Assembly (NCBI GenBank): GCA_024636955.1 | Contig: JAGXGB010000021.1 | Coordinates: 1-55,943, forward strand | Length of the DNA: 55,943 nucleotides | Direction of reading: 5' to 3' | Origin: Bacteroidales bacterium | Lineage (GTDB): Bacteria > Bacteroidota > Bacteroidia > Bacteroidales > Lentimicrobiaceae | Part shown: in pieces, positions 1 to 55,943 of the stretch | How positions within the stretch are numbered: the stretch's first letter is position 1 | How the letters are laid out: each line of letters starts with the position of its first letter | Notes under the pieces: generated by a model | Database searches by the model: none | The model's input: only the letters and a program-made list of their open reading frames with translations | Told to the model about the DNA's origin: nothing | Translations under genes and position numbers: made by a program

Positions 1-29
1 GTGGGCTCGGAGATGTGTATAAGAGACAG
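1..29 (+). other. Nextera transposase adapter remnant (contig end)
   Basis: These 29 bases equal the 3' 29 bases of the Illumina Nextera read-2 oligonucleotide; bases 11-29 are the 19-bp Tn5 mosaic end. This is library adapter left on the contig, not genomic sequence. The reading frame of the adjoining gene is good up to base 30 and is lost in the adapter, which supports an artificial junction. Confidence 0.97.
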
Positions 30-589
30 CTTCTGCTTCGCCCACGCGCAAAAGGAATGGCGCAATAAGTACAGAAATAATCGCAGCCATCCTGCACCTT
101 AAAGAATGAACGGGTACGGTCGTTAGCCGAATATCCCGGTTCAAATATTCTTGATGTTTTTATTTCTTTATCAGTGATGTAACCAGTGGTAGGTTCATCT
201 ATTGCATGACCATGATAATGATGGCTGTCGTGTTTATCTGCTTCAGCATTTTCAGTAACTACATCAAAAAGCCTGTACTTTTCATTGTTTCCGAGTACAA
301 TATCCACCCCCGGCATTTTACGAAGCTCATCGCCCTTAACCTGTGAATAGCAGCCTATTACAGCAACAGAAGCTTCGGGATTCCGGCGTACCGCCTGACG
401 AACTGCAGCTTTGCATTTCTTCTCAGCCTGAGCTGTAACTGTGCATGAATGAATAACGTATATATCGGCCTTTTCCTTAAAATCTACAGTCGCAAACTCC
501 TCTTCAGGGAATTTTCTGGCAATAGCTGATGTCTCTGCAAAATTCAACTTACACCCAAATGTATGAAATGCTATCTTCCTTTTTTCCAT
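30..589 (-). CDS. mtaB: MtaB-type tRNA methylthiotransferase, 3' end missing
   Basis: About 186 N-terminal residues of a radical-SAM methylthiotransferase; the rest is cut off by the contig end. The protein starts MEKRKIAFHTFGCKLNF, the N-terminal cluster-binding region of the MiaB/RimO/MtaB family, with further Cys in HSCTVT and VIGCYSQ. The radical-SAM motif CxxxCxxC is visible as CDYFCTYC just before the break. The TFGCKLN opening and HSCTVTAQAEKK context fit MtaB (tRNA t6A37 to ms2t6A37) better than MiaB or RimO. The ATG lies only 4 nt after a TAATTTTG box (594-601, minus), so the message may be leaderless. It is divergent from the response regulator at 658. Sub-family assignment is inferred from the N-terminal part only. 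Confidence 0.88.
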
Positions 590-593
590 TGTA

Positions 594-613
594 CAAAATT
601 AATAGTATTTTTG
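594..613. promoter_or_regulatory. Divergent Bacteroidota -7 boxes for mtaB and the response regulator
   Basis: Two back-to-back matches to TAnnTTTG: TAATTTTG on the minus strand (594-601) facing mtaB, and TATTTTTG on the plus strand (606-613) facing the response regulator. The boxes are separated by 4 bp, so the two start sites probably compete or are co-regulated. Confidence 0.55.
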
Positions 614-657
614 CCATGCCTGCTAAAACACACAGCAGCAAAACTAAATTAAACCAA

Positions 658-1068
658 ATGCCCGGAAAGCTTATTTCAACTATTACTGATAGTATCAATG
701 CCTGGGATGGTAAATCCATTTTAATCGTTGAGGATGTTGTTTCAAATTATTCCTATTTGGCGGCTACACTCAAACGTTCAGGCGTAACAATAACCTGGGC
801 CAAAAGCGGTGAAGAAGCCATAAATTATATTAGCAACGGCAACCACTTTGATCTTGTGCTTATGGATGTTCAGCTATCAGGAGTTGACGGATATCAGGTT
901 ACCAGGATGATAAAGGAGAAACACCCTGATCTGCCTATAATCGCTCAAACTGCCTATGCTATGATGGGTGAAAAGGAAAAGAGTGAGCTTGCAGGCTGCG
1001 ATGACTACCTCTCAAAACCAATCCGTCCGCAGGTTCTACTTGAAACTATAAGCAAGTATTTCAGGTAA
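658..1068 (+). CDS. Single-domain response regulator (REC only)
   Basis: A 136-residue CheY-like receiver with no output domain. It shows the acidic pair in ILIVEDV, the phospho-acceptor Asp in VLMDVQL (codon 865-867, residue 70 of this start), the switch Thr in AQTAY and the conserved Lys in SKPI. Earlier in-frame starts exist at 529 and 616, but 529 overlaps mtaB and 616 sits 2 nt after the predicted -7 box (606-613), so the A-rich-preceded ATG at 658 is preferred. Its segment PIIAQTAYAMMGEKEKS closely resembles PIIAQTAFAMMGERERS in the receiver of the hybrid kinase at 48938-51811, so the two are paralogues. It ends with an 8-bp convergent overlap with the DMT permease gene. A role in phosphorelay from that or another orphan kinase is inference. 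Confidence 0.85.
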   Translation: MPGKLISTITDSINAWDGKSILIVEDVVSNYSYLAATLKRSGVTITWAKSGEEAINYISNGNHFDLVLMDVQLSGVDGYQVTRMIKEKHPDLPIIAQTAYAMMGEKEKSELAGCDDYLSKPIRPQVLLETISKYFR

Positions 1069-1957
1069 GAGAACCTTTTCTCGAAGCAATAACCTGCTGA
1101 ATTATAATCCCTGATATTATCAATGTTAATCCGGCAAGTGTAGAGGGCAATATCTTTTCACCTATTATCAGCGTAATGAACATGAGTGAGAGGAAAGGGG
1201 ACAGGTAAACCAGGTTACTGACCCTTGCAGTATTCTCAGCATACTTTAATGCCTTGAGCCAGAATACAAATGTGATTCCCATTTCAAATAAACCGATATA
1301 TACTGAACCAAGGGCACCTTCAATTGATGGCATCCTTAAGTTTCCTGTAAAAATGCAGTAAATAAGCGTGTAAAAGAATCCGAAGCCGAAGTTCATGAAT
1401 AACTTTAGGGTTGCTTCCCTTTTATCGCGCATGTTCAGTAGCCAGAACATAGCCCAAAACAATGCACTGCTAAGGGCGAGCGCCACCCCAAAGGGTTCCG
1501 TAAGATCAAGGCTGAATGGTTTACCTTGTGTTGCAATAATTATAGCTCCACTGAAGCTGATGAGAAGTGCTACTATGCTGGCAGGTTTTATCTTTTGTTT
1601 CAAAACTGGCACTGACAGCAACACCAGCATCATTGGCCATATATAATTTAAGGCTACAGCCTCTTGTGCTTTCAGCAGTGAGTATGCCTTGAACAGGATA
1701 AGATAATAGGCAAACGGATTCAGAAACCCAAGCAATGCCGAGTAACCTACCTGTTTTAATGTACTTTTCTTTAGAAGAGCAGTCTGCTTATTGAATGTAA
1801 TCAGAATACCCAGGAACAGAAAGGAAACCAGTGAAGAAAAGAGTAACAATTCAGCATAGTTCAAATGCCTGAGTGTTATCTTGAAGGCCGTACCAACAGT
1901 ACTCCAGAACAAAATAGCCGCAATTGCAAAGAGGATTGATTTCCTTTGATTACTCAT
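1061..1957 (-). CDS. DMT-superfamily permease (EamA family)
   Basis: An inner-membrane protein of about 298 residues with some ten hydrophobic helices arranged as two EamA repeats. The first repeat begins ILFAIAAILFWSTVGTAFK and the second follows the short polar stretch MRDKREAT near residue 180. EamA carriers export or import small metabolites such as amino acids, nucleosides or vitamins; the substrate cannot be read here. The start at 1957 (MSNQRKS) is preferred over 1996 because a TACTTTTG box (1962-1969, minus) lies 4 nt upstream, which would leave the longer start outside the transcript. It converges on the response regulator with an 8-bp overlap. Confidence 0.85.
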   Translation of the reverse strand: MSNQRKSILFAIAAILFWSTVGTAFKITLRHLNYAELLLFSSLVSFLFLGILITFNKQTALLKKSTLKQVGYSALLGFLNPFAYYLILFKAYSLLKAQEAVALNYIWPMMLVLLSVPVLKQKIKPASIVALLISFSGAIIIATQGKPFSLDLTEPFGVALALSSALFWAMFWLLNMRDKREATLKLFMNFGFGFFYTLIYCIFTGNLRMPSIEGALGSVYIGLFEMGITFVFWLKALKYAENTARVSNLVYLSPFLSLMFITLIIGEKILPSTLAGLTLIISGIIIQQVIASRKGSLT

Positions 1958-1961
1958 CCGG

Positions 1962-1969
1962 CAAAAGTA
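1962..1969 (-). promoter_or_regulatory. -7 box of the DMT permease gene
   Basis: TACTTTTG on the minus strand, matching TAnnTTTG and ending 4 nt before the chosen ATG. With the usual spacing transcription would begin at or next to the start codon. Confidence 0.5.
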
Positions 1970-2149
1970 ATAATTAGTTCTATTAATAGATTGCACACTA
2001 TTGAATAAGAATATAAAAACAAATTACTTTTTTCTTTCTACCGGCAAACGCAATTCACTTGATATTCAAATGCATCAGATAACATAGCACAACCAAAGAA
2101 CTTGTAAAGCAGTCGTTTAAGGACCATTTGCTTTATACTTAAAATGTCA

Positions 2150-2157
2150 TAATTTTG
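2150..2157 (+). promoter_or_regulatory. arcC promoter (-33/-7)
   Basis: TAATTTTG at 2150-2157 with TTTG at 2127-2130, 19 bp apart. This is the expected Bacteroidota primary-sigma arrangement and predicts a leader of about 25 nt before the arcC ATG. Confidence 0.6.
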
Positions 2158-2187
2158 CATGCATAAATTAATCTATACCTAACTCTT

Positions 2188-3132
2188 ATGAACAAATTAG
2201 CTGTTGTAGCCCTTGGTGGGAATGCCCTATTGCGTAGTGATCAAAAAGGTACGATCGATGATCAGGAAATGAATGCTTATTACACTTCTGAACGACTTCT
2301 TACACTTATCAGAGCTGATTATAATATTGTTGTTACTCATGGCAATGGCCCACAAGTTGGAAATATCCTTCTTGCCAATACAGCAGGACACAAAACTTAT
2401 GGTCTGCCTGATATGCCTCTTGATGTAGCTGTTGCATACTCGCAGGGTTTCATTGGATACATTATTGAGCAACAGTTAAGAAACGTGATGATAGCAAACG
2501 ATCTCGACAGGGACATCATTTCAATCATTACCCAAGTGCTTGTTGATAAAAGTGATCCAGCATTTGATAATCCATCAAAGCCGGTTGGTCCATTCTACTC
2601 ACTCGAAGATTCAGAGAAGATCACAGCTGAAACAGGGGCAAAATTCGCTGCTGATCCACGTGGTAGAGGATACCGTAAGGTAGTTGCAAGTCCTAAGCCA
2701 TTGGTTATTAGCAATCAAAAATCAATTGAAACCCTTGCACGTGCAGGGCAGATAGTAATTGCAGTAGGTGGTGGAGGTATTCCGCAATTCTATGTTGAGC
2801 AGAATAAACTGCAGGGTATTGACGCAGTGATTGATAAAGACCTTGCATCATCGCTACTAGCAGTGCAAATACGTGCTGATAAATTCTTTATCCTCACTGA
2901 TGTACCTAAGGTATGTATCAACTACAATACCCCACAGGAAAAGGCAATTGACAGAATGACCATATCAGAAGCCAAGCGTTACCTTGAGCAGGGACAATTT
3001 GCTGAAGGCAGCATGGCTCCTAAAGTTAGAGCTGCAATTAGTTTCGTTGAAGGAACAGGCAAAGAAGCTATTATCACCAATGCTGAAAAGCTTGGTATAT
3101 CAAACGGAGGCACACGGGTAGCTATTATTTAA
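2188..3132 (+). CDS. arcC: Carbamate kinase
   Basis: Carbamate kinase, 314 residues (normal length), making ATP and carbamate from carbamoyl phosphate and ADP in the cytoplasm. It shows the amino-acid-kinase fold markers VVALGGNALL at the N-terminus and VVTHGNGPQVGN near residue 50. Further on are VAVGGGGIP, VIDKDLASSLLA, the nucleotide-binding ILTDV, and the C-terminal SMAPKVRAA. An ornithine carbamoyltransferase gene follows 67 bp downstream on the same strand, so citrulline phosphorolysis coupled to ATP production is the likely role. No arginine deiminase gene is present in the window. Confidence 0.95.
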   Translation: MNKLAVVALGGNALLRSDQKGTIDDQEMNAYYTSERLLTLIRADYNIVVTHGNGPQVGNILLANTAGHKTYGLPDMPLDVAVAYSQGFIGYIIEQQLRNVMIANDLDRDIISIITQVLVDKSDPAFDNPSKPVGPFYSLEDSEKITAETGAKFAADPRGRGYRKVVASPKPLVISNQKSIETLARAGQIVIAVGGGGIPQFYVEQNKLQGIDAVIDKDLASSLLAVQIRADKFFILTDVPKVCINYNTPQEKAIDRMTISEAKRYLEQGQFAEGSMAPKVRAAISFVEGTGKEAIITNAEKLGISNGGTRVAII

Positions 3133-3199
3133 TCAAAATATCTATAGTGTGTTCCAGCATAATTGAAAGTAAAAAATCAAACCATTAAAAATACTTATC

Positions 3200-4201
3200 A
3201 TGTCATTTAATTTAAGGAATCGCAACTTTTTGAAGCTTCTTGATTTTACCCCACAGGAGATCAAGCATTTATTACAACTGGCATCTGATCTGAAGAGAGC
3301 TAAGTACGCCGGTACTGAACAACAGAAACTCAAAGGCAAGAACATAGCACTGATATTTGAGAAAGACTCAACCCGCACACGCTGCGCTTTTGAAGTAGCT
3401 GCAATGGATCAGGGCGCCCATGTTACCTACCTCGGACCATCAGGGTCACAGATAGGCAAGAAGGAGTCAATGAAAGACACAGCCCGTGTTCTTGGACGTA
3501 TGTACGACGGAATTGAATACCGTGGTTACGGACAGAGCATCGTGGAAGAACTGGGTAAGTATGCCGGTGTTCCGGTTTGGAACGGTTTAACTACTGAATT
3601 CCATCCTACACAAATACTCGCCGATTTTCTTACAATGATGGAGCATACCGATAAGCCACTACACAAAGTAGCTTTCGCATATTTAGGTGATGCCAAAAAC
3701 AATATGGGTAATTCCCTTATGGTTGGTGCTGCAAAGATGGGGATGGATTTCCGTGCTGTTGCTCCAAAAGCTTGCTGGCCAACTGAAGACCTCGTTGCTA
3801 AATGCCGCGAAATAGCTAAAGAAACAGGTGCTAAGATCACACTCACTGAAGATGTTGCTGAAGGCGTTAAGGGTGTTGATTTCCTTTATACTGATGTATG
3901 GGTTTCAATGGGAGAACCTGCCGAAGTATGGAATGAAAGGATTAAGCTGTTAAGCCCATATCAGGTAAATATGGACGTTGTTAACAAAACAGGCAATCCA
4001 AACGTGAAATTTCTGCATTGTCTGCCTGCATTCCACAACAGGGAGACTGTAATTGGCGAGGAAATATTCAAAAAATATGGCCTTGAATCAATGGAAGTTT
4101 CAGAGGATGTATTTGAATCACCAATGTCAGTAGTATTTGATGAGGCTGAAAATCGCCTTCACACTATTAAGGCAGTGATGGTTGCAACTCTGGGAAGCTA
4201 A
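3200..4201 (+). CDS. arcB: Ornithine carbamoyltransferase, probably catabolic
   Basis: Ornithine carbamoyltransferase, 333 residues, interconverting carbamoyl phosphate plus ornithine with citrulline. The carbamoyl-phosphate loop STRTR is at residues 57-61, FHPTQ lies near 134, the ornithine-specific SMG loop appears as VSMGEP, and HCLPAFH carries the catalytic Cys near 273. [17 protein letters not shown] is typical of ArcB/ArgI enzymes and differs from the N-succinylornithine carbamoyltransferase that many Bacteroidales use for arginine synthesis. Pairing with arcC argues for the phosphorolytic direction. Direction is inferred from context. Confidence 0.93.
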
Positions 4202-4352
4202 TTTCTCTAATACTGATAATTTGAATTGATCCACTTGATGGTTTAACCGGAATGTTAAGGTAGTTATGCATGTCATATAGATACCAAGTTTCATATCCAT
4301 TAAGTTCACAAGCAATTTATAAACGACTTTTAAGCGTTACATAAGCGTAAAA

Positions 4353-4396
4353 AAGACGCTTATAAGACGCTTATAAGACGCTTATGAGACGCTTAT
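4353..4396. repeat. Four tandem 11-bp units after arcB
   Basis: Units AAGACGCTTAT at 4353-4363, 4364-4374 and 4375-4385 are identical; the fourth (4386-4396) differs only in its first base. ATAAGCGT at 4341-4348 and TAAGCGT at 4332-4338 are reverse complements of the unit core, so several alternative hairpins are possible. The array spans 44 bp. Confidence 0.93.
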
Positions 4397-4400
4397 GATA

Positions 4401-4435
4401 AAAATGAAGCCCTAATCAATCAGGGCTTCATTTTT
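4401..4435. terminator. Bidirectional terminator between arcB and the GH92 gene
   Basis: A perfect stem with arms 4401-4413 and 4422-4434 (core AATGAAGCCCT) and a loop of about 8 nt, flanked by A-rich and T-rich sequence on the two sides. It can serve both converging transcripts. Confidence 0.85.
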
Positions 4436-4490
4436 AGTTTTAAAAAAGATAAGCTAGTGCGCGATTGTCAAATCGGCAATTGTTGAATAC

Positions 4491-6776
4491 TTAGTTAGGT
4501 CTTTCGTACTTGCTCATTTTTTTATTAGGTTTATTACCCATAAAATACTCTAGTTTACCACCTGAAGTTATTATATCATGGGTAATATAGGTTTTGATGT
4601 ATGGTTTATCATTTAATACGATCTTCTGAATGTAAATGTTATCTCCACCTGAGTTATGAGTTACCACAGTAAATTTTTTGCCATTTGCAAGGTTAATTGT
4701 TGCCGATGGTACTTGCGGTGAACCAAAGCTATAAACCCCATTTGCGGGGTTCACAGGGTAGAATCCCAATGAACTGAAAATGTACCATGCCGACATTTGT
4801 CCGCAATCCTCATTACCAGAGTATCCGGAAGGAGTCTCATTATATTGCTCTTTCATTACTTTAGCGGTGTAATACTGTGCTTTCCAAGGTTCTCCTGAAT
4901 AATTATACAGGTATGCAATATGATGGCTTGGTTCATTGCCATGTGCATATTGTCCGATAAATCCTGATGCATTACCATTTACATCAGCAGGTAGAACATC
5001 CAGTGTGAAGAACTCATCGAGTTTTGCATTAAATGCTTTATCGCCGCCGGATAGCTCAATAAAACCATAAACATCATGTGGAACATACCATAAATACTGC
5101 CATCCATTGCCTTCAGTGAACGGGTAGCCTCCATTACCCCCATATTTCAAAGGTGAAAACGGCTCAATCCATGCGCCTTTGTCGTCCTTAGCCCTGAAGA
5201 ACCCAATGGATGAGTCAAAGTGGTTCTTATAATAGTTTGCCCTTTGGCTGAAGAATTGATAATCTTCCTTCTTATTCATCTTTTCAGCCATGGTAGCAGC
5301 GCACCAGTCGTTAAAAGCTACTTCGAGAGCAATGCTGACCGATTGCGATTGCTTGTTCTCAGGAAAGTAACTGTATTGATCGAGCAGGTTAAAGGCTGCA
5401 TGCTGATGAGGGATTCTTGAAGATGCGTTTACTGCTTCCCATGCCAGATCATAATCTACACCCTTGATGTTCTTATTAAAAGCATCAACAACCACAGGAA
5501 TTGCATGGTTACCTATCATACAATAAGTTTCCTTGCCCCATAACTGCCAAATTGGCAAATAGCCATAGTCAGAATATTGCCTGAGCATGGAATTGATAAA
5601 CCCTGCAGTACGTTCAGGTTGAATTATTGTGTAAAGGGGATGTGCCGCCCTGTAAGTATCCCACAAAGAGAAGGTGCTATAGTGCTTTTTGTCGGGTGCA
5701 TTTACTTTTTCTGACGTACTGTTAATGTAATCACCGTTTGCATCAGCTATGTTATTTGGTTGAATGAGTGTGTGGTAAAGAGAGGTATAGAAAATAGTCT
5801 TCATCGACTTATCGCCTTCGATGTCGATAACAGATAGCTCCCTGTTCCACACTTCTTTGGTTCGCAGGCGCACTTTATCAAAATCAAAGTGTGTTATTTC
5901 AGCTTTCAGGTTTTCCCTTGCACCTTCATAACTTACGGATGATAAGCCAACCCTTATTATCAGAGGTTCATTCATATTATTCTCAAAAGAAGCTATCATT
6001 TTGAGGTTGGTATGATTTGCAATTGGTTGGTCTTCATAAATGCGCCCGCCTGCTTTCATAAATTGCTTAATGAAGGGACGTGAGAATTCAGCACGGAAAA
6101 ATACCCTTCGTTGGTTAGCCCATCCGGTGATTGTACGATAACCTTCAATGGTATGGTCGTTAATTACACGTAATTGAGCATCTATAATTTTACAAGCCCA
6201 GTAGGGGCGGCTTTTGTCAAGAGAATGATCCAGATCGATCATTAGATTCCAGACTCCGTTTTCGGTTGGTGTATAACGGTGCATTCCACAATGTTCAGTG
6301 GCTGTGAGTTCTACCATCATGCCCGCATCATCAAGCTTTACACTGTAATAGCCTGGAGTTGCCGATTCATTATTATGACTGAACTTTGAACCATAACCAT
6401 TTTTATTGTTACCTTTCGGGAAAGCATCCCATGCATTGTTGCCTCTGTGGGGCATAAAGAGAAAATCGAAGAGATCAGCAACTCCAGTTCCGCTAAGATG
6501 AGTATGGCTAAAGCCTACAATAGTATCATCAGAGTAATCATAGCCACTGCAAGGATCTTCAGGATTATCATCGGTATCAGGACTTAACTGAACCAAACCA
6601 AAAGGATAGGTTGCACCCGGGAAATTACTTCCCGATAAGCTAAGACTGTCAACAGAACCTGATCCTATAAAGGGATTCACAAACTGTGTAAAGTCTTTTT
6701 TCTCAGTTACTTGTGCAAATCCGGCGAAGCTTGATATAAGTATCAAAGCAAAAAATGAACAGACGTTTTTGGACAT
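4491..6776 (-). CDS. GH92 alpha-mannosidase, secreted
   Basis: A 761-residue GH92 glycoside hydrolase; the family consists of calcium-dependent exo-alpha-mannosidases. A signal peptide is clear (hydrophobic core FFALILISSFAG, cut near FAQ). The N-terminal domain has FVNPFIGSG, FPGATYPFGLVQLSPDT, GYDYSD and FSHTHLSGTG. The catalytic domain has SLWDTYRAAHPL, GNHAIPVVVDAF and EGNGWQYLWYVPHD, and near the end GNEDCGQMSAWYIFSSLGFYP, which carries a conserved Glu. It likely trims mannose from N-glycans or mannan at the cell surface or in the periplasm. No SusC/D genes adjoin it. A TACATTTG promoter box lies at 6813-6820. Linkage specificity cannot be read from sequence alone. Confidence 0.93.
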   Translation of the reverse strand: MSKNVCSFFALILISSFAGFAQVTEKKDFTQFVNPFIGSGSVDSLSLSGSNFPGATYPFGLVQLSPDTDDNPEDPCSGYDYSDDTIVGFSHTHLSGTGVADLFDFLFMPHRGNNAWDAFPKGNNKNGYGSKFSHNNESATPGYYSVKLDDAGMMVELTATEHCGMHRYTPTENGVWNLMIDLDHSLDKSRPYWACKIIDAQLRVINDHTIEGYRTITGWANQRRVFFRAEFSRPFIKQFMKAGGRIYEDQPIANHTNLKMIASFENNMNEPLIIRVGLSSVSYEGARENLKAEITHFDFDKVRLRTKEVWNRELSVIDIEGDKSMKTIFYTSLYHTLIQPNNIADANGDYINSTSEKVNAPDKKHYSTFSLWDTYRAAHPLYTIIQPERTAGFINSMLRQYSDYGYLPIWQLWGKETYCMIGNHAIPVVVDAFNKNIKGVDYDLAWEAVNASSRIPHQHAAFNLLDQYSYFPENKQSQSVSIALEVAFNDWCAATMAEKMNKKEDYQFFSQRANYYKNHFDSSIGFFRAKDDKGAWIEPFSPLKYGGNGGYPFTEGNGWQYLWYVPHDVYGFIELSGGDKAFNAKLDEFFTLDVLPADVNGNASGFIGQYAHGNEPSHHIAYLYNYSGEPWKAQYYTAKVMKEQYNETPSGYSGNEDCGQMSAWYIFSSLGFYPVNPANGVYSFGSPQVPSATINLANGKKFTVVTHNSGGDNIYIQKIVLNDKPYIKTYITHDIITSGGKLEYFMGNKPNKKMSKYERPN

Positions 6777-6812
6777 TGATATGGTAATTGAAGGTTATTT
6801 ATTAGGGTTAAG

Positions 6813-6820
6813 CAAATGTA
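6813..6820 (-). promoter_or_regulatory. -7 box of the GH92 gene
   Basis: TACATTTG on the minus strand, a full TAnnTTTG match, predicting a leader of about 30 nt. Confidence 0.5.
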
Positions 6821-6853
6821 TGACAGTTTTTAGAAAATTATTCTACCAACGCA

Positions 6854-6883
6854 AAGAGGTTGCCATTATCCTGGCAACCTCTT
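6854..6883 (-). terminator. Hairpin terminator after the phosphohexomutase gene
   Basis: Perfect 12-bp arms 6854-6865 and 6872-6883 around a 6-nt loop, located 27 bp after the phosphohexomutase stop. The trailing T-run on the minus strand is short (TTTGCG), so it may act as a processing or stabilising hairpin as well. Confidence 0.75.
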
Positions 6884-6909
6884 CACTTAACAAAAGTATG
6901 TTTTGGTAA

Positions 6910-8655
6910 TTATCTTAATCCCATTGCATCAATCATACCCTCAAGATTAGAACGCATGGCATTGTTTACTTCGAAGAAATGATCTTTGTTTTTGAGTTGA
7001 CCCTTAACGCCAAAGTAGAATTTGATCTTAGGCTCAGTTCCTGAAGGACGGACAGTAATTTTGCTACCACCTTCTAAAATGAATTGGAGCGCATCAGACT
7101 TTGGCAGTTCAATTGGATATTTTTTACCTGTTAAAAGTATAGTTTCAGTTTGGGCTTGATAATCTTTAACCGATAATACATGCAGACCGTTTATAGATTC
7201 AGGAGGGTTACTACGATAGCCATCCATCATAGCCTTTATCTCCTCAGCTCCCGATTTTCCTTTCTTGGTAACAGAAATCAGGTCTTCAAGATAAAAACCA
7301 AACTGAGTGTAGATGTCAATGAGAAGTTCATACATTGTAAGTCCCTGTTCTTTTGCCCACGCTGCGGTTTCAGCAAGCATACAACATGAACTAACGGCAT
7401 CTTTATCGCGAACGAAATCACCAACCAAATATCCATAACTTTCTTCACCACCTCCAATAAACACACGTTCACCTTCATGTTGGCGTATGATCTCAGCAAT
7501 ATACTTGAAGCCGGTAAGTACATCAAATGAGTCAATGTTCCTGCTACGTGCTATATCTTTAAGCAATTCAGAAGTAACAATAGTTTTTACGATATATTCC
7601 TTACCTGTGAGTTTACCTTTTTTCTCCCATTGGGTTACAAGATAGTAGATAAGCAGGGAAGCTGACTGATTGCCATTAAGCAGGATGTATTGGCCTTTAT
7701 TATCTTTCACACCAACTCCAACCCGGTCAGCATCAGGATCGGTAGCAAGAATAAGATCAGCATTGATTTCTCTGGCTTTATCCAGTGCCATTGACATTGC
7801 TGCCTTTTCTTCAGGATTAGGTGAAATGACGGTGGGGAAATTGCCGTCAGGCACCATCTGTTCTTCAACAGTATTAACATTAGTAAAGCCAAATGCTTTT
7901 AAAGCAGGCGGAACTGACACAGCCCCTGTGCCGTGAATAGCGGTAAAGACTATGTTGAGATCTTTATGCTTTTTTATGATATCCGGGTTAAGTGACAATG
8001 ACTTTATCTTATTGATATAAGATTCATCAATTTCACTTCCTATCATGACGATATTATCCTCCCCACCAGTAAATTTTATATCGTCAACACTTTTTATTTT
8101 CTGTACTTCAGTAATAACATTCTTATCGTGAGGGGGAACAAGTTGTCCGCCATCATCCCAATAAACTTTATAACCATTGTATTCCTTAGGATTATGCGAA
8201 GCAGTAATTACAATACCCGCCTTACATTTAAGTTTCCTAACAGCATAGGAGAGCTCAGGCGTTGGACGGAGGTTTTCAAATAAGTATACCTTTATACCAT
8301 TGGCAGCCAGGATATTTGCAGCAACCTGTGCGAAATACTGTGATTTGTTCCTTGAATCGAAAGCTATAGCTGCACTTATCCCGTTTTCAATCGGAAAACT
8401 GGATAGCAGGTAGTTAGCAAGTCCTTGTGTTGCAGTACCCACGGTATATTTATTCATCCTGTTAGTACCTGTACCCATGATGCCGCGCAGGCCACCGGTG
8501 CCAAATTCAAGGTCGCGATAGAAACTTTCAATCAGTTCTGATTCATCAAACTGGATCATATTCTGCACTGCAAGGCGTGTGTCCTCATCATAACTGTCTT
8601 GCAGCCACTGATTAGCTTTTTCAATGATTGCCGGGTCTACAACTTTCGTATTCAT
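6910..8655 (-). CDS. Phosphoglucomutase / phosphomannomutase
   Basis: An alpha-D-phosphohexomutase of 581 residues, the long form common in Bacteroidota and Firmicutes. Landmarks in order are GTGGLRGIMGTG near residue 50, the phosphoserine loop TASHNPKEYNGYK near 155, the metal-binding ATDPDADRVG near 305, the sugar-recognition GGGEESYGY near 402 and the phosphate-binding RPSGTEPK near 538. It interconverts hexose 1- and 6-phosphates, feeding UDP-glucose and GDP-mannose. It lies in the same direction as the GH92 gene and a nucleotide-sugar operon. Glucose versus mannose preference cannot be decided from these motifs. Confidence 0.93.
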   Translation of the reverse strand: MNTKVVDPAIIEKANQWLQDSYDEDTRLAVQNMIQFDESELIESFYRDLEFGTGGLRGIMGTGTNRMNKYTVGTATQGLANYLLSSFPIENGISAAIAFDSRNKSQYFAQVAANILAANGIKVYLFENLRPTPELSYAVRKLKCKAGIVITASHNPKEYNGYKVYWDDGGQLVPPHDKNVITEVQKIKSVDDIKFTGGEDNIVMIGSEIDESYINKIKSLSLNPDIIKKHKDLNIVFTAIHGTGAVSVPPALKAFGFTNVNTVEEQMVPDGNFPTVISPNPEEKAAMSMALDKAREINADLILATDPDADRVGVGVKDNKGQYILLNGNQSASLLIYYLVTQWEKKGKLTGKEYIVKTIVTSELLKDIARSRNIDSFDVLTGFKYIAEIIRQHEGERVFIGGGEESYGYLVGDFVRDKDAVSSCCMLAETAAWAKEQGLTMYELLIDIYTQFGFYLEDLISVTKKGKSGAEEIKAMMDGYRSNPPESINGLHVLSVKDYQAQTETILLTGKKYPIELPKSDALQFILEGGSKITVRPSGTEPKIKFYFGVKGQLKNKDHFFEVNNAMRSNLEGMIDAMGLR

Positions 8656-8727
8656 AATTCAGTATTTTATTATTTTTTGAGTAATTTTAATCTTAATAAC
8701 ACCGGAGTTAATTGGTGGTTCATGATC

Positions 8728-9111
8728 TTATTGATTAATAAGAACTTTCCTGTAACCATCAATAATATTGAGCGTATTAAAGGTAATAATTATTCCCATA
8801 CGCATGCCGCTAAGTTTGAGTTTTGACTGCATTGACGCTATATGCAAAGGTGTAATATCCTGATGTTGCATGCAATCTATAATGATATTGTTCTCTACCA
8901 GGAATTCAACCACTAATTCTCCTGCCTTATGATCTTTATAGATAACAGGGAAACAAATATCCTTCTTGAACATCAGTCCTTTAATCCTGAATTCATGCAA
9001 CAGGCTGGAACGATATACCTGCGACGACAGCCCAGGCCCAAGGATACTGTGAACCTCAGCTGCTGCTTCGAAGATTTTTGTATGTACTTTGCTAAGTTCA
9101 GCCCTGCTCAT
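8728..9111 (-). CDS. GxxExxY family protein with degenerate active site
   Basis: A 127-residue member of the GxxExxY (PD-(D/E)XK type 3-like) family, recognised from AAAEVHSILGPGL, LHEFRIKGL, FPVIYKDHKAG, KLKLSGMRMGIIITFN and a C-terminal DGYRKVLIN. The name-giving motif has changed: GPGLLESVY of typical members reads GPGLSSQVY, losing the Glu. The nuclease-like D...ExK positions read VVEFLVENNIIIDCM, that is Asp to Glu, Glu to Asp and Lys to Met. The family has no settled function; this copy should be catalytically inactive if the fold works as a nuclease. Its start codon lies inside the first unit of the 22-bp array at 9097-9206, which separates it from rfbD. Confidence 0.8.
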   Translation of the reverse strand: MSRAELSKVHTKIFEAAAEVHSILGPGLSSQVYRSSLLHEFRIKGLMFKKDICFPVIYKDHKAGELVVEFLVENNIIIDCMQHQDITPLHIASMQSKLKLSGMRMGIIITFNTLNIIDGYRKVLINQ

Positions 9112-9206
9112 TGCTAAATCCAGTCTTGCTCATTTATAAGTTCAGTCCTGCTTATTGCCACGTTTAGTCTTGCTCATTTCTGAGTTCAGTCCTGATCATT
9201 TAATTG
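9097..9206. repeat. Five tandem 22-bp units at the rfbD / GxxExxY junction
   Basis: Units at 9097-9118, 9119-9140, 9141-9162, 9163-9184 and 9185-9206, all exactly 22 bp, share the consensus YYYAGYCYTGCTCATTT plus a variable tail. On the minus strand the unit at 9185-9206 holds the rfbD stop (TGA, 9188-9186) and the unit at 9097-9118 holds the next gene's ATG (9111-9109). The units at 9163-9184 and 9141-9162 carry TAA and TGA at the same offset, so the three stops fall in three different frames. Confidence 0.95.
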
Positions 9207-10046
9207 ATTAAGACACAGTTTAAGACTATCACGCCAATGCGGGATTGATGCTCCGGTGGTTGATTTATATAATGTTTTATTCAGCACACTGTAGAAAGGA
9301 CGGGGGGCAGGTAATGGATATTCGGAAGTGAAGATTGGTTCAACGGTACACTCAATTCCCTGAATTTCAACTATAGCTTTCGCGAAATCATACCAGCTAC
9401 ACACACCTTCATTTGAGAAATGATAGATTCCTGCATTAGCACTAACTTCAATCATCTTCATCACTGCATTAGCTAAGTCACCTGTCCATGTTGGAGTTCC
9501 TACCTGATCGCACACAATACGCATGCTTCCTTTTTCAGTGGCAAGACGCAGGACGGTTTTGAGGAAGTTCTTTCCGTAGACAGAATAAAGCCAGGAAGTT
9601 CTTATAACAATTGAGGTTGGGTTATTGGCCAATACAAGGTCCTCACCCAGAGCTTTTGATTGTGCATAAACTCCTTGCGGGCTTTTAGGATGATCTTCAG
9701 CGTATGGGAAGTATCCTTTTCCATCAAACACATAGTCAGTGCTGATATGCACAAGACGAATATGGTGTTTATCACTAATGCGTGCAAGTATAGCAGGAGC
9801 ATCAGTATTCAACCTGTTAGCCATATTAGCATCAGATTCAGCTTGGTCAACTGCTGTATAGGCTGCACAATTTATTATCCACGAAGGATTAAAGGATGAC
9901 AACACTGATTCTATTTGTGATTCATTGGTGATGTCAAGTTCAGGCAAGTCAGTAAACTGAAACTCAAAATCATTAGACATTGAACTGTATAGTTTCAATT
10001 GACTTCCAAGCTGACCGTTTCCTCCGGTAACCAGTATTCGCTGCAT
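9186..10046 (-). CDS. rfbD: dTDP-4-dehydrorhamnose reductase
   Basis: An extended short-chain dehydrogenase of 286 residues. It has the Rossmann motif VTGGNGQLGSQL at the N-terminus, LDITNESQI, NCAAYTAVDQAE near residue 60, STDYVFDGKG, and the catalytic YxxxK in YAQSKALGE near 130. RTSWLYSVYGKNF is a strong RfbD signature. It reduces dTDP-4-dehydro-L-rhamnose to dTDP-L-rhamnose in the cytoplasm. It is the last gene of a ugd-uxs-rfbD run, 9 bp after uxs; rfbA, rfbB and rfbC are not in the window. Its last codons lie inside the 22-bp tandem array. Confidence 0.92.
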   Translation of the reverse strand: MQRILVTGGNGQLGSQLKLYSSMSNDFEFQFTDLPELDITNESQIESVLSSFNPSWIINCAAYTAVDQAESDANMANRLNTDAPAILARISDKHHIRLVHISTDYVFDGKGYFPYAEDHPKSPQGVYAQSKALGEDLVLANNPTSIVIRTSWLYSVYGKNFLKTVLRLATEKGSMRIVCDQVGTPTWTGDLANAVMKMIEVSANAGIYHFSNEGVCSWYDFAKAIVEIQGIECTVEPIFTSEYPLPAPRPFYSVLNKTLYKSTTGASIPHWRDSLKLCLNQLNDQD

Positions 10047-10055
10047 TATAATGGA

Positions 10056-10991
10056 TTAAATGATAGTACGGAAATATTCAATTGTATGCTTCAAACCTTC
10101 TTCCAGTTCAATTTTTGGCTCCCATCCAAGCACTTTACGCGCCAGGGTGATGTCAGGTTGACGTTGCATTGGATCATCAGATGGTAAAGGCTTTTTGATA
10201 ATCTTTGATGAAGAGTTTGTTAACCTGATTACTTGATGAGCAAGTTCAATCATAGTGAACTCATTAGGATTACCAACATTCACAGGACCAATAAAATCAT
10301 CCCCTGTATTCATCAACTTTATCATACCATCGATAAGGTCTTCGTAATAGCAAAAACTACGCGACTGGCTTCCATCACCATAAATAGTTATATCCTCACC
10401 TTTTAGTGCCTGCACTATGAAGTTTGACACAACCCTTCCATCGTTTGGATGCATTCGCGGACCATACGTATTGAATATACGCATGATCTTGATTTTAACA
10501 TGGTTTTGCTTATGGTAATTGATAAATAATGTTTCGGCTGCCCGTTTCCCTTCATCATAACAAGCTCTTTCGCCTATTGGATTAACGTGTCCCCAATAGG
10601 ATTCAACCTGCGGATGAATTTGAGGATCGCCATATACTTCACTCGTGCTGGCCTGTAAAATCTTTGCTTTAATTCGTTTTGCAAGCCCAAGCATATTTAT
10701 AGCCCCCATTACTGAAGTCTTAACAGTTTTAATGGGATTATACTGATAATGAATAGGTGATGCCGGGCAGGCAAGATTATAAATTTCATCAACTTCGATA
10801 AAGAAAGGCATAGTAACATCGTGCCTTATGAGCTCAAAATAAGGGTTATTCAGGAGATGTACAATATTAGATTTCTGGCCTGTGAAGTAATTGTCGAGGC
10901 ACACTACCTCATTACCTTCAGCAAGTAAACGATCACATAAATGAGAGCCTAAGAAGCCTGCACCTCCTGTAACAAGGATTTTCTTCTTCAT
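10056..10991 (-). CDS. uxs: UDP-glucuronate decarboxylase (UDP-xylose synthase)
   Basis: A 311-residue NAD-dependent SDR that converts UDP-glucuronate to UDP-xylose. The cofactor site is [17 protein letters not shown], followed by [41 protein letters not shown] and STSEVYGDP. The catalytic YxxxK is seen as [10 protein letters not shown]; later comes [20 protein letters not shown]. These stretches are close to UXS and separate it from epimerases. Its ATG overlaps the ugd stop by 4 nt (ATGA), consistent with the two consecutive steps being co-translated. Confidence 0.93.
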
Positions 10992-12316
10992 GCCTTTTGG
11001 GTATTGACTCCAATACAGTTATAGTCGAAGCCCAAAGATTCAAGCTCTTTCCTGTCGTATATATTCCGTCCATCAAAGAGAACCGGCTTTTTAATTAGTC
11101 TTTTTACAACATTCCAGTTGGGGAACCTGAACTCAGTCCATTCTGTAACCAGTAAGAGTGCATCAGCATCCATCACTGCTTCATAGGGATCTTTGCAGTA
11201 CTCAATTTTATCACCAATACGGCGTTGGGTTTCTTCCATTGCTACCGGATCGTAAGCTCTTACCTTGCAGCCTTGTTCAATAAGTTTATCTATGATAACT
11301 AATGAAGGAGCTTCACGCATGTCATCTGTTTGAGGTTTAAACGATAACCCCCACATTGCAACAGTCAGGCCTTTAAGATTTCCTTCATAATAATTCATGA
11401 GCTTGTTGAAGAGTATGGCTTTCTGATTGTCATTAACATCTTCCACAGCCTTTAGTACGCGCATGGGGTAACCCAGTTTATCAGCGGATTTGATCAATGC
11501 TTTAACATCTTTTGGAAAACACGAACCCCCATACCCGATGCCCGGATAAATGAACTTGCTACCTATTCTTGTATCACTTCCTATACCCTTACGCACCATA
11601 TTAACATCAGCACCAACTATTTCGCATAAGTTGGCAATGTCATTCATAAAACTGATCTTGGTAGCGAGCATGGAATTGGCTGCATATTTTGTCATCTCAG
11701 CAGAAGGCACATCCATGAATATAACAGGATGTCCATTTAATGTAAAAGGTTTATAAAGTTTAGCCATAATAACTTCCGCTTCAGGCGATTCAATGCCCAC
11801 GACTATACGGTCGGGCTTCATAAAATCATTGATTGCATCACCTTCTTTCAGGAACTCAGGATTAGAGGCTACACCAAAAGTTAAATCAAGGTTGCGCTTA
11901 TCAAGTTCCTCCTGTATTGCCTGACGTACTTTCCTTGCGGTGCCCACCGGAACAGTACTTTTTGTTGCGATCATTATGTGTCTTGTCATATGCTCACCTA
12001 TTGTACGTGCAACATCAATTACATATTTAAGATCAGCACTTCCATCCTCGTCAGGAGGAGTTCCAACTGCAATAAATATAACATCAGTATCATTAACGCA
12101 TGATGAAAGGTCGGTAGTGAACATTAATCTTCCTTTTTCAACATTGCGCTCAATCATTACATCAAGCCCAGGTTCATAGATGGGAGATATTCCATTCTTA
12201 AGATTCTCAACCTTAGTCTTGTCAATATCAACACATACCACGTTGATTCCCACTTCAGCAAAACAGGTACCAGTAACCAATCCAACGTAACCGGTACCAA
12301 CAATAGTTATTTTCAT
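10988..12316 (-). CDS. ugd: UDP-glucose 6-dehydrogenase
   Basis: A 442-residue enzyme oxidising UDP-glucose to UDP-glucuronate. The Rossmann start is [27 protein letters not shown] and STVPVGTA follow, then [11 protein letters not shown], and the catalytic Cys in [10 protein letters not shown] near residue 260. The C-terminal UDP-binding domain contains [18 protein letters not shown]. It is the first gene of ugd-uxs-rfbD and has a promoter box at 12349-12356. Together the operon supplies UDP-GlcA, UDP-Xyl and dTDP-Rha to surface polysaccharide. Confidence 0.95.
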
Positions 12317-12348
12317 AAGCCAAATATTATTCCATTTTAAGTTTACAG

Positions 12349-12356
12349 CAAATATA
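12349..12356 (-). promoter_or_regulatory. -7 box of the ugd operon
   Basis: TATATTTG on the minus strand, a TAnnTTTG match, about 30 nt ahead of the ugd ATG. Confidence 0.45.
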
Positions 12357-12467
12357 TCAACAACAAATGAAGTAAAGAACTTTTGCAGGATAAAAAATTA
12401 AGAATGGTTAACTGTAGTGAAATTCGGTTCTCAGTTATGCCGATATTAAGAATAATTTAGAAAATAA

Positions 12468-12520
12468 TTTAAACAAACGTTTAAAAAGGTTGTTTTATGC
12501 ATACAGTTATATTATCTTTG
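12468..12520 (+). promoter_or_regulatory. tetR promoter with candidate operator
   Basis: TATCTTTG at 12513-12520 with TTG at 12490-12492 (20-bp spacing) forms a good promoter for the TetR gene. Just upstream a perfect inverted repeat TTTAAAC-N4-GTTTAAA (12468-12485) is a candidate operator for autoregulation. It is A/T-rich, so chance cannot be excluded. Confidence 0.5.
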
Positions 12521-12542
12521 TACCCGATAAAAAGATTAACAA

Positions 12543-13157
12543 ATGGCAGCAAAAAGAAAAACGGAAGTCGATACATCAACCGAAGAAAAGATCAAGCAGG
12601 CAGCCCGCAAGGTATTTTCAGAAAAGGGATATTTTGGTACACGGACTCGGGATATAGCTGATGAAGCCGGTATTAATCTAGCATTAGTAAACTATTATTT
12701 CAGGAGCAAAGAAAAGCTTTTTGACCTGGTGATGCAGGAAAAAGTTTATAAACTATTTGGTACTATTGTTCCCATACTTATCAATCCCTCTATTTCTTTT
12801 GATGCTAAGATAGACATAGTATCAGATAGTTACATCGACATGCTGATAGAAAACCCTGACCTGCCGATTATGGTTTTTAATGAGATCAAGCACAATCCGA
12901 ATAGCTTTGGGGTTAAAATGCAATTGGGACCATTGTTTTTAGAATCAAGTTTCTTCAAGCAAATCAAGGAAAGGAATTCTTCCATTGATCCATTACAGTT
13001 TGTGCTCTCAATAATTGGAATGCTTGTTTTCCCGTTCATTGCACGTCCAATATTCGTTAATATGGGGGGTATGAATAAAGAGGTTTATATTGAAATGATG
13101 AGAGAGCGAAAAAAGTATATACCAATATGGGTTAATGCAATACTTGATGCTAAGTGA
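12543..13157 (+). CDS. TetR-family regulator of the efflux operon
   Basis: A 204-residue TetR/AcrR protein. The N-terminal helix-turn-helix is clear: KIKQAARKVFSEKGYFGTRT, then RDIADEAGINLALVNYYF and RSKEKLFDLV (residues about 15-70). The remainder is a helical ligand-binding domain without recognisable specificity. It precedes a five-gene ABC efflux run by 64 bp, an arrangement like E. coli CecR (YbiH) next to ybhGFSR. It probably represses itself and the operon until a drug or metabolite binds. Confidence 0.88.
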   Translation: MAAKRKTEVDTSTEEKIKQAARKVFSEKGYFGTRTRDIADEAGINLALVNYYFRSKEKLFDLVMQEKVYKLFGTIVPILINPSISFDAKIDIVSDSYIDMLIENPDLPIMVFNEIKHNPNSFGVKMQLGPLFLESSFFKQIKERNSSIDPLQFVLSIIGMLVFPFIARPIFVNMGGMNKEVYIEMMRERKKYIPIWVNAILDAK

Positions 13158-13221
13158 TTATTCATTATACCATTCAAAAAATTTGTCATTAGATTAAACA
13201 AATGATTAAAACAAATGAATT

Positions 13222-14499
13222 ATGAAGGGTTCATCCGCTAAAATACTCGCAATTACATTTTCTGCGATATTCTTGTTCCAGTCAGTCACTGTTGCTCAGA
13301 CTGAGCAACTTACCCTGGCTACCTGCTATGAATTAGTCGAAAAAAATTATCCCTTAATAAAAAGCCGCGATTTGATCTCGCAGAAAGGGGCATACTCCAA
13401 AAGTAATGTTAACTCCGGTCTGCTACCTTCAATTGCCGTACATGGTCAATATACTAATCAGTCAGATGTAACCAGTTTGCCAATTGAATTGCCTAACATA
13501 TCAATACCGGAGATTGACCAAAATCAGTATAAAGTTTATGCTGAAGTAAGTCAGGTGGTTTATGATGGCGGTGTAATTAAAAACCAAAGACAAAGTTTGG
13601 AAATGCAAACCAGGATAGAGGAAGAGAGCCTGGAAGTTGAGCTTTATAAAGTGAAAGAACGCGTTAACCAGTTGTTTTTTGGCATATTGCTGATTGATGG
13701 TCAGATTAGTCAGGCAGATTTGCTAATGAAAGATATTCTCTTAGGTCTTGATAAAACTGAAGCTGCTTACAAAAATGGGATTGTATTAAAGAGCAATGTG
13801 GATGCTTTAAAAGCGGAATTACTGAAACTTGATCAGCGCATTATTGAATTAAAATCATCTCGGAAAGGGTATATGAATATGCTCAGTTTATTTATAAACA
13901 AACCGGTTGATTCCAATACAGTACTTGTTGTGCCACCTTTAATAGAACTCAGTGATGAAGTTAATCGCCCTGAGATGGGACTATTTGAATCACAACTAAA
14001 TAATGTTTCGATTCAGTCAAAAGCAATCACATCAAAGAATCTGCCTAAGGTGAATTTATTCTTTCAAGGTGGATATGGATCTCCGGCATTGAATATGCTG
14101 AATCCTGATGCTGATACCTATTATATTGCAGGTGTGAAGCTATATTACCCTCTGACCGGATTTTACAATAAGCATAGGGAAAAGTTGATAAATACAATAG
14201 CCCGTAAGAACATAGAAATTCAACGTGAAACTTTCCTGTTCAACACCAACGTTCAGTTAGTACAGCAGGAATCGGAGATAGAGAAGATTGAACAACTCAT
14301 CAAAACAGATGATGAAATATTGTCACTAAGAGAAAGTATAATGGAAGCAGCACTTGCTCAACTTCAAAATGGAGTTATCACGAGTATGGATTACATGAGA
14401 GAGGTAAACGCAGCGGATAGCGCTCGGCAGATGAAGCTTATACATGAGATTCAATTATTGTTGTCTCAATACAATTATCATTTAATCACCGGAAATTAA
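13222..14499 (+). CDS. TolC-like outer-membrane efflux protein
   Basis: A 425-residue outer-membrane efflux protein with a signal peptide (ILAITFSAIFLFQSVTVAQ). The body begins LTLATCYELVEKNYPLIK, the usual OEP opening, and continues with long amphipathic helices and short beta segments in two repeats. It would form the trimeric outer-membrane duct for the HlyD-like adaptor encoded 20 bp downstream. Slightly shorter than E. coli TolC but normal for Bacteroidota. Having its own duct gene in the operon is a difference from E. coli ybhGFSR. Confidence 0.88.
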   Translation: MKGSSAKILAITFSAIFLFQSVTVAQTEQLTLATCYELVEKNYPLIKSRDLISQKGAYSKSNVNSGLLPSIAVHGQYTNQSDVTSLPIELPNISIPEIDQNQYKVYAEVSQVVYDGGVIKNQRQSLEMQTRIEEESLEVELYKVKERVNQLFFGILLIDGQISQADLLMKDILLGLDKTEAAYKNGIVLKSNVDALKAELLKLDQRIIELKSSRKGYMNMLSLFINKPVDSNTVLVVPPLIELSDEVNRPEMGLFESQLNNVSIQSKAITSKNLPKVNLFFQGGYGSPALNMLNPDADTYYIAGVKLYYPLTGFYNKHREKLINTIARKNIEIQRETFLFNTNVQLVQQESEIEKIEQLIKTDDEILSLRESIMEAALAQLQNGVITSMDYMREVNAADSARQMKLIHEIQLLLSQYNYHLITGN

Positions 14500-14519
14500 T
14501 TACCTAAATAACTGTCAAA

Positions 14520-15410
14520 ATGAAAAGAATTGCCTTATTACTGGTTCTTGTACTAAGCCTCCATTCATGTAAAGATAATGGTCATGAATTTGATGCATCA
14601 GGAACTTTTGAAGCAGAAGAAACAATCATATCAGCAGAAGCATCAGGTGTGATTAGCCAGTTTGATATTGCTGAAGGAATGGAACTCCGGGAGGGGGAAA
14701 TAGTTGGCTTCATCGACAGTAGTCAATTGATACTCAAGCGTGACCAATTGAACTCGCAAATAAATGCCATACTCAGCAAGGCCCCAAACGTGTCGGCTCA
14801 AATGGCTGCTTTAATTCAACAGCAGAAGCAAGCACAACGCGAATTAGCCAGAATTGAAAATTTGGTTAAAGCAGATGCTGCAACGACAAAGCAGTTAGAT
14901 GATGCGCGTTCTCAACTTTCAATAATAGAAAGTCAAAAAGCTGCACTCCAGTCTTCTTTAAGTATCACTTCTTCTGGTCTACATGCTGAAACCAATCCAT
15001 TAAAAATTCAGATTGAACAGTTAGATGACCAGATAGCAAAAAGTCGCATCGTTAATCCGGTTAATGGCACTGTGCTTACACAATATGCACGTGTTAATGA
15101 AATGGCCATAACAGGAAAACCACTATATAAGATTGCTGATTTAAGCAGCCTGATATTGCGTGCTTACGTCACTGGAGACCAACTACCGGCAATTAAGATA
15201 AACCAGCAGGTTAAGGTTTTCGTTGATGCCGGTAAAGACAAATACAAAGAGTATGATGGTACTATTGAGTGGGTAAGCTCAAAGTCAGAGTTCACACCAA
15301 AAACAATTCAAACCAAAAAAGAAAGGGCGAACCTGGTTTATGCTGTAAAGATAAAAGTGCCAAATGATGGCTATTTGAAAATTGGTATGTATGGTGAAGT
15401 CAAATTCTGA
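14520..15410 (+). CDS. HlyD/YbhG-like periplasmic adaptor lipoprotein
   Basis: A 296-residue membrane-fusion protein. The lipobox LVLSLHSC predicts a lipoprotein with the acylated Cys at residue 17. A biotinyl-lipoyl half follows (ASGTFEAEETIISAEASGVI), then a coiled-coil hairpin of roughly residues 75-165 rich in Gln/Ala/Lys, then the second lipoyl half with NPVNGTVLTQYARVNEMA and a beta-barrel. It links the ABC-2 permease pair in the inner membrane to the TolC-like protein. The gene is followed 3 bp later by the first ATPase gene. Confidence 0.88.
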   Translation: MKRIALLLVLVLSLHSCKDNGHEFDASGTFEAEETIISAEASGVISQFDIAEGMELREGEIVGFIDSSQLILKRDQLNSQINAILSKAPNVSAQMAALIQQQKQAQRELARIENLVKADAATTKQLDDARSQLSIIESQKAALQSSLSITSSGLHAETNPLKIQIEQLDDQIAKSRIVNPVNGTVLTQYARVNEMAITGKPLYKIADLSSLILRAYVTGDQLPAIKINQQVKVFVDAGKDKYKEYDGTIEWVSSKSEFTPKTIQTKKERANLVYAVKIKVPNDGYLKIGMYGEVKF

Positions 15411-15413
15411 ACT

Positions 15414-16328
15414 ATGGAATCAATAGTTGTAAACGGGATCAGCAAGTGGTATGGCAAAGAGAAGTTAGTGGCTTTAAAGAATGTGTCATTTACGGTAAAC
15501 CATGGAGAAATATTCGGAATCATAGGTCCTGACGGTGCAGGGAAAACAAGTCTGTTCAGGATACTGACCACTTTATTACTGGCGGATGAAGGTTCAGCAA
15601 CTGTTGAAGGAAAAGATGTTGTTAAGCAGTATAAGCAAATAAGGAATGAAATTGGCTACATGCCGGGTCGTTTTTCACTTTATCAGGACTTGACGGTAAA
15701 GGAAAACCTAACCTTCTTCGCAACAATATTCAATACAACAATTAAAGAAAACTACCACCTGATCAAGGATATTTATGTGCAATTAGAGCCATTTAACGAT
15801 AGACGGGCAGGAAAGTTATCGGGTGGTATGAAGCAAAAGCTGGCATTATGCTGTGCATTAATTCATAAGCCAACAGTTCTTTTTTTAGATGAGCCAACGA
15901 CGGGAGTAGATCCGGTTTCACGGAAAGAATTCTGGGAAATGCTCGGGAAACTAAAAGAACAAGGTATAACCATTCTCGTGTCAACACCTTATATGGATGA
16001 GGCTTCAAAATGCGATAGAATTGCACTTATACAGAATGGAAGCATACTTGCCACTGATACTCCCAATGCTATTCGGCAATCTTTTGATTTAATGCTTTAC
16101 AAGGCTAAGTCGCACAACACAGCCCTTTTACTTAAGGATATCAGGCACTACTCAAAAAACCTTTATGCTTATGCTTTCGGAGAACATGTGCACATTACAT
16201 TTAAAGCAGGTGAAATAGATATAGAAGAGCTAAAAATGAACCTAATTGAACGTAAGCATCACGACATAATACTGGAACCAGATGATGCGACCATTGAAGA
16301 TTGTTTCATTCAAATGTTAAGGGCCTGA
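15414..16328 (+). CDS. ABC-2 efflux ATPase, first half (YbhF N-terminal-like)
   Basis: A 304-residue nucleotide-binding protein. Walker A is GPDGAGKTS near residue 40, the Q-loop region is GYMPGRFSLYQDLTV, the signature is LSGGMKQKLALC and Walker B is VLFLDEPTTGVDP, with the H-loop position read as STPYMDE (Pro in place of the usual His: typically TTHYMDE). The C-terminal ~70 residues form an extra domain after the catalytic core. The stop overlaps the next ATPase start as TGATG, so the pair is translationally coupled, like the two halves of the fused E. coli YbhF. Confidence 0.9.
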   Translation: MESIVVNGISKWYGKEKLVALKNVSFTVNHGEIFGIIGPDGAGKTSLFRILTTLLLADEGSATVEGKDVVKQYKQIRNEIGYMPGRFSLYQDLTVKENLTFFATIFNTTIKENYHLIKDIYVQLEPFNDRRAGKLSGGMKQKLALCCALIHKPTVLFLDEPTTGVDPVSRKEFWEMLGKLKEQGITILVSTPYMDEASKCDRIALIQNGSILATDTPNAIRQSFDLMLYKAKSHNTALLLKDIRHYSKNLYAYAFGEHVHITFKAGEIDIEELKMNLIERKHHDIILEPDDATIEDCFIQMLRA

Positions 16329-17068
16329 TGGGAGACAAAGTTATAACCACTGAAGGATTGACCAAGAAATTTGGGGACTTCACAGCCGTGGATAACATCA
16401 CATTTGATGTTGAAAAAGGAGAAATATTTGGATTCCTTGGAGCTAACGGTGCAGGCAAAACTACTGCAATGCGTATGCTTTGCGGACTTTCAATACCATC
16501 GGGAGGAAAAGCTACGGTTGCAGGATACGATGTTTACAGGCAAACAGAAAAAATTAAAGAAAACATAGGCTACATGAGCCAGAAGTTCTCTCTGTATGAG
16601 GATCTTACTGTAATTGAGAATATAAATTTCTTTGGAGGTATATACAAAATCCCCTCTAACTTAATAAAGAAAAAGAGTGATGAAGTAATAGAAAAGCTTG
16701 GATTACAGCCACATGCTAAAAAGTTGGTAGGTTCAATTCCACTTGGGTGGAAGCAAAAACTGGCCTTTTCAGTTGCCATACTTCATGAGCCTGGACTGGT
16801 ATTTCTTGATGAACCAACAGGAGGAGTTGATCCTGTAGCCAGAAGGCAGTTCTGGGATTTGATTTATGAAGCGGCTGAAAGAGGGATAACAGTTTTTATA
16901 ACTACCCATTACATGGATGAAGCTGAGTATTGTGATCGCATTTCTATAATGGTAGATGGAAGGATTGACGCCCTGGGTTCGCCGACAGCGCTGAAAAAAC
17001 AATTCAGTAGTGACAATATGGATGAGGTGTTTTACCGGCTTGCAAGAGGTGCAAAAAGAACAGAGTGA
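16328..17068 (+). CDS. ABC-2 efflux ATPase, second half (YbhF C-terminal-like)
   Basis: A 246-residue ATPase. Walker A is GANGAGKTT, Walker B is LVFLDEPTGGVDP and the H-loop is TTHYMDE. The signature helix reads IPLGWKQKLAF in place of LSGGMKQ; LPLGW-type signatures are usual in the second half of YbhF-like transporters. With the first ATPase it makes an asymmetric heterodimer with one standard signature and one altered one. The start at 16328 (TGATG overlap) is chosen over an in-frame codon at 16301 inside the previous gene. Confidence 0.9.
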   Translation: MGDKVITTEGLTKKFGDFTAVDNITFDVEKGEIFGFLGANGAGKTTAMRMLCGLSIPSGGKATVAGYDVYRQTEKIKENIGYMSQKFSLYEDLTVIENINFFGGIYKIPSNLIKKKSDEVIEKLGLQPHAKKLVGSIPLGWKQKLAFSVAILHEPGLVFLDEPTGGVDPVARRQFWDLIYEAAERGITVFITTHYMDEAEYCDRISIMVDGRIDALGSPTALKKQFSSDNMDEVFYRLARGAKRTE

Positions 17069-17081
17069 CAAATTACAGGAT

Positions 17082-18188
17082 ATGAAACAGTTTTTAGCTT
17101 TTATCAAGAAGGAATTTGTGCACGTTATCCGTGACAGGAGAACATTGCTTATCCTGTTCGGTATGCCTATTATGCAAATACTTATTTTTGGTTTTGCCCT
17201 GTCAAATGAGATAAAAAATAGCAAAATAATTATTGTTGATAAGGCTGATGATGTTGCTTCGCGTGAACTAATCAGCAAGATAGATGCCAGCAAATACTTT
17301 GAAGTAAGCAATGAGCGAATTAGTGAATCAGAGATAGAACCTGCGTTTCAGAAGGGGAAACTTAAGATAGTTATGGTTATTCCGGCACAATTTAACCTTG
17401 ATCTGCACCATTCAGGAGTTTCTCAGATTCAATTGATTGCCGATGCCTCAGATCCAAACACTGCAAATCTGCTTGTTAACTATGTTTCAGCAATTGTAAA
17501 GGATTACCAAAGCGAGATTTCAGTACCGGGTATCATTCCTTATAGAATACTTCCAGAAACAAGAATGCTTTATAACCCTCAGTTAAAGAGTGCACATAAC
17601 TTTGTTCCCGGTGTAATGGCCCTTGTGCTAATGCTGGTTTGTGTGATGATGACTGCTATTACAATAGTTCGCGAAAAAGAAACTGGCACTATGGAAGTAC
17701 TCCTTGTTTCGCCCTTAAGACCCTGGTTGGTAATGGTTGCAAAAGCAGTTCCATACCTGGTATTGTCGTGGGTAAATGTAACCACCATATTAATATTGAG
17801 TGTTACTGTGCTAAATCTGCCATTTAATGGAAGTTTACTGTTGTTATTCGCTGAAAGCACACTATTCATTATTACCTGTTTGACATTAGGGATTTTCATA
17901 AGCATTATGACCAATTCACAGCAGGTAGCAATGCTGATTTCATTAATGGGGATGTTGTTACCTACACTTCTTTTTAGCGGCTTTATGTTTCCACTTGAGA
18001 ACATGCCTGAAGTATTACAATGGATTTCAAATATAATACCCGCACGCTGGTATTATGTGATAGTTAAGGACATTATGATAAAAGGCCTTGGTTTTGCATC
18101 CCTTTATAAAGAAACACTCGCATTGGTAGTAATCACACTTTTCTTCTTTATCATAAGCATTAAAACATTTAAACAGAGGCTGGCATGA
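17082..18188 (+). CDS. ABC-2 type efflux permease (YbhS-like)
   Basis: A 368-residue ABC-2 permease. One N-terminal helix (LLILFGMPIMQILIFGFAL) is followed by a large periplasmic domain of about 130 residues, then five membrane helices. VREKETGTMEVLLVSPLRPW is the characteristic ABC-2 motif, and LPTLLFSGFMFPLENMP the conserved loop before the last helices. ATG 17082 (MKQFLAF) is chosen; a longer reading to 17010 would overlap the ATPase gene by 59 nt. It ends in a 4-nt ATGA overlap with the second permease. Confidence 0.9.
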   Translation: MKQFLAFIKKEFVHVIRDRRTLLILFGMPIMQILIFGFALSNEIKNSKIIIVDKADDVASRELISKIDASKYFEVSNERISESEIEPAFQKGKLKIVMVIPAQFNLDLHHSGVSQIQLIADASDPNTANLLVNYVSAIVKDYQSEISVPGIIPYRILPETRMLYNPQLKSAHNFVPGVMALVLMLVCVMMTAITIVREKETGTMEVLLVSPLRPWLVMVAKAVPYLVLSWVNVTTILILSVTVLNLPFNGSLLLLFAESTLFIITCLTLGIFISIMTNSQQVAMLISLMGMLLPTLLFSGFMFPLENMPEVLQWISNIIPARWYYVIVKDIMIKGLGFASLYKETLALVVITLFFFIISIKTFKQRLA

Positions 18189-19303
18189 GAACACTACTAT
18201 ATCTTTTACAGAAAGAGTTCAAGCAAATTTTCAGGAACAAGGCAATCCTTGCGCTGATAATGGTTATGCCTGTAATGCAGCTACTTATTCTTCCATTGGC
18301 CGCTGATTATGAGGTTAAAAATATTAACCTTGTTGTAGTTGATAATGATCATTCCACTGTTTCACAGCAATTAATTTCAACCATAATCGCATCGGGATAC
18401 TTTAAGCTGGTTGATTATAGTCAATCATACGAGCGCTCTTTAAAGTTAATTGAATCAGATGCTGCAGATCTGATACTGGAAATACCAGCAGATTTTGAAA
18501 AGAACCTGATACGTGAAGAACATCAGCAATTGCTCCTTGCAGTTAATGCAATAAATGGAACCAAGGCAAATTTAGGAGGCTCATACCTTTCAACTATTAT
18601 TAAAAACTATAATCAGGACCTACGTTTAAAAATAATGCAGGGCAAGGAACAGAAGTCCACGGGTATAATCAATGTTGTATCATCAAACTGGTTTAACCCG
18701 GAAATGAACTACACAGCTTTTATGGTACCCGGCATTTTAGCAATATTGGTAACCATGGTGGGAGGATTTCTCACAGCTTTAAATATTGTGAAAGAAAGGG
18801 AAGTAGGTACCATAGAGCAGATTAACGTAACACCTATTAAAAAGCATCATTTTATTCTGGGTAAACTCATTCCTTTCTGGATTTTGGGTAATGTGGTATT
18901 CACTCTGGGCCTGTTAATTTCCTGGATTGCATATGGCATTGTGTCAGAGGGAAGTTTGCTGGTACTATATAGTTTTATATGGGTTTATCTTTTAGCGGTT
19001 CTTGGATTTGGACTTCTTATCTCAACTTACAGTAATACGCAGCAGCAGGCCATGTTCATCATGTTTTTCTTTATGATGATATTTATTCTTTTAGGGGGAT
19101 TGTTCACAAGCATTGATAGTATGCCAGGCTGGGCAAAATTGCTGGCCAGAGTGAATCCGGTAACATACATCATAGAAGTTTTCAGAATGGTAATTTTAAA
19201 AGGAAGCGGGTTAAAGGATATTTTACCACATTTGGGTATAGTTTCACTCATTGCCTTGGTGTTAAATAGCTGGGCTATCAGGAATTATAAGAAAACTGCG
19301 TAA
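18185..19303 (+). CDS. ABC-2 type efflux permease (YbhR-like)
   Basis: A 372-residue paralogue of the preceding permease with the same layout: first helix LALIMVMPVMQLLILPLA, periplasmic domain, then VKEREVGTIEQINVTPIKKH and ILLGGLFTSIDSMP in the membrane half. The two permeases probably form a heterodimer driven by the two ATPases. It is the last gene of the operon; no clear hairpin terminator follows, only a repeat-bearing intergenic region. Confidence 0.9.
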   Translation: MRTLLYLLQKEFKQIFRNKAILALIMVMPVMQLLILPLAADYEVKNINLVVVDNDHSTVSQQLISTIIASGYFKLVDYSQSYERSLKLIESDAADLILEIPADFEKNLIREEHQQLLLAVNAINGTKANLGGSYLSTIIKNYNQDLRLKIMQGKEQKSTGIINVVSSNWFNPEMNYTAFMVPGILAILVTMVGGFLTALNIVKEREVGTIEQINVTPIKKHHFILGKLIPFWILGNVVFTLGLLISWIAYGIVSEGSLLVLYSFIWVYLLAVLGFGLLISTYSNTQQQAMFIMFFFMMIFILLGGLFTSIDSMPGWAKLLARVNPVTYIIEVFRMVILKGSGLKDILPHLGIVSLIALVLNSWAIRNYKKTA

Positions 19304-19635
19304 ATGGCTGCTTTTTGGAGTTTTTAAATACCATAACTGGATTCTCATTAGAATTTAATTGCACCATAACTAACTGCTCTTTTAAATTTGAAATGAGCTT
19401 AACTGGCTGCTCTTTTACATTTTGAACAGATTCAAGTAATTAACATTTGCCGATTAAGTTATCTTCGGTTGCCAATTAAGTAGTATTCATTTGCCAGCTA
19501 ATCTCTGTTTGAGTAATTAACATTTGCCGGTTACAAACTAAATAGAAAACGTGGAATAAGGTCAGTTCTTTTTGCCTAACTTAGCAATTCAAACAAGCAT
19601 TTGAACCGTAACATATTAACTTCTTAAATACCAGA
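19304..19635. repeat. Repeat-filled intergenic region between efflux and pst operons
   Basis: 332 bp with no coding signal. Three consecutive 22-bp units start with TTGCC at 19447, 19469 and 19491 (first pair 16 of 22 identical). GTAATTAACATTTGCCG occurs at 19436 and again 77 bp later at 19513, that is 3.5 units, with an 11-bp half unit at 19513-19523. An earlier motif CTGCTCTTTT recurs at 19374 and 19407 (33 bp apart), with a weaker copy at 19308. TAACTTAG at 19577-19584 is a poor match to a -7 box and may serve pstS. Confidence 0.75.
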
Positions 19636-20628
19636 ATGATGAATATCAAAGGAACAAATGGTAAACTGTTTTTTTTCAGCAAATTCTTTTTGGTTGCTAT
19701 TATATTATGGTCTTGCAGCAGCAGGGAAGATAAATCAATTAGAAAAGCTGACGGTACTATTAAAGGTACTATATCAATTTCAGGTGCCTTTGCACTATAT
19801 CCCATGGCAGTTTTATGGGCAGAAGAGTTTAATAAGATACATCCTGAAGTTAGAATCGATATTTCGGCTGGTGGGGCAGGGAAGGGGATGACCGATGCGC
19901 TTTCACAGATGGTGGACCTTGGTATGTTTTCCCGTGAAGTCACCAAAGCTGAACAAGATAAGGGTGCATGGTGGATTGCAGTTGCAAAAGATGCCGTAGT
20001 TGCAACTTATAATCCTTTAAGCACATCAGCTGAACTAATAAAAGCAAAAGGAATTAGTAAGGAAATGTTGATTGATATTTATGTTAAGGGAGAGATTAAA
20101 ACCTGGGGTGAGCTATACTCAACATCAGATAAGACCAGACTAAATGCATATACTCGTTCAGATGCATGCGGTGCTGCTGAAATGTGGGGCAATTTCCTTG
20201 GAAGCAATCAAGAGTCGTTGAAAGGAGTGGGTGTCTTCGGAGATCCAGGAATTGCAGATGCCGTAAAAAATGACAAAACTGCTTTAGGGTATAATAATGT
20301 AATTTATGCCTATGATATGAATACAAGGAAACCTTATGATGGGATTGCAGTAGTTCCTCTCGATCTTAATAATGATGGCATAATAAGTGAAGATGAAAAT
20401 TTCTATGGTACATTAGACAACATGATGGCAGCTATTGCATCAGGGAAATATCCTTCGCCTCCTGCCCGTGATCTTTACTTCGTTTCAAAAGGTAAACCAA
20501 AGAATATTGCAGTGCTTGCTTTTTTAGAGTGGATTGTAACTGAGGGACAAAAGTATGTACATAAAGCAGGGTATGTTAATTTAACTGAGGAGAAAGTTGC
20601 AAGTGATCTACAAAAGCTTTCAGAGTAA
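19636..20628 (+). CDS. pstS: Phosphate ABC transporter substrate-binding lipoprotein
   Basis: A 330-residue PstS-like protein. The hydrophobic leader ends in the lipobox ILWSC, so it is a lipoprotein facing the periplasm. The mature protein has ISGAFALYPMAVLWAEEF, the usual PstS opening SGSxxLxPL in a divergent form. It continues with SAGGAGKGMTDALSQMVDLGMFSREV, where the Gly/Ser-rich loops contact the ligand, then YTRSDACGAAEMW and TALGYNN. pstC, pstA and pstB follow directly. It could bind phosphate or a related oxyanion; phosphate is the default. Confidence 0.87.
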   Translation: MMNIKGTNGKLFFFSKFFLVAIILWSCSSREDKSIRKADGTIKGTISISGAFALYPMAVLWAEEFNKIHPEVRIDISAGGAGKGMTDALSQMVDLGMFSREVTKAEQDKGAWWIAVAKDAVVATYNPLSTSAELIKAKGISKEMLIDIYVKGEIKTWGELYSTSDKTRLNAYTRSDACGAAEMWGNFLGSNQESLKGVGVFGDPGIADAVKNDKTALGYNNVIYAYDMNTRKPYDGIAVVPLDLNNDGIISEDENFYGTLDNMMAAIASGKYPSPPARDLYFVSKGKPKNIAVLAFLEWIVTEGQKYVHKAGYVNLTEEKVASDLQKLSE

Positions 20629-21535
20629 GAATGTATGGCGTTTTTTCAGAGTCACCAGACATCTGAGAAGCAAATTGCATACAATATGGATGATCATCGG
20701 CCTGGTGATTGTTATTCTGCTGCCGTTTATTCTTGGAATTGGACTCTATATCAAGTCAATTTTACTGCTTGAAGACCAATCGTTATTTCAATTATTATTC
20801 TCAGGTGATTGGCGACCCTTGTCAGGCAAATTTGGTTTTCTGCCTTTTATTATTAGTTCAGTGTGGGTAACTACCATTGCACTTATGATTGCGGGACCAA
20901 TATGCCTTTTGACAGCTGTACACCTTACACAGTATGCTAAACCATGGGTGCTCAAGTTAATGCAGCCTGTAATTGATATTCTGGCTGGCATTCCATCTGT
21001 TATATTTGGTGTGTGGGGAATATTGGTAATTGTGCCGTTTATTTCTGATTACCTGGCACCTTTTTTAGGTAAACAAACATCAGGATATAGCATTATTGCA
21101 GGTGCAATTGTGCTAGCTGTGATGGTTATACCGTTTATTCTGAATATACTGATAGAAGTATTTAAAACATTACCAGATGAGCTTAAAGAAGCCTCCTTAT
21201 CACTTGGTGCCACAAAATGGCAGACAATTAAGCTTGTGCTCTTACGAAAAGCATTTCCTGGTGTGATATCAGCATTTGGGTTAGGTGTGTCACGGGCTTT
21301 TGGAGAAACGATTGCGGTGTTAATGGTAGTAGGAAATGTTGCTTCAATTCCTAAAGGTTTGTTTCAGCCAGGTTATCCATTGCCTGCGCTTATAGCAAAC
21401 AATTATGGTGAAATGCTTTCAATACCGCTCTACGATTCTGCTTTGATGCTTGCTGCACTTGTTTTATTTGTGGTGGTTATGTTGTTTAATATGGGTTCAA
21501 GGTTTGCTATCTCGCGATTAGAAGAAAAGGTGTAA
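20597..21535 (+). CDS. pstC: Phosphate ABC transporter permease PstC
   Basis: About 312 residues with six membrane helices and the BPD_transp_1 fold. Markers are DILAGIPSVIFGVWGI, the EAA loop DELKEASLSLGATKWQTIKLVLLRKA and GVSRAFGETIAVLMVVGN, all typical of PstC. The start is uncertain: TTG 20597 and GTG 20603 both lie inside pstS, and the first ATG (20690) would begin at the first membrane helix. The last six codons, RLEEKV and the stop, are the first unit of a 22-bp array that continues to the pstA start codon. Confidence 0.9.
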   Translation: MQVIYKSFQSKNVWRFFRVTRHLRSKLHTIWMIIGLVIVILLPFILGIGLYIKSILLLEDQSLFQLLFSGDWRPLSGKFGFLPFIISSVWVTTIALMIAGPICLLTAVHLTQYAKPWVLKLMQPVIDILAGIPSVIFGVWGILVIVPFISDYLAPFLGKQTSGYSIIAGAIVLAVMVIPFILNILIEVFKTLPDELKEASLSLGATKWQTIKLVLLRKAFPGVISAFGLGVSRAFGETIAVLMVVGNVASIPKGLFQPGYPLPALIANNYGEMLSIPLYDSALMLAALVLFVVVMLFNMGSRFAISRLEEKV

Positions 21536-21581
21536 GAGATTTGAAGAAAGGGTATAAGAGATTAGAAGAAAAAGTATAAGA
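21516..21581. repeat. Three tandem 22-bp units between pstC and pstA
   Basis: Units 21516-21537, 21538-21559 and 21560-21581 follow the pattern GATTWGAAGAAARRGTRTAAGA. The first holds the end of pstC with its TAA (21533-21535). The copies repeat TAA at 21555 and 21577, which places stops in all three frames. The last base of the array is the A of the pstA ATG. Confidence 0.96.
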
Positions 21582-22438
21582 TGAGGAAGTTCAGACACAT
21601 AGAAGAAAAGTTTTTTAGGGTACTCATGTTCCTGTCAACAAGCATTATTGTTATATCACTCTCAGTAATAATTTTCAGCATCTTACACAAAGGACTACCT
21701 TCATTATCGTGGGAAATGATAAGCCAAACCCCAAAAGGTGGTTTCTATTTTGGCAAGGAAGGTGGAATTTTGAATGCAATAGTTGGGTCGCTATATCTGG
21801 CAATCGCGTCAACAATACTGGCTCTAATTATTGGGTTACCTGTAGCACTTATGATGAATGTGCATTTGGTCAAGTATAAGAAGCTGGTTGACAGTATTCG
21901 GTTCTTCCTTGACCTTTTATGGGGGGTGCCTTCCATTGTTTATGGAGCATTTGGATTTTCTGTAATGATTTATTTCGGCCTGAAGACTTCCTTATTGGCT
22001 GGTATTTTGACAGTTACATTGTTCATTATTCCCATTATGGTAAGGGCTATGGATGAGGTGTTAAAGACAATTCCCCGTGGATTGATGGAAACGGCGATGT
22101 CACTTGGGTCTACATCTTCTGAGATATCATACAGGATTTATCTGCGTCAGGTAATTTCAGGACTAATCACAGCAGTGCTATTATCGTTTGGAAGAGCTAT
22201 AGGTGATGCAGCATCGGTATTATTCACAACCGGTTACACTGATCACATTCCTACTGCATTGAATCAACCAACAGCCACTTTGCCACTGGCTATTTTCTTT
22301 CAGTTGAGCTCTCCAATACCCGAAGTGCAAAATCGTGCCTACGCATCAGCGCTGATTTTAACTATTATTATCTTATTTATCAGTATATTGTCGAGAATTT
22401 TCTCACAGAAATATCAGAAAAACAGAATTAAAAACTAG
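21581..22438 (+). CDS. pstA: Phosphate ABC transporter permease PstA
   Basis: A 285-residue permease with six membrane helices. It shows GGILNAIVGSLYLAIASTILALIIGLPVA, DLLWGVPSIVYGAFGF, the EAA loop MDEVLKTIPRGLMETAMSLGSTSSEI and SFGRAIGDAASVLFTTGYTD, a PstA signature. The protein's own N-terminus, MRKFRHIEEKFF, lies outside the repeat; the array only reaches its first base. pstB follows after 3 bp. Confidence 0.92.
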   Translation: MRKFRHIEEKFFRVLMFLSTSIIVISLSVIIFSILHKGLPSLSWEMISQTPKGGFYFGKEGGILNAIVGSLYLAIASTILALIIGLPVALMMNVHLVKYKKLVDSIRFFLDLLWGVPSIVYGAFGFSVMIYFGLKTSLLAGILTVTLFIIPIMVRAMDEVLKTIPRGLMETAMSLGSTSSEISYRIYLRQVISGLITAVLLSFGRAIGDAASVLFTTGYTDHIPTALNQPTATLPLAIFFQLSSPIPEVQNRAYASALILTIIILFISILSRIFSQKYQKNRIKN

Positions 22439-22441
22439 TTC

Positions 22442-23203
22442 ATGGAAGATAGAACTAAAATCAAAATAAAGGATTTGAATCTCTCTATCGGAAAACAGAA
22501 GATTCTCAAGGACATTAATCTTGAGATTCCTGAGAAAAAGATCACTGTAATACTTGGCCCTTCAGGATGTGGCAAGACAACACTACTGAAGAGTTTGAAC
22601 AGACTTACCGACCTATACCCTGATATGAGAGTTTCAGGGAACATTATGATTGACAACGTTGATATTCTGCACACCAATGAGGATATAACATTACTGAGAC
22701 AGAAAATGGGGCTATTATCGCAACGTCCTTACCCATTGCCTATGAATATTTACAATAACGTAGCTTTTGGGTTACGCATAAGTGGCCGAAAGAAGAAGCG
22801 TTATCTTGATAAACGTGTTGAACACTATTTAAAAATGGCTAACCTTTGGGATGAAGTCAAGGACAGACTTAAGGATCCGGCTTCGGCTTTATCAATTGGC
22901 CAGCAACAGCGCCTATGTTTAGCAAGGGGTTTGGCAGTTGATCCGGATATTATCCTTGCAGATGAGCCCACATCAGCACTTGACCCGATTTCAAGTGAAG
23001 CTATTGAGAAAAAGTTTGTTGAATTGAAGCAGCAATACACAATCGTGATGGTAACACATGTGCTAAGGCAAGCAAGGCGAATAGCTGATTATGTAGTATT
23101 TATGTACCTCGGTGAAATCATAGAGCAAGGCACCGCTTCTGAAGTATTTGATAATCCGAAGCAGGATATGACAAAACAGTATTTGAAAGGTTCCTTTAAT
23201 TAA
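22442..23203 (+). CDS. pstB: Phosphate ABC transporter ATPase PstB
   Basis: A 253-residue ATPase, standard PstB length. Walker A is GPSGCGKTTLLKSLNRL, the Q-loop is LLSQRPYPLPMNIYNNVAFG, Walker B is IILADEPTSALDP and the H-loop is MVTHVLRQARRIADY. The signature is LSIGQQQRLCLARGL, with Ile at the first Gly of LSGGQQQR; substitution here occurs in other PstB-like proteins. It powers the PstCA channel. No phoU follows: the next gene is glnN on the opposite strand. Confidence 0.92.
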   Translation: MEDRTKIKIKDLNLSIGKQKILKDINLEIPEKKITVILGPSGCGKTTLLKSLNRLTDLYPDMRVSGNIMIDNVDILHTNEDITLLRQKMGLLSQRPYPLPMNIYNNVAFGLRISGRKKKRYLDKRVEHYLKMANLWDEVKDRLKDPASALSIGQQQRLCLARGLAVDPDIILADEPTSALDPISSEAIEKKFVELKQQYTIVMVTHVLRQARRIADYVVFMYLGEIIEQGTASEVFDNPKQDMTKQYLKGSFN

Positions 23204-23282
23204 TTATGATTGCCAAGATGCAGCACACAGTAAAACCAACAGAGTAATACCCAGCACTTCATCTGATGCCGACGAGTATTAA

Positions 23283-23348
23283 TTTTACACCATTGTTTAT
23301 TAGGTTATACAACATTGTGTATCAAGCTATACCACCATTTCATTCCAG
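23283..23348. repeat. Degenerate 22-bp tandem units between pstB and glnN
   Basis: Units 23283-23304 and 23305-23326 agree at 17 of 22 positions around TWTACAMCATTGT. A third, 23327-23348, agrees less well (about 13 of 22) and needs a 1-base shift at its end. They sit in a 244-bp convergent intergenic region with no gene or clear terminator. Confidence 0.65.
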
Positions 23349-23408
23349 ATGAGCAGAGTGGTTATATTTAACATATACCCTATTTCACTCTCACAACTTT
23401 CCAATGCA

Positions 23409-23459
23409 TTAACGTGCAAAGGTTACAGTATTACCAGTGAACTACCTTTAACGTGCAAA
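23409..23459. repeat. Duplicated stop-codon segment at the 3' end of glnN
   Basis: On the minus strand the 12-mer TTTGCACGTTAA forms the last codons and stop of glnN (23459-23448) and recurs 39 bp downstream (23420-23409). The spacing is a multiple of three, unlike the 22-bp arrays, so the second stop is in frame with the first. Confidence 0.75.
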
Positions 23460-25628
23460 TAGCAGTTCCCTATATTTAGGAAGTGGCCACATCTCATCAT
23501 CAATCAGCAATTCAAGTTTATCCACATGGTACTTGATTTGCTCAAAATATGGGAATACTTTATCACGATAATCAAGCGCCCTGTTTTCCAGATCACTGTA
23601 TTTGTTAATTACTTTCCTGGTTTCTACCATCTTCTGGACCATGTTCTTGATGTTGATGATATGATCAGATATGTCACGAATTGTATCAGTCTGTGTCTTT
23701 GAAAGCGATTGGAAGGTCTTTGAATCAAGAACTTCTTTTAAACCTATTACATTCTCGATCAACTGATTCTGATATCTGATTGCTATCGGAATGATATGAT
23801 TTATTGCCAGATCACCAATTACACGTGATTCAATCTGCACTTTTCTAACATAGTTATCAAGTTGTATCTCATATCGAGCTTGTATTTCTCGGCGGGTTAG
23901 GACATCATTGTCTTCAAACACGCTCACTGCATCATTACTAATCAATGTTTTAAGTGCTCTGGGAGTATCAGCAATATTAGAAAGTCCTCGCCGTGCTGCT
24001 TCTTCTACCCACTCCTGGCTGTAACTATTTCCTTCGAACAATATCTTTCTTGATTCCTTGATGTATCTGTTAAGAATCAGGTACATTGCCTCTTCGCGCT
24101 TCATATTCTGAGCAACAAGTCGTTCAGTTTCAATGCGGAAAAGTTTTAATTGATTTGCAACAATGGTATTTAGTGCAATCATTGGAACAGCACAATTAGC
24201 AGATGAACCCACTGCTCTGAACTCAAACTTGTTACCTGTAAAAGCAAATGGTGATGTGCGGTTTCTGTCAGTATTATCAGGCAGTATTTCCGGGATTTTA
24301 GGAATATTGTAAGGTTTATTTGCTTTTTTTGTTCCAGCCTGAGTTGTTATAGATTCCAGTTGATCAAGTGCTTCAGTGAGACGTGTCCCAATAAAGGCAG
24401 AGATAATTGCCGGGGGAGCTTCATGACCTCCGAGTCGAAGGTCGTTTCCAGCAGATGCGATATATGCTCTCAGTACATCAGCATGTTCCTCAACAGCTTT
24501 AAGAATATTAATTAGGAATACAAGGAATTGAAGATTCTCCTCAGGTGTTTTGCCGGGAGAAAGCAAGTTTTCTCCTTTATCTGTCTGCATCGACCAGTTA
24601 TTGTGTTTACCTGAGCCATTTATGTTAGCATATGGCTTTTCATGCAATAACACCGTGTAACCATGCCTTTTCCCAATCTTTTCAAGCAAGTGCATCAGCA
24701 ACTGATTGTGGTCGATGGCAACATTTACTTCTTCATAGGCTGGAGCACATTCAAACTGTCCGGGTGCAACTTCATTATGTCTGGTTTTAACTGGTATACC
24801 TAATCTGATAGCTTCATATTCAAATTCACGCATAAAATCAATAACTCTTTCAGGAATGGCCCCAAAGTAATGATCAGCTAATTGCTGGTCTTTTGCACTT
24901 GCATGCCCGAATAAAGTACGACCAGTTAGTGAAAGATCTGGTCGTGCACTATAAAGAGCGGAATCAACTATAAAGTATTCTTGCTCCCAGCCCAAAGTAG
25001 CTTGCACTCGTTTGACACTACTATCAAAAAACTGGCAGATTTGAGTTGCTTCAGATTCCAATACAGTCAATGCTTTTATAAGTGGGAGCTTATAATCTAG
25101 TGATTCACCTGTATATGAAATGAATATAGTAGGAATACACAATGTTCCATCAAGTATAAAAGAAGGGGAGGTGGGGTCCCAGGCAGTATAACCTCTTGCT
25201 TCAAATGTATTCCTTATTCCACCATGGGGAAAGCTTGAAGCATCAGGTTCTTGTTGAACCAGTTCGTTCCCTGTAAAGTTTTCAATTGCCTTACCGTCTT
25301 CGAGTAAAGTAATAAAGGCGTCATGCTTTTCAGCAGTTGCTCCTGTTAGTGGATGAAACCAGTGGGAGAAGTGTGTAGCACCTTTTGATATAGCCCACGT
25401 TTTCATTCCTGAAGCGATTTGATCAGCATTGCGGCGCTCAATTTTAACACCTTGCTCAACCGCCTCCTGAACAGCCTTATACGCTTCGCGAGATAAGAAA
25501 TCACTCATTGCAGCTTTGTTGAAAGTTAATTCACCAAAATAAGCTGATGGGCGAGAAGGAATTACTGGTAACTGGCGTTTTGAACGCTGCATTGACATTT
25601 CCAATGCTTTAAACCTGATATTGGACAT
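23448..25628 (-). CDS. glnN: Glutamine synthetase type III
   Basis: A 726-residue GSIII, close to the family length of about 730. It makes glutamine from glutamate, ammonia and ATP. Visible blocks are FGELTFNKAAM, the GSIII-specific THFSHWFHPLTG and EKHDAF near residue 85, and LGWEQEYFIVD. NEVAPGQFECAP, NINGSGKHNNWS and RTSPFAFTGNKFEFRAVGSSANCA form the metal and substrate sites. GSIII is the dominant glutamine synthetase in Bacteroidota. A TATTTTTG promoter box is at 25665-25672. The stop segment is duplicated 39 bp downstream. Confidence 0.97.
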   Translation of the reverse strand: MSNIRFKALEMSMQRSKRQLPVIPSRPSAYFGELTFNKAAMSDFLSREAYKAVQEAVEQGVKIERRNADQIASGMKTWAISKGATHFSHWFHPLTGATAEKHDAFITLLEDGKAIENFTGNELVQQEPDASSFPHGGIRNTFEARGYTAWDPTSPSFILDGTLCIPTIFISYTGESLDYKLPLIKALTVLESEATQICQFFDSSVKRVQATLGWEQEYFIVDSALYSARPDLSLTGRTLFGHASAKDQQLADHYFGAIPERVIDFMREFEYEAIRLGIPVKTRHNEVAPGQFECAPAYEEVNVAIDHNQLLMHLLEKIGKRHGYTVLLHEKPYANINGSGKHNNWSMQTDKGENLLSPGKTPEENLQFLVFLINILKAVEEHADVLRAYIASAGNDLRLGGHEAPPAIISAFIGTRLTEALDQLESITTQAGTKKANKPYNIPKIPEILPDNTDRNRTSPFAFTGNKFEFRAVGSSANCAVPMIALNTIVANQLKLFRIETERLVAQNMKREEAMYLILNRYIKESRKILFEGNSYSQEWVEEAARRGLSNIADTPRALKTLISNDAVSVFEDNDVLTRREIQARYEIQLDNYVRKVQIESRVIGDLAINHIIPIAIRYQNQLIENVIGLKEVLDSKTFQSLSKTQTDTIRDISDHIINIKNMVQKMVETRKVINKYSDLENRALDYRDKVFPYFEQIKYHVDKLELLIDDEMWPLPKYRELLFAR

Positions 25629-25664
25629 CTACTCGTTGTTTAGAATCAATTAAACACTCAGAAA

Positions 25665-25672
25665 CAAAAATA
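25665..25672 (-). promoter_or_regulatory. -7 box of glnN
   Basis: TATTTTTG on the minus strand, a TAnnTTTG match about 37 nt ahead of the glnN ATG. Confidence 0.45.
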
Positions 25673-25711
25673 ACAATAGAAATGTTTCAACAATTGTAAA
25701 TGATTTCACTA

Positions 25712-27166
25712 TCAACTTCTCTTTCTCAAAGATAACAAATACAACCCTAAGAAAGTAATCATACCGTTCAATAGTAATAGCTCAAAACCGAATTTGTAGC
25801 CATTGAAAAGATATTCTGAATTACTGCTCAGGATATAACTTAAAATGGGTGAAAGAATTGCAACAACAGGCACATATTTATCTCTGACAGGTAAGGCGGT
25901 AAATAATCCGAATGAGAACATCCCAAGCAATGGTCCGTAGGTATACCCGGCGATGGTGAATAATTTATTGATTACCGACTCATCGCTGATAAGCCTGAAA
26001 ATCACAACAAGAATTAATAAAAATATGGCGAAACAAATATGGACTTGCTTTCTGGTTCTCACTTTTTGCTTTTCCGATAATTTTTTATTAGCATTCAAAC
26101 CTAAAATGTCAATACTGAATGAAGTTGTTAGAGCTGTTAATGATCCATCTGCACTTGAGTAAGCTGCTGCCATTAATCCAAATAGGAATACAATCCCTGC
26201 TATTGCACCGCTATGTTGAAGAGCGATTGATGGAAAGAGATCGTCAGTTCGAGAAGGAATTTCTATTCCGAATTGATAAGAAAACAAGTAAAGCAGTGCA
26301 CCAAGGAAGAGAAAGACAATATTGACGGGAATAAGGAGATAGCTTAATGTGTATATATTCTTCTTTGCATCACCAAGGTTACGGCAGGTCAGGTTTTTTT
26401 GCATCATGTCCTGATCGAGGCCAGTCATGACAATCGCAATAAATGCACCACTAATAAATTGTTTTACAAAATACCGTTTATCGTTTATATCAGTAAAAAA
26501 CATTTTAGATAAGTCGCTATCAACCACAAGATTGAACATTGACTTTAAGTTCAGTCCCATCTTACTGGATATGATGTAAATTGCAACTCCAAGTGCAATA
26601 AGCATGAAAGTGGTCTGTAGTGTATCTGTCCAAACGATTGTCTTAATACCTCCTCTGAAAGTATAAAGTAGGATAAGAGCAATGAATAAAGCAACATTCA
26701 CAATAAATGGAATACCCCATGCGTCAAATACAAAAACTTGTAGCACATTAACTACCAAATATACCCTGAATGATGCACCAATGCTACGTGACAGTATAAA
26801 AAAAGATGCACCTGTTTTATATGAGTAATCACCAAATCGATCACTCAGATATGAGTATATGGAAGTTAGGTTCTTTTTGTAGTATACAGGTAAAAGAACT
26901 TGTGCAATAACAGCGTAACCAACCAGATAACCAAATACCAACACCAGGTAAGAAAAAGCGGATGTGCCAACCTCACCCGGTATTGAAATAAAGGTAACCC
27001 CTGAAAGCGAGGCACCTATCATCCCATAGGCGACAACATACCACGGTGATGATTTATTTGCCCTGAAGTAAATTTCATTATTAGACTTTCGACCGGTTAT
27101 AAAAGCAATTGTAAATAACAGGGTAGTGTAACCAAGGAAAATAAATAGGATAGTATATGGATTCAC
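25712..27166 (-). CDS. Sodium:solute symporter family protein
   Basis: A 484-residue SSS-family (LeuT-fold) symporter with about 13 membrane helices. Typical features are GASLSGVTFISIPGEVGTSAFSY near residue 52, SIYSYLSDRFGDYSY, RGGIKTIVWTDTLQTTFML and GLMAAAYSSADGSLTALTTSFSIDI, which includes the Na2-site serines. The start is GTG and overlaps the gmhB stop by 4 nt (GTGA), so it is co-translated with the heptose genes. SSS carriers move sugars, amino acids, sialic acid or vitamins; the substrate is unknown, and a link to heptose metabolism is only contextual. Confidence 0.88.
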   Translation of the reverse strand: MNPYTILFIFLGYTTLLFTIAFITGRKSNNEIYFRANKSSPWYVVAYGMIGASLSGVTFISIPGEVGTSAFSYLVLVFGYLVGYAVIAQVLLPVYYKKNLTSIYSYLSDRFGDYSYKTGASFFILSRSIGASFRVYLVVNVLQVFVFDAWGIPFIVNVALFIALILLYTFRGGIKTIVWTDTLQTTFMLIALGVAIYIISSKMGLNLKSMFNLVVDSDLSKMFFTDINDKRYFVKQFISGAFIAIVMTGLDQDMMQKNLTCRNLGDAKKNIYTLSYLLIPVNIVFLFLGALLYLFSYQFGIEIPSRTDDLFPSIALQHSGAIAGIVFLFGLMAAAYSSADGSLTALTTSFSIDILGLNANKKLSEKQKVRTRKQVHICFAIFLLILVVIFRLISDESVINKLFTIAGYTYGPLLGMFSFGLFTALPVRDKYVPVVAILSPILSYILSSNSEYLFNGYKFGFELLLLNGMITFLGLYLLSLRKRS

Positions 27167-27735
27167 GAGAGCTTAGTTGTATTGTCTGCTGATGAAAGTG
27201 TCCGGGCAAAGGTAATTAAATCACGATATAAGAAATCAACAAGTTCAGGTCGATTACGAACTTGTTCTCGATCCCCAATAAACACGGTCTTCATGCCCAA
27301 GCGTTTGCCAAATATCATATCACTGATTGAATCGCCAACCATTACTGATCTTCGGAAGGATATTTGCCTGAATTCTTTTCTTGCAAGAATGCCCATGCCA
27401 ACAGCGGGTTTTCGAGTAAAATGCTTTTGTGACTGAAGATACATTGATACATATATTTTATCAATTTTTCCTTCTGCTTTAACAACTTCTGATAACATAA
27501 AAGCATGTACCCGCTCAAGATCATCAAATGTCATTAATCCTTTACCAATACCTTGCTGATTACTGACAACTATTATATGCCCGAACAGCTTAGTAAAGAT
27601 TGCAATAGCTTCGAGTGTGCCCTTTATAAACTTGAACTGCTGCACATCTTTTACATAATCATCAGGCAGGCGTTCATTTATAACACCGTCTCTATCAAGA
27701 AAAATAGTCCACGTTTTGTCAATTATTAAACTCAT
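27163..27735 (-). CDS. gmhB: D-glycero-D-manno-heptose 1,7-bisphosphate phosphatase
   Basis: A HAD-IIIA phosphatase of about 190 residues. The catalytic motif is FLDRDGVIN, motif II is VVSNQQGIGKG, then KPAVGMG, and motif III is MVGDSISDMIFGKRLGM with the metal-binding acids. Between gmhA/hddA and hddC it dephosphorylates C7 of heptose bisphosphate. The Cys-rich zinc loop seen in many GmhB proteins is not evident here. ATG 27735 (MSLIIDKTW) is preferred; an in-frame ATG at 27759 adds eight residues that lie inside a tandem duplication of this same start region. Confidence 0.87.
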   Translation of the reverse strand: MSLIIDKTWTIFLDRDGVINERLPDDYVKDVQQFKFIKGTLEAIAIFTKLFGHIIVVSNQQGIGKGLMTFDDLERVHAFMLSEVVKAEGKIDKIYVSMYLQSQKHFTRKPAVGMGILARKEFRQISFRRSVMVGDSISDMIFGKRLGMKTVFIGDREQVRNRPELVDFLYRDLITFARTLSSADNTTKLS

Positions 27736-27832
27736 TGAATTCCTCGTATTGTCACTCATTTAACTCATATTCCTTGGATGAACTCATTGAATACCTTATA
27801 TTGTCAATCGTTAAACTCATTGAATTCAATTT
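27729..27832. repeat. 52-bp tandem duplication at the hddC / gmhB junction
   Basis: 27729-27780 and 27781-27832 are imperfect 52-bp copies. The core AACTCATTGAAT recurs at 27729, 27781 and 27814, with a partial AACTCAT at 27762, so spacings alternate 33, 19, 33. On the minus strand the segment ATGAGTTTAAYRATTGAC occurs both as the end of hddC and as the start of gmhB. Confidence 0.85.
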
Positions 27833-28520
27833 GTGCACGTTTATAGTCCGCAGGAATACCGATGTCAATGAAATAGTCATTAAAAACACGGCCAAAAAGC
27901 TCTCCTGAAGCGACATGTTTCTGAAGCCAGTCCTTCTCAAGAGAAAACCTTTCAGGTAACTGTTGCTTTTTGAAAAATTTAGTCTTGATTATGTATATGC
28001 CCCCATTTATTAATCCTGGCTGGGAATCAGATGATTTTTCTAAAAAGGCCTTAATAACTCCTTGACCATCAAGGTCAACCTGCCCAAATCGGGAAGCATC
28101 ATCCACATTTCGTAAAGCAATCGTCATGTTAGCAAGGTTTTCTACATGAGCTTGGAAAAAATCCTGAAGATTGATTCTAAAGAGAGTGTCACCATTTAGG
28201 ACGATAAAGTAAGGAGTTGTAACTTTTTTCACTGCCAGTTTAACAGCTCCTCCTGTACCAAGAGGTTCTTTCTCTATAGCATATTCAATTTCAATAGACC
28301 TATACTTGTCTCTAAAGTAATTTTCAATAGATTTACTTAAGTATCCTGTGGAAATAATTACCTTTTGAAACCCTGTTTTATGAATGTAATTGAGAAGATA
28401 TTCAAGAAAAGGCTTTCCATTGATAGGCGCCATTGCTTTGGGCATGTCAGTAATCTCCTCTTTCAGCCTGGTACCCAATCCACCAGCGAGAATAATTATA
28501 TCCGGGTAAAGCATGAACAT
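27804..28520 (-). CDS. hddC: D-glycero-alpha-D-manno-heptose 1-phosphate guanylyltransferase
   Basis: A 238-residue nucleotidyltransferase. The N-terminal signature is IIILAGGLGTRLKEEI with the DMPKAMAPINGKPFLEYLL continuation typical of HddC; EKEPLGTGGAVKLA and VLNGDTLF carry the sugar-nucleotide and metal sites. With gmhA, hddA and gmhB it completes GDP-D-glycero-alpha-D-manno-heptose synthesis. The ATG overlaps the gmhA stop as TGATG. The last codons (EFNEFND) fall in a tandem duplication. A related hexose-1-phosphate transferase cannot be excluded on sequence alone, but the four-gene set is decisive. Confidence 0.88.
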   Translation of the reverse strand: MFMLYPDIIILAGGLGTRLKEEITDMPKAMAPINGKPFLEYLLNYIHKTGFQKVIISTGYLSKSIENYFRDKYRSIEIEYAIEKEPLGTGGAVKLAVKKVTTPYFIVLNGDTLFRINLQDFFQAHVENLANMTIALRNVDDASRFGQVDLDGQGVIKAFLEKSSDSQPGLINGGIYIIKTKFFKKQQLPERFSLEKDWLQKHVASGELFGRVFNDYFIDIGIPADYKRAQIEFNEFND

Positions 28521-29101
28521 CAGGAGCGGGGAAAAATTGAGCTTTCTACTATTTCACAAATAATATGGCCAATTGTAATATGTGATTCCTGTATGCGGGG
28601 AGTGTCATTTGAAGGAATATTGATAAGTATATCACACGAGTCTTTCATCTCACCACCAGAACTACCAGTAAGGCCAACTACAGTCATTCCTATAACATGA
28701 GCTTCTGATATCGCCCTTGTTATATTACGTGAATTGCCTGAAGTAGACAAAGCAACAAGGACATCACCTTTCATTCCTTTACCCTTAATAAGGCGGGCAT
28801 ATATTTCATCAAATGAATAGTCATTCCCCACGGCGGTAAGGTAACTGGTATTAACGTGCAAAGCTTCAGCATCAAGGGGAGGCCTATCATAATAAAAACG
28901 ACCAGAGAATTCAGCTGCTAAATGTTGTGCATCAGCAGCACTGCCGCCGTTACCGCAAAAATATACGCGATTTCCCCTAATAAATGCTTCAATTATTTCA
29001 TCAGCTGCCAGAGCAATTTTATCTATCAGGGAGCTATTGGCCATTATTTCGGTCTTAACTGATACAGAAGACTGAAGTACTGCCTTTATCTTATCTTGCA
29101 T
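28520..29101 (-). CDS. gmhA: Sedoheptulose-7-phosphate isomerase
   Basis: A 193-residue SIS-domain isomerase converting sedoheptulose 7-phosphate to D-glycero-D-manno-heptose 7-phosphate. The diagnostic blocks are FCGNGGSAADAQHLAAEFSGRF near residue 48, a diagnostic GmhA stretch, VGNDYSFDEIYARL, ALSTSGNSRNI for phosphate binding, and IQESHITIGHIICE with the catalytic Glu/His near the C-terminus. It begins the second half of the heptose cluster after a 357-bp gap, so it may have its own promoter; the best candidate box (TAACTTCG on the minus strand) has one mismatch. Confidence 0.95.
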   Translation of the reverse strand: MQDKIKAVLQSSVSVKTEIMANSSLIDKIALAADEIIEAFIRGNRVYFCGNGGSAADAQHLAAEFSGRFYYDRPPLDAEALHVNTSYLTAVGNDYSFDEIYARLIKGKGMKGDVLVALSTSGNSRNITRAISEAHVIGMTVVGLTGSSGGEMKDSCDILINIPSNDTPRIQESHITIGHIICEIVESSIFPRS

Positions 29102-29458
29102 AAAGAAATATTAGATTGCGAAGTTAAGAAATATCTGCTAAGCTCTCTTTTTGGATTGCCTTTTAGGTCAGAATAAAGTATCGGGACGGCTAAAATAATT
29201 AGATTTTAAATGAAGATCAAGTTGCTAACCAAAGAATCCTTCCCATTTTCTAATGATGTAAAGCCTCACGGGTTAGAAAATCAATAATCATTATTTGATG
29301 TATTCACCATTAATAGAGATATTATCCATGGTCTTGAGATTTATTTACCATAATAGATAGTTACCCTAAGTCTTGACAAAAAGAATAATAATACTTGAAG
29401 CCCTGATTAAACTAAGGCTACTTTAATTTATTACCACTGTGAAATTACCGATACTTGA
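29102..29458. other. Gap inside the heptose cluster, no assigned gene
   Basis: 357 bp between hddA and gmhA. The only short reading frame worth naming is on the plus strand at 29211-29288, 25 codons beginning MKIKLLTKESFPF; it has no recognised relative and may be a gene remnant or chance. Degenerate direct repeats are present: 29301-29340 resembles 29342-29380 (TATTYACCATTAATAGA and GTCTTGA cores), and CTTGA recurs 22 bp later at 29394. No hairpin terminator is evident. Confidence 0.5.
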
Positions 29459-30481
29459 TTAAAAGCTCCATGTAACAAGACCTTGAGTAGTAAACTCATA
29501 TCTTTTTGCTTCTCCTCCAAACCGCTTTAGTGACTCAATGACTCTCGACCTATTATCACCTGGACAATAGAAAATCATAAACCCACCTCCACCAGCACCA
29601 CTTATCTTACCGCCTGATGCTCCGTTAGCTCTCGCAGTTTCATATATTTCATCTAATAAGGGGTTTGAAATCTCTTCTGCCATTTGCTTCTTAAAAGTCC
29701 AACCAAAGTCTAATATCTCGCCTATTTTATTTAAGTTCCCTCGCAATAGCGCTTCTTTCATCATCACAGATTGCTTTTTAAGCTGATGCATTGCCTCAAT
29801 AGACTTCTGGTCATTCTTTATGACATTTGCTGATTGGGCTTCAATTATCTTTGAAGATAGGCGACTGGTCTGAGTGTAAAACAGCACAAGATTGTGGGAA
29901 AGCTCATTTAGATAAATGTCCTTAATTCTGAGGGGATTGACAATTACATTATCATTTCCGGCAAACTCCATAAAGTTAACTCCTCCAAAGGTAGCAGCAT
30001 ATTGATCCTGCTTCCCACCTGCCATTCCTAAATCAACTCTTTCAATATCATAGGCTAATTTGGCAAGGTCGTATTCACCTAGAGGTAACTTAAGCCACTC
30101 TGCGAAAGCACCCAAAATTGCAACTACGAGTGTTGACGAAGTGCCCAGTCCAGAGCCGGCAGGTGCATCTACCGAGGTAGACAAAGTGAAAGAAAGCGGT
30201 TTTCTGGCAAAATCTTTAACCACTCTGTTGTACACGCCCCTGTGCAGATTCAGTATTCCATTCACAGGAATTGATTCTGCGCTCTTTAATTCATGGAATT
30301 CATTTTTATCAATTGAGTGCAAAACAATTTTCCCATCATTTCGGGGAACAATTGTGGCATAAGCGTATAAACTGATGGTAGCATTAAGGATTGCACCCCC
30401 ATATAGGTCAGAGTAGGGGGAAACATCTGACCCTCCCCCTGCCAGTCCAATTCTCAATGGTGCCTTACTTCTAATAATCAT
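29459..30481 (-). CDS. hddA: D-glycero-alpha-D-manno-heptose 7-phosphate kinase
   Basis: A 340-residue GHMP kinase. The N-terminal PLRIGLAGGGSDVSPYSDLYGG is typical of HddA-like sugar kinases, the ATP loop is DAPAGSGLGTSSTLVVA near residue 108, MAGGKQDQYAATFGGVNF follows, and the third motif is GASGGKISGAGGGGFMIFY near the C-terminus. It phosphorylates C1 of heptose 7-phosphate in the alpha configuration, which commits the pathway to GDP-activated rather than ADP-activated heptose. It lies 15 bp after the T9SS cargo gene on the same strand. Confidence 0.92.
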   Translation of the reverse strand: MIIRSKAPLRIGLAGGGSDVSPYSDLYGGAILNATISLYAYATIVPRNDGKIVLHSIDKNEFHELKSAESIPVNGILNLHRGVYNRVVKDFARKPLSFTLSTSVDAPAGSGLGTSSTLVVAILGAFAEWLKLPLGEYDLAKLAYDIERVDLGMAGGKQDQYAATFGGVNFMEFAGNDNVIVNPLRIKDIYLNELSHNLVLFYTQTSRLSSKIIEAQSANVIKNDQKSIEAMHQLKKQSVMMKEALLRGNLNKIGEILDFGWTFKKQMAEEISNPLLDEIYETARANGASGGKISGAGGGGFMIFYCPGDNRSRVIESLKRFGGEAKRYEFTTQGLVTWSF

Positions 30482-30496
30482 GTATTATTCTAATGG

Positions 30497-31873
30497 TTAT
30501 CTTCCTGTGACTAATGCTTTCTGTGTAGTAACGCCTATATTAGTGATAACCTGAATTGTATATAATCCACTCTCTAGGCCTGAAAGATCACAATAATAAG
30601 TGTTAATACCTTGAGAAATTCGGTAGTCACTATTATTCAGCACAATTGTACCAGTGTGATTAATAATTCGTATACTCTTTAATTGAACTGTTTCATTACC
30701 CTGAATCACCTGAAAAATACCATTTGATGGGTTTGGATAAATTTTTATATTCTCAGGATAAGAGTTTGCAATTTTCTCACTGATCAAGTTAATAGAGTCA
30801 CAATGCATCAAATTATCACAATCACTTGATACTGTCAAGCATACTTGATAACATCCTAACTCATTATAATAGTGGAGTGGATCTCTTAAATAAGAAAAAA
30901 AGCCATCTCCAAAATCCCACAGATATTGGTAGTTATCAACTGTATCAGAAGGATTGAACTGAACGTAGTAACCGGAAATTTCATGAATAAAATCAGCTAC
31001 TAATGGTGGACATGTTACATTAATTAGTTCACAATAAGTGGTTGTATCGCACTCATTTGCCACAGTTAAACAAACATTATATATTCCTGTGTCTGGAAAA
31101 GTGTAGACTGGATTAGCCAAATCTGAATAAAAACCATTACCAAAATCCCACCAAAAGTAGGTATTAGTTGGTTCATTAGCAGTAAATTGCAATTCATTTT
31201 GATTACCAGTAAATGAAAATGTATATGAGGCATCGGCAAGATCGCACGTTGTGTATTCAATTGAAAGAAGAGGACGTTTAGTGGAGTCTATATGATCACT
31301 TGAAGAAAATACCATTGCAGCATAAAGTTCTTCTTCTTTCAATTGAAACATAAAGCCGAAATTCTGATCCGGATTATCGTAAAAGTACTTTATAAGATTA
31401 GTAACATCAATGTTTGGGTAGTCTTGAATCTGAGCTATTGAAGCAGGAATCTCAACAGCATCTTCATATGTCACCGCTGGCTGAGTATTCCAAGTGGCAG
31501 AATATTGATCCCACGGTTGTGTGATTCTGAGCAAATAGCTGGCATTGTCTCCTGAATGAATCTGATGATGGCCGGTGATAGTATTACAAAACAATGAGAG
31601 TTTTGCACCAACAATAACCGCACCTTCAGGGAGTGAAGATAAATCGAACTTTAATAGGCTTCTTTCTACAAATGGAGCACCCTGAACAGTCCATGCATTT
31701 GCAATAAAATCATCCTCATACCAGATTGGCCAGTCCATGTCAGTTCTGATCTCGCAATCAATCCCTTCATTTGGCCCCGGTCGCAATTCAATAGTTTGAG
31801 TGTTTTGTGATAATACTTGATAACAGTTTAAGAACAAAGAAATTAACAGTAACCAATGTATAAGATTTTTCAT
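30497..31873 (-). CDS. T9SS cargo protein with DNRLRE-like and PKD domains
   Basis: A 458-residue secreted protein. A signal peptide (WLLLISLFLNCYQVLSQ) is followed by a DNRLRE/CBM96-like beta domain of about residues 25-215 (RSLLKFDLSSLPEGAVIVGAKL, WDQYSATWNTQPAV). Two PKD domains follow (FWWDFGNGFYSDLANPVYTF; YLWDFGDGFFSYLRDPLHYY), and then a C-terminal type A sorting domain (IKIYPNPSNGIFQV ... KALVTGR). The sorting domain routes it through the type IX secretion system to the surface. DNRLRE and PKD modules usually bind or stiffen; no catalytic motif is visible. It sits between a glycosyltransferase gene and hddA with 20- and 15-bp spacers, so it is co-transcribed with glycan genes. Confidence 0.88.
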   Translation of the reverse strand: MKNLIHWLLLISLFLNCYQVLSQNTQTIELRPGPNEGIDCEIRTDMDWPIWYEDDFIANAWTVQGAPFVERSLLKFDLSSLPEGAVIVGAKLSLFCNTITGHHQIHSGDNASYLLRITQPWDQYSATWNTQPAVTYEDAVEIPASIAQIQDYPNIDVTNLIKYFYDNPDQNFGFMFQLKEEELYAAMVFSSSDHIDSTKRPLLSIEYTTCDLADASYTFSFTGNQNELQFTANEPTNTYFWWDFGNGFYSDLANPVYTFPDTGIYNVCLTVANECDTTTYCELINVTCPPLVADFIHEISGYYVQFNPSDTVDNYQYLWDFGDGFFSYLRDPLHYYNELGCYQVCLTVSSDCDNLMHCDSINLISEKIANSYPENIKIYPNPSNGIFQVIQGNETVQLKSIRIINHTGTIVLNNSDYRISQGINTYYCDLSGLESGLYTIQVITNIGVTTQKALVTGR

Positions 31874-31893
31874 AAGGCGGAATTTGGTTTTGT

Positions 31894-33027
31894 CTATAGG
31901 ATTACTTTATCAATTGTTTCAATTAATCCATTCCATGAAAACCGTTCCCGCTCAGTTTTCACATTCTCTGTAAATTCCTCTTCTCGTTTCTCCGAGTAGA
32001 ATCTAAAAATTGCATTTTCAATTGCATCCACATTGGGTTCAACAACAAACCCCACTTTCCCATCCGGAACCATTTCTGATAAGCCACCTACATTTGTAGT
32101 TATCATAGGTTTCTTAAAGTAATAAGCAATCTGAGTAACACCACTCTGAGTTGCATTTTTATATGGCTGTACTACAACACTGCTTGCACAGAAATACAAA
32201 TTTACTTCTGTGTTTGGAATAAAACAAGTTTTTAATACTAAAAATTCAACAAGGTTGAGTTTTTTAATCAACTCTTGATACTTTACTTCATTGTCATAGA
32301 ATTCTCCGGCTATTATTAGTTTTACTGGAAGTTCCTTGATACGCTTGCTTGCGATTGCTTTAAGCAATAAATCAAGGCCTTTATAATCGCGAATAAACCC
32401 AAAAAAAAGCATGTAGGAATAATTTGGATCAAGTCCGAGTTTTTGTAATGCAACCTCCTTAGAAATGATTTCTCCAAAATTATCGTACAAGGGATGTGGA
32501 TTGTACCTTCTAGGTTTATTATTGTCGAAACCATTTAGATCATTAAGTACTGATCTTGACATGGCGACGAATCCATCAACTGATGAGATAAAGTATTTAG
32601 AAAGTAATCTATCAGCAAATCTCTTCTCATGAGGAACAATGTTGTCAGTAATTGAGATTATCCTTGTTTTTATCTTTTTTCTTATTAACCTGGCAATACT
32701 TCCTAAGCATGGTGCCATGAAAGGCAACCAATACCTTATTATGATTAAAGCAGGTTTGAGCTCTGCTACTTTAGTTGCTGTTTTATACCAGGTAATTGGG
32801 TTTATAGAGTTAATTGTAATCCTGATATCAAGCCTCTCTGGTGGCTCTTCCTTTGAGAGTTGAGTAGTTCCTGGAAACAGAAATGAAGGATATTGCAAGC
32901 TAAATGTAAATATAGTTACATCATCACCATAATCCAGATAAGCCTGAGCTAACCGTTCATTGAATGTGGTTATACCACCCCCCCTCAACGGATAAGCAGA
33001 TCCAATGATTACAACCTTTCTGCCCAT
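31894..33027 (-). CDS. Glycosyltransferase family 4
   Basis: A 377-residue GT-B fold glycosyltransferase. The N-terminal domain opens VVIIGSAYPLRGGGITTFNERLA, the usual glycine-rich acceptor loop of GT4. The C-terminal domain has MLFFGFIRDYKGLDLLLKAI and then VVQPYKNATQSGVTQIAYYFKKPMI, the donor-binding region where GT4 enzymes normally have an ExxxxxE motif (here less clear), and TNVGGLSEMVPDGKVGFVV. The ATG overlaps the GT2 stop as TGATG. Donor and acceptor are unknown; nearby GDP-heptose genes make a manno-configured donor plausible. Confidence 0.88.
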   Translation of the reverse strand: MGRKVVIIGSAYPLRGGGITTFNERLAQAYLDYGDDVTIFTFSLQYPSFLFPGTTQLSKEEPPERLDIRITINSINPITWYKTATKVAELKPALIIIRYWLPFMAPCLGSIARLIRKKIKTRIISITDNIVPHEKRFADRLLSKYFISSVDGFVAMSRSVLNDLNGFDNNKPRRYNPHPLYDNFGEIISKEVALQKLGLDPNYSYMLFFGFIRDYKGLDLLLKAIASKRIKELPVKLIIAGEFYDNEVKYQELIKKLNLVEFLVLKTCFIPNTEVNLYFCASSVVVQPYKNATQSGVTQIAYYFKKPMITTNVGGLSEMVPDGKVGFVVEPNVDAIENAIFRFYSEKREEEFTENVKTERERFSWNGLIETIDKVIL

Positions 33028-33983
33028 CAGAGTTCTTCTTCTACTAAATAATGGTTGCGATCGCTTGCACTTCGGCTGATCATTTCACCCAGAAAGCCTG
33101 TCAAAAATAGTTGCGTACCTAACACCATCGCAAGTAATCCCAAATAAAATAATGGACGATCTGTCATCTTATACTCTGCCAGGAAGAACTTAGCGTAGGC
33201 AAGGTAGCCTGCTATCAAAAATCCAATCGCAAAGAGTAAACTACCTAATGTTCCAAAGAGGTGCATGGGTTTTCTACCGAAGCGGGAAACAAACATTATG
33301 GAGATTAGATCGAGAAAACCGTTTATGAATCGTTCCCAACCAAACTTTGTTACGCCATATTGTCTTTTTCTATGGACTACAACCTTTTCTCCTATATTTC
33401 TGAATCCTGCCCACTTGGCAATGACTGGGATATATCGGTGCATCTCACCATATACTTCAATAGCTTTCACAACTTCACGACGGTATGCCTTAAGTCCGCA
33501 ATTCATATCATGAAGTTTGACTCCTGACATGCGCTTGGTAACTGAATTGTATATTTTCGATGGAAGATTCTTTGTAAGTCTGGAGTCGTACCTCTTCTTT
33601 TTCCACCCTGAAACAAGATCATAGCCTTCTTCAGTTATCATCTTATAAAGTTCTGGTATTTCATCAGGACTATCCTGAAGGTCAGCATCCATAGTTATTA
33701 CAACTTTGCCCTGGACTTTCTCAAAACCTCTGTTCAAGGCGGCCGACTTACCGTAATTTCTTCTCAATTTAATTCCTTTGATGGATGAATTGCCTGCTGA
33801 GAGAGTTTTAACTACCTGCCAGGAATTATCGCTACTTCCGTCATCTATCAGTATAATTTCGTAAACAAAACCGTGTTCATCCATCACTTTCCTGATCCAT
33901 TCGCACAGCTCAGGTAGTGATTCTTCCTCATTAAATAAGGGAATTACCACTGATATTTGAATTTGGTTTTTTAAGTCGACCAT
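33027..33983 (-). CDS. Glycosyltransferase family 2, DPM1/ArnC-like
   Basis: A 318-residue GT-A glycosyltransferase. The nucleotide-binding start is ISVVIPLFNEEESLPEL, with DDGSSDNSW, RRNYGKSAALNRGFE and the metal-binding MDADLQDSPDEI. HDMNCGLKAYRREV and VVHRKRQYGVTKFGWERF match polyprenyl-phosphate glycosyltransferases. Two C-terminal membrane helices (about residues 235-300) anchor it. It likely makes a polyprenyl-phosphate sugar donor on the inner membrane. The ATG overlaps the DUF4199 stop as TAATG. Confidence 0.9.
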   Translation of the reverse strand: MVDLKNQIQISVVIPLFNEEESLPELCEWIRKVMDEHGFVYEIILIDDGSSDNSWQVVKTLSAGNSSIKGIKLRRNYGKSAALNRGFEKVQGKVVITMDADLQDSPDEIPELYKMITEEGYDLVSGWKKKRYDSRLTKNLPSKIYNSVTKRMSGVKLHDMNCGLKAYRREVVKAIEVYGEMHRYIPVIAKWAGFRNIGEKVVVHRKRQYGVTKFGWERFINGFLDLISIMFVSRFGRKPMHLFGTLGSLLFAIGFLIAGYLAYAKFFLAEYKMTDRPLFYLGLLAMVLGTQLFLTGFLGEMISRSASDRNHYLVEEEL

Positions 33984-34549
33984 TATTGACTGAATGTGGT
34001 GTTAAAACTATCATCATTCTTTTTTAAAAACGCTGAAGTTATCAATGAAATAATGATACCCCAAATTAACATTCCTATAAATGCAAACACATTTAACAAG
34101 GGCATTTTCATAAATCGGGTACTCATCTCAATTTGAGTGTCTATCATGTCGTCCGACATCCCTCTATCAACCATAGCTTGTTCAGTTAACTCAATTAGTT
34201 CCCTTATACCATCCGGATGTATGTATGTATAAAACACCCAAGTATAAAGTGCAAAAATAATTCCAGTTATTAAGCTTATGTATAAGCCAGTTAGGAATGC
34301 TTTACCATATGAGATAAAACCACCATTAATCTTATCCCTGAAGTTGATTGTTGCCAAAACAATGCCGACAATCAATACTATGTATGATAAGTAATTCAAC
34401 CAGGTGATACGGTAAATATCAAGTGCATAATACAATAGAGATAGCAAAACATAAGCTGCTGCAGTGTATAAGCCGTATGTTAATGCATTTTTGAATAGCG
34501 AGGTTTTATTTTGCGACTCAAGTGTGGTCATTCTTTCAGTATTTTCCAT
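33983..34549 (-). CDS. DUF4199 membrane protein
   Basis: A 188-residue inner-membrane protein with four hydrophobic helices and the look of DUF4199: KNALTYGLYTAAAYVLLSLLYYALDI, FISYGKAFLTGLYISLITGIIFALY and a central charged loop. The family is common in Bacteroidota ahead of polyprenyl-phosphate glycosyltransferases, as here. No function is established. It is the first gene of the nine-gene surface-glycan run and has a TACATTTG box at 34572-34579. Confidence 0.85.
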   Translation of the reverse strand: MENTERMTTLESQNKTSLFKNALTYGLYTAAAYVLLSLLYYALDIYRITWLNYLSYIVLIVGIVLATINFRDKINGGFISYGKAFLTGLYISLITGIIFALYTWVFYTYIHPDGIRELIELTEQAMVDRGMSDDMIDTQIEMSTRFMKMPLLNVFAFIGMLIWGIIISLITSAFLKKNDDSFNTTFSQ

Positions 34550-34571
34550 AGCTATAGATGTTTTGTTTATG

Positions 34572-34579
34572 CAAATGTA
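34572..34579 (-). promoter_or_regulatory. -7 box of the surface-glycan operon
   Basis: TACATTTG on the minus strand, a full TAnnTTTG match about 22 nt before the DUF4199 ATG. Confidence 0.5.
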
Positions 34580-34617
34580 TTGAATAAAATGTTAAATTAA
34601 AAAATTAATGATTTGCA

Positions 34618-34648
34618 TTTGCACGAGCAATAACATTTTGTATCTTTG
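34618..34648 (+). promoter_or_regulatory. SRP RNA promoter
   Basis: TTTG at 34618-34621 and TATCTTTG at 34641-34648, 19 bp apart: near-consensus -33 and -7 elements directly ahead of the SRP RNA. Confidence 0.75.
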
Positions 34649-34652
34649 CGGT

Positions 34653-34749
34653 GGGTAAGTCTTATACGACCAGCTCCTATCGAACTCCCCCAGGTCAGGA
34701 ATGAAGCAAGGGTAGATGGTTGTAGCGGTGCGATATAAGTAGCTTACCC
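34653..34749 (+). ncRNA. ffs: Signal recognition particle RNA, small bacterial type
   Basis: About 97 nt. The closing stem pairs GGGTAAG (34653-34659) with CTTACCC (34743-34749) and is followed by a run of seven T, which also ends transcription. The apical region holds the conserved SRP54-binding core CCAGGTCAGGAATGAAGCA, with the GGTCAGG internal loop and matching strand. It works with Ffh in targeting membrane proteins. The promoter is near consensus. Confidence 0.95.
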
Positions 34750-34807
34750 TTTTTTTATTTGAACAAATCGTTGTAATTTGCGTCGTTCTTTTACAAAATA
34801 ACATGCT

Positions 34808-35419
34808 ATGTTATTAAAGATTTATCCTGAAAATCCTAACCCCAGGTATATCAGAATGGTAGTAGAGTGCCTTCTGGACGGTGGAATTATCATATATCCA
34901 ACTGATACCGTATATGGTTTGGGTTGTGATATATTCAAGTCGAAAGCTATTGAACGGATAGCACAGATTAAGGGAATCAAAGCTGAAAAAGCTAATTTCT
35001 CCTTTATTTGCAACGATCTTAGCCAACTTGCTGATTACTCAAAACCCATTCCAAATCCGGTATTTAAGCTTATGAAAAGTAATTTGCCGGGTCCTTTTAC
35101 TTTCATTTTGAATGCAAGCAATAATGTTCCTAAATTAATTCAAAGCAAAAAGAAGACTGTTGGTATACGTATTCCCAACAATTCTATTCCACTTGAAATT
35201 GTGCGTGAACTTGGTAATCCAATTATGTCAACTTCAATTCATGATGACGACAAGATCATAGAGTATACTACTGATCCTGAGCTGATTTATGAGAAATACA
35301 ATAAATTGGTTGACATTGTTATTGATGGAGGTTACGGTGATAATGAACCTTCTACGGTAGTTGATTGTACTGTTGATGTACCAATTATTATACGTGAAGG
35401 AAAGGGAACACTTATATGA
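34808..35419 (+). CDS. Sua5/YciO/YrdC-family protein, likely threonylcarbamoyl-AMP synthase
   Basis: A 203-residue single YrdC domain. It shows IIIYPTDTVYGLGCDIF near residue 28, RIAQIKGIKAEKANFSFIC, LPGPFTFIL, RIPNNSIPLEIV and MSTSIHDDD, with STVVDCT near the end. These are the family's nucleotide and threonine sites. It would make threonylcarbamoyl-AMP for the tRNA t6A37 modification, the substrate later thiolated by MtaB. The family also includes YciO, whose activity is weaker or different, so the exact role is not certain. Confidence 0.85.
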   Translation: MLLKIYPENPNPRYIRMVVECLLDGGIIIYPTDTVYGLGCDIFKSKAIERIAQIKGIKAEKANFSFICNDLSQLADYSKPIPNPVFKLMKSNLPGPFTFILNASNNVPKLIQSKKKTVGIRIPNNSIPLEIVRELGNPIMSTSIHDDDKIIEYTTDPELIYEKYNKLVDIVIDGGYGDNEPSTVVDCTVDVPIIIREGKGTLI

Positions 35420-35751
35420 CAAAATTACGAAACCTGTTTGAACTACCTAAAAACCTTGGAACAGAAGAGTATTCTGAAATACTCACCCAGGGTGATGCAC
35501 AAATAATGAGAATTATTTCAACGGGCCAAATTACACAAGTTGATCAATGGTATGATCAGGATAATGATGAGTGGGTTGTTCTTCTTGATGGAGAAGCTCA
35601 TCTTTTATTTGAAGGTCAGGAAGTAATAGTAATGCAAAAAGGGGATTACCTTTTGATTAAGGCCCATGAGAAACATAGGGTTGTTTATACAAGCACTCAA
35701 CCGCCTTGTGTGTGGCTCGCAATCCACAGTAATCTCACATTAAACTCTTAA
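35416..35751 (+). CDS. Small cupin-domain protein
   Basis: A 111-residue single cupin. The first motif region is DQWYDQDNDEWVVLLDGEAHLLFEG and the second is GDYLLIKAHEKHRVVYTS. Several expected metal-binding His are present or replaced (HKRH pattern HEKH in motif 2; motif 1 has Asp/Glu in place of the His pair). The ATG overlaps the stop of the YrdC-family gene by 4 nt (ATGA), so the two are co-translated. Cupins of this size are often small-molecule binders or isomerases; function unknown. Confidence 0.8.
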   Translation: MTKLRNLFELPKNLGTEEYSEILTQGDAQIMRIISTGQITQVDQWYDQDNDEWVVLLDGEAHLLFEGQEVIVMQKGDYLLIKAHEKHRVVYTSTQPPCVWLAIHSNLTLNS

Positions 35752-35828
35752 CATAAAACCTCTTATAATAATTAAGTAATTGAAAACATGTAGGTTATAT
35801 GAGATGATGAAAAATTATTGATATTTTA

Positions 35829-35859
35829 TTTGCAAGTAAGGTAAAAAACTGTACTTTTG
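35829..35859 (+). promoter_or_regulatory. tRNA-Lys promoter
   Basis: TTTG at 35829-35832 and TACTTTTG at 35852-35859, 19 bp apart, about 13 nt before the mature tRNA 5' end. Confidence 0.65.
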
Positions 35860-35872
35860 CAGTCCCTTAAAT

Positions 35873-35945
35873 GATTCCGTAGCTCAGCAGGTAGAGCACA
35901 TCCCTTTTAAGGATGGGGTCCTGGGTTCGAATCCCAGCGGGATCA
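35873..35945 (+). tRNA. tRNA-Lys(TTT)
   Basis: A complete 73-nt cloverleaf. The acceptor stem pairs GATTCCG with CGGGATC (one G-T wobble), the D stem GCTC/GAGC, and the anticodon stem CATCC/GGATG around loop CTTTTAA, giving anticodon TTT. The T-arm has the GTTCGAATC loop. The 3' CCA is not encoded. Confidence 0.97.
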
Positions 35946-35960
35946 CACAAATATTCTGAA

Positions 35961-35996
35961 AACCACTTGTAATCACATATTGCAAGTGGTTTTTTA
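35961..35996 (+). terminator. tRNA-Lys terminator
   Basis: Arms AACCACTTG (35961-35969) and CAAGTGGTT (35983-35991) followed by a T-run: a rho-independent terminator. It overlaps the promoter region of the next gene. Confidence 0.85.
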
Positions 35997-35999
35997 TTT

Positions 36000-36007
36000 T
36001 AACTTTG
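36000..36007 (+). promoter_or_regulatory. -7 box of the DUF4831 gene
   Basis: TAACTTTG, a TAnnTTTG match, with a TTG 17 bp upstream inside the tRNA terminator, about 20 nt before the ATG. Confidence 0.5.
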
Positions 36008-36026
36008 ATGCCATCAATCCAATTCT

Positions 36027-37178
36027 ATGAAAATGTCTGGTTGTATAAAATCATCACTCATTGTCATAATGATGACACTGGTTTGCTCTACTTTTGGTCA
36101 AATTACAAGCTTTCCTGTTCAATCCAGTAAAAATGACCCTTCATCTGAGGGCTTTGTTTATGCTTTGCCGCTTAGTATAGTGAAAGTTGATATACATGTC
36201 ACTAAAACTGAAAAGTTTAAAGGCAAATACAGTGACTTTGCTACAAAGCTACTTGGAATCAAAGATATTATTTTGAAGGATGCCATGAATTATGACATCA
36301 GCGAAATCTCTATTTCAACAATTGCCGAAATTGATACCAATCATTTCTATTTTGCTCAAATACCCAACAAGATGCCTGATGGCCGTTCTTTTATGCTTAG
36401 TATGACTGAAAAAGGATTAATATCGGGGCTATATACTGTTAGCAAGACTGAAGATGAAGCTCATAAGAAAACATATTATGATACACCTTTCCGTGACTTA
36501 CTAAAGCCTGTTCAAATTGAAAAGGTCGATACTATAATCCGCCGGGTAAGCATTGATACTTTAGTTTTTGAAGAAAAAGTTCTGAAGAGGAGCATATCTG
36601 AGAAGTCGAATGAGCAGCAAGCCAAGGAAATTGCTGATTTAATATATAATATTGAGGACAGCAAATACAGTTTGCTAACTGGATACCAGGAAGTAAATTA
36701 TTCAAAAGAAAGCATGGATTTTATGATTAATAACCTTAATAAGTTGGAAAGGGAATACCTCGCATATTTCAAGGGGTCAACCATTACAACGGACGAAGTT
36801 TTTACTTTCTATTATCTACCTAAGCAAAAATCCACAGAGTCATTCACTACTTTATTCCGTTTTTCAGCAACTGAGGGCATTGCACCAAAAAGTAATATGA
36901 ATGGTGACCCAGTTAGCATATCTATTATTTCACTTAACAAATATGCTCAGGTGCGTGATTTCGAGAATCGCAGGATGCAATCAAAGCGTAAAGCAAAAGG
37001 ATTATACTATCGTATCCCTGAAAGCGTGCAAATAGATCTGAAGATAGGAAACAGGGTACTTGCTTCTGAAAATGCCGACATTAGTCAGATGGGAATCCTG
37101 ACTTTCCTTCCATACTACAATATCTCGAATGTTGAATTTTATGGAAACGGTTCAATTCGGTCAATAATACTGGAATAA
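36027..37178 (+). CDS. DUF4831 family protein, exported
   Basis: A 383-residue protein with a signal peptide (SSLIVIMMTLVCSTFGQ). The following VYALPLSIVKVDIHVTKTEKFKGKYSDFATKLLGI is characteristic of DUF4831, a Bacteroidota-specific family found in the envelope. The protein is mostly mixed alpha/beta without a membrane segment or known catalytic motif. It forms a probable operon with the Yip1-like membrane protein 7 bp downstream. Function is not known. Confidence 0.8.
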   Translation: MKMSGCIKSSLIVIMMTLVCSTFGQITSFPVQSSKNDPSSEGFVYALPLSIVKVDIHVTKTEKFKGKYSDFATKLLGIKDIILKDAMNYDISEISISTIAEIDTNHFYFAQIPNKMPDGRSFMLSMTEKGLISGLYTVSKTEDEAHKKTYYDTPFRDLLKPVQIEKVDTIIRRVSIDTLVFEEKVLKRSISEKSNEQQAKEIADLIYNIEDSKYSLLTGYQEVNYSKESMDFMINNLNKLEREYLAYFKGSTITTDEVFTFYYLPKQKSTESFTTLFRFSATEGIAPKSNMNGDPVSISIISLNKYAQVRDFENRRMQSKRKAKGLYYRIPESVQIDLKIGNRVLASENADISQMGILTFLPYYNISNVEFYGNGSIRSIILE

Positions 37179-37185
37179 AACCTCA

Positions 37186-37782
37186 ATGGCAAGCTTTATC
37201 ACTGAAAGAATTAAAAGCATAATTTTCTATCCAGCTTATGAATGGAAGATAATAGCTGCAGAAAAAAGAACACTTAAAGAAGACTTCACTGGTTATGCCT
37301 TTACATTGATACTTCTTGGTGCCGCAGCTCAAGCACTTGGGAGCTTTTTATTTGTAAGGAATGTGCTTGACATTGATGCCTATCGATTCTCTTATCCCCT
37401 TGTTAAAGCCCTGGTTTATATAATCATGCAAATGTTTACCATTTTCATGCTAACCCTTTTTATTAACGGTGTTGCACGGAGATTTGCGTCTCAGAAAGAT
37501 TTTATTAAAAGCGGTAAACTCGTAATCTATGCATTGACTCCATTTTTATTATGCTATATATTGGCGAACCTCGACCGCAGACTAATTATTGTAATGATAC
37601 CAGCTTTTTATTCTTTATACCTTTTTGCTAAAGGATTACCTGTAATGCTTAAAACAGCCCCACTAAAAGTGCCGTCCTTCATTTTTATTATAGCCATAAC
37701 AGTATTAGGTATTAATTATCTTCTTGAGATGGGCTTTGCCTTTTTAACAGCACTCATATTTCCTGATATAATAACTTCCTGA
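37186..37782 (+). CDS. Yip1-family integral membrane protein
   Basis: A 198-residue protein with five hydrophobic helices and the Yip1-like opening RIKSIIFYPAYEWKIIAAEKRT, where FxPxxxWxxI is the recurring family pattern. Bacterial Yip1 proteins have no assigned role. It lies 7 bp after the DUF4831 gene and ends in a convergent gap before kdsA. Confidence 0.78.
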   Translation: MASFITERIKSIIFYPAYEWKIIAAEKRTLKEDFTGYAFTLILLGAAAQALGSFLFVRNVLDIDAYRFSYPLVKALVYIIMQMFTIFMLTLFINGVARRFASQKDFIKSGKLVIYALTPFLLCYILANLDRRLIIVMIPAFYSLYLFAKGLPVMLKTAPLKVPSFIFIIAITVLGINYLLEMGFAFLTALIFPDIITS

Positions 37783-37878
37783 AGTCATCTTTCAAATTGC
37801 TCTTTATTTTTATTTGAAGACTATAGTGCAAATATAATCAGTGAAATCACATCACACCGGCAGGTCAATTGGCTATGC

Positions 37879-38721
37879 CTATTTTCTAACGTTACTGTAT
37901 GTTAGCGTTTTTATGTAGGCTGTTCTCATAATAACCATTTCAGTAAGTAACTTTTCAAGCATGTCAAGTGGAAGCATGTTGGCTGCATCTGATTTTGCAT
38001 TTTTGATATCAGGGTGTGTTTCCAGAAATATCCCATCAACACCTGCTGCAATTCCTGACCGTGCTATAGTTGAAATCATCGAAGGTAAACCCCCGCTTAT
38101 ACCTGTTGCCTGGTTCGGTTGCTGAAGTGAATGTGTAATGTCAAGTACTACCGGAACATCTAACCCCTGCATAATGGGAATTGATCGCATGTCAACAATA
38201 AGGTCGTGATAACCGAACATTGTACCTCTATCAGTGAGTATAACTTTTTGGTTTCCTGTTTCGTAAACTTTTTCAACAGCAAATTTCATGGAATCAGCAG
38301 AGAGGAACTGGCCTTTCTTAATATTAATCCACTTTCCTGTTTTGCCGGCTGCCTCTAAAAGGTCAGTTTGTCGGCAAAGAAAGGCAGGAATCTGTAATAC
38401 ATCCACGTATTTTGCTGCCATTTTTGCTTCTTCAGCAGTATGAATATCTGTAACTACCGGAATATTTAGTTTTTCACGAATTTCTCCAAGGCACTTTAAT
38501 GCAGTCTCATCTCCAATACCGGTGAATGAAGATGCTTTTGAGCGGTTAGCCTTGCGGTATGATGCTTTAAAGATAAATGGGATATCCATTTGCCGGGCAA
38601 GTCTTAAAATATGTTCGGCAATCTGCATTGGCATAGTTGTATTTTCAACAACGCAAGGACCTGCCATCAGGAAGAAGTTCTCTGAAGGTACCAGTTTGTC
38701 TATTAACGGAGTCTTTATCAC
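37879..38721 (-). CDS. kdsA: 3-deoxy-8-phosphooctulonate (KDO-8-P) synthase
   Basis: A 280-residue aldolase-like TIM barrel joining arabinose 5-phosphate and phosphoenolpyruvate for lipid A-core KDO. Markers are FFLMAGPCVVE, FKASYRKANRSK near residue 52, VTDIHTAEEA, IPAFLCRQTDL, KKGQFLSA, TDRGTMFGY and DITHSLQQP. These are the standard KdsA substrate sites. The start codon is GTG, 16 bp after rarA on the same strand, so the two are likely co-transcribed. Presence of kdsA shows an LPS-making Gram-negative envelope. Confidence 0.95.
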   Translation of the reverse strand: MIKTPLIDKLVPSENFFLMAGPCVVENTTMPMQIAEHILRLARQMDIPFIFKASYRKANRSKASSFTGIGDETALKCLGEIREKLNIPVVTDIHTAEEAKMAAKYVDVLQIPAFLCRQTDLLEAAGKTGKWINIKKGQFLSADSMKFAVEKVYETGNQKVILTDRGTMFGYHDLIVDMRSIPIMQGLDVPVVLDITHSLQQPNQATGISGGLPSMISTIARSGIAAGVDGIFLETHPDIKNAKSDAANMLPLDMLEKLLTEMVIMRTAYIKTLTYSNVRK

Positions 38722-38737
38722 TTAACAGTTTTTTTAA

Positions 38738-40021
38738 TTAATATTGATATTTTGAATGCCAAAGTCGGCGCAAACGTTGCCTGAATTCTTCTTCACGTGC
38801 GTTATTACCCGGTTCATAGAGTTTCTGTCCTTTTATCTTGTCGGGCATGAACTCCATATCTACAAAGTTGCCTTCGTAACTATGTGCATATTTGTAGTCT
38901 GCACCGTATCCAATATTCTTCATAAGGTTTGTGGGTGCATTCCTTATATGCAGTGGCACTGGCAAATCACCGGTTTTTCTTACCATAGCAAGTGCATCTT
39001 CAATAGCCATATATGAAGCATTGCTTTTTGGTGAACACGCCAGATAAACAGCGCATTGTGAAAGTGTTATGCGGCATTCAGGATATCCGGTTTTATGGAC
39101 TGCATCAAAACACGTATTTGCTAACAATAATGCATTCGGATTGGCATTGCCTATATCTTCTGATGCTAAAATAAGCATACGTCGTGCAATAAACAATGGA
39201 TCCTCACCTGATTCAATCATTCGGGCAAGGTAGTACACCGCTGCATTAGGGTCGCTCCCCCTGATTGATTTTATAAAAGCTGAAATTATGTCGTAGTGCA
39301 TTTCACCTTTCTTGTCATACATTGAGATATTCTGCTGTATGATTGAAAGTGCAGTCTTGTTATCAACTATTATGCTCTGGTCTTTTTCTTTCTTTTTGGT
39401 GGTTGTGGCAATTATCTCAAGTGCATTCAAGAGCTTGCGGGCATCTCCACCTGATATCCTCATCAACGCTTCTGTTTCTTTAATAGCAAGTTTAATATTG
39501 AGGACTTCGTTTATTTTCTTTACTGCACTTTCAATAATCTTGTTCAATTCATCCTCATCAAGCGATTTCAGTATGTATACCTGACATCTTGAAAGTAGGG
39601 GAGAGATCACTTCGAATGAGGGGTTTTCAGTAGTTGCACCAATAAGGGTAATGATCCCCTTTTCAACAGCACCAAGAAGTGAATCCTGCTGTGATTTACT
39701 GAAGCGGTGTATTTCATCAATGAATAGCACAGCATTTGAACCGCTGACTCTGGCAGTTTCAATAACCTCCCTAATATCTTTGACACCTGAATTGATGGCA
39801 CTTAAGGTATAGAAGTTTCGATTTAAAGTTTTAGCAATCAAAAAAGCAAGTGTTGTTTTCCCAACACCCGGCGGTCCCCAAAATATCATAGAAGGCAAAT
39901 TGCCACTATCAACTGAGCGCCTTAGCACAGCATCAGGCCCTATAAGATGTGTTTGACCTACATAGTCATCAAAACTTTCCGGACGCATTAATTCAGCTAA
40001 AGGAGGCAAACTCACCATCAT
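38738..40021 (-). CDS. rarA: Replication-associated recombination protein A (AAA+ ATPase)
   Basis: A 427-residue RarA/MgsA/WRNIP1-type ATPase acting at stalled forks. Walker A is WGPPGVGKTTLAFLIA near residue 48, Walker B is VLFIDEIHRFSKSQQD, sensor 1 is IGATTENPSFE and sensor 2 is ISGGDARKLLNAL. The C-terminal tetramerisation region has SDPNAAVYYLARMIESGEDP and SEDIGNANP. Two adjacent ATGs (40021 and 40018) are possible starts. The start region and its promoter are duplicated in a 56-bp tandem repeat. Confidence 0.95.
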   Translation of the reverse strand: MMVSLPPLAELMRPESFDDYVGQTHLIGPDAVLRRSVDSGNLPSMIFWGPPGVGKTTLAFLIAKTLNRNFYTLSAINSGVKDIREVIETARVSGSNAVLFIDEIHRFSKSQQDSLLGAVEKGIITLIGATTENPSFEVISPLLSRCQVYILKSLDEDELNKIIESAVKKINEVLNIKLAIKETEALMRISGGDARKLLNALEIIATTTKKKEKDQSIIVDNKTALSIIQQNISMYDKKGEMHYDIISAFIKSIRGSDPNAAVYYLARMIESGEDPLFIARRMLILASEDIGNANPNALLLANTCFDAVHKTGYPECRITLSQCAVYLACSPKSNASYMAIEDALAMVRKTGDLPVPLHIRNAPTNLMKNIGYGADYKYAHSYEGNFVDMEFMPDKIKGQKLYEPGNNAREEEFRQRLRRLWHSKYQY

Positions 40022-40102
40022 TAATTATTTAGTACTACAAAGATAAATTCAGCTAAAGGAGGCAAGCCAACCATCATTAATTATTTAGAACTACAAAGAT
40101 AA
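39991..40102. repeat. 56-bp tandem duplication of the rarA promoter and start
   Basis: 39991-40046 and 40047-40102 are near-identical copies differing at a handful of positions. Each contains, on the minus strand, TATCTTTG (40039-40046 and 40095-40102), an A/T-rich leader, ATGATG and the codons for SLPPLAEL or GLPPLAEF. The outer ATG is out of frame with rarA because 56 is not a multiple of three. Confidence 0.95.
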
Positions 40103-40262
40103 GTGTATTTTAACCAGCCCTTTTTTAGCATTTTAGCAAAAACAGCTAAAATGTGACGTTTTTTTAAGCCCTTTTTAATACCATTATTGAAAATAAAATT
40201 GCATTATCTTTAAAACCCTTGCAAACAATACGTTTTAGAGATTAAAAAAAAATTAAAAAAAC

Positions 40263-40294
40263 TTGCATTTGCCTTAAAAGTTTATTTATCTTTG
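40263..40294 (+). promoter_or_regulatory. Promoter of the first DSI-repeat lipoprotein
   Basis: TATCTTTG at 40287-40294 with TTG at 40263-40265 (21 bp) or TTTG at 40268-40271 (15 bp). The leader to the ATG is about 25 nt. Confidence 0.6.
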
Positions 40295-40322
40295 CCATGT
40301 TTTAAACTAAACACATCAAAAC

Positions 40323-40544
40323 ATGAAAACATTAGCTCAGATTTTAGTTATTGCAGGTTTAGCATCTTTCGTAGCTTGCGGTCCAAGTGCAGAACAAAAA
40401 GCAGAACAAGCTCGTTTAGATTCAATTAGAGTTGCTGATTCTATCGCTATGGTAGAAGCTGCTGAACAAGCTCGCATGGATTCAATCAATGCTGCTATGG
40501 CTGCTGATACAACTATGTTGGAAATTGAAACTCCTGCAGAATAA
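40323..40544 (+). CDS. Small DSI-repeat lipoprotein
   Basis: A 73-residue lipoprotein. The leader ASFVAC is a lipobox with Cys at residue 19. The mature part is a continuous charged helix with repeated DSI: LDSIRVADSIAMVEAAEQARMDS, with DSI spaced 6 and 14 residues apart. This resembles a coiled-coil rod in the manner of Lpp, though no homology is claimed. It has a good promoter and a strong terminator of its own, so it is probably a highly expressed single-gene message. A paralogue follows at 40629. Function unknown. Confidence 0.78.
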   Translation: MKTLAQILVIAGLASFVACGPSAEQKAEQARLDSIRVADSIAMVEAAEQARMDSINAAMAADTTMLEIETPAE

Positions 40545-40573
40545 GACTAACTTACTGTAAGAATAATTCAAAC

Positions 40574-40605
40574 AAAAAGAGGTGATTTTCACCTCTTTTT
40601 TTTTG
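40574..40605 (+). terminator. Terminator after the first DSI-repeat lipoprotein
   Basis: Perfect stem AAAAAGAGGTGA / TCACCTCTTTTT (40574-40585 and 40589-40600) with a T-run: a strong rho-independent terminator. The second lipoprotein and the helicase lie beyond it, so they may be expressed by read-through. Confidence 0.9.
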
Positions 40606-40628
40606 ATTTGTTAAAGCCCGAGGTAAAA

Positions 40629-40862
40629 ATGAACTTAAAATCTCTTTTTATAGCCGTTTTAATGTTAGGCGCTTTCTCAGCGTGCAATAGTAAAGAAAAA
40701 CAGAAGTCAGAAGTTTTTATTCTTGACTCAATAAGAAAAGTCGATTCAATTTCTGTTGTATTGGAACAGCAGCGTTTGATTGATTCTATTAATATGGTTT
40801 CAAGGGAACAACAAATTATTGCTGACTCTATTAGTAATTTAGTTTTAAATGAGAGTTTATGA
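40629..40862 (+). CDS. Second small DSI-repeat lipoprotein
   Basis: A 77-residue lipoprotein (lipobox GAFSAC) with the same plan as its upstream neighbour: LDSIRKVDSISVV, then LIDSINMV and IADSISNL, with DSI spacings of 6, 13 and 14. ATG 40629 is used; an in-frame TTG at 40608 lies in the terminator region. It overlaps the DEAD-box helicase start by 4 nt (ATGA), an odd pairing of an envelope lipoprotein with an RNA helicase. Function unknown. Confidence 0.75.
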   Translation: MNLKSLFIAVLMLGAFSACNSKEKQKSEVFILDSIRKVDSISVVLEQQRLIDSINMVSREQQIIADSISNLVLNESL

Positions 40863-42088
40863 GTGACCTACCTGCCGATTTCAGGATAACTTCGTTTAGT
40901 GAATTCGGATTACACAGCGGAATAATGGAAGGAATTGATGCTGTTGGCTTTGACGAACCAACTCCAATACAACAATTGATTATTCCACACATCCTTGAAG
41001 GAAATGATGTTATTGGATGTGCTCAAACGGGTACTGGTAAAACTGCAGCCTATCTGCTGCCCGTTCTTCATAATATTATCTTACAACCGGTTGAAGGTGT
41101 TAATACTATAATCATTGCACCAACCCGTGAACTGGCCTTGCAAATTGCCCGACAAATTGAAGGTTTCAGTTATTTCCTTAACATTAGCACACTGGCGCTT
41201 TATGGCGGCACTAGCGGGATGGAATGGGAGCAACAAAAAAAAGCATTGGCGCAGGGAGTGGATATCGTTGTTGCCACACCAGGTAAACTTATTTCTTTCC
41301 TCAACATGGATCTTGCCCCGGTGAGCAACCTGCAGCACCTTATTCTTGACGAAGCCGACCGTATGCTAGATATGGGATTTCAGGAAGATATTATGAAGAT
41401 CATCAGTCATTTACCTGTTGAACGGAATACTTATCTCTTCTCAGCTACAATGCCTCCCCGGATTCGTGAAATGAGTAGAAAAATACTCCGAAATGCTGTA
41501 GAAGTGAATATTGCTTTGTCAAGACCAGCTGAAGGTATTCTGCAGGTTGCCTATTTAGCCTACGACAGTCAGAAGACACCTCTCCTTGAATCACTGATTA
41601 AGGGGCGTGACCTATCAAGTGTTCTTATTTTTGCATCAACCAAGATTAAAGTTAAGAACATCGCACGTGAATTGCTTAAACAAGGATTCTCTGTGGCTGA
41701 TATTCAGAGCGATTTAGAGCAAACTGAACGGGAGAACGTACTGCTTAAGTTTAGTAACAAACAACTGCAGATACTGGTTGCAACCGATGTATTATCCCGT
41801 GGCATTGATATTGAGAACATTGATTTAGTTGTTAATTATGATGTGCCAAACGAAGCTGAAGATTACGTTCATAGGGTTGGGCGAACTGCAAGAGCTGAAA
41901 AGACGGGTATAGCAATCACATTCATTAATGAAGAAGAGCAAGCGCAGTTTGCACGTATTGAAGCTTTAATAGGAACTGTTATAAGAAAACAGAAACCACC
42001 TGCATTTCTTGGTGAAGCACCTGAATATCTTCCTGATACTTACCGCCCAAAGAAAAAAGGATTCTTCAAGAAGCGTACCCGCAAATAA
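40859..42088 (+). CDS. DEAD-box RNA helicase (RhlE-like)
   Basis: A 409-residue DEAD-box helicase. In order: Q motif (GFDEPTPIQQ), Walker A AQTGTGKT, PTRELA, TPGK, DEAD (ILDEADRMLDMGF), SAT, then in the second domain VATDVLSRGIDIENIDLVVNYDVP and HRVGRTARAEK. The short basic tail PKKKGFFKKRTRK is like RhlE and should bind RNA. Roles are rRNA assembly or mRNA turnover, often in the cold. It is coupled to the upstream lipoprotein by an ATGA overlap. Confidence 0.93.
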   Translation: MSDLPADFRITSFSEFGLHSGIMEGIDAVGFDEPTPIQQLIIPHILEGNDVIGCAQTGTGKTAAYLLPVLHNIILQPVEGVNTIIIAPTRELALQIARQIEGFSYFLNISTLALYGGTSGMEWEQQKKALAQGVDIVVATPGKLISFLNMDLAPVSNLQHLILDEADRMLDMGFQEDIMKIISHLPVERNTYLFSATMPPRIREMSRKILRNAVEVNIALSRPAEGILQVAYLAYDSQKTPLLESLIKGRDLSSVLIFASTKIKVKNIARELLKQGFSVADIQSDLEQTERENVLLKFSNKQLQILVATDVLSRGIDIENIDLVVNYDVPNEAEDYVHRVGRTARAEKTGIAITFINEEEQAQFARIEALIGTVIRKQKPPAFLGEAPEYLPDTYRPKKKGFFKKRTRK

Positions 42089-42116
42089 GCCAGCTTATTC
42101 ACTTAAATATCTGAAT

Positions 42117-42434
42117 TTACACATTAAGTGTAGGGTCAACATCACTGGCATATTGAAAGATACCTCCTTCAAGGATATAGAGATCCTTTATTTTGAGTTT
42201 ATCTTTTAGGTATATGTAAACCATCTCGCTCTTTACCCCGTAGATACAATATATCACCACAGTTTTATCCTTCTGAATATTATTAAGTAAAGATGGCAAC
42301 TCCAGTTGGGGCATTGAAACTGCACCTGGGATATGTGCTAATTCATACTTATCAGCCTCGCGGGTATCAATTATCTGCATGGAATCTTGATTGTCAATCT
42401 TTTTCTTCAACTCAATCGGACGTATAAATTTCAT
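42117..42434 (-). CDS. Single-domain rhodanese-like protein
   Basis: A rhodanese domain of about 105 residues: MKFIRPIELKKKI, IIDTREADKYELAHIPGAVSMP (the usual D-R-E substrate arm) and the active-site loop VIYCIYGVKS with the catalytic Cys. Starts at 42518 and 42479 are in frame but overlap the SDR gene; 42434 fits the domain edge. The loop is CIYGVKS where most have CxxGxRS, so the charged cradle is weakened. It may carry persulfide sulfur; the partner is unknown. Confidence 0.82.
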   Translation of the reverse strand: MKFIRPIELKKKIDNQDSMQIIDTREADKYELAHIPGAVSMPQLELPSLLNNIQKDKTVVIYCIYGVKSEMVYIYLKDKLKIKDLYILEGGIFQYASDVDPTLNV

Positions 42435-42459
42435 AAGGGCATTCCGGTTACTATGTTTT

Positions 42460-43119
42460 TTAAAGGTTTGTAATCTCATCTGATTCAACAGTATATACTC
42501 CGTTTGGCTTATTGGCAAGAATAATCATTGCCTGGGCTACCTGAGAAGCATGAATAGGCCTGTACTTTCTAAATGAACCAATCAATAGTGGAGTTATCAA
42601 TTTTGCCACAGTTTTACCTATTTCTTCCATACTGCGCGTTTCAGGCCTCATACCCATTAACATGCTCGGGCGAAGGATACTCAAATTAGGGAAAGTAAAT
42701 GTTTTAATTGACTCTTCCATTTTGCCCTTGGTCCTGAGGTAGAAGTTTGAGGTTCTGTCGTTGGCTCCAATTGATGAGATAACGACAAATGACCTTACTT
42801 TATTGGCTGATGCTACTTTCGCAATTCGTTCAACAAGACTGTGGTCTATTTTATAAAAGGCATCACGACTTCCTGCTTTTTTAATGGTGGAACCAATACA
42901 GCAAAATAAATGATTGCCAGTAATTTCACTGCTGAAATTTTCAACTCTATCAGGTGAATAAACAACCTGTTTAACCTTACCATGAGGAATTTGCAACTCT
43001 TTTCTAACAAAGAGCTTTATTATATCGTATCGCTCATCGGCAATAAGATGTTCAATCAGAAATCTGCCTGTTAGCCCGCTGGCTCCAAAAACAAGTGCTG
43101 TAAATTTTTCAGTTATCAT
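42460..43119 (-). CDS. NAD(P)-binding SDR-like protein (TIP30/HTATIP2-like)
   Basis: A 219-residue atypical SDR. The dinucleotide loop is LVFGASGLTGRFLIEHL, then NHLFCCIGSTIKKAGSRDAFYKID and VISSIGANDRTSNFYLRTKGKME, where YxxxK is present as YLRTK. SILRPSMLMGMR follows. This pattern matches TIP30-like or NAD(P)H-binding oxidoreductases. Substrate unknown. The rhodanese gene follows 25 bp downstream on the same strand. Confidence 0.85.
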   Translation of the reverse strand: MITEKFTALVFGASGLTGRFLIEHLIADERYDIIKLFVRKELQIPHGKVKQVVYSPDRVENFSSEITGNHLFCCIGSTIKKAGSRDAFYKIDHSLVERIAKVASANKVRSFVVISSIGANDRTSNFYLRTKGKMEESIKTFTFPNLSILRPSMLMGMRPETRSMEEIGKTVAKLITPLLIGSFRKYRPIHASQVAQAMIILANKPNGVYTVESDEITNL

Positions 43120-43217
43120 AAAGATTCGTCAATTAATATTTTAAATATTATAGTTAACCATTATCAAATGGCATTAACCGGTTTATATCTATCTAAAGTG
43201 TTTATAATCAAGCTAAA

Positions 43218-44588
43218 TCAATTAATAATATTCAGTTTCCCTCTTTTTAAGGATAGAAATATTCCAATGAAGCAAAGAACCGCGAAAGTTATGAAACTAT
43301 AATGAATTCCAGTTATCAGTCCATCTACATTTGTGAGATTGCGTTCTCCTTTCCCCATTATTACTGCAAAGATCATAAGTGTAATACCCATGCTCATTGT
43401 TTGCCCAACTAACCTCATGGTACCTAATGTAGCTGATGCCATTCCATATTCAGGTTGTTTAACTGAACTCATAACTGCATTGGTATTTGGCGATGAAAAT
43501 AGTGCGAAACCAAGGCCTAACAGCATCAGCATTGCAATGATAAACACAATACCTGAATCCTCGTTAAGAAAAATGAAAGCAGTTAGTCCAATTGTGGTGA
43601 TTGTCATTCCTAACGATGCAACAACAGAAGGTTGAATCCTGTCGCTGAGTTTTCCGGCAAGTGGCGAAAGTAATGTCATCATAACAGGCTGAGCCATCAA
43701 GATTAAACCTGATTCACGGGGCGACAGATTTTTGACTTGCTGGAGGTAAAAGCTTAGAAGAAATACAAGGGCAAATGTCGCGCTGTAATTAATGAAAGCT
43801 GCAATATTTGAATAAATGAATACCTTATTTTTGCTAAAAAGACTAAAGTTAAGCAAAGGTTCTTGTGCTTTGCCTTCTATCATAACAAAGATTCCTAACC
43901 CAATAATTCCGGATGCAACAAGGATAAAACCATGTGTTGAAGGCAGTTGAGGAAAGCCATAAATAATCAATGCCAGGCTCAGCCCATAAACAACACTTCC
44001 TGCCATATCAAAAGGTTTCTCGCGGTTAGCAGCCTTATCGTCAGGCAATTTCATAATTGCAAACGGTATAATTATGGTGCCAAGTAGGGCAGTTAAAAAA
44101 AAGATACTACGCCATCCCAGGTACATTGTTAAGAAACCACCAACTGTAGGGCCTAGGGTTAATCCAAGATATACTGCAGCTACATTAATTCCCAAAACCC
44201 GACCCCTCACGCTTTTATCATATGATGAAGTCAGAATTGCCAGGGCTGTTGCATATATGAGTGCACCTCCTATACCATTCAGAAACCTTGATGCAATCAA
44301 CATCCAAACATTAACTGATAAACCTGTAATTAATGAAGCAATAACAAAAAGAAAAATCCCAGCCATGAAGAATTTTTTTCTGCCTTTTCTATCCGCAAGT
44401 TTACCAAATGGAAGCAAAAAAAGTGAAGCTGCAAGCAAGTATGAAGTTGCAACCCAACCTAAGGTTATTGTGTTCATTGATAGCTCTTCACCCATTGAAG
44501 GAAGTGCTATATTTATGGCTGAACCTATGAAAGGTGTAAGAAAGGAGCTTAAGGTTGTTACAAAGAGAATCGACTTATTTTTAAGCAT
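43218..44588 (-). CDS. MFS drug transporter, DHA2 (14-helix) type
   Basis: A 456-residue MFS transporter. Motif C-like GLTLGPTVGG and motif A GKLADRKGRKKFF are both present; the opening FLTPFIGSAINIALPSM, the NGIGGALIYATALAIL helix and the length and helix count fit EmrB/QacA. It probably exports toxic organic compounds using protons. The apparent longer start at 44603 is TTG; ATG 44588 (MLKNKSI) is preferred. It is divergent from the GNAT gene. Confidence 0.88.
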   Translation of the reverse strand: MLKNKSILFVTTLSSFLTPFIGSAINIALPSMGEELSMNTITLGWVATSYLLAASLFLLPFGKLADRKGRKKFFMAGIFLFVIASLITGLSVNVWMLIASRFLNGIGGALIYATALAILTSSYDKSVRGRVLGINVAAVYLGLTLGPTVGGFLTMYLGWRSIFFLTALLGTIIIPFAIMKLPDDKAANREKPFDMAGSVVYGLSLALIIYGFPQLPSTHGFILVASGIIGLGIFVMIEGKAQEPLLNFSLFSKNKVFIYSNIAAFINYSATFALVFLLSFYLQQVKNLSPRESGLILMAQPVMMTLLSPLAGKLSDRIQPSVVASLGMTITTIGLTAFIFLNEDSGIVFIIAMLMLLGLGFALFSSPNTNAVMSSVKQPEYGMASATLGTMRLVGQTMSMGITLMIFAVIMGKGERNLTNVDGLITGIHYSFITFAVLCFIGIFLSLKRGKLNIIN

Positions 44589-44691
44589 TCTTATCAAACG
44601 CAAATAACATTTTCATTATACTTTTTCTCTCCACTGCACAAATGAACAATAGATAAATTGTGCTTGTTACAGAGCTATAAAACACCCCTTG

Positions 44692-45294
44692 ATGTTATCA
44701 TACAAAGGTAAAAAAATTCAGTTAAGACCACTTCAGTTTGCTGATAAGGAAAGAAGTATAATTTGGCGAAATGATCCTGCAATAAGGGACTTGGCCTTAA
44801 GTTACCGTTTTCCCGTAACTGAAGCTATGGAGGACAACTGGTACAATAAAGCAATGGCGGGAGAAGACCCAACAAAAGTCTTTTTTGCAATTGAAAATTG
44901 TAGTGACTCTAAGCATATTGGCTTTATCCACCTATATAACATTGACTACATTGCCTCAAACTCTTATTTCGCCATCACTATCGGTGAAAAATCAGAGCAC
45001 GGCAAGGGTAAGGCAACTGAAGCTATGCACATCATGTTTCAATTTGCTTTTAAGCATCTCAATTTGCATAAAATAAACCTTGAGGTAGCTTCATTTAACG
45101 GCAAAGCAGTTAATTTATATCACAGGTTTGGATTTAAAAAAGAAGGTGTCCTCAGGAAACAGGTTTATATTTCAGGGCATTACTATGATAAGTACTGTAT
45201 GGGCATATTCAGAGATGAATATTATAAAAAGTATCCAGAATATCTAAGCGAAGAAGTTAGTGAAAATGCTGATAAAAATCAGAATACTTCATAA
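44692..45294 (+). CDS. GNAT acetyltransferase, RimJ/RimL-like
   Basis: A 200-residue GNAT protein. KIQLRPLQFADKERSIIWRND is the usual N-terminal region, IGFIHLYNID and SYFAITIGEKSEHGKGKATEAM hold the acetyl-CoA loop (GxGKA in place of QxxGxG/A), and NLEVASFNGKAVNLYHRFGFKKEG is the conserved C-terminal part. It transfers an acetyl group to a protein N-terminus or an amino sugar; which cannot be told. ATG 44692 is used over an adjoining TTG at 44689. Confidence 0.85.
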   Translation: MLSYKGKKIQLRPLQFADKERSIIWRNDPAIRDLALSYRFPVTEAMEDNWYNKAMAGEDPTKVFFAIENCSDSKHIGFIHLYNIDYIASNSYFAITIGEKSEHGKGKATEAMHIMFQFAFKHLNLHKINLEVASFNGKAVNLYHRFGFKKEGVLRKQVYISGHYYDKYCMGIFRDEYYKKYPEYLSEEVSENADKNQNTS

Positions 45295-45435
45295 TACTGT
45301 TATGATAATGGTTTGACGCAGGTAAAACGTGATACATTAATATGCTTATTCATGAATGTAGCAAATGCTAATTAAGATTGCAATATCCAAGTGTTTTTAT
45401 AAATTGATTATTAACCCATCAAATACCCATGCAAT

Positions 45436-45822
45436 ATGGAATACTTTTTTGAAAAGCAAGTAGATTACACAGTTGAGGAAGCCGTGGAAAAAGTTACGGA
45501 ATACCTTAAGCCACACGGCTTTGGAATATTAACCCAAATAGATGTTCAGAAAACATTGCAGGAAAAGATAGGTGCACAGGTAAGGCCATACAGAATATTA
45601 GGAGCTTGTAATCCTAACTTCGCAAATGAAGCCATCGGCCAGGAAGCTAATGTTGGACTTATGTTGCCCTGCAATATTGTGATTCAGGCAAATGAGATCG
45701 GGGGCACTACAATTGCTGCTATTAATCCTGATCGCACAGTAAAAACTATTGGCAATCAACAGCTTGATGTTCTCGCAAGTAGAGTAAAAGAGGTGATGCA
45801 ATCCATGATTAACAATATATAA
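45436..45822 (+). CDS. DUF302 family protein
   Basis: A 128-residue DUF302 domain: YTVEEAVEKVTEYLKPHGFGILTQIDVQ, then RPYRILGACNPNFANEAI and GLMLPCNIVIQ. DUF302 proteins are small cytoplasmic or periplasmic folds of unknown function, sometimes near redox or metal genes. No signal peptide. A two-copy 22-bp array follows 26 bp after the stop. Confidence 0.88.
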   Translation: MEYFFEKQVDYTVEEAVEKVTEYLKPHGFGILTQIDVQKTLQEKIGAQVRPYRILGACNPNFANEAIGQEANVGLMLPCNIVIQANEIGGTTIAAINPDRTVKTIGNQQLDVLASRVKEVMQSMINNI

Positions 45823-45848
45823 TCATTGATAGAGTAATTCTTGATTAT

Positions 45849-45892
45849 TTAAACGATAGTCCGGGCTCATTAAAACGATAGTCCGGGCTCAT
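45849..45892. repeat. Two tandem 22-bp units after the DUF302 gene
   Basis: 45849-45870 and 45871-45892 agree at 21 of 22 positions (TWAAACGATAGTCCGGGCTC plus AT). This is the cleanest and probably youngest of the 22-bp arrays. Confidence 0.97.
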
Positions 45893-45975
45893 TTGCTAAT
45901 TATCAATTGAAGCGCATCAGATAAATAAGCTTTACGGAGGAAAAGCCTAATAAAGTCATAGGACTGTCATGCATC

Positions 45976-48540
45976 TCAGAATTGCACTTTCAATGAAAAA
46001 TTGAATGTCCTGCCGGGTGTCCAAAAACCTGTGAAGCTTTCAATATCATGAGTAGTGCCGTCTTCCCCGCGCATGATCGATTCTTCGTTAAGTATATTAT
46101 ATGCATTAATACCAGCCGTTGCTTTGAGTCCGCCAATCATGAAATCATGAAATGCATGGAGGTCAATTGTATGATAGGCAGGTATGCGATAAGGTTGAAC
46201 TCTGTCATCAGGATTATTTCTTCCGGCAGGATCAAAGTTGGCATATATCCGATCGTAATAAAGCCAGTTAGCATTTATTGTGAAATTACCCGGCAATTTC
46301 AGGTCACCATAGAATCCTAATTGCACCTGAGGAGCATCACCCACCCATAGGCCTTTTGAAAATACTTTGGTTGAATCAATCAGCACCTGGTCGTTGTTAT
46401 ATAGCTCGGCATTCACATCATTGCTCCATTTCCAGTCGCCCAAGGAAGCAATAAAACCAAGGTTCAGATTATGCAATGGCGAAGTGGACATATCAAGCTC
46501 CATCCCTTTGTGCACAGCATCCAGTCCACGTATCAAGGCACGGGTCTGCTGATTATTCTGCAATTGGATGTTCTCCCTTGATAACAATGATTTATCCTGC
46601 CACAATGTGTAATAAAGATTAAAGCTTATTTCAGTTAGATTGTTCCTAAAGCCATATCCAAATTCACCGGCAGTGATCTTCTCATTTACAGGATTTTCTA
46701 CCACAGCATTGCTGAAATTGGCGAACACAAACTTAAAATAAGGAGCCTTTGAGTAGTATCCTGTATTAAAGTATATGTTGTGATGATCATTTATGTTGTA
46801 ATTGGCGCCTGCCTTAACATCAAAACCACCTTTTGTAACAAGGTCACTTTCAGTATTTTCTATGTAGTTAATACGGTCAGTACGTCTGTACCAATGATGT
46901 GATAGGGTGGAAGCTGCAAAAAGCGAAACTCGTCCGATAACATACTCAAGTTGTAAGAAATAACTGCCTATGTCAACCCTTGAGTCGTTGTCAACATTTA
47001 TAATATCACCCACCCCTTTGATCTGTTCCCTTCCGGCAACCCCGGCCATCGACCAATAGTAATTATCAATCCAATAGTTACCACCAAGTAAGTGACTGAT
47101 TTCTTCTCTAAGATTTGACTTGAAGTATCTGAAATGGATACCGGTGATCATCTTAAAATTGTCGTTAAAACTATAATTCAGGTTGGTTAATCCACCATAC
47201 CAAACATGATCAGCAAGGTATTTTGTTTGCACGATCTTTGAAAAACCTGAAACATATTTTCCATCAGCAAGTTGAGCTGAATCAGCATTATCAACATTTT
47301 GCTGATAAATAGCATCCCAGTCTATTTGGTTATTTCTCCTGAATGCAAATGCCGGCTGACTCATAAACGCTTCGGAAAAATTGCCACCGCCTTGCCCGAA
47401 TGATAAATAGGCAGAAGTTGCTAACAGTCCTTTTTCGAAGGTGAGATAATGGTTTAATGACAATTGAGGCTTATGATAGAAATTTACTCCAAGACTGGCA
47501 ATTTCCCCATTAAACATTCCCCAGTCAGGGTTATATTTATTGCCATAAAGATCATATTGTTCTTTTGTGAGCCCAAAATTTCTCTGTCCGTGACGTTCAG
47601 GCGCTCCCAACCCTGTAAATACAATCGACTGGCGATCATTAATTTGTTTACTCAGTGTGAGAAACCATGCCCATGCGTTTACACCAGTAGCATCAACATA
47701 ACCCGGTCCTTCAGTATGAGAACCAAGGAATGTAACCGCAAGCCCATTATCTAACTTACCGGTTGAAAGTGATAAAGTTGTTTTATGGTTCCCGTAATCA
47801 CTCATTGAAAATTTAATACTTCCACCTTTAGCTGCTTCAGTAGACTTGGTAATAATGTTAATAGTACCACCCACTGAATTAAGTGCTACCCTTGATGCAC
47901 CTAACCCTCGTTGCACTTGAATAGTTTGTGTTGCATCACCAAGTCCTGCCCAGTTTGACCAGTATACAAGTCCATTTTCAACACTGCTAACCGGTACACC
48001 ATTAAGCAACAATGCAATATTTTCCTGTTGAAAACCTCTAATGCTTATTCTTGCATCACCTGTACCACCGCCTAATTTAGTGGCATACACTCCCGGTACC
48101 ATCTTCATCAGTTCCGGATAATCCTGGTTACCCATTTGCTGCTCAATTACTGCGGGCCTTATGTTGGTCATGGCTACCGGAGTTTCCCGTTCGCGAGCAT
48201 AATTTGACAATATTGTTACTTCATCAAGTCCGGTTACTGAAGGCACAAGCTCTATTCGTGTATATGGGTGTGAACCCTTGATTTCAAGAATTGTACTATA
48301 AGTTTCATAACCCATGTAACTTGCGGTTAATAAATGTCTGCCAGCTGATAGATCAAGTGCAAAATGACCTGACGCATCGGTAATAGTTCCTTTAGCAAGC
48401 GAATCAACCACAACATTTACACCGGGTAGGGGATAACCGGTACTCTTGTCAAGTACAACGCCCTTAAATGTTACTTGCGAAAAGGATAGTAAGTGGGAAA
48501 AAACAATGAAAGTGGCAGTGAAAAGAAATTTTGTAAGCAT
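45976..48540 (-). CDS. TonB-dependent receptor under an FMN riboswitch
   Basis: An 854-residue outer-membrane receptor. After a signal peptide (FTATFIVFSHLLSFSQ) comes a carboxypeptidase-regulatory-like domain (FKGVVLDKSTGYPLPGVNVVVD ... YMGYETYS, residues about 23-110). The plug follows (residues about 125-240: VPGVYATKLGGG, ARISIRGFQQENIALLLNGVPV, VQRGLGASRVALNSVGGTINIITKS), then a 22-strand-type barrel ending in FSLKVQF. No SusD gene follows, so it is not a SusC-type glycan importer. An FMN riboswitch lies in its leader, which suggests uptake of riboflavin, FMN or a precursor across the outer membrane. Substrate is inferred from the riboswitch only. Confidence 0.93.
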   Translation of the reverse strand: MLTKFLFTATFIVFSHLLSFSQVTFKGVVLDKSTGYPLPGVNVVVDSLAKGTITDASGHFALDLSAGRHLLTASYMGYETYSTILEIKGSHPYTRIELVPSVTGLDEVTILSNYARERETPVAMTNIRPAVIEQQMGNQDYPELMKMVPGVYATKLGGGTGDARISIRGFQQENIALLLNGVPVSSVENGLVYWSNWAGLGDATQTIQVQRGLGASRVALNSVGGTINIITKSTEAAKGGSIKFSMSDYGNHKTTLSLSTGKLDNGLAVTFLGSHTEGPGYVDATGVNAWAWFLTLSKQINDRQSIVFTGLGAPERHGQRNFGLTKEQYDLYGNKYNPDWGMFNGEIASLGVNFYHKPQLSLNHYLTFEKGLLATSAYLSFGQGGGNFSEAFMSQPAFAFRRNNQIDWDAIYQQNVDNADSAQLADGKYVSGFSKIVQTKYLADHVWYGGLTNLNYSFNDNFKMITGIHFRYFKSNLREEISHLLGGNYWIDNYYWSMAGVAGREQIKGVGDIINVDNDSRVDIGSYFLQLEYVIGRVSLFAASTLSHHWYRRTDRINYIENTESDLVTKGGFDVKAGANYNINDHHNIYFNTGYYSKAPYFKFVFANFSNAVVENPVNEKITAGEFGYGFRNNLTEISFNLYYTLWQDKSLLSRENIQLQNNQQTRALIRGLDAVHKGMELDMSTSPLHNLNLGFIASLGDWKWSNDVNAELYNNDQVLIDSTKVFSKGLWVGDAPQVQLGFYGDLKLPGNFTINANWLYYDRIYANFDPAGRNNPDDRVQPYRIPAYHTIDLHAFHDFMIGGLKATAGINAYNILNEESIMRGEDGTTHDIESFTGFWTPGRTFNFSLKVQF

Positions 48541-48644
48541 GATGTCCTAAGTTATTAGATAAACAAAAATAAACTGAAACCTCAGGACAGGGGTTACAAA
48601 TAGAGTCAACAGGGTAAATTTTACCCCGGATCTAAGCTGACGAA

Positions 48645-48765
48645 TTACTTCTTCCATCCAGACTTTACTGTCGGTACCGGAATTTAACCGGTTCAGTCTA
48701 AAGTGTTAGTTTAGAGTCGCGGACTATACCGCCGGTCGGGAATTTCACCCTGCCCTGAAGAATTC
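48645..48765 (-). promoter_or_regulatory. FMN riboswitch (RFN element)
   Basis: On the minus strand the conserved RFN pieces occur in order: TTCTTC (P1), GGGCAGGGTGAAATTCCC (P2), CCGGCGGTATAGTCCGCGA (P3), a variable hairpin, CCGGTTAAATTCCGG (P5), GACAGTAAAGTCTGGATG (P6) and GAAGAA closing P1. Against the common GACGGT/GTCCGG form, P6 shows a paired G-C to A-T change, which keeps the stem. No U-rich terminator is evident between it and the ATG, so control could be translational. A TAATTTTG box is at 48771-48778. Confidence 0.95.
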
Positions 48766-48770
48766 GGGTG

Positions 48771-48778
48771 CAAAATTA
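48771..48778 (-). promoter_or_regulatory. -7 box ahead of the FMN riboswitch
   Basis: TAATTTTG on the minus strand, a TAnnTTTG match ending 5 nt before the riboswitch P1, as expected for a leader that starts with the aptamer. Confidence 0.6.
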
Positions 48779-48937
48779 TATCAATTTTTTATATTCTTAC
48801 TATAGCCGATTAATTTTTTAATGGGTTTTTCTTTAAATTTGCTCTTTCAGTAGCAACATATATCTGTATGGTCACCCTCGCCATATTGGACAAATATTAG
48901 CTAAATGCGCCTGTAACAAAGAAATAACGTAAATTGC

Positions 48938-51811
48938 ATGGTCTTTACCGGTGATAAGGGCGTAATTAAATACTCAATGGAGAGAGATAAACCAAGCAGT
49001 ATTATCCCGTCAATATATCAAAAAGCTTTTAGGCAACTGCCTTTAGCCCTCATCATGCTTGATCAGCATCATGGAATTGTTGATGTAAATCTCCTTGCAT
49101 TTGAGGTTACAGGTTTGCATGAAGGGATTATTGGGCTTAATTTCTATGATATAATATCTGTAGATGAAATTAACAATATTGAGCCAATTAATCAGGCACT
49201 TGCCACTGCTTCAGATTCATTGGCTGACATAGTCTTAGATCCTGTAAAATTCAAATCAGAATATGTACATGATAATAACATCGTGTTCAAGGCTAAAGTG
49301 CTTGTATCAGATGAATCGTGTTACATAATTGAATTGCATAAAACACACAGTTATAAAGAGTCGCTTGCAACTTTTCTGGCCGAAGTCCCAAATGATCACA
49401 ATGAATCGCTCAAAACTTTTACTAATACTTCACAGTATCCTTTCTGCATCGTTGATATAAAAAATAAGACATACCTTCTTAGAAACAGCGCACATTTAGA
49501 GCTTGAAAATAAGTTAGTCAATAACAGTAGCCTCGAAGAAATTCCGTTTTTAGTTGATAGTGCAATACCTTTCAGCGTTTATCATGAAACCACTCAGCAA
49601 TCAACAGTTCCTTTCGTTGAGGAACATGAATATATTGACAGGGAAGGTCAAAAGGTTTATTATGAGATTAATGGTTATCCAATAATTTCAAAAGAACTTG
49701 ATTTTCATTTCACTATCTTGAATTATAGGGATATAACTACTGAAGTTAAAGCCCGTCAAACTATTGAAGATTACCGAAACGCATTCAAAGAGTTATTCTC
49801 TACACTCCCAGGAATGGTATTCAGATGTTTGAATGAAACCAACTGGACTGTTGAGTATGCAAGTGCAGGAAGTAAAGCGCTTACTGGATATAATGCTGAG
49901 GAAATTGTGAACAATAATAAAGTACGCTATGGCGATCTTATCCATGAAGATGACCGTCAGATGGTATGGGATGTAATTCAGGAATCAATCAAGCGAAGGC
50001 GCTTTTACGATGTACGTTACCGCATAATCACCAAAAAAGGCAAGATAAAATGGGTTTCGGAAAGAGGAAAAGCTACCTTCGACCAGCATGACCAGGTTGT
50101 CAGCATTGGCGGCTTTGTAACCGATATTTCTGAAGGCAAACTAGCTGAAATTACTCTAAAGAAGGAATTACAGATAAGTGAATCAATTGCACAGATCAGT
50201 ATGCAGCTTTTGCAGGATACAGTTACACCAATCAAGATATCAAAGCTAGTGCAGGATTATGTGAGAGTGTTTTCTGGCAGCAATTTCTCAGTGATTTATT
50301 CACCTGATGAGAATGGGGCGGGGTATACTCTTTTTAACCATTCTACAGAAGATGAAATAATAACCGTACATCCCGAAAAATACACTAACAGTCAGTTCAA
50401 GCTGCTTGAGAAGTTTAAGGCCGATCCTAAAGCTTATATTAACAATGAAGAATCATCTATAATTCTTCCGGGATTATGGGATGACGAAAAAACTATTTCA
50501 CGCCTGATCTGTATACCTGCCTTCACAAATAACAAACTCTCCGGATTGCTCATCATGGGTGGTGCTGAAGAAGATTATACAGAAGAGACTATCTCAGCGG
50601 GACAAAGGCTTATAAACATGTTCTCTCTTGGGTTATATAGGCTTAAGGCCGAAGAAACTTTGCAGGACGCCAAAACAAAAGCTGAGGAATCAGACCGTTT
50701 GAAGAGTTTGTTCCTTTCAAATATGTCGCACGAGATAAGGACTCCAATGAACGCTATTGTTGGGTTTGCTGAGATGTTACAGGATACTGATCTGAGCCGT
50801 GAGCAAAAGAATAAGTTTCTTGATGTGATTATTAAGAGTGGTGATAATTTGCTGAGGTTGATCAATGATATTATTGATATTTCGAAAATTGAAGCCGGGC
50901 AGTTGAAATTTGACTATTCTGATTGCTTAGTGAATGAAATGGTTTACGACCTGGAAACATACTTCAAACAGGAGATGGTTCGGCAGAAGAAGGAGCATAT
51001 AAAGCTATATACCCAACTCGGGCATCCGGAAAGTGATTTTGCATTGCAAACCGACTGTGTACGCTTAAAGCAAATACTCAACAACTTGATCGGGAACGCT
51101 ATAAAATTCACTGATGAGGGCTTTATAGAGTACGGTTATAAAATTAAATCAGGGTATATTGAATTCTTTGTACGTGATTCAGGTATTGGAATAGCACCTG
51201 ATAAGCAGAAGCTGATTTTTGAACGTTTCGGACAAGTGCAGGAAGCCATATCACGCAATTTATCAGGCACAGGTTTGGGTTTGACCATATCAAAGAACCT
51301 TGTTGAAATGCTGGGTGGAGAACTATGGGTTGACTCAATGCCTGGTGAAGGTTCGACTTTTTTCTTTAACCTTCCACTGCGAATAGGAGCTACCAATACA
51401 ACAAGGGTGCAGAAGGATGTGTCTGAAGAAAACAGACAAACAATTGATCTTCAAGGTAAAACAATACTGGTTGTGGAAGATGTTGATACCAACTTTTTCT
51501 ATATGAGTTCGCTCCTGCAGAAACTAAATTGCAAAATTGTAAGAGCAAACAACGGTCAGAAAGCTATTGACATGTGCAAGAACGACCCTTCAATTGACCT
51601 GGTATTAATGGATATTGAACTACCGGTGCTTGATGGCTATAAGGCGACAGCCGAGATCAAAAAGTTCAGGCCCGAATTGCCAATTATTGCACAAACTGCC
51701 TTTGCAATGATGGGCGAGCGGGAGAGAAGCAGAGAAGCAGGATGTAATGATTATCTCGCCAAACCAATACGGAAAGAAGAGTTAATTAAAACTCTGAAAA
51801 AATACATGTAA
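48938..51811 (+). CDS. PAS/GAF hybrid sensor histidine kinase with C-terminal receiver
   Basis: A 957-residue hybrid kinase without clear membrane segments, so probably cytoplasmic. A PAS domain lies near residues 30-120, a weaker PAS-like segment near 150-270, a PAS_3 domain near 283-405 (YASAGSKALTGYNAEEI, RIITKKGKIKWVSERG) and a GAF-like domain near 415-565. The H-box is FLSNMSHEIRTPMNAIVGF with His 598. The ATPase domain has LKQILNNLIGNAIKFTDEG, FFVRDSGIGIAPDKQ and SGTGLGLTISKNLVEMLGG. The receiver ends the protein with phospho-acceptor Asp 892 (LVLMDIELP). ATG 48977 is another possible start. Its receiver is closely related to the REC protein at 658-1068. Its last five codons and stop form the first unit of a 22-bp array. 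Confidence 0.92.
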   Translation: MVFTGDKGVIKYSMERDKPSSIIPSIYQKAFRQLPLALIMLDQHHGIVDVNLLAFEVTGLHEGIIGLNFYDIISVDEINNIEPINQALATASDSLADIVLDPVKFKSEYVHDNNIVFKAKVLVSDESCYIIELHKTHSYKESLATFLAEVPNDHNESLKTFTNTSQYPFCIVDIKNKTYLLRNSAHLELENKLVNNSSLEEIPFLVDSAIPFSVYHETTQQSTVPFVEEHEYIDREGQKVYYEINGYPIISKELDFHFTILNYRDITTEVKARQTIEDYRNAFKELFSTLPGMVFRCLNETNWTVEYASAGSKALTGYNAEEIVNNNKVRYGDLIHEDDRQMVWDVIQESIKRRRFYDVRYRIITKKGKIKWVSERGKATFDQHDQVVSIGGFVTDISEGKLAEITLKKELQISESIAQISMQLLQDTVTPIKISKLVQDYVRVFSGSNFSVIYSPDENGAGYTLFNHSTEDEIITVHPEKYTNSQFKLLEKFKADPKAYINNEESSIILPGLWDDEKTISRLICIPAFTNNKLSGLLIMGGAEEDYTEETISAGQRLINMFSLGLYRLKAEETLQDAKTKAEESDRLKSLFLSNMSHEIRTPMNAIVGFAEMLQDTDLSREQKNKFLDVIIKSGDNLLRLINDIIDISKIEAGQLKFDYSDCLVNEMVYDLETYFKQEMVRQKKEHIKLYTQLGHPESDFALQTDCVRLKQILNNLIGNAIKFTDEGFIEYGYKIKSGYIEFFVRDSGIGIAPDKQKLIFERFGQVQEAISRNLSGTGLGLTISKNLVEMLGGELWVDSMPGEGSTFFFNLPLRIGATNTTRVQKDVSEENRQTIDLQGKTILVVEDVDTNFFYMSSLLQKLNCKIVRANNGQKAIDMCKNDPSIDLVLMDIELPVLDGYKATAEIKKFRPELPIIAQTAFAMMGERERSREAGCNDYLAKPIRKEELIKTLKKYM

Positions 51812-51859
51812 TTAGCTGTAAAAATGCATGTAATTATCTGAAAAAATACATGTAATTAC
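51794..51859. repeat. Three tandem 22-bp units between convergent kinase and dnaE genes
   Basis: 51794-51815, 51816-51837 and 51838-51859 follow CTGWAAAAATRCATGTAATTA plus one base; units 1 and 3 agree at 21 of 22. Unit 1 ends the kinase with TAA at 51809, and the copies repeat TAA at 51831 and 51853, covering all three frames. The near-palindrome GTAATTAC in unit 3 also supplies the dnaE stop on the minus strand (51858-51856). Confidence 0.97.
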
Positions 51860-54795
51860 TTGTATCTCGGATCAGCCTGCGGTGGCAGTTTCGCCATTCG
51901 CTGCGCATCAACTGAAGGGTATCCAAAATCATCAGTTACCTTACCCAATATAAGGTAGACACCGCGACCACGGGTAGGATATTGCTTCAGTACATCAGGA
52001 AACATGACCACATCAAAGAATTCACCTTCATTGTCAATAAAGGTTACAAACTGCATGATTTCTTTCTTTACAGTACGCACGTATTTGATGGTTACCAGTG
52101 CACCTGCCATACGAACCTGTTGCCCCACTTGATTCTTCAATGCTGAAGCCAGTATTTCGCCCCTGAACTTCGTTTTGAGCATATCAAAGTAACTCATGCT
52201 CACCGGGAAATCAAGCAATTCCATTTCATCATAAGCATCTTCAATAGGGTCGTGCACAAATTGAGGTAACTCCCAGTTTTTTACCCCTTCTCTGAACAGG
52301 ACTGTGGAGGTGACTTTTTGAGTTTTACCCAGCATCATGTGTGCCTGCCATAGCAGCTGTTGTTTGCTGTAACCGGTAAACCTGAAAGCGCCGGTACGTA
52401 TCAGCAGTATGGCCTGCTCAAGCTGCGGATTCACACGTTGCACAAAATCATCAAGTCCTGTGTAAGGCCCGTTTTCATCACGTTCCCTGAAAATATTGTG
52501 GGCATGCGTACTCTCGAGCCCTGATATATGCACCATCCCTATGTAAATAATTTTACCTGTTACGCAGTTGAGGTATTTGCCATTATTTACACATGGCAGT
52601 TCAAGGTGCGCACCCCACCGTTTTGCTTCATTAAAGTAAACCCAGCTTTGGTAATATCCCCCGAAATTATTGGCCACAGCCACCATAAACTCAATAGGAT
52701 AATATGCTTTGAGGTATAAACTTTGGTAGCTTTCCACTGCAAAGGAGGCAGAATGTGCTTTTGAGAAGGAGTACCCAGCAAATGATTCTATCTGTCGCCA
52801 TACTTCTTTTGTAATAGCCTCAGAATGTCCCTGTTGACGGCAATTATCAAAAAACTTATCCACTATTTTCTGAAATTCCACCCTTGATCGGTACTTGCCA
52901 CTCATAGCCCTTCTTAAAACATCGGCATCAGCCAAATCGAGGCCGGCAAAGTGATGGCAAATCTTCAATACATCTTCCTGATATACCATAACACCGTATG
53001 TTTCACTGAGTTGCTCCTTCATAATAGGATGAATATACTCAAACCCATCAGGATTATGGAAGCGCACAATAAACTCACGCATCATTCCCGATCGGGCCAC
53101 CCCCGGACGGATAATGGAACTGGCAGCCACCAGGGTAATATAATCCTGACATCTCAACTTCGTTATCAGCCCCCGCATACCGGGGCTCTCGATGTAAAAA
53201 CACCCGGTGGTTTCTCCACTGCTCAGCAACCGCCTTACTTCAGCATCTGTCTTGAACTTCTGCACCTGGTGTATGTCAATGGTCACCCCACGGTTTTCCT
53301 TGATAATTTCCACACCTTCCTTTATGTGCCCAATGCCTCGCTGGCTGAGTATATCAAGTTTCTCAAACCCAAGGTCTTCAGCTACATACATATCCCATTG
53401 GGTCACCGGCATTGATTTTGGGGGCAAGTCGAGCGCTGAGTAATACGTTATAGGCTTTTCAGAAATCAGCACTCCGCCGGCATGTATGCTCCTGATGTTT
53501 GGGAAGTCAGTCATACGTGTACCTATTTCCATAATTTTTCGTGAAATGTGGTCCATCTCTTCAACAGGCGGTGGACTCTCCACCAGTTTGTCGAGTTCAC
53601 CTTTCGGAAGCCCTACAACCTTGCCCAGTTCCCTGATGATTGACTTGCCCTTAAAGGTAGAAGTTGCTCCCAGCAGGGCCGTATGCTCCCGTCCGTAACG
53701 TTTGAATATATAATCAAGCACCTCATCGCGCTCTTTCCACGAATAATCAATATCAAAGTCGGGCGGGCTGCTTCTTTTGGGGTTCAAAAACCGCTCAAAG
53801 TAGAGGTTTAGTTCAATTGGATCCACATCAGTAATGCGCAGGCAATAAGCTACAACGCTGTTGGCCCCGCTGCCTCTGCCCACATGGTAAAAACCGCGCG
53901 ACATAGAGTACCTGATTATATCCCAGGTAATAAGAAAATAGGCGCAAAAGCCAAGCGAATCAATGATATCAAGCTCATGTCTTACCCGCCTTTTAGCTTC
54001 AGCATTGTTTTTTCCGTATCTGTAAATAAGTCCGTCAAGAGCCAGTTTTTCAAGCAGAAGCCTGTCGTCGTGACCACTGCCTGTAAAGGTTTTCTTGTTC
54101 TTTATGGTGGTGAAATCAAAGGCAATAGCGCAGCGCCCGGTAATTCGTTCTGTGTTCCTTATCAGCTCCTTATAATTTGCAAAGGTGTCTGTAAGCTGTT
54201 TGTGTGTCTTCATCATACGGTCTGATCCTGCCACCATTTCAGGGGTTAGCCGGGTAAGAAGTATGTTATTATCAATGGCCCGCAAATAGCGATGGAGCTC
54301 ATAACCAGGCTCATCGGTAAATGCCGCGGGGGTGTGGATTATATACTTACCGGGATATTTCGTGTAATCTGACAGGGGTAGTTTCGTAACGTCAAAAGGA
54401 GCAATACCTATGTATTCATTTTCAGCCAGTTCAGTTGTTTTGCGACTACCAAAGGGATATATTACCAAAACATCCCTGAAGGGTGGAGCAGGGCAGGGCA
54501 GGGCTGTATGCTGAAGATTGCTGCGGCTCATCAGCTCATTTAGTTCCCTGAACCCCTCATTGTTCTCCGCAATGCCCGTGTACAGCCATCTGTTGCCATC
54601 GTGAAACTCCATTCCGGCAATAGGCTTGATGCCTTCCTTGTTACAAGCTTTTACAAAATCAATAATCCCCGTACTGTTATTAATGTCAGTAAGCAATACC
54701 GTTTCAGCACCTGCTTCCCTGGCAATAGAAGGTATTTTATCAACCGGGATGGTGCCGTAACGGAGGCTGTAATATGAGTTAAAAGTTAAGTGCAT
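51856..54795 (-). CDS. DNA polymerase III alpha-like error-prone polymerase (DnaE2-type)
   Basis: A 979-residue C-family polymerase, shorter than replicative DnaE (about 1150-1200). The PHP domain is degenerate: HLTFNSYYSLRYG has lost the second His of HxH, and LLTDINN lacks the usual TDH His, so PHP metal binding is doubtful. The polymerase core is intact with HVGRGSGANSVVAYCLRITDVDPIEL and the catalytic acids in PPDFDIDYSW; the OB domain is near the C-terminus (VRMAGALVTIKYVRTVKKE). The ATG overlaps the dinB stop as TGATG, as in translesion-polymerase cassettes. An in-frame TTG at 54798 is not needed. The stop lies in the 22-bp array. Confidence 0.9.
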   Translation of the reverse strand: MHLTFNSYYSLRYGTIPVDKIPSIAREAGAETVLLTDINNSTGIIDFVKACNKEGIKPIAGMEFHDGNRWLYTGIAENNEGFRELNELMSRSNLQHTALPCPAPPFRDVLVIYPFGSRKTTELAENEYIGIAPFDVTKLPLSDYTKYPGKYIIHTPAAFTDEPGYELHRYLRAIDNNILLTRLTPEMVAGSDRMMKTHKQLTDTFANYKELIRNTERITGRCAIAFDFTTIKNKKTFTGSGHDDRLLLEKLALDGLIYRYGKNNAEAKRRVRHELDIIDSLGFCAYFLITWDIIRYSMSRGFYHVGRGSGANSVVAYCLRITDVDPIELNLYFERFLNPKRSSPPDFDIDYSWKERDEVLDYIFKRYGREHTALLGATSTFKGKSIIRELGKVVGLPKGELDKLVESPPPVEEMDHISRKIMEIGTRMTDFPNIRSIHAGGVLISEKPITYYSALDLPPKSMPVTQWDMYVAEDLGFEKLDILSQRGIGHIKEGVEIIKENRGVTIDIHQVQKFKTDAEVRRLLSSGETTGCFYIESPGMRGLITKLRCQDYITLVAASSIIRPGVARSGMMREFIVRFHNPDGFEYIHPIMKEQLSETYGVMVYQEDVLKICHHFAGLDLADADVLRRAMSGKYRSRVEFQKIVDKFFDNCRQQGHSEAITKEVWRQIESFAGYSFSKAHSASFAVESYQSLYLKAYYPIEFMVAVANNFGGYYQSWVYFNEAKRWGAHLELPCVNNGKYLNCVTGKIIYIGMVHISGLESTHAHNIFRERDENGPYTGLDDFVQRVNPQLEQAILLIRTGAFRFTGYSKQQLLWQAHMMLGKTQKVTSTVLFREGVKNWELPQFVHDPIEDAYDEMELLDFPVSMSYFDMLKTKFRGEILASALKNQVGQQVRMAGALVTIKYVRTVKKEIMQFVTFIDNEGEFFDVVMFPDVLKQYPTRGRGVYLILGKVTDDFGYPSVDAQRMAKLPPQADPRYK

Positions 54796-55943
54796 CAATC
54801 AGCTTTGAACATGTTGGTTTGCTCTTCATCTTCGTTTCTTCCAAGTGTTGATGCACGGGTAATGGCTTTTACACCAAACCGATTGCGTATGCGGTCCATG
54901 GCCTGATAAAGACTTATGGTTTCCGGTTGATCGTCGAACATATTGATCTGTTGAACACCGCTCACAAGGTGGCTGAACTTTATGCCCACCAGCCTGATAA
55001 GCATGCGGCGCTGGTAGAGGCGGTTAAACAGGCTTCGCACCACCGGCAACAGCACATGGTCAAATGCTGTGTAAGGTATGCGATGCTGCAACGTATGGGT
55101 GTCGAAATTAGCGTAGCGCACTTTTACCGTTACACATGAAGTGAGTTTTTTCTTACTCCTGAGCTGGAATGATATCTTTTCCACCATCTTCAGCAGCAGG
55201 TCGTTAATCATGGGGATGTTAATGGTATCCTGTTCAAAGGTGGTTTCAGTGCTGATGGATTTCCTTTCCGAATAGGCTTCAACGGCCGAGTGGTCAATGC
55301 CATTGGCTTTTTTCCAGATGATGATACCATTCTTACCGAGTACCCTTTCAACCATTTCAATGGGCATGTTACGAAGCGTTTCAATGTAGGCAATGCCCAT
55401 GGAGCGAAGCAACCTGAATGTTTTATCACCAATACCCGGTATCTTGATTATGGAAAGCGGATCGAGGAACGAATGAATGCGCGATCCTTCAACCTGCAGC
55501 TCGCCGTTGGGCTTGGCCTGCCCGGTGGCTATCTTCGAAACCGTTTTATTTATGGAAAGCCCGAATGAAATAGGCAGTCCTGATTCCCTGATAATGCGCT
55601 CACGCAGCTCATGGCTCCACTTAAGTGAACCAAAGAACCTATCCATCCCGGTAATGTCAATATAATGCTCATCAATAGAGGCCTTTTCATACATTGGCGA
55701 CTCTTCGGCAATAATATCGGTAACCATGTTTGAGTAGTAGCTGTACTGCTCCATGTCGCCGCGTATCACAATAGCATCAGGACAAAGTGCCTTTGCCATC
55801 CTCATGGGCATGGCCGAGTGTACTCCAAAAGTGCGTGCCTCGTAGCTGCAACCTGCTACCACGCCACGGTCCGACATGCCTCCCACAATCACAGGAAGGC
55901 CGTTTAACCGGCTGTTATTCAACCGCTCAACCGCCACAAAGAA
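54795..55943 (-). CDS. dinB: Y-family DNA polymerase (Pol IV/DinB or UmuC-like), 5' end missing
   Basis: About 382 residues remain of a Y-family translesion polymerase; the reading frame continues past the window edge with FFVAVERLNNSRL, so only a short N-terminus (including the first catalytic Asp) is missing. It shows PVIVGGMSDRGVVAGCSYEARTFGV, the fingers segment, and EKASIDEHYIDITG, which carries the catalytic Asp/Glu pair in an SIDE motif. Then come the helix-hairpin-helix KIPGIGDKTFRLLRSMGI and the little-finger domain. A QINMFDD motif near the C-terminus resembles a beta-clamp binding peptide (QxxLF). It is coupled to dnaE, suggesting an SOS mutasome like ImuB-DnaE2. Confidence 0.9.
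   Translation of the reverse strand, partial: FFVAVERLNNSRLNGLPVIVGGMSDRGVVAGCSYEARTFGVHSAMPMRMAKALCPDAIVIRGDMEQYSYYSNMVTDIIAEESPMYEKASIDEHYIDITGMDRFFGSLKWSHELRERIIRESGLPISFGLSINKTVSKIATGQAKPNGELQVEGSRIHSFLDPLSIIKIPGIGDKTFRLLRSMGIAYIETLRNMPIEMVERVLGKNGIIIWKKANGIDHSAVEAYSERKSISTETTFEQDTINIPMINDLLLKMVEKISFQLRSKKKLTSCVTVKVRYANFDTHTLQHRIPYTAFDHVLLPVVRSLFNRLYQRRMLIRLVGIKFSHLVSGVQQINMFDDQPETISLYQAMDRIRNRFGVKAITRASTLGRNEDEEQTNMFKAD

Follow-up and report, generated by a model that had tools for sequence, protein, structure and literature searches.

Tandem duplications in multiples of 11 bp at gene junctions of a Bacteroidales genome

Lengths of indels and duplications in bacterial noncoding DNA are usually taken as unstructured except for the reading frame. 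To our knowledge, minisatellites (VNTRs) have no favoured unit length either, other than multiples of 3 within genes. A survey of prokaryote intergenic minisatellites that required at least 4 copies found a few of them in many prokaryotes; its accessible part describes multiples of 3 as well as families that go back to short repeats (hexamer, heptamer, 6-8 nt; Subirana and Messeguer 2019, PMC6749651). Heptamer tandem repeats were covered by the SPADE survey of 7006 genomes (PMC6344855), and TAACTGA repeats were described for organisms including five Bacteroidetes (PMC4679880). Bacterial intergenic DNA also carries helically phased A-tracts and an AA/TT periodicity of about 11 bp (PMC516772), and A-tract repeats are found in the Mannheimia leukotoxin promoter (PMC2697988). 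In human cells, small tandem duplications result from break-end fill-in involving Pol alpha-primase (PMC8355091).

Here, we study tandem arrays in a Bacteroidales bacterium, based on the window, i.e., the whole 55,943-nt stretch of its contig JAGXGB010000021.1, and on a larger sample of the same genome. Like the minisatellites of PMC6749651, the arrays with units of 22 bp and more (the 22+ class) are unique, locally grown and intergenic. Their units, in the range of 10-100 bp, are repeated head to tail, and their copy number varies between species (3 vs. 1 and 5 vs. 1). Unlike these minisatellites, they favour multiples of 11, which are not noted in the accessible part of that survey. Heptamer arrays, as described in the parts available of PMC6344855 and PMC4679880, have period 7 and consist of few sequences repeated many times as dispersed families, unlike the unrelated 22- and 33-bp units studied here. 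With the A-tract systems (PMC516772, PMC2697988), our arrays have the length scale and the intergenic setting in common. Within the available text, however, those systems represent either a dinucleotide signal or an enhancer of a promoter, whereas here the copies are of whole unrelated segments, located close to gene ends and rarely in divergent promoter gaps. The human duplications (PMC8355091) are likewise local tandem copies without an element, made in that case at break ends; unlike for our arrays, no whole-turn length rule is noted in the accessible part of that paper. Our literature search found no published description of tandem duplications in whole helical turns.

A preliminary description of the window had listed seven arrays, all of which are present; of the six 22-bp arrays, four far exceed chance while two are marginal. 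As chance control we used 100 dinucleotide-Markov versions of the window (in total 5.59 Mb), in which no array ever reached a TRF score of 80. The array at 9089-9200 scores 126 when read as five 22-bp units and 146 as 44-bp pairs, followed by 51794-51858 (109), 21516-21581 (104), 45847-45893 (87) and the 11-bp array at 4353-4396 (81). The two weak 22-bp arrays at 19444-19496 and 23286-23332 (2 units) score 64 and 59, respectively. Since 15 arrays of the Markov versions scored at least 55, with a top score of 72 at period 20-24, each of the two may be due to chance when taken alone. Neither is called by an ungapped scan at its threshold, which calls an extra 33-bp pair (1.7 copies) at 19367-19422 in the gap upstream of a pstS-like gene. 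Part of the 19444-19496 array recurs 77 bp away.

The proposed preference for a fixed length, i.e., a spike at 22 together with 11, 33 and 44, is seen across a genome sample of 1.07 Mb in 61 stretches of the draft assembly (83 contigs). ORFs are mechanical calls rather than curated genes, and arrays lying at least 60% inside ORFs (39/191) were left out. The ends of two contigs (L021, L048) hold the same array, which thus entered the counts twice. One copy was dropped from the counts 59/151 and 39/82 as well as from the placement and age/copy-number analyses, while the duplicate is still included in the null test (35/76), the internal-similarity test, the pitch fit, the two-copy extension data, the heptamer count (37/152, see below) and the TRF run. 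Periods are multiples of 11 (11n) in 59/151 noncoding arrays (11: 20, 22: 21, 33: 10, 44: 4, 55: 2, 66: 2), with adjoining periods being scarce (10: 5, 12: 0, 21: 5, 23: 1, 32: 4, 34: 2, 43 and 45: 0). For periods of at least 12, the fraction is 39/82, mostly 22 and 33. When the 7/82 compound arrays are left out, none of which is a multiple of 11, the remaining 75 show residues mod 11 of 0 (39), -1 (7) and -2 (6), and the other residues seen are represented by 2 to 5 arrays each. Outside the window, 35/76 arrays are 11n compared to a null mean of 6.9, where the highest of 20,000 draws is 19. TRF as a second caller finds 37/97 noncoding arrays with periods of at least 12 to be 11n. A pitch fit based on the mean resultant length is best at 10.7 (bootstrap 10.3-11.0) and too flat to separate 10.5 from 11. 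A better argument for 11 comes from the integer counts (22 against 21, 44 against 42).

The expected confinement to intergenic and gene-end DNA applies to most arrays, but 8/39 arrays within ORFs are also 11n, such that 11n lengths are not strictly limited to noncoding DNA. Deep within coding sequence, 33 bp is not in excess (33: 4 loci, 30: 4, 36: 6). This argues against a ruler at work throughout the genome, since an in-frame mutational ruler should show there. Once called arrays are masked, little 11n signal is left in the noncoding autocorrelation (118 against 83, this genome), and a pervasive older layer is not clearly indicated. This rerun is free of the matching of N with N that had inflated the G003 and G008 baselines in the first autocorrelations (coding and noncoding).

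The arrays form two classes: 11-bp arrays are dispersed families, while those of 22/33 bp consist of unique local DNA and lie close to gene ends. We find no internal 11-bp similarity in 22-bp units (0.298 vs. 0.282 shuffled) or 33-bp units (0.222 vs. 0.265). That is, 22 and 33 are primary lengths, and a reading of the 22-bp arrays as diverged 11-bp arrays was rejected. Internal 22-bp repeats are present in units of 44 bp (0.53 at lag 22) and 66 bp (0.61). This nesting speaks for ordinary replication slippage plus chance, where any formed array can expand and the 22-bp arrays would be pairs of divergent 11-bp units. Such an account is nevertheless very unlikely, as its main points are contradicted by the missing internal similarity, by the one ancestral unit found in relatives and by the control genomes (3/35 vs. 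37/97 in this genome, see below).

Units of the 22+ class are no more similar to each other than shuffled ones, bar one pair at two contig ends, and we rejected one dispersed element behind this class. The earlier statement that unit sequences differ and thus do not stem from a dispersed element stands for the 22+ class. It does not stand for the 11-bp array at 4353-4398 (4 units of AAGACGCTTAT), which belongs to a dispersed family: its unit is found again in L176 of this genome, and two G008 loci hold close variants. An inverted arm (ATAAGCGT) is located just left of this array at 4341-4348. The CCTTGTATCAA array is a member of the 11-bp class, too. Single linkage groups 18/21 11-bp arrays of this genome (one of the 21 lies within an ORF) into five sequence families, and the 20 noncoding ones have a median distance of 124 bp to ORFs, with a median gap length of 419 bp. 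Recurrent families at several loci are typical of 11-bp direct-repeat arrays of protein-binding sites, and the 11-bp class perhaps represents candidate phased sites of this kind. If all arrays served the phased binding of regulators or nucleoid proteins and were selected for this, the families and long gaps of the 11-bp class would be well explained. For the 22+ class, however, this is largely contradicted by unrelated unit sequences, by the overlap of 15/39 arrays with an ORF end and by units at three junctions that hold coding DNA present as single copy in relatives. We thus consider it quite unlikely as a general explanation.

These three junctions were compared by eye with the relatives G003 and G008. 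Between pstC (20597-21535, + strand) and pstA (21581-22438, + strand), the array at 21516-21581 covers the stop codon of pstC, the purine-rich stretch ahead of pstA and the initial base of the pstA start codon; it has 3 units in this genome vs. 1 in both G003 and G008. The five units at 9089-9200, with higher similarity at 44 bp, copy the start region of GxxExxY (8728-9111, - strand) and part it from the end of rmlD (9186-10046, - strand), with which it overlaps in relatives; G003 and G008 have 1 unit. The end of a hybrid histidine kinase gene (48938-51811, + strand) is copied in three 22-bp units at 51794-51858, which derive from its last codons (LKKYM*), while G008 has three 33-bp units from the same ancestral segment. 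That is, the suggested comparison of orthologous junctions reveals copy number differences between species, and the claim that each locus copied its own local DNA is demonstrated at three junctions. It does not extend to the 11-bp array, which is not unique, or to the two nearly identical units at 45847-45893 between convergent genes, for which no alignable single-copy counterpart was found in G003 and G008. Three further gaps at L166/L172 were too diverged for alignment by eye. An ABAB array (L166, 3136) reveals a second step in whole units.

The 22- and 33-bp units at one orthologous gene end, together with 33 being a primary length as well, speak against the suggestion of a single constant 22-bp stagger or 22-bp target duplication. 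The same observation bears on a mobile element or recombinase that leaves an 11n target duplication as its footprint, and on traces of CRISPR-type integration or reverse transcription. An element that inserts and excises repeatedly at one site would indeed yield tandem copies, but target duplications and excision footprints have one fixed length, and an unsystematic look noticed no shared sequence beside the arrays. Furthermore, the units are contiguous without spacers, and neither Cas1 nor RVT_1 was found in this genome (93% complete), such that we rejected Cas1 and reverse transcriptase as sources. Footprints of this type are hence highly improbable.

Among the genomes sampled, the 11n spike is mostly limited to this genome and its closest relative G008; most sampled relatives do not show it. 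In G008, 8/14 arrays are multiples of 11 (3/7 by TRF for periods of at least 12), i.e., its case rests on few arrays. For periods of at least 12, only 3/35 arrays of the controls are 11n compared to 37/97 in this genome. In the count that gives 8/14 for G008, the control G012 has 4/19. The preliminary description had named the same spike in unrelated, identically processed genomes as an outcome that would speak against it, and genomes handled identically mostly lack the spike. Thus, of the mechanism proposed there, the length preference, the local origin (three junctions) and the lineage limit are retained, but not the exact single ruler. An artefact of assembly or repeat calling could be suspected given a draft of 83 contigs and one array counted at two contig ends. 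This is hardly credible, since adjacent units diverge by up to 29%, two callers agree, and the separate assembly of G008 has the spike while others processed alike mostly do not.

Candidate enzymes do not track the trait, which we count against our best explanation. Ku-type end joining was rejected as a lineage marker, since Ku matches are present in this genome, G003 and G007 while none was found in G008. The number of HU matches was also discarded as a marker, with 2 in this genome and G008 vs. 1 in G003 and G014, the latter being only 78% and 83% complete.

We also compared the 11n arrays of the 22+ class with arrays of other lengths of at least 12. Their distance to the nearest ORF end is similar (median 13 bp vs. 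-1 bp, p=0.38), and divergent gaps are rarely used by either (4/39 and 2/43). Due to this same placement, the difference is one of length rather than role. Exact 11n periods are found in 7/23 young, 18/34 middle and 14/18 old arrays, and in 20/49 two-copy vs. 19/26 many-copy arrays (p=0.014), with an age effect within copy strata of p=0.022; here, age is confounded with copy number through the detection threshold, and several tests of this type were picked after the data had been seen. Young arrays are within 1 bp of phase in 14/23 cases (expected 27%, p=7.5e-4), spread over 21, 22, 32 and 33. TRF reports indels in 5/37 11n arrays vs. 29/60 others (p=0.0005), a contrast that is possibly in part due to its labelling of ragged arrays. 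When checked for staggered-break or microhomology joints, two-copy arrays show an extra match of -22 to +11 bp past two units, a spread that clearly favours neither blunt fill-in nor slippage at microhomology.

Near-phase young arrays combined with an exactness that rises with age and copies point to a helical-phase constraint with tolerance plus a survival filter, rather than to an exact ruler alone. A purely selective filter, where all lengths arise and only whole-turn inserts between genes or bound proteins survive in this lineage, would account for this growing exactness and for the fewer indels of 11n arrays. It would have to be very fast, however, as the youngest arrays are already near phase, and the arrays are located near gene ends but are scarce in divergent promoter gaps, where phasing should matter most. 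We regard such a filter as somewhat unlikely. Our preferred reading, to which we assign a probability of about 0.4, is that arrays of 22, 33 and 44 bp arose by local tandem duplication of ordinary single-copy junction DNA, in a lineage whose inserts tend to be near whole turns of the in-vivo helix (about 11 bp).

For these duplications, we infer a whole-turn constraint both at birth and on survival. At birth, strand ends or nicks on the same duplex face, two or three turns apart, would be filled in and rejoined, which makes staggered-break fill-in a possible first step; alternatively, sister duplexes may be misjoined by whole turns. Exactly phased arrays would then last and expand by ordinary copy-copy exchange, while out-of-phase arrays would be lost, because whole-turn inserts keep the rotational setting of the flanking DNA. 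A lineage-specific process that duplicates in two or three whole turns, near phase at birth, plus a phase-dependent survival filter would amount to a physical ruler, a proposal we put forward tentatively.

The unusual frequency of copied lengths of 22 or 33 bp suggests that DNA shape limits which duplications arise or survive. If true, the whole-turn preference of one sister-species pair would imply that the formation or persistence of duplications is decided by the geometry of the duplex, and G008 and this genome vs. G003 and others provide the natural comparison to identify the responsible protein. The arrays also show one way in which overlapping or abutting genes get parted by new DNA. Heptamer arrays are abundant in this genome, too (37/152 noncoding arrays), and also occur in relatives without the 11n spike.

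All seven tandem arrays named in the preliminary description are present, i.e., six with 22-bp units (at 9089, 19444, 21516, 23286, 45847 and 51794) and one with 11-bp units (at 4353). TRF scores are at least 81 for the 11-bp array and for four of the 22-bp arrays; among 100 dinucleotide-Markov versions of the window, zero arrays score at least 80 and 15 score at least 55. That is, four 22-bp arrays are above chance, and those at 19444 and 23286 (scores 64 and 59) fall within the range of the randomised windows. The window is the entire contig 41 of a draft assembly (3.22 Mb, 83 contigs, 93% complete). Its genes point to Bacteroidota; among them are a SusC/RagA-like TonB-linked receptor, a pst phosphate operon, a glutamine synthetase-like protein and a hybrid histidine kinase.

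Array periods were counted in 61 stretches of this genome chosen by place, the window included (1,067,803 bases), using an ungapped lag scan and TRF, which allows gaps. The lag scan reports 152 noncoding arrays, or 151 once an array double-counted at two contig ends is removed. Periods that are exact multiples of 11 bp (11n) make up 59/151 (20 arrays at 11 bp, 21 at 22, 10 at 33, 4 at 44, 2 at 55 and 2 at 66), and neighbouring periods are rare (5 at 10, 0 at 12, 5 at 21, 1 at 23, 4 at 32 and 2 at 34). A spike at 22 bp with 11, 33 and 44, the pattern that would support the preliminary description, is thus recovered in the genome sample. Shuffling the first 729 kb (block-wise, first order) gives 0 arrays at the same threshold. 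Outside the window, 11n periods account for 35/76 arrays of period at least 12, where the null has a mean of 6.9 and a maximum of 19 over 20,000 draws (contig-end duplicate still counted). Over the whole sample of this genome, TRF finds 11n periods in 37/97 noncoding arrays of this period range. For periods of at least 12 with 7 compound arrays left out (n=75), the residue modulo 11 is 0 in 39 arrays, -1 in 7 and +1 in 3, with 2 to 6 arrays for every other residue seen.

We compared these values with other genomes, in part drawn from 18 further ones of the same genus. By lag scan, 11n periods are found in 8/14 noncoding arrays of the closest relative G008 (258 kb), 1/11 of the relative G003 (336 kb), 0/8 of G001 (240 kb) and 4/19 of G012 (160 kb); further genomes show 1/7 (G007), 0/0 (G014), 1/1 (G016), 0/0 (G011), 1/4 (G018) and 0/3 (G020). 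TRF controls were pooled from G003, seven other genus members, G020, 100 kb of E. coli K-12 and 30 kb from three distant loci. For periods of at least 12, the pool shows 11n in 3/35, near the expected 1 in 11, vs. 37/97 in this genome (p 0.001) and 3/7 in G008. Arrays of period 11 itself exist in controls (TRF, noncoding: G003 2/20, seven genus members 5/44, G020 1/6). Within the sample, the trait is thus restricted to a lineage: whole-turn units above 11 bp are observed in this genome and G008, and G012 may have them too. In the open-licence literature, including portions of PMC6749651 and PMC6344855, we found no published case of bacterial tandem repeats whose unit lengths step by 11 bp. Local tandem duplications are a known kind; a new process behind the whole-turn lengths is possible.

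Units of 22 bp show an internal 11-bp similarity of 0.298 vs. 0.282 when shuffled (22 arrays, this genome and G008), and 33-bp units 0.222 vs. 0.265 (12 arrays). Since both lack an 11-bp substructure, two and three turns are the primary lengths; 22-bp repeats are found within 44-bp (0.53, 5 arrays) and 66-bp units (0.61, 2 arrays). Exactness rises with age and copy number: in post hoc, mutually dependent tests with age set by unit identity, exact 11n periods occur in 7/23 young arrays (at least 0.93; 14/23 within 1 bp), 18/34 middle-aged and 14/18 old ones (below 0.85), in 20/49 two-copy arrays vs. 19/26 with at least 2.6 copies (p 0.014), the age effect persisting inside copy-number strata (p 0.022), while TRF indels affect 5/37 11n arrays above 11 bp vs. 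29/60 of other lengths (p 0.0005).

The arrays fall into two classes. In this genome, 18/21 11-bp arrays group into five sequence families (single linkage, 9/11 matches, G008 members counted in), one of which has nine arrays with CCTTGTATCAA. The unit of the window array at 4353, AAGACGCTTAT, is found again in sampled stretch L176, with near variants at two G008 loci, so that copying of its own local DNA, as had been suggested, is not borne out here. For the 20 noncoding 11-bp arrays, the median distance to the nearest ORF is 124 bp (median gap 419 bp), and 0 overlap an ORF. Units in both orientations are seen at L103 18981-19043 (G012; about three each way) and at L139 5703-5780 (G008; one clear inverted unit ahead of four direct ones).

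For units of 22 bp or more, the claim of locus-specific sequences without a dispersed element holds: 45 units (this genome and G008; 990 pairs) score about as shuffled units, save for one pair at two contig ends. The claimed gene-end placement also agrees with the data, i.e., the median distance to an ORF end is 13 bp, 15/39 arrays overlap one, and the nearest is the stop end in 27/39. Only 4/39 lie in divergent gaps, though these make up about a quarter of inter-ORF bases. Because noncoding arrays of other periods of at least 12 are placed alike (median -1 bp, p 0.38), the 22+ bp arrays resemble ordinary local duplications save for length. Separately, arrays at L046 19903-19978, L168 from 17865 and L184 from 11047 contain the near-palindromes GGACAGGTC/GACCTGTCC and are possibly a dispersed inverted-repeat element.

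Local copying was confirmed, by eye against the relatives, at three junctions. At pstC-pstA (21516), G003 and G008 have a single unit, which spans the final pstC codons and a purine-rich stretch ahead of pstA, and this genome has three. GxxExxY/rmlD (9089) carries five units, with the ATG kept in four; the relatives' single unit is where the GxxExxY start overlaps the rmlD end. The hybrid kinase gene end (51794) shows 3 x 22 bp starting with the LKKYM-stop codons in this genome, 3 x 33 bp starting within the LRKYV-stop codons in G008, and no repeat in G003. Both sisters have therefore amplified this one gene end, each with its own whole-turn unit, probably in independent events.

Mean identity over 36 shared window proteins is 75.5% (this genome-G008), 71.7% (this genome-G003) and 76.2% (G008-G003). 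The last value is inflated by a recent exchange between G008 and G003 of a segment (G008:C162 about 23,400-28,900, stretch L126) whose five genes, 93-99% identical in protein, match window genes 27804-33027; the rest of the region is 54-89% alike between the two, hence the reading as a recent exchange. With this segment excluded, this genome-G008 is closer than G008-G003 in 25/31 proteins. Within it sits a G008 44-bp array (L126 4908), at whose counterpart G003 retains a single unit plus nine bases of a second, then directly the gene; it looks as if G003 later lost units. Window gene 30497-31873 is just 35-36% like its counterparts in G008 and G003.

The in-vivo helical repeat of underwound DNA is about 11 bp. 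A related AA/TT periodicity of about 11 bp has been reported for the intergenic DNA of E. coli (PMC516772). Most likely, we infer, duplications would start where strand ends or nicks on the same duplex face, two or three turns apart, are joined, and exactly in-phase arrays would persist while others decay. Match runs of two-copy arrays end between -22 and +11 bp past two units, a spread that singles out neither blunt fill-in nor microhomology slippage. No 33-bp excess was found in deep coding DNA, which counts against the proposed geometric ruler acting everywhere; arrays inside ORFs are 11n in 8/39. No marker enzyme emerged. Ku was found in this genome, G003 and G007 and not in the spike-bearing G008, and was rejected as a marker, as was HU for its general occurrence. 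Searches of this genome (93% complete) for Cas1 and RVT_1 gave no match.

Other repeats were also observed. A 56-bp tandem pair (window 39987-40102, TRF score 198) overlaps the start region of gene 38738-40021, and interleaved direct repeats surround a gene junction at 27708-27827, their lags being 33, 52 and 85. The other large class in this genome are heptamers (37 noncoding arrays, e.g., AGGCTAA), an already known kind of repeat according to parts of PMC6344855 and PMC4679880. They form the most frequent noncoding period, with long arrays of TTAGCCT/AGGCTAA and AACCCCT types (e.g., L064 16598-16910, L002 1-144, L053 9396-9495), and are also found in relatives without the 11n spike.
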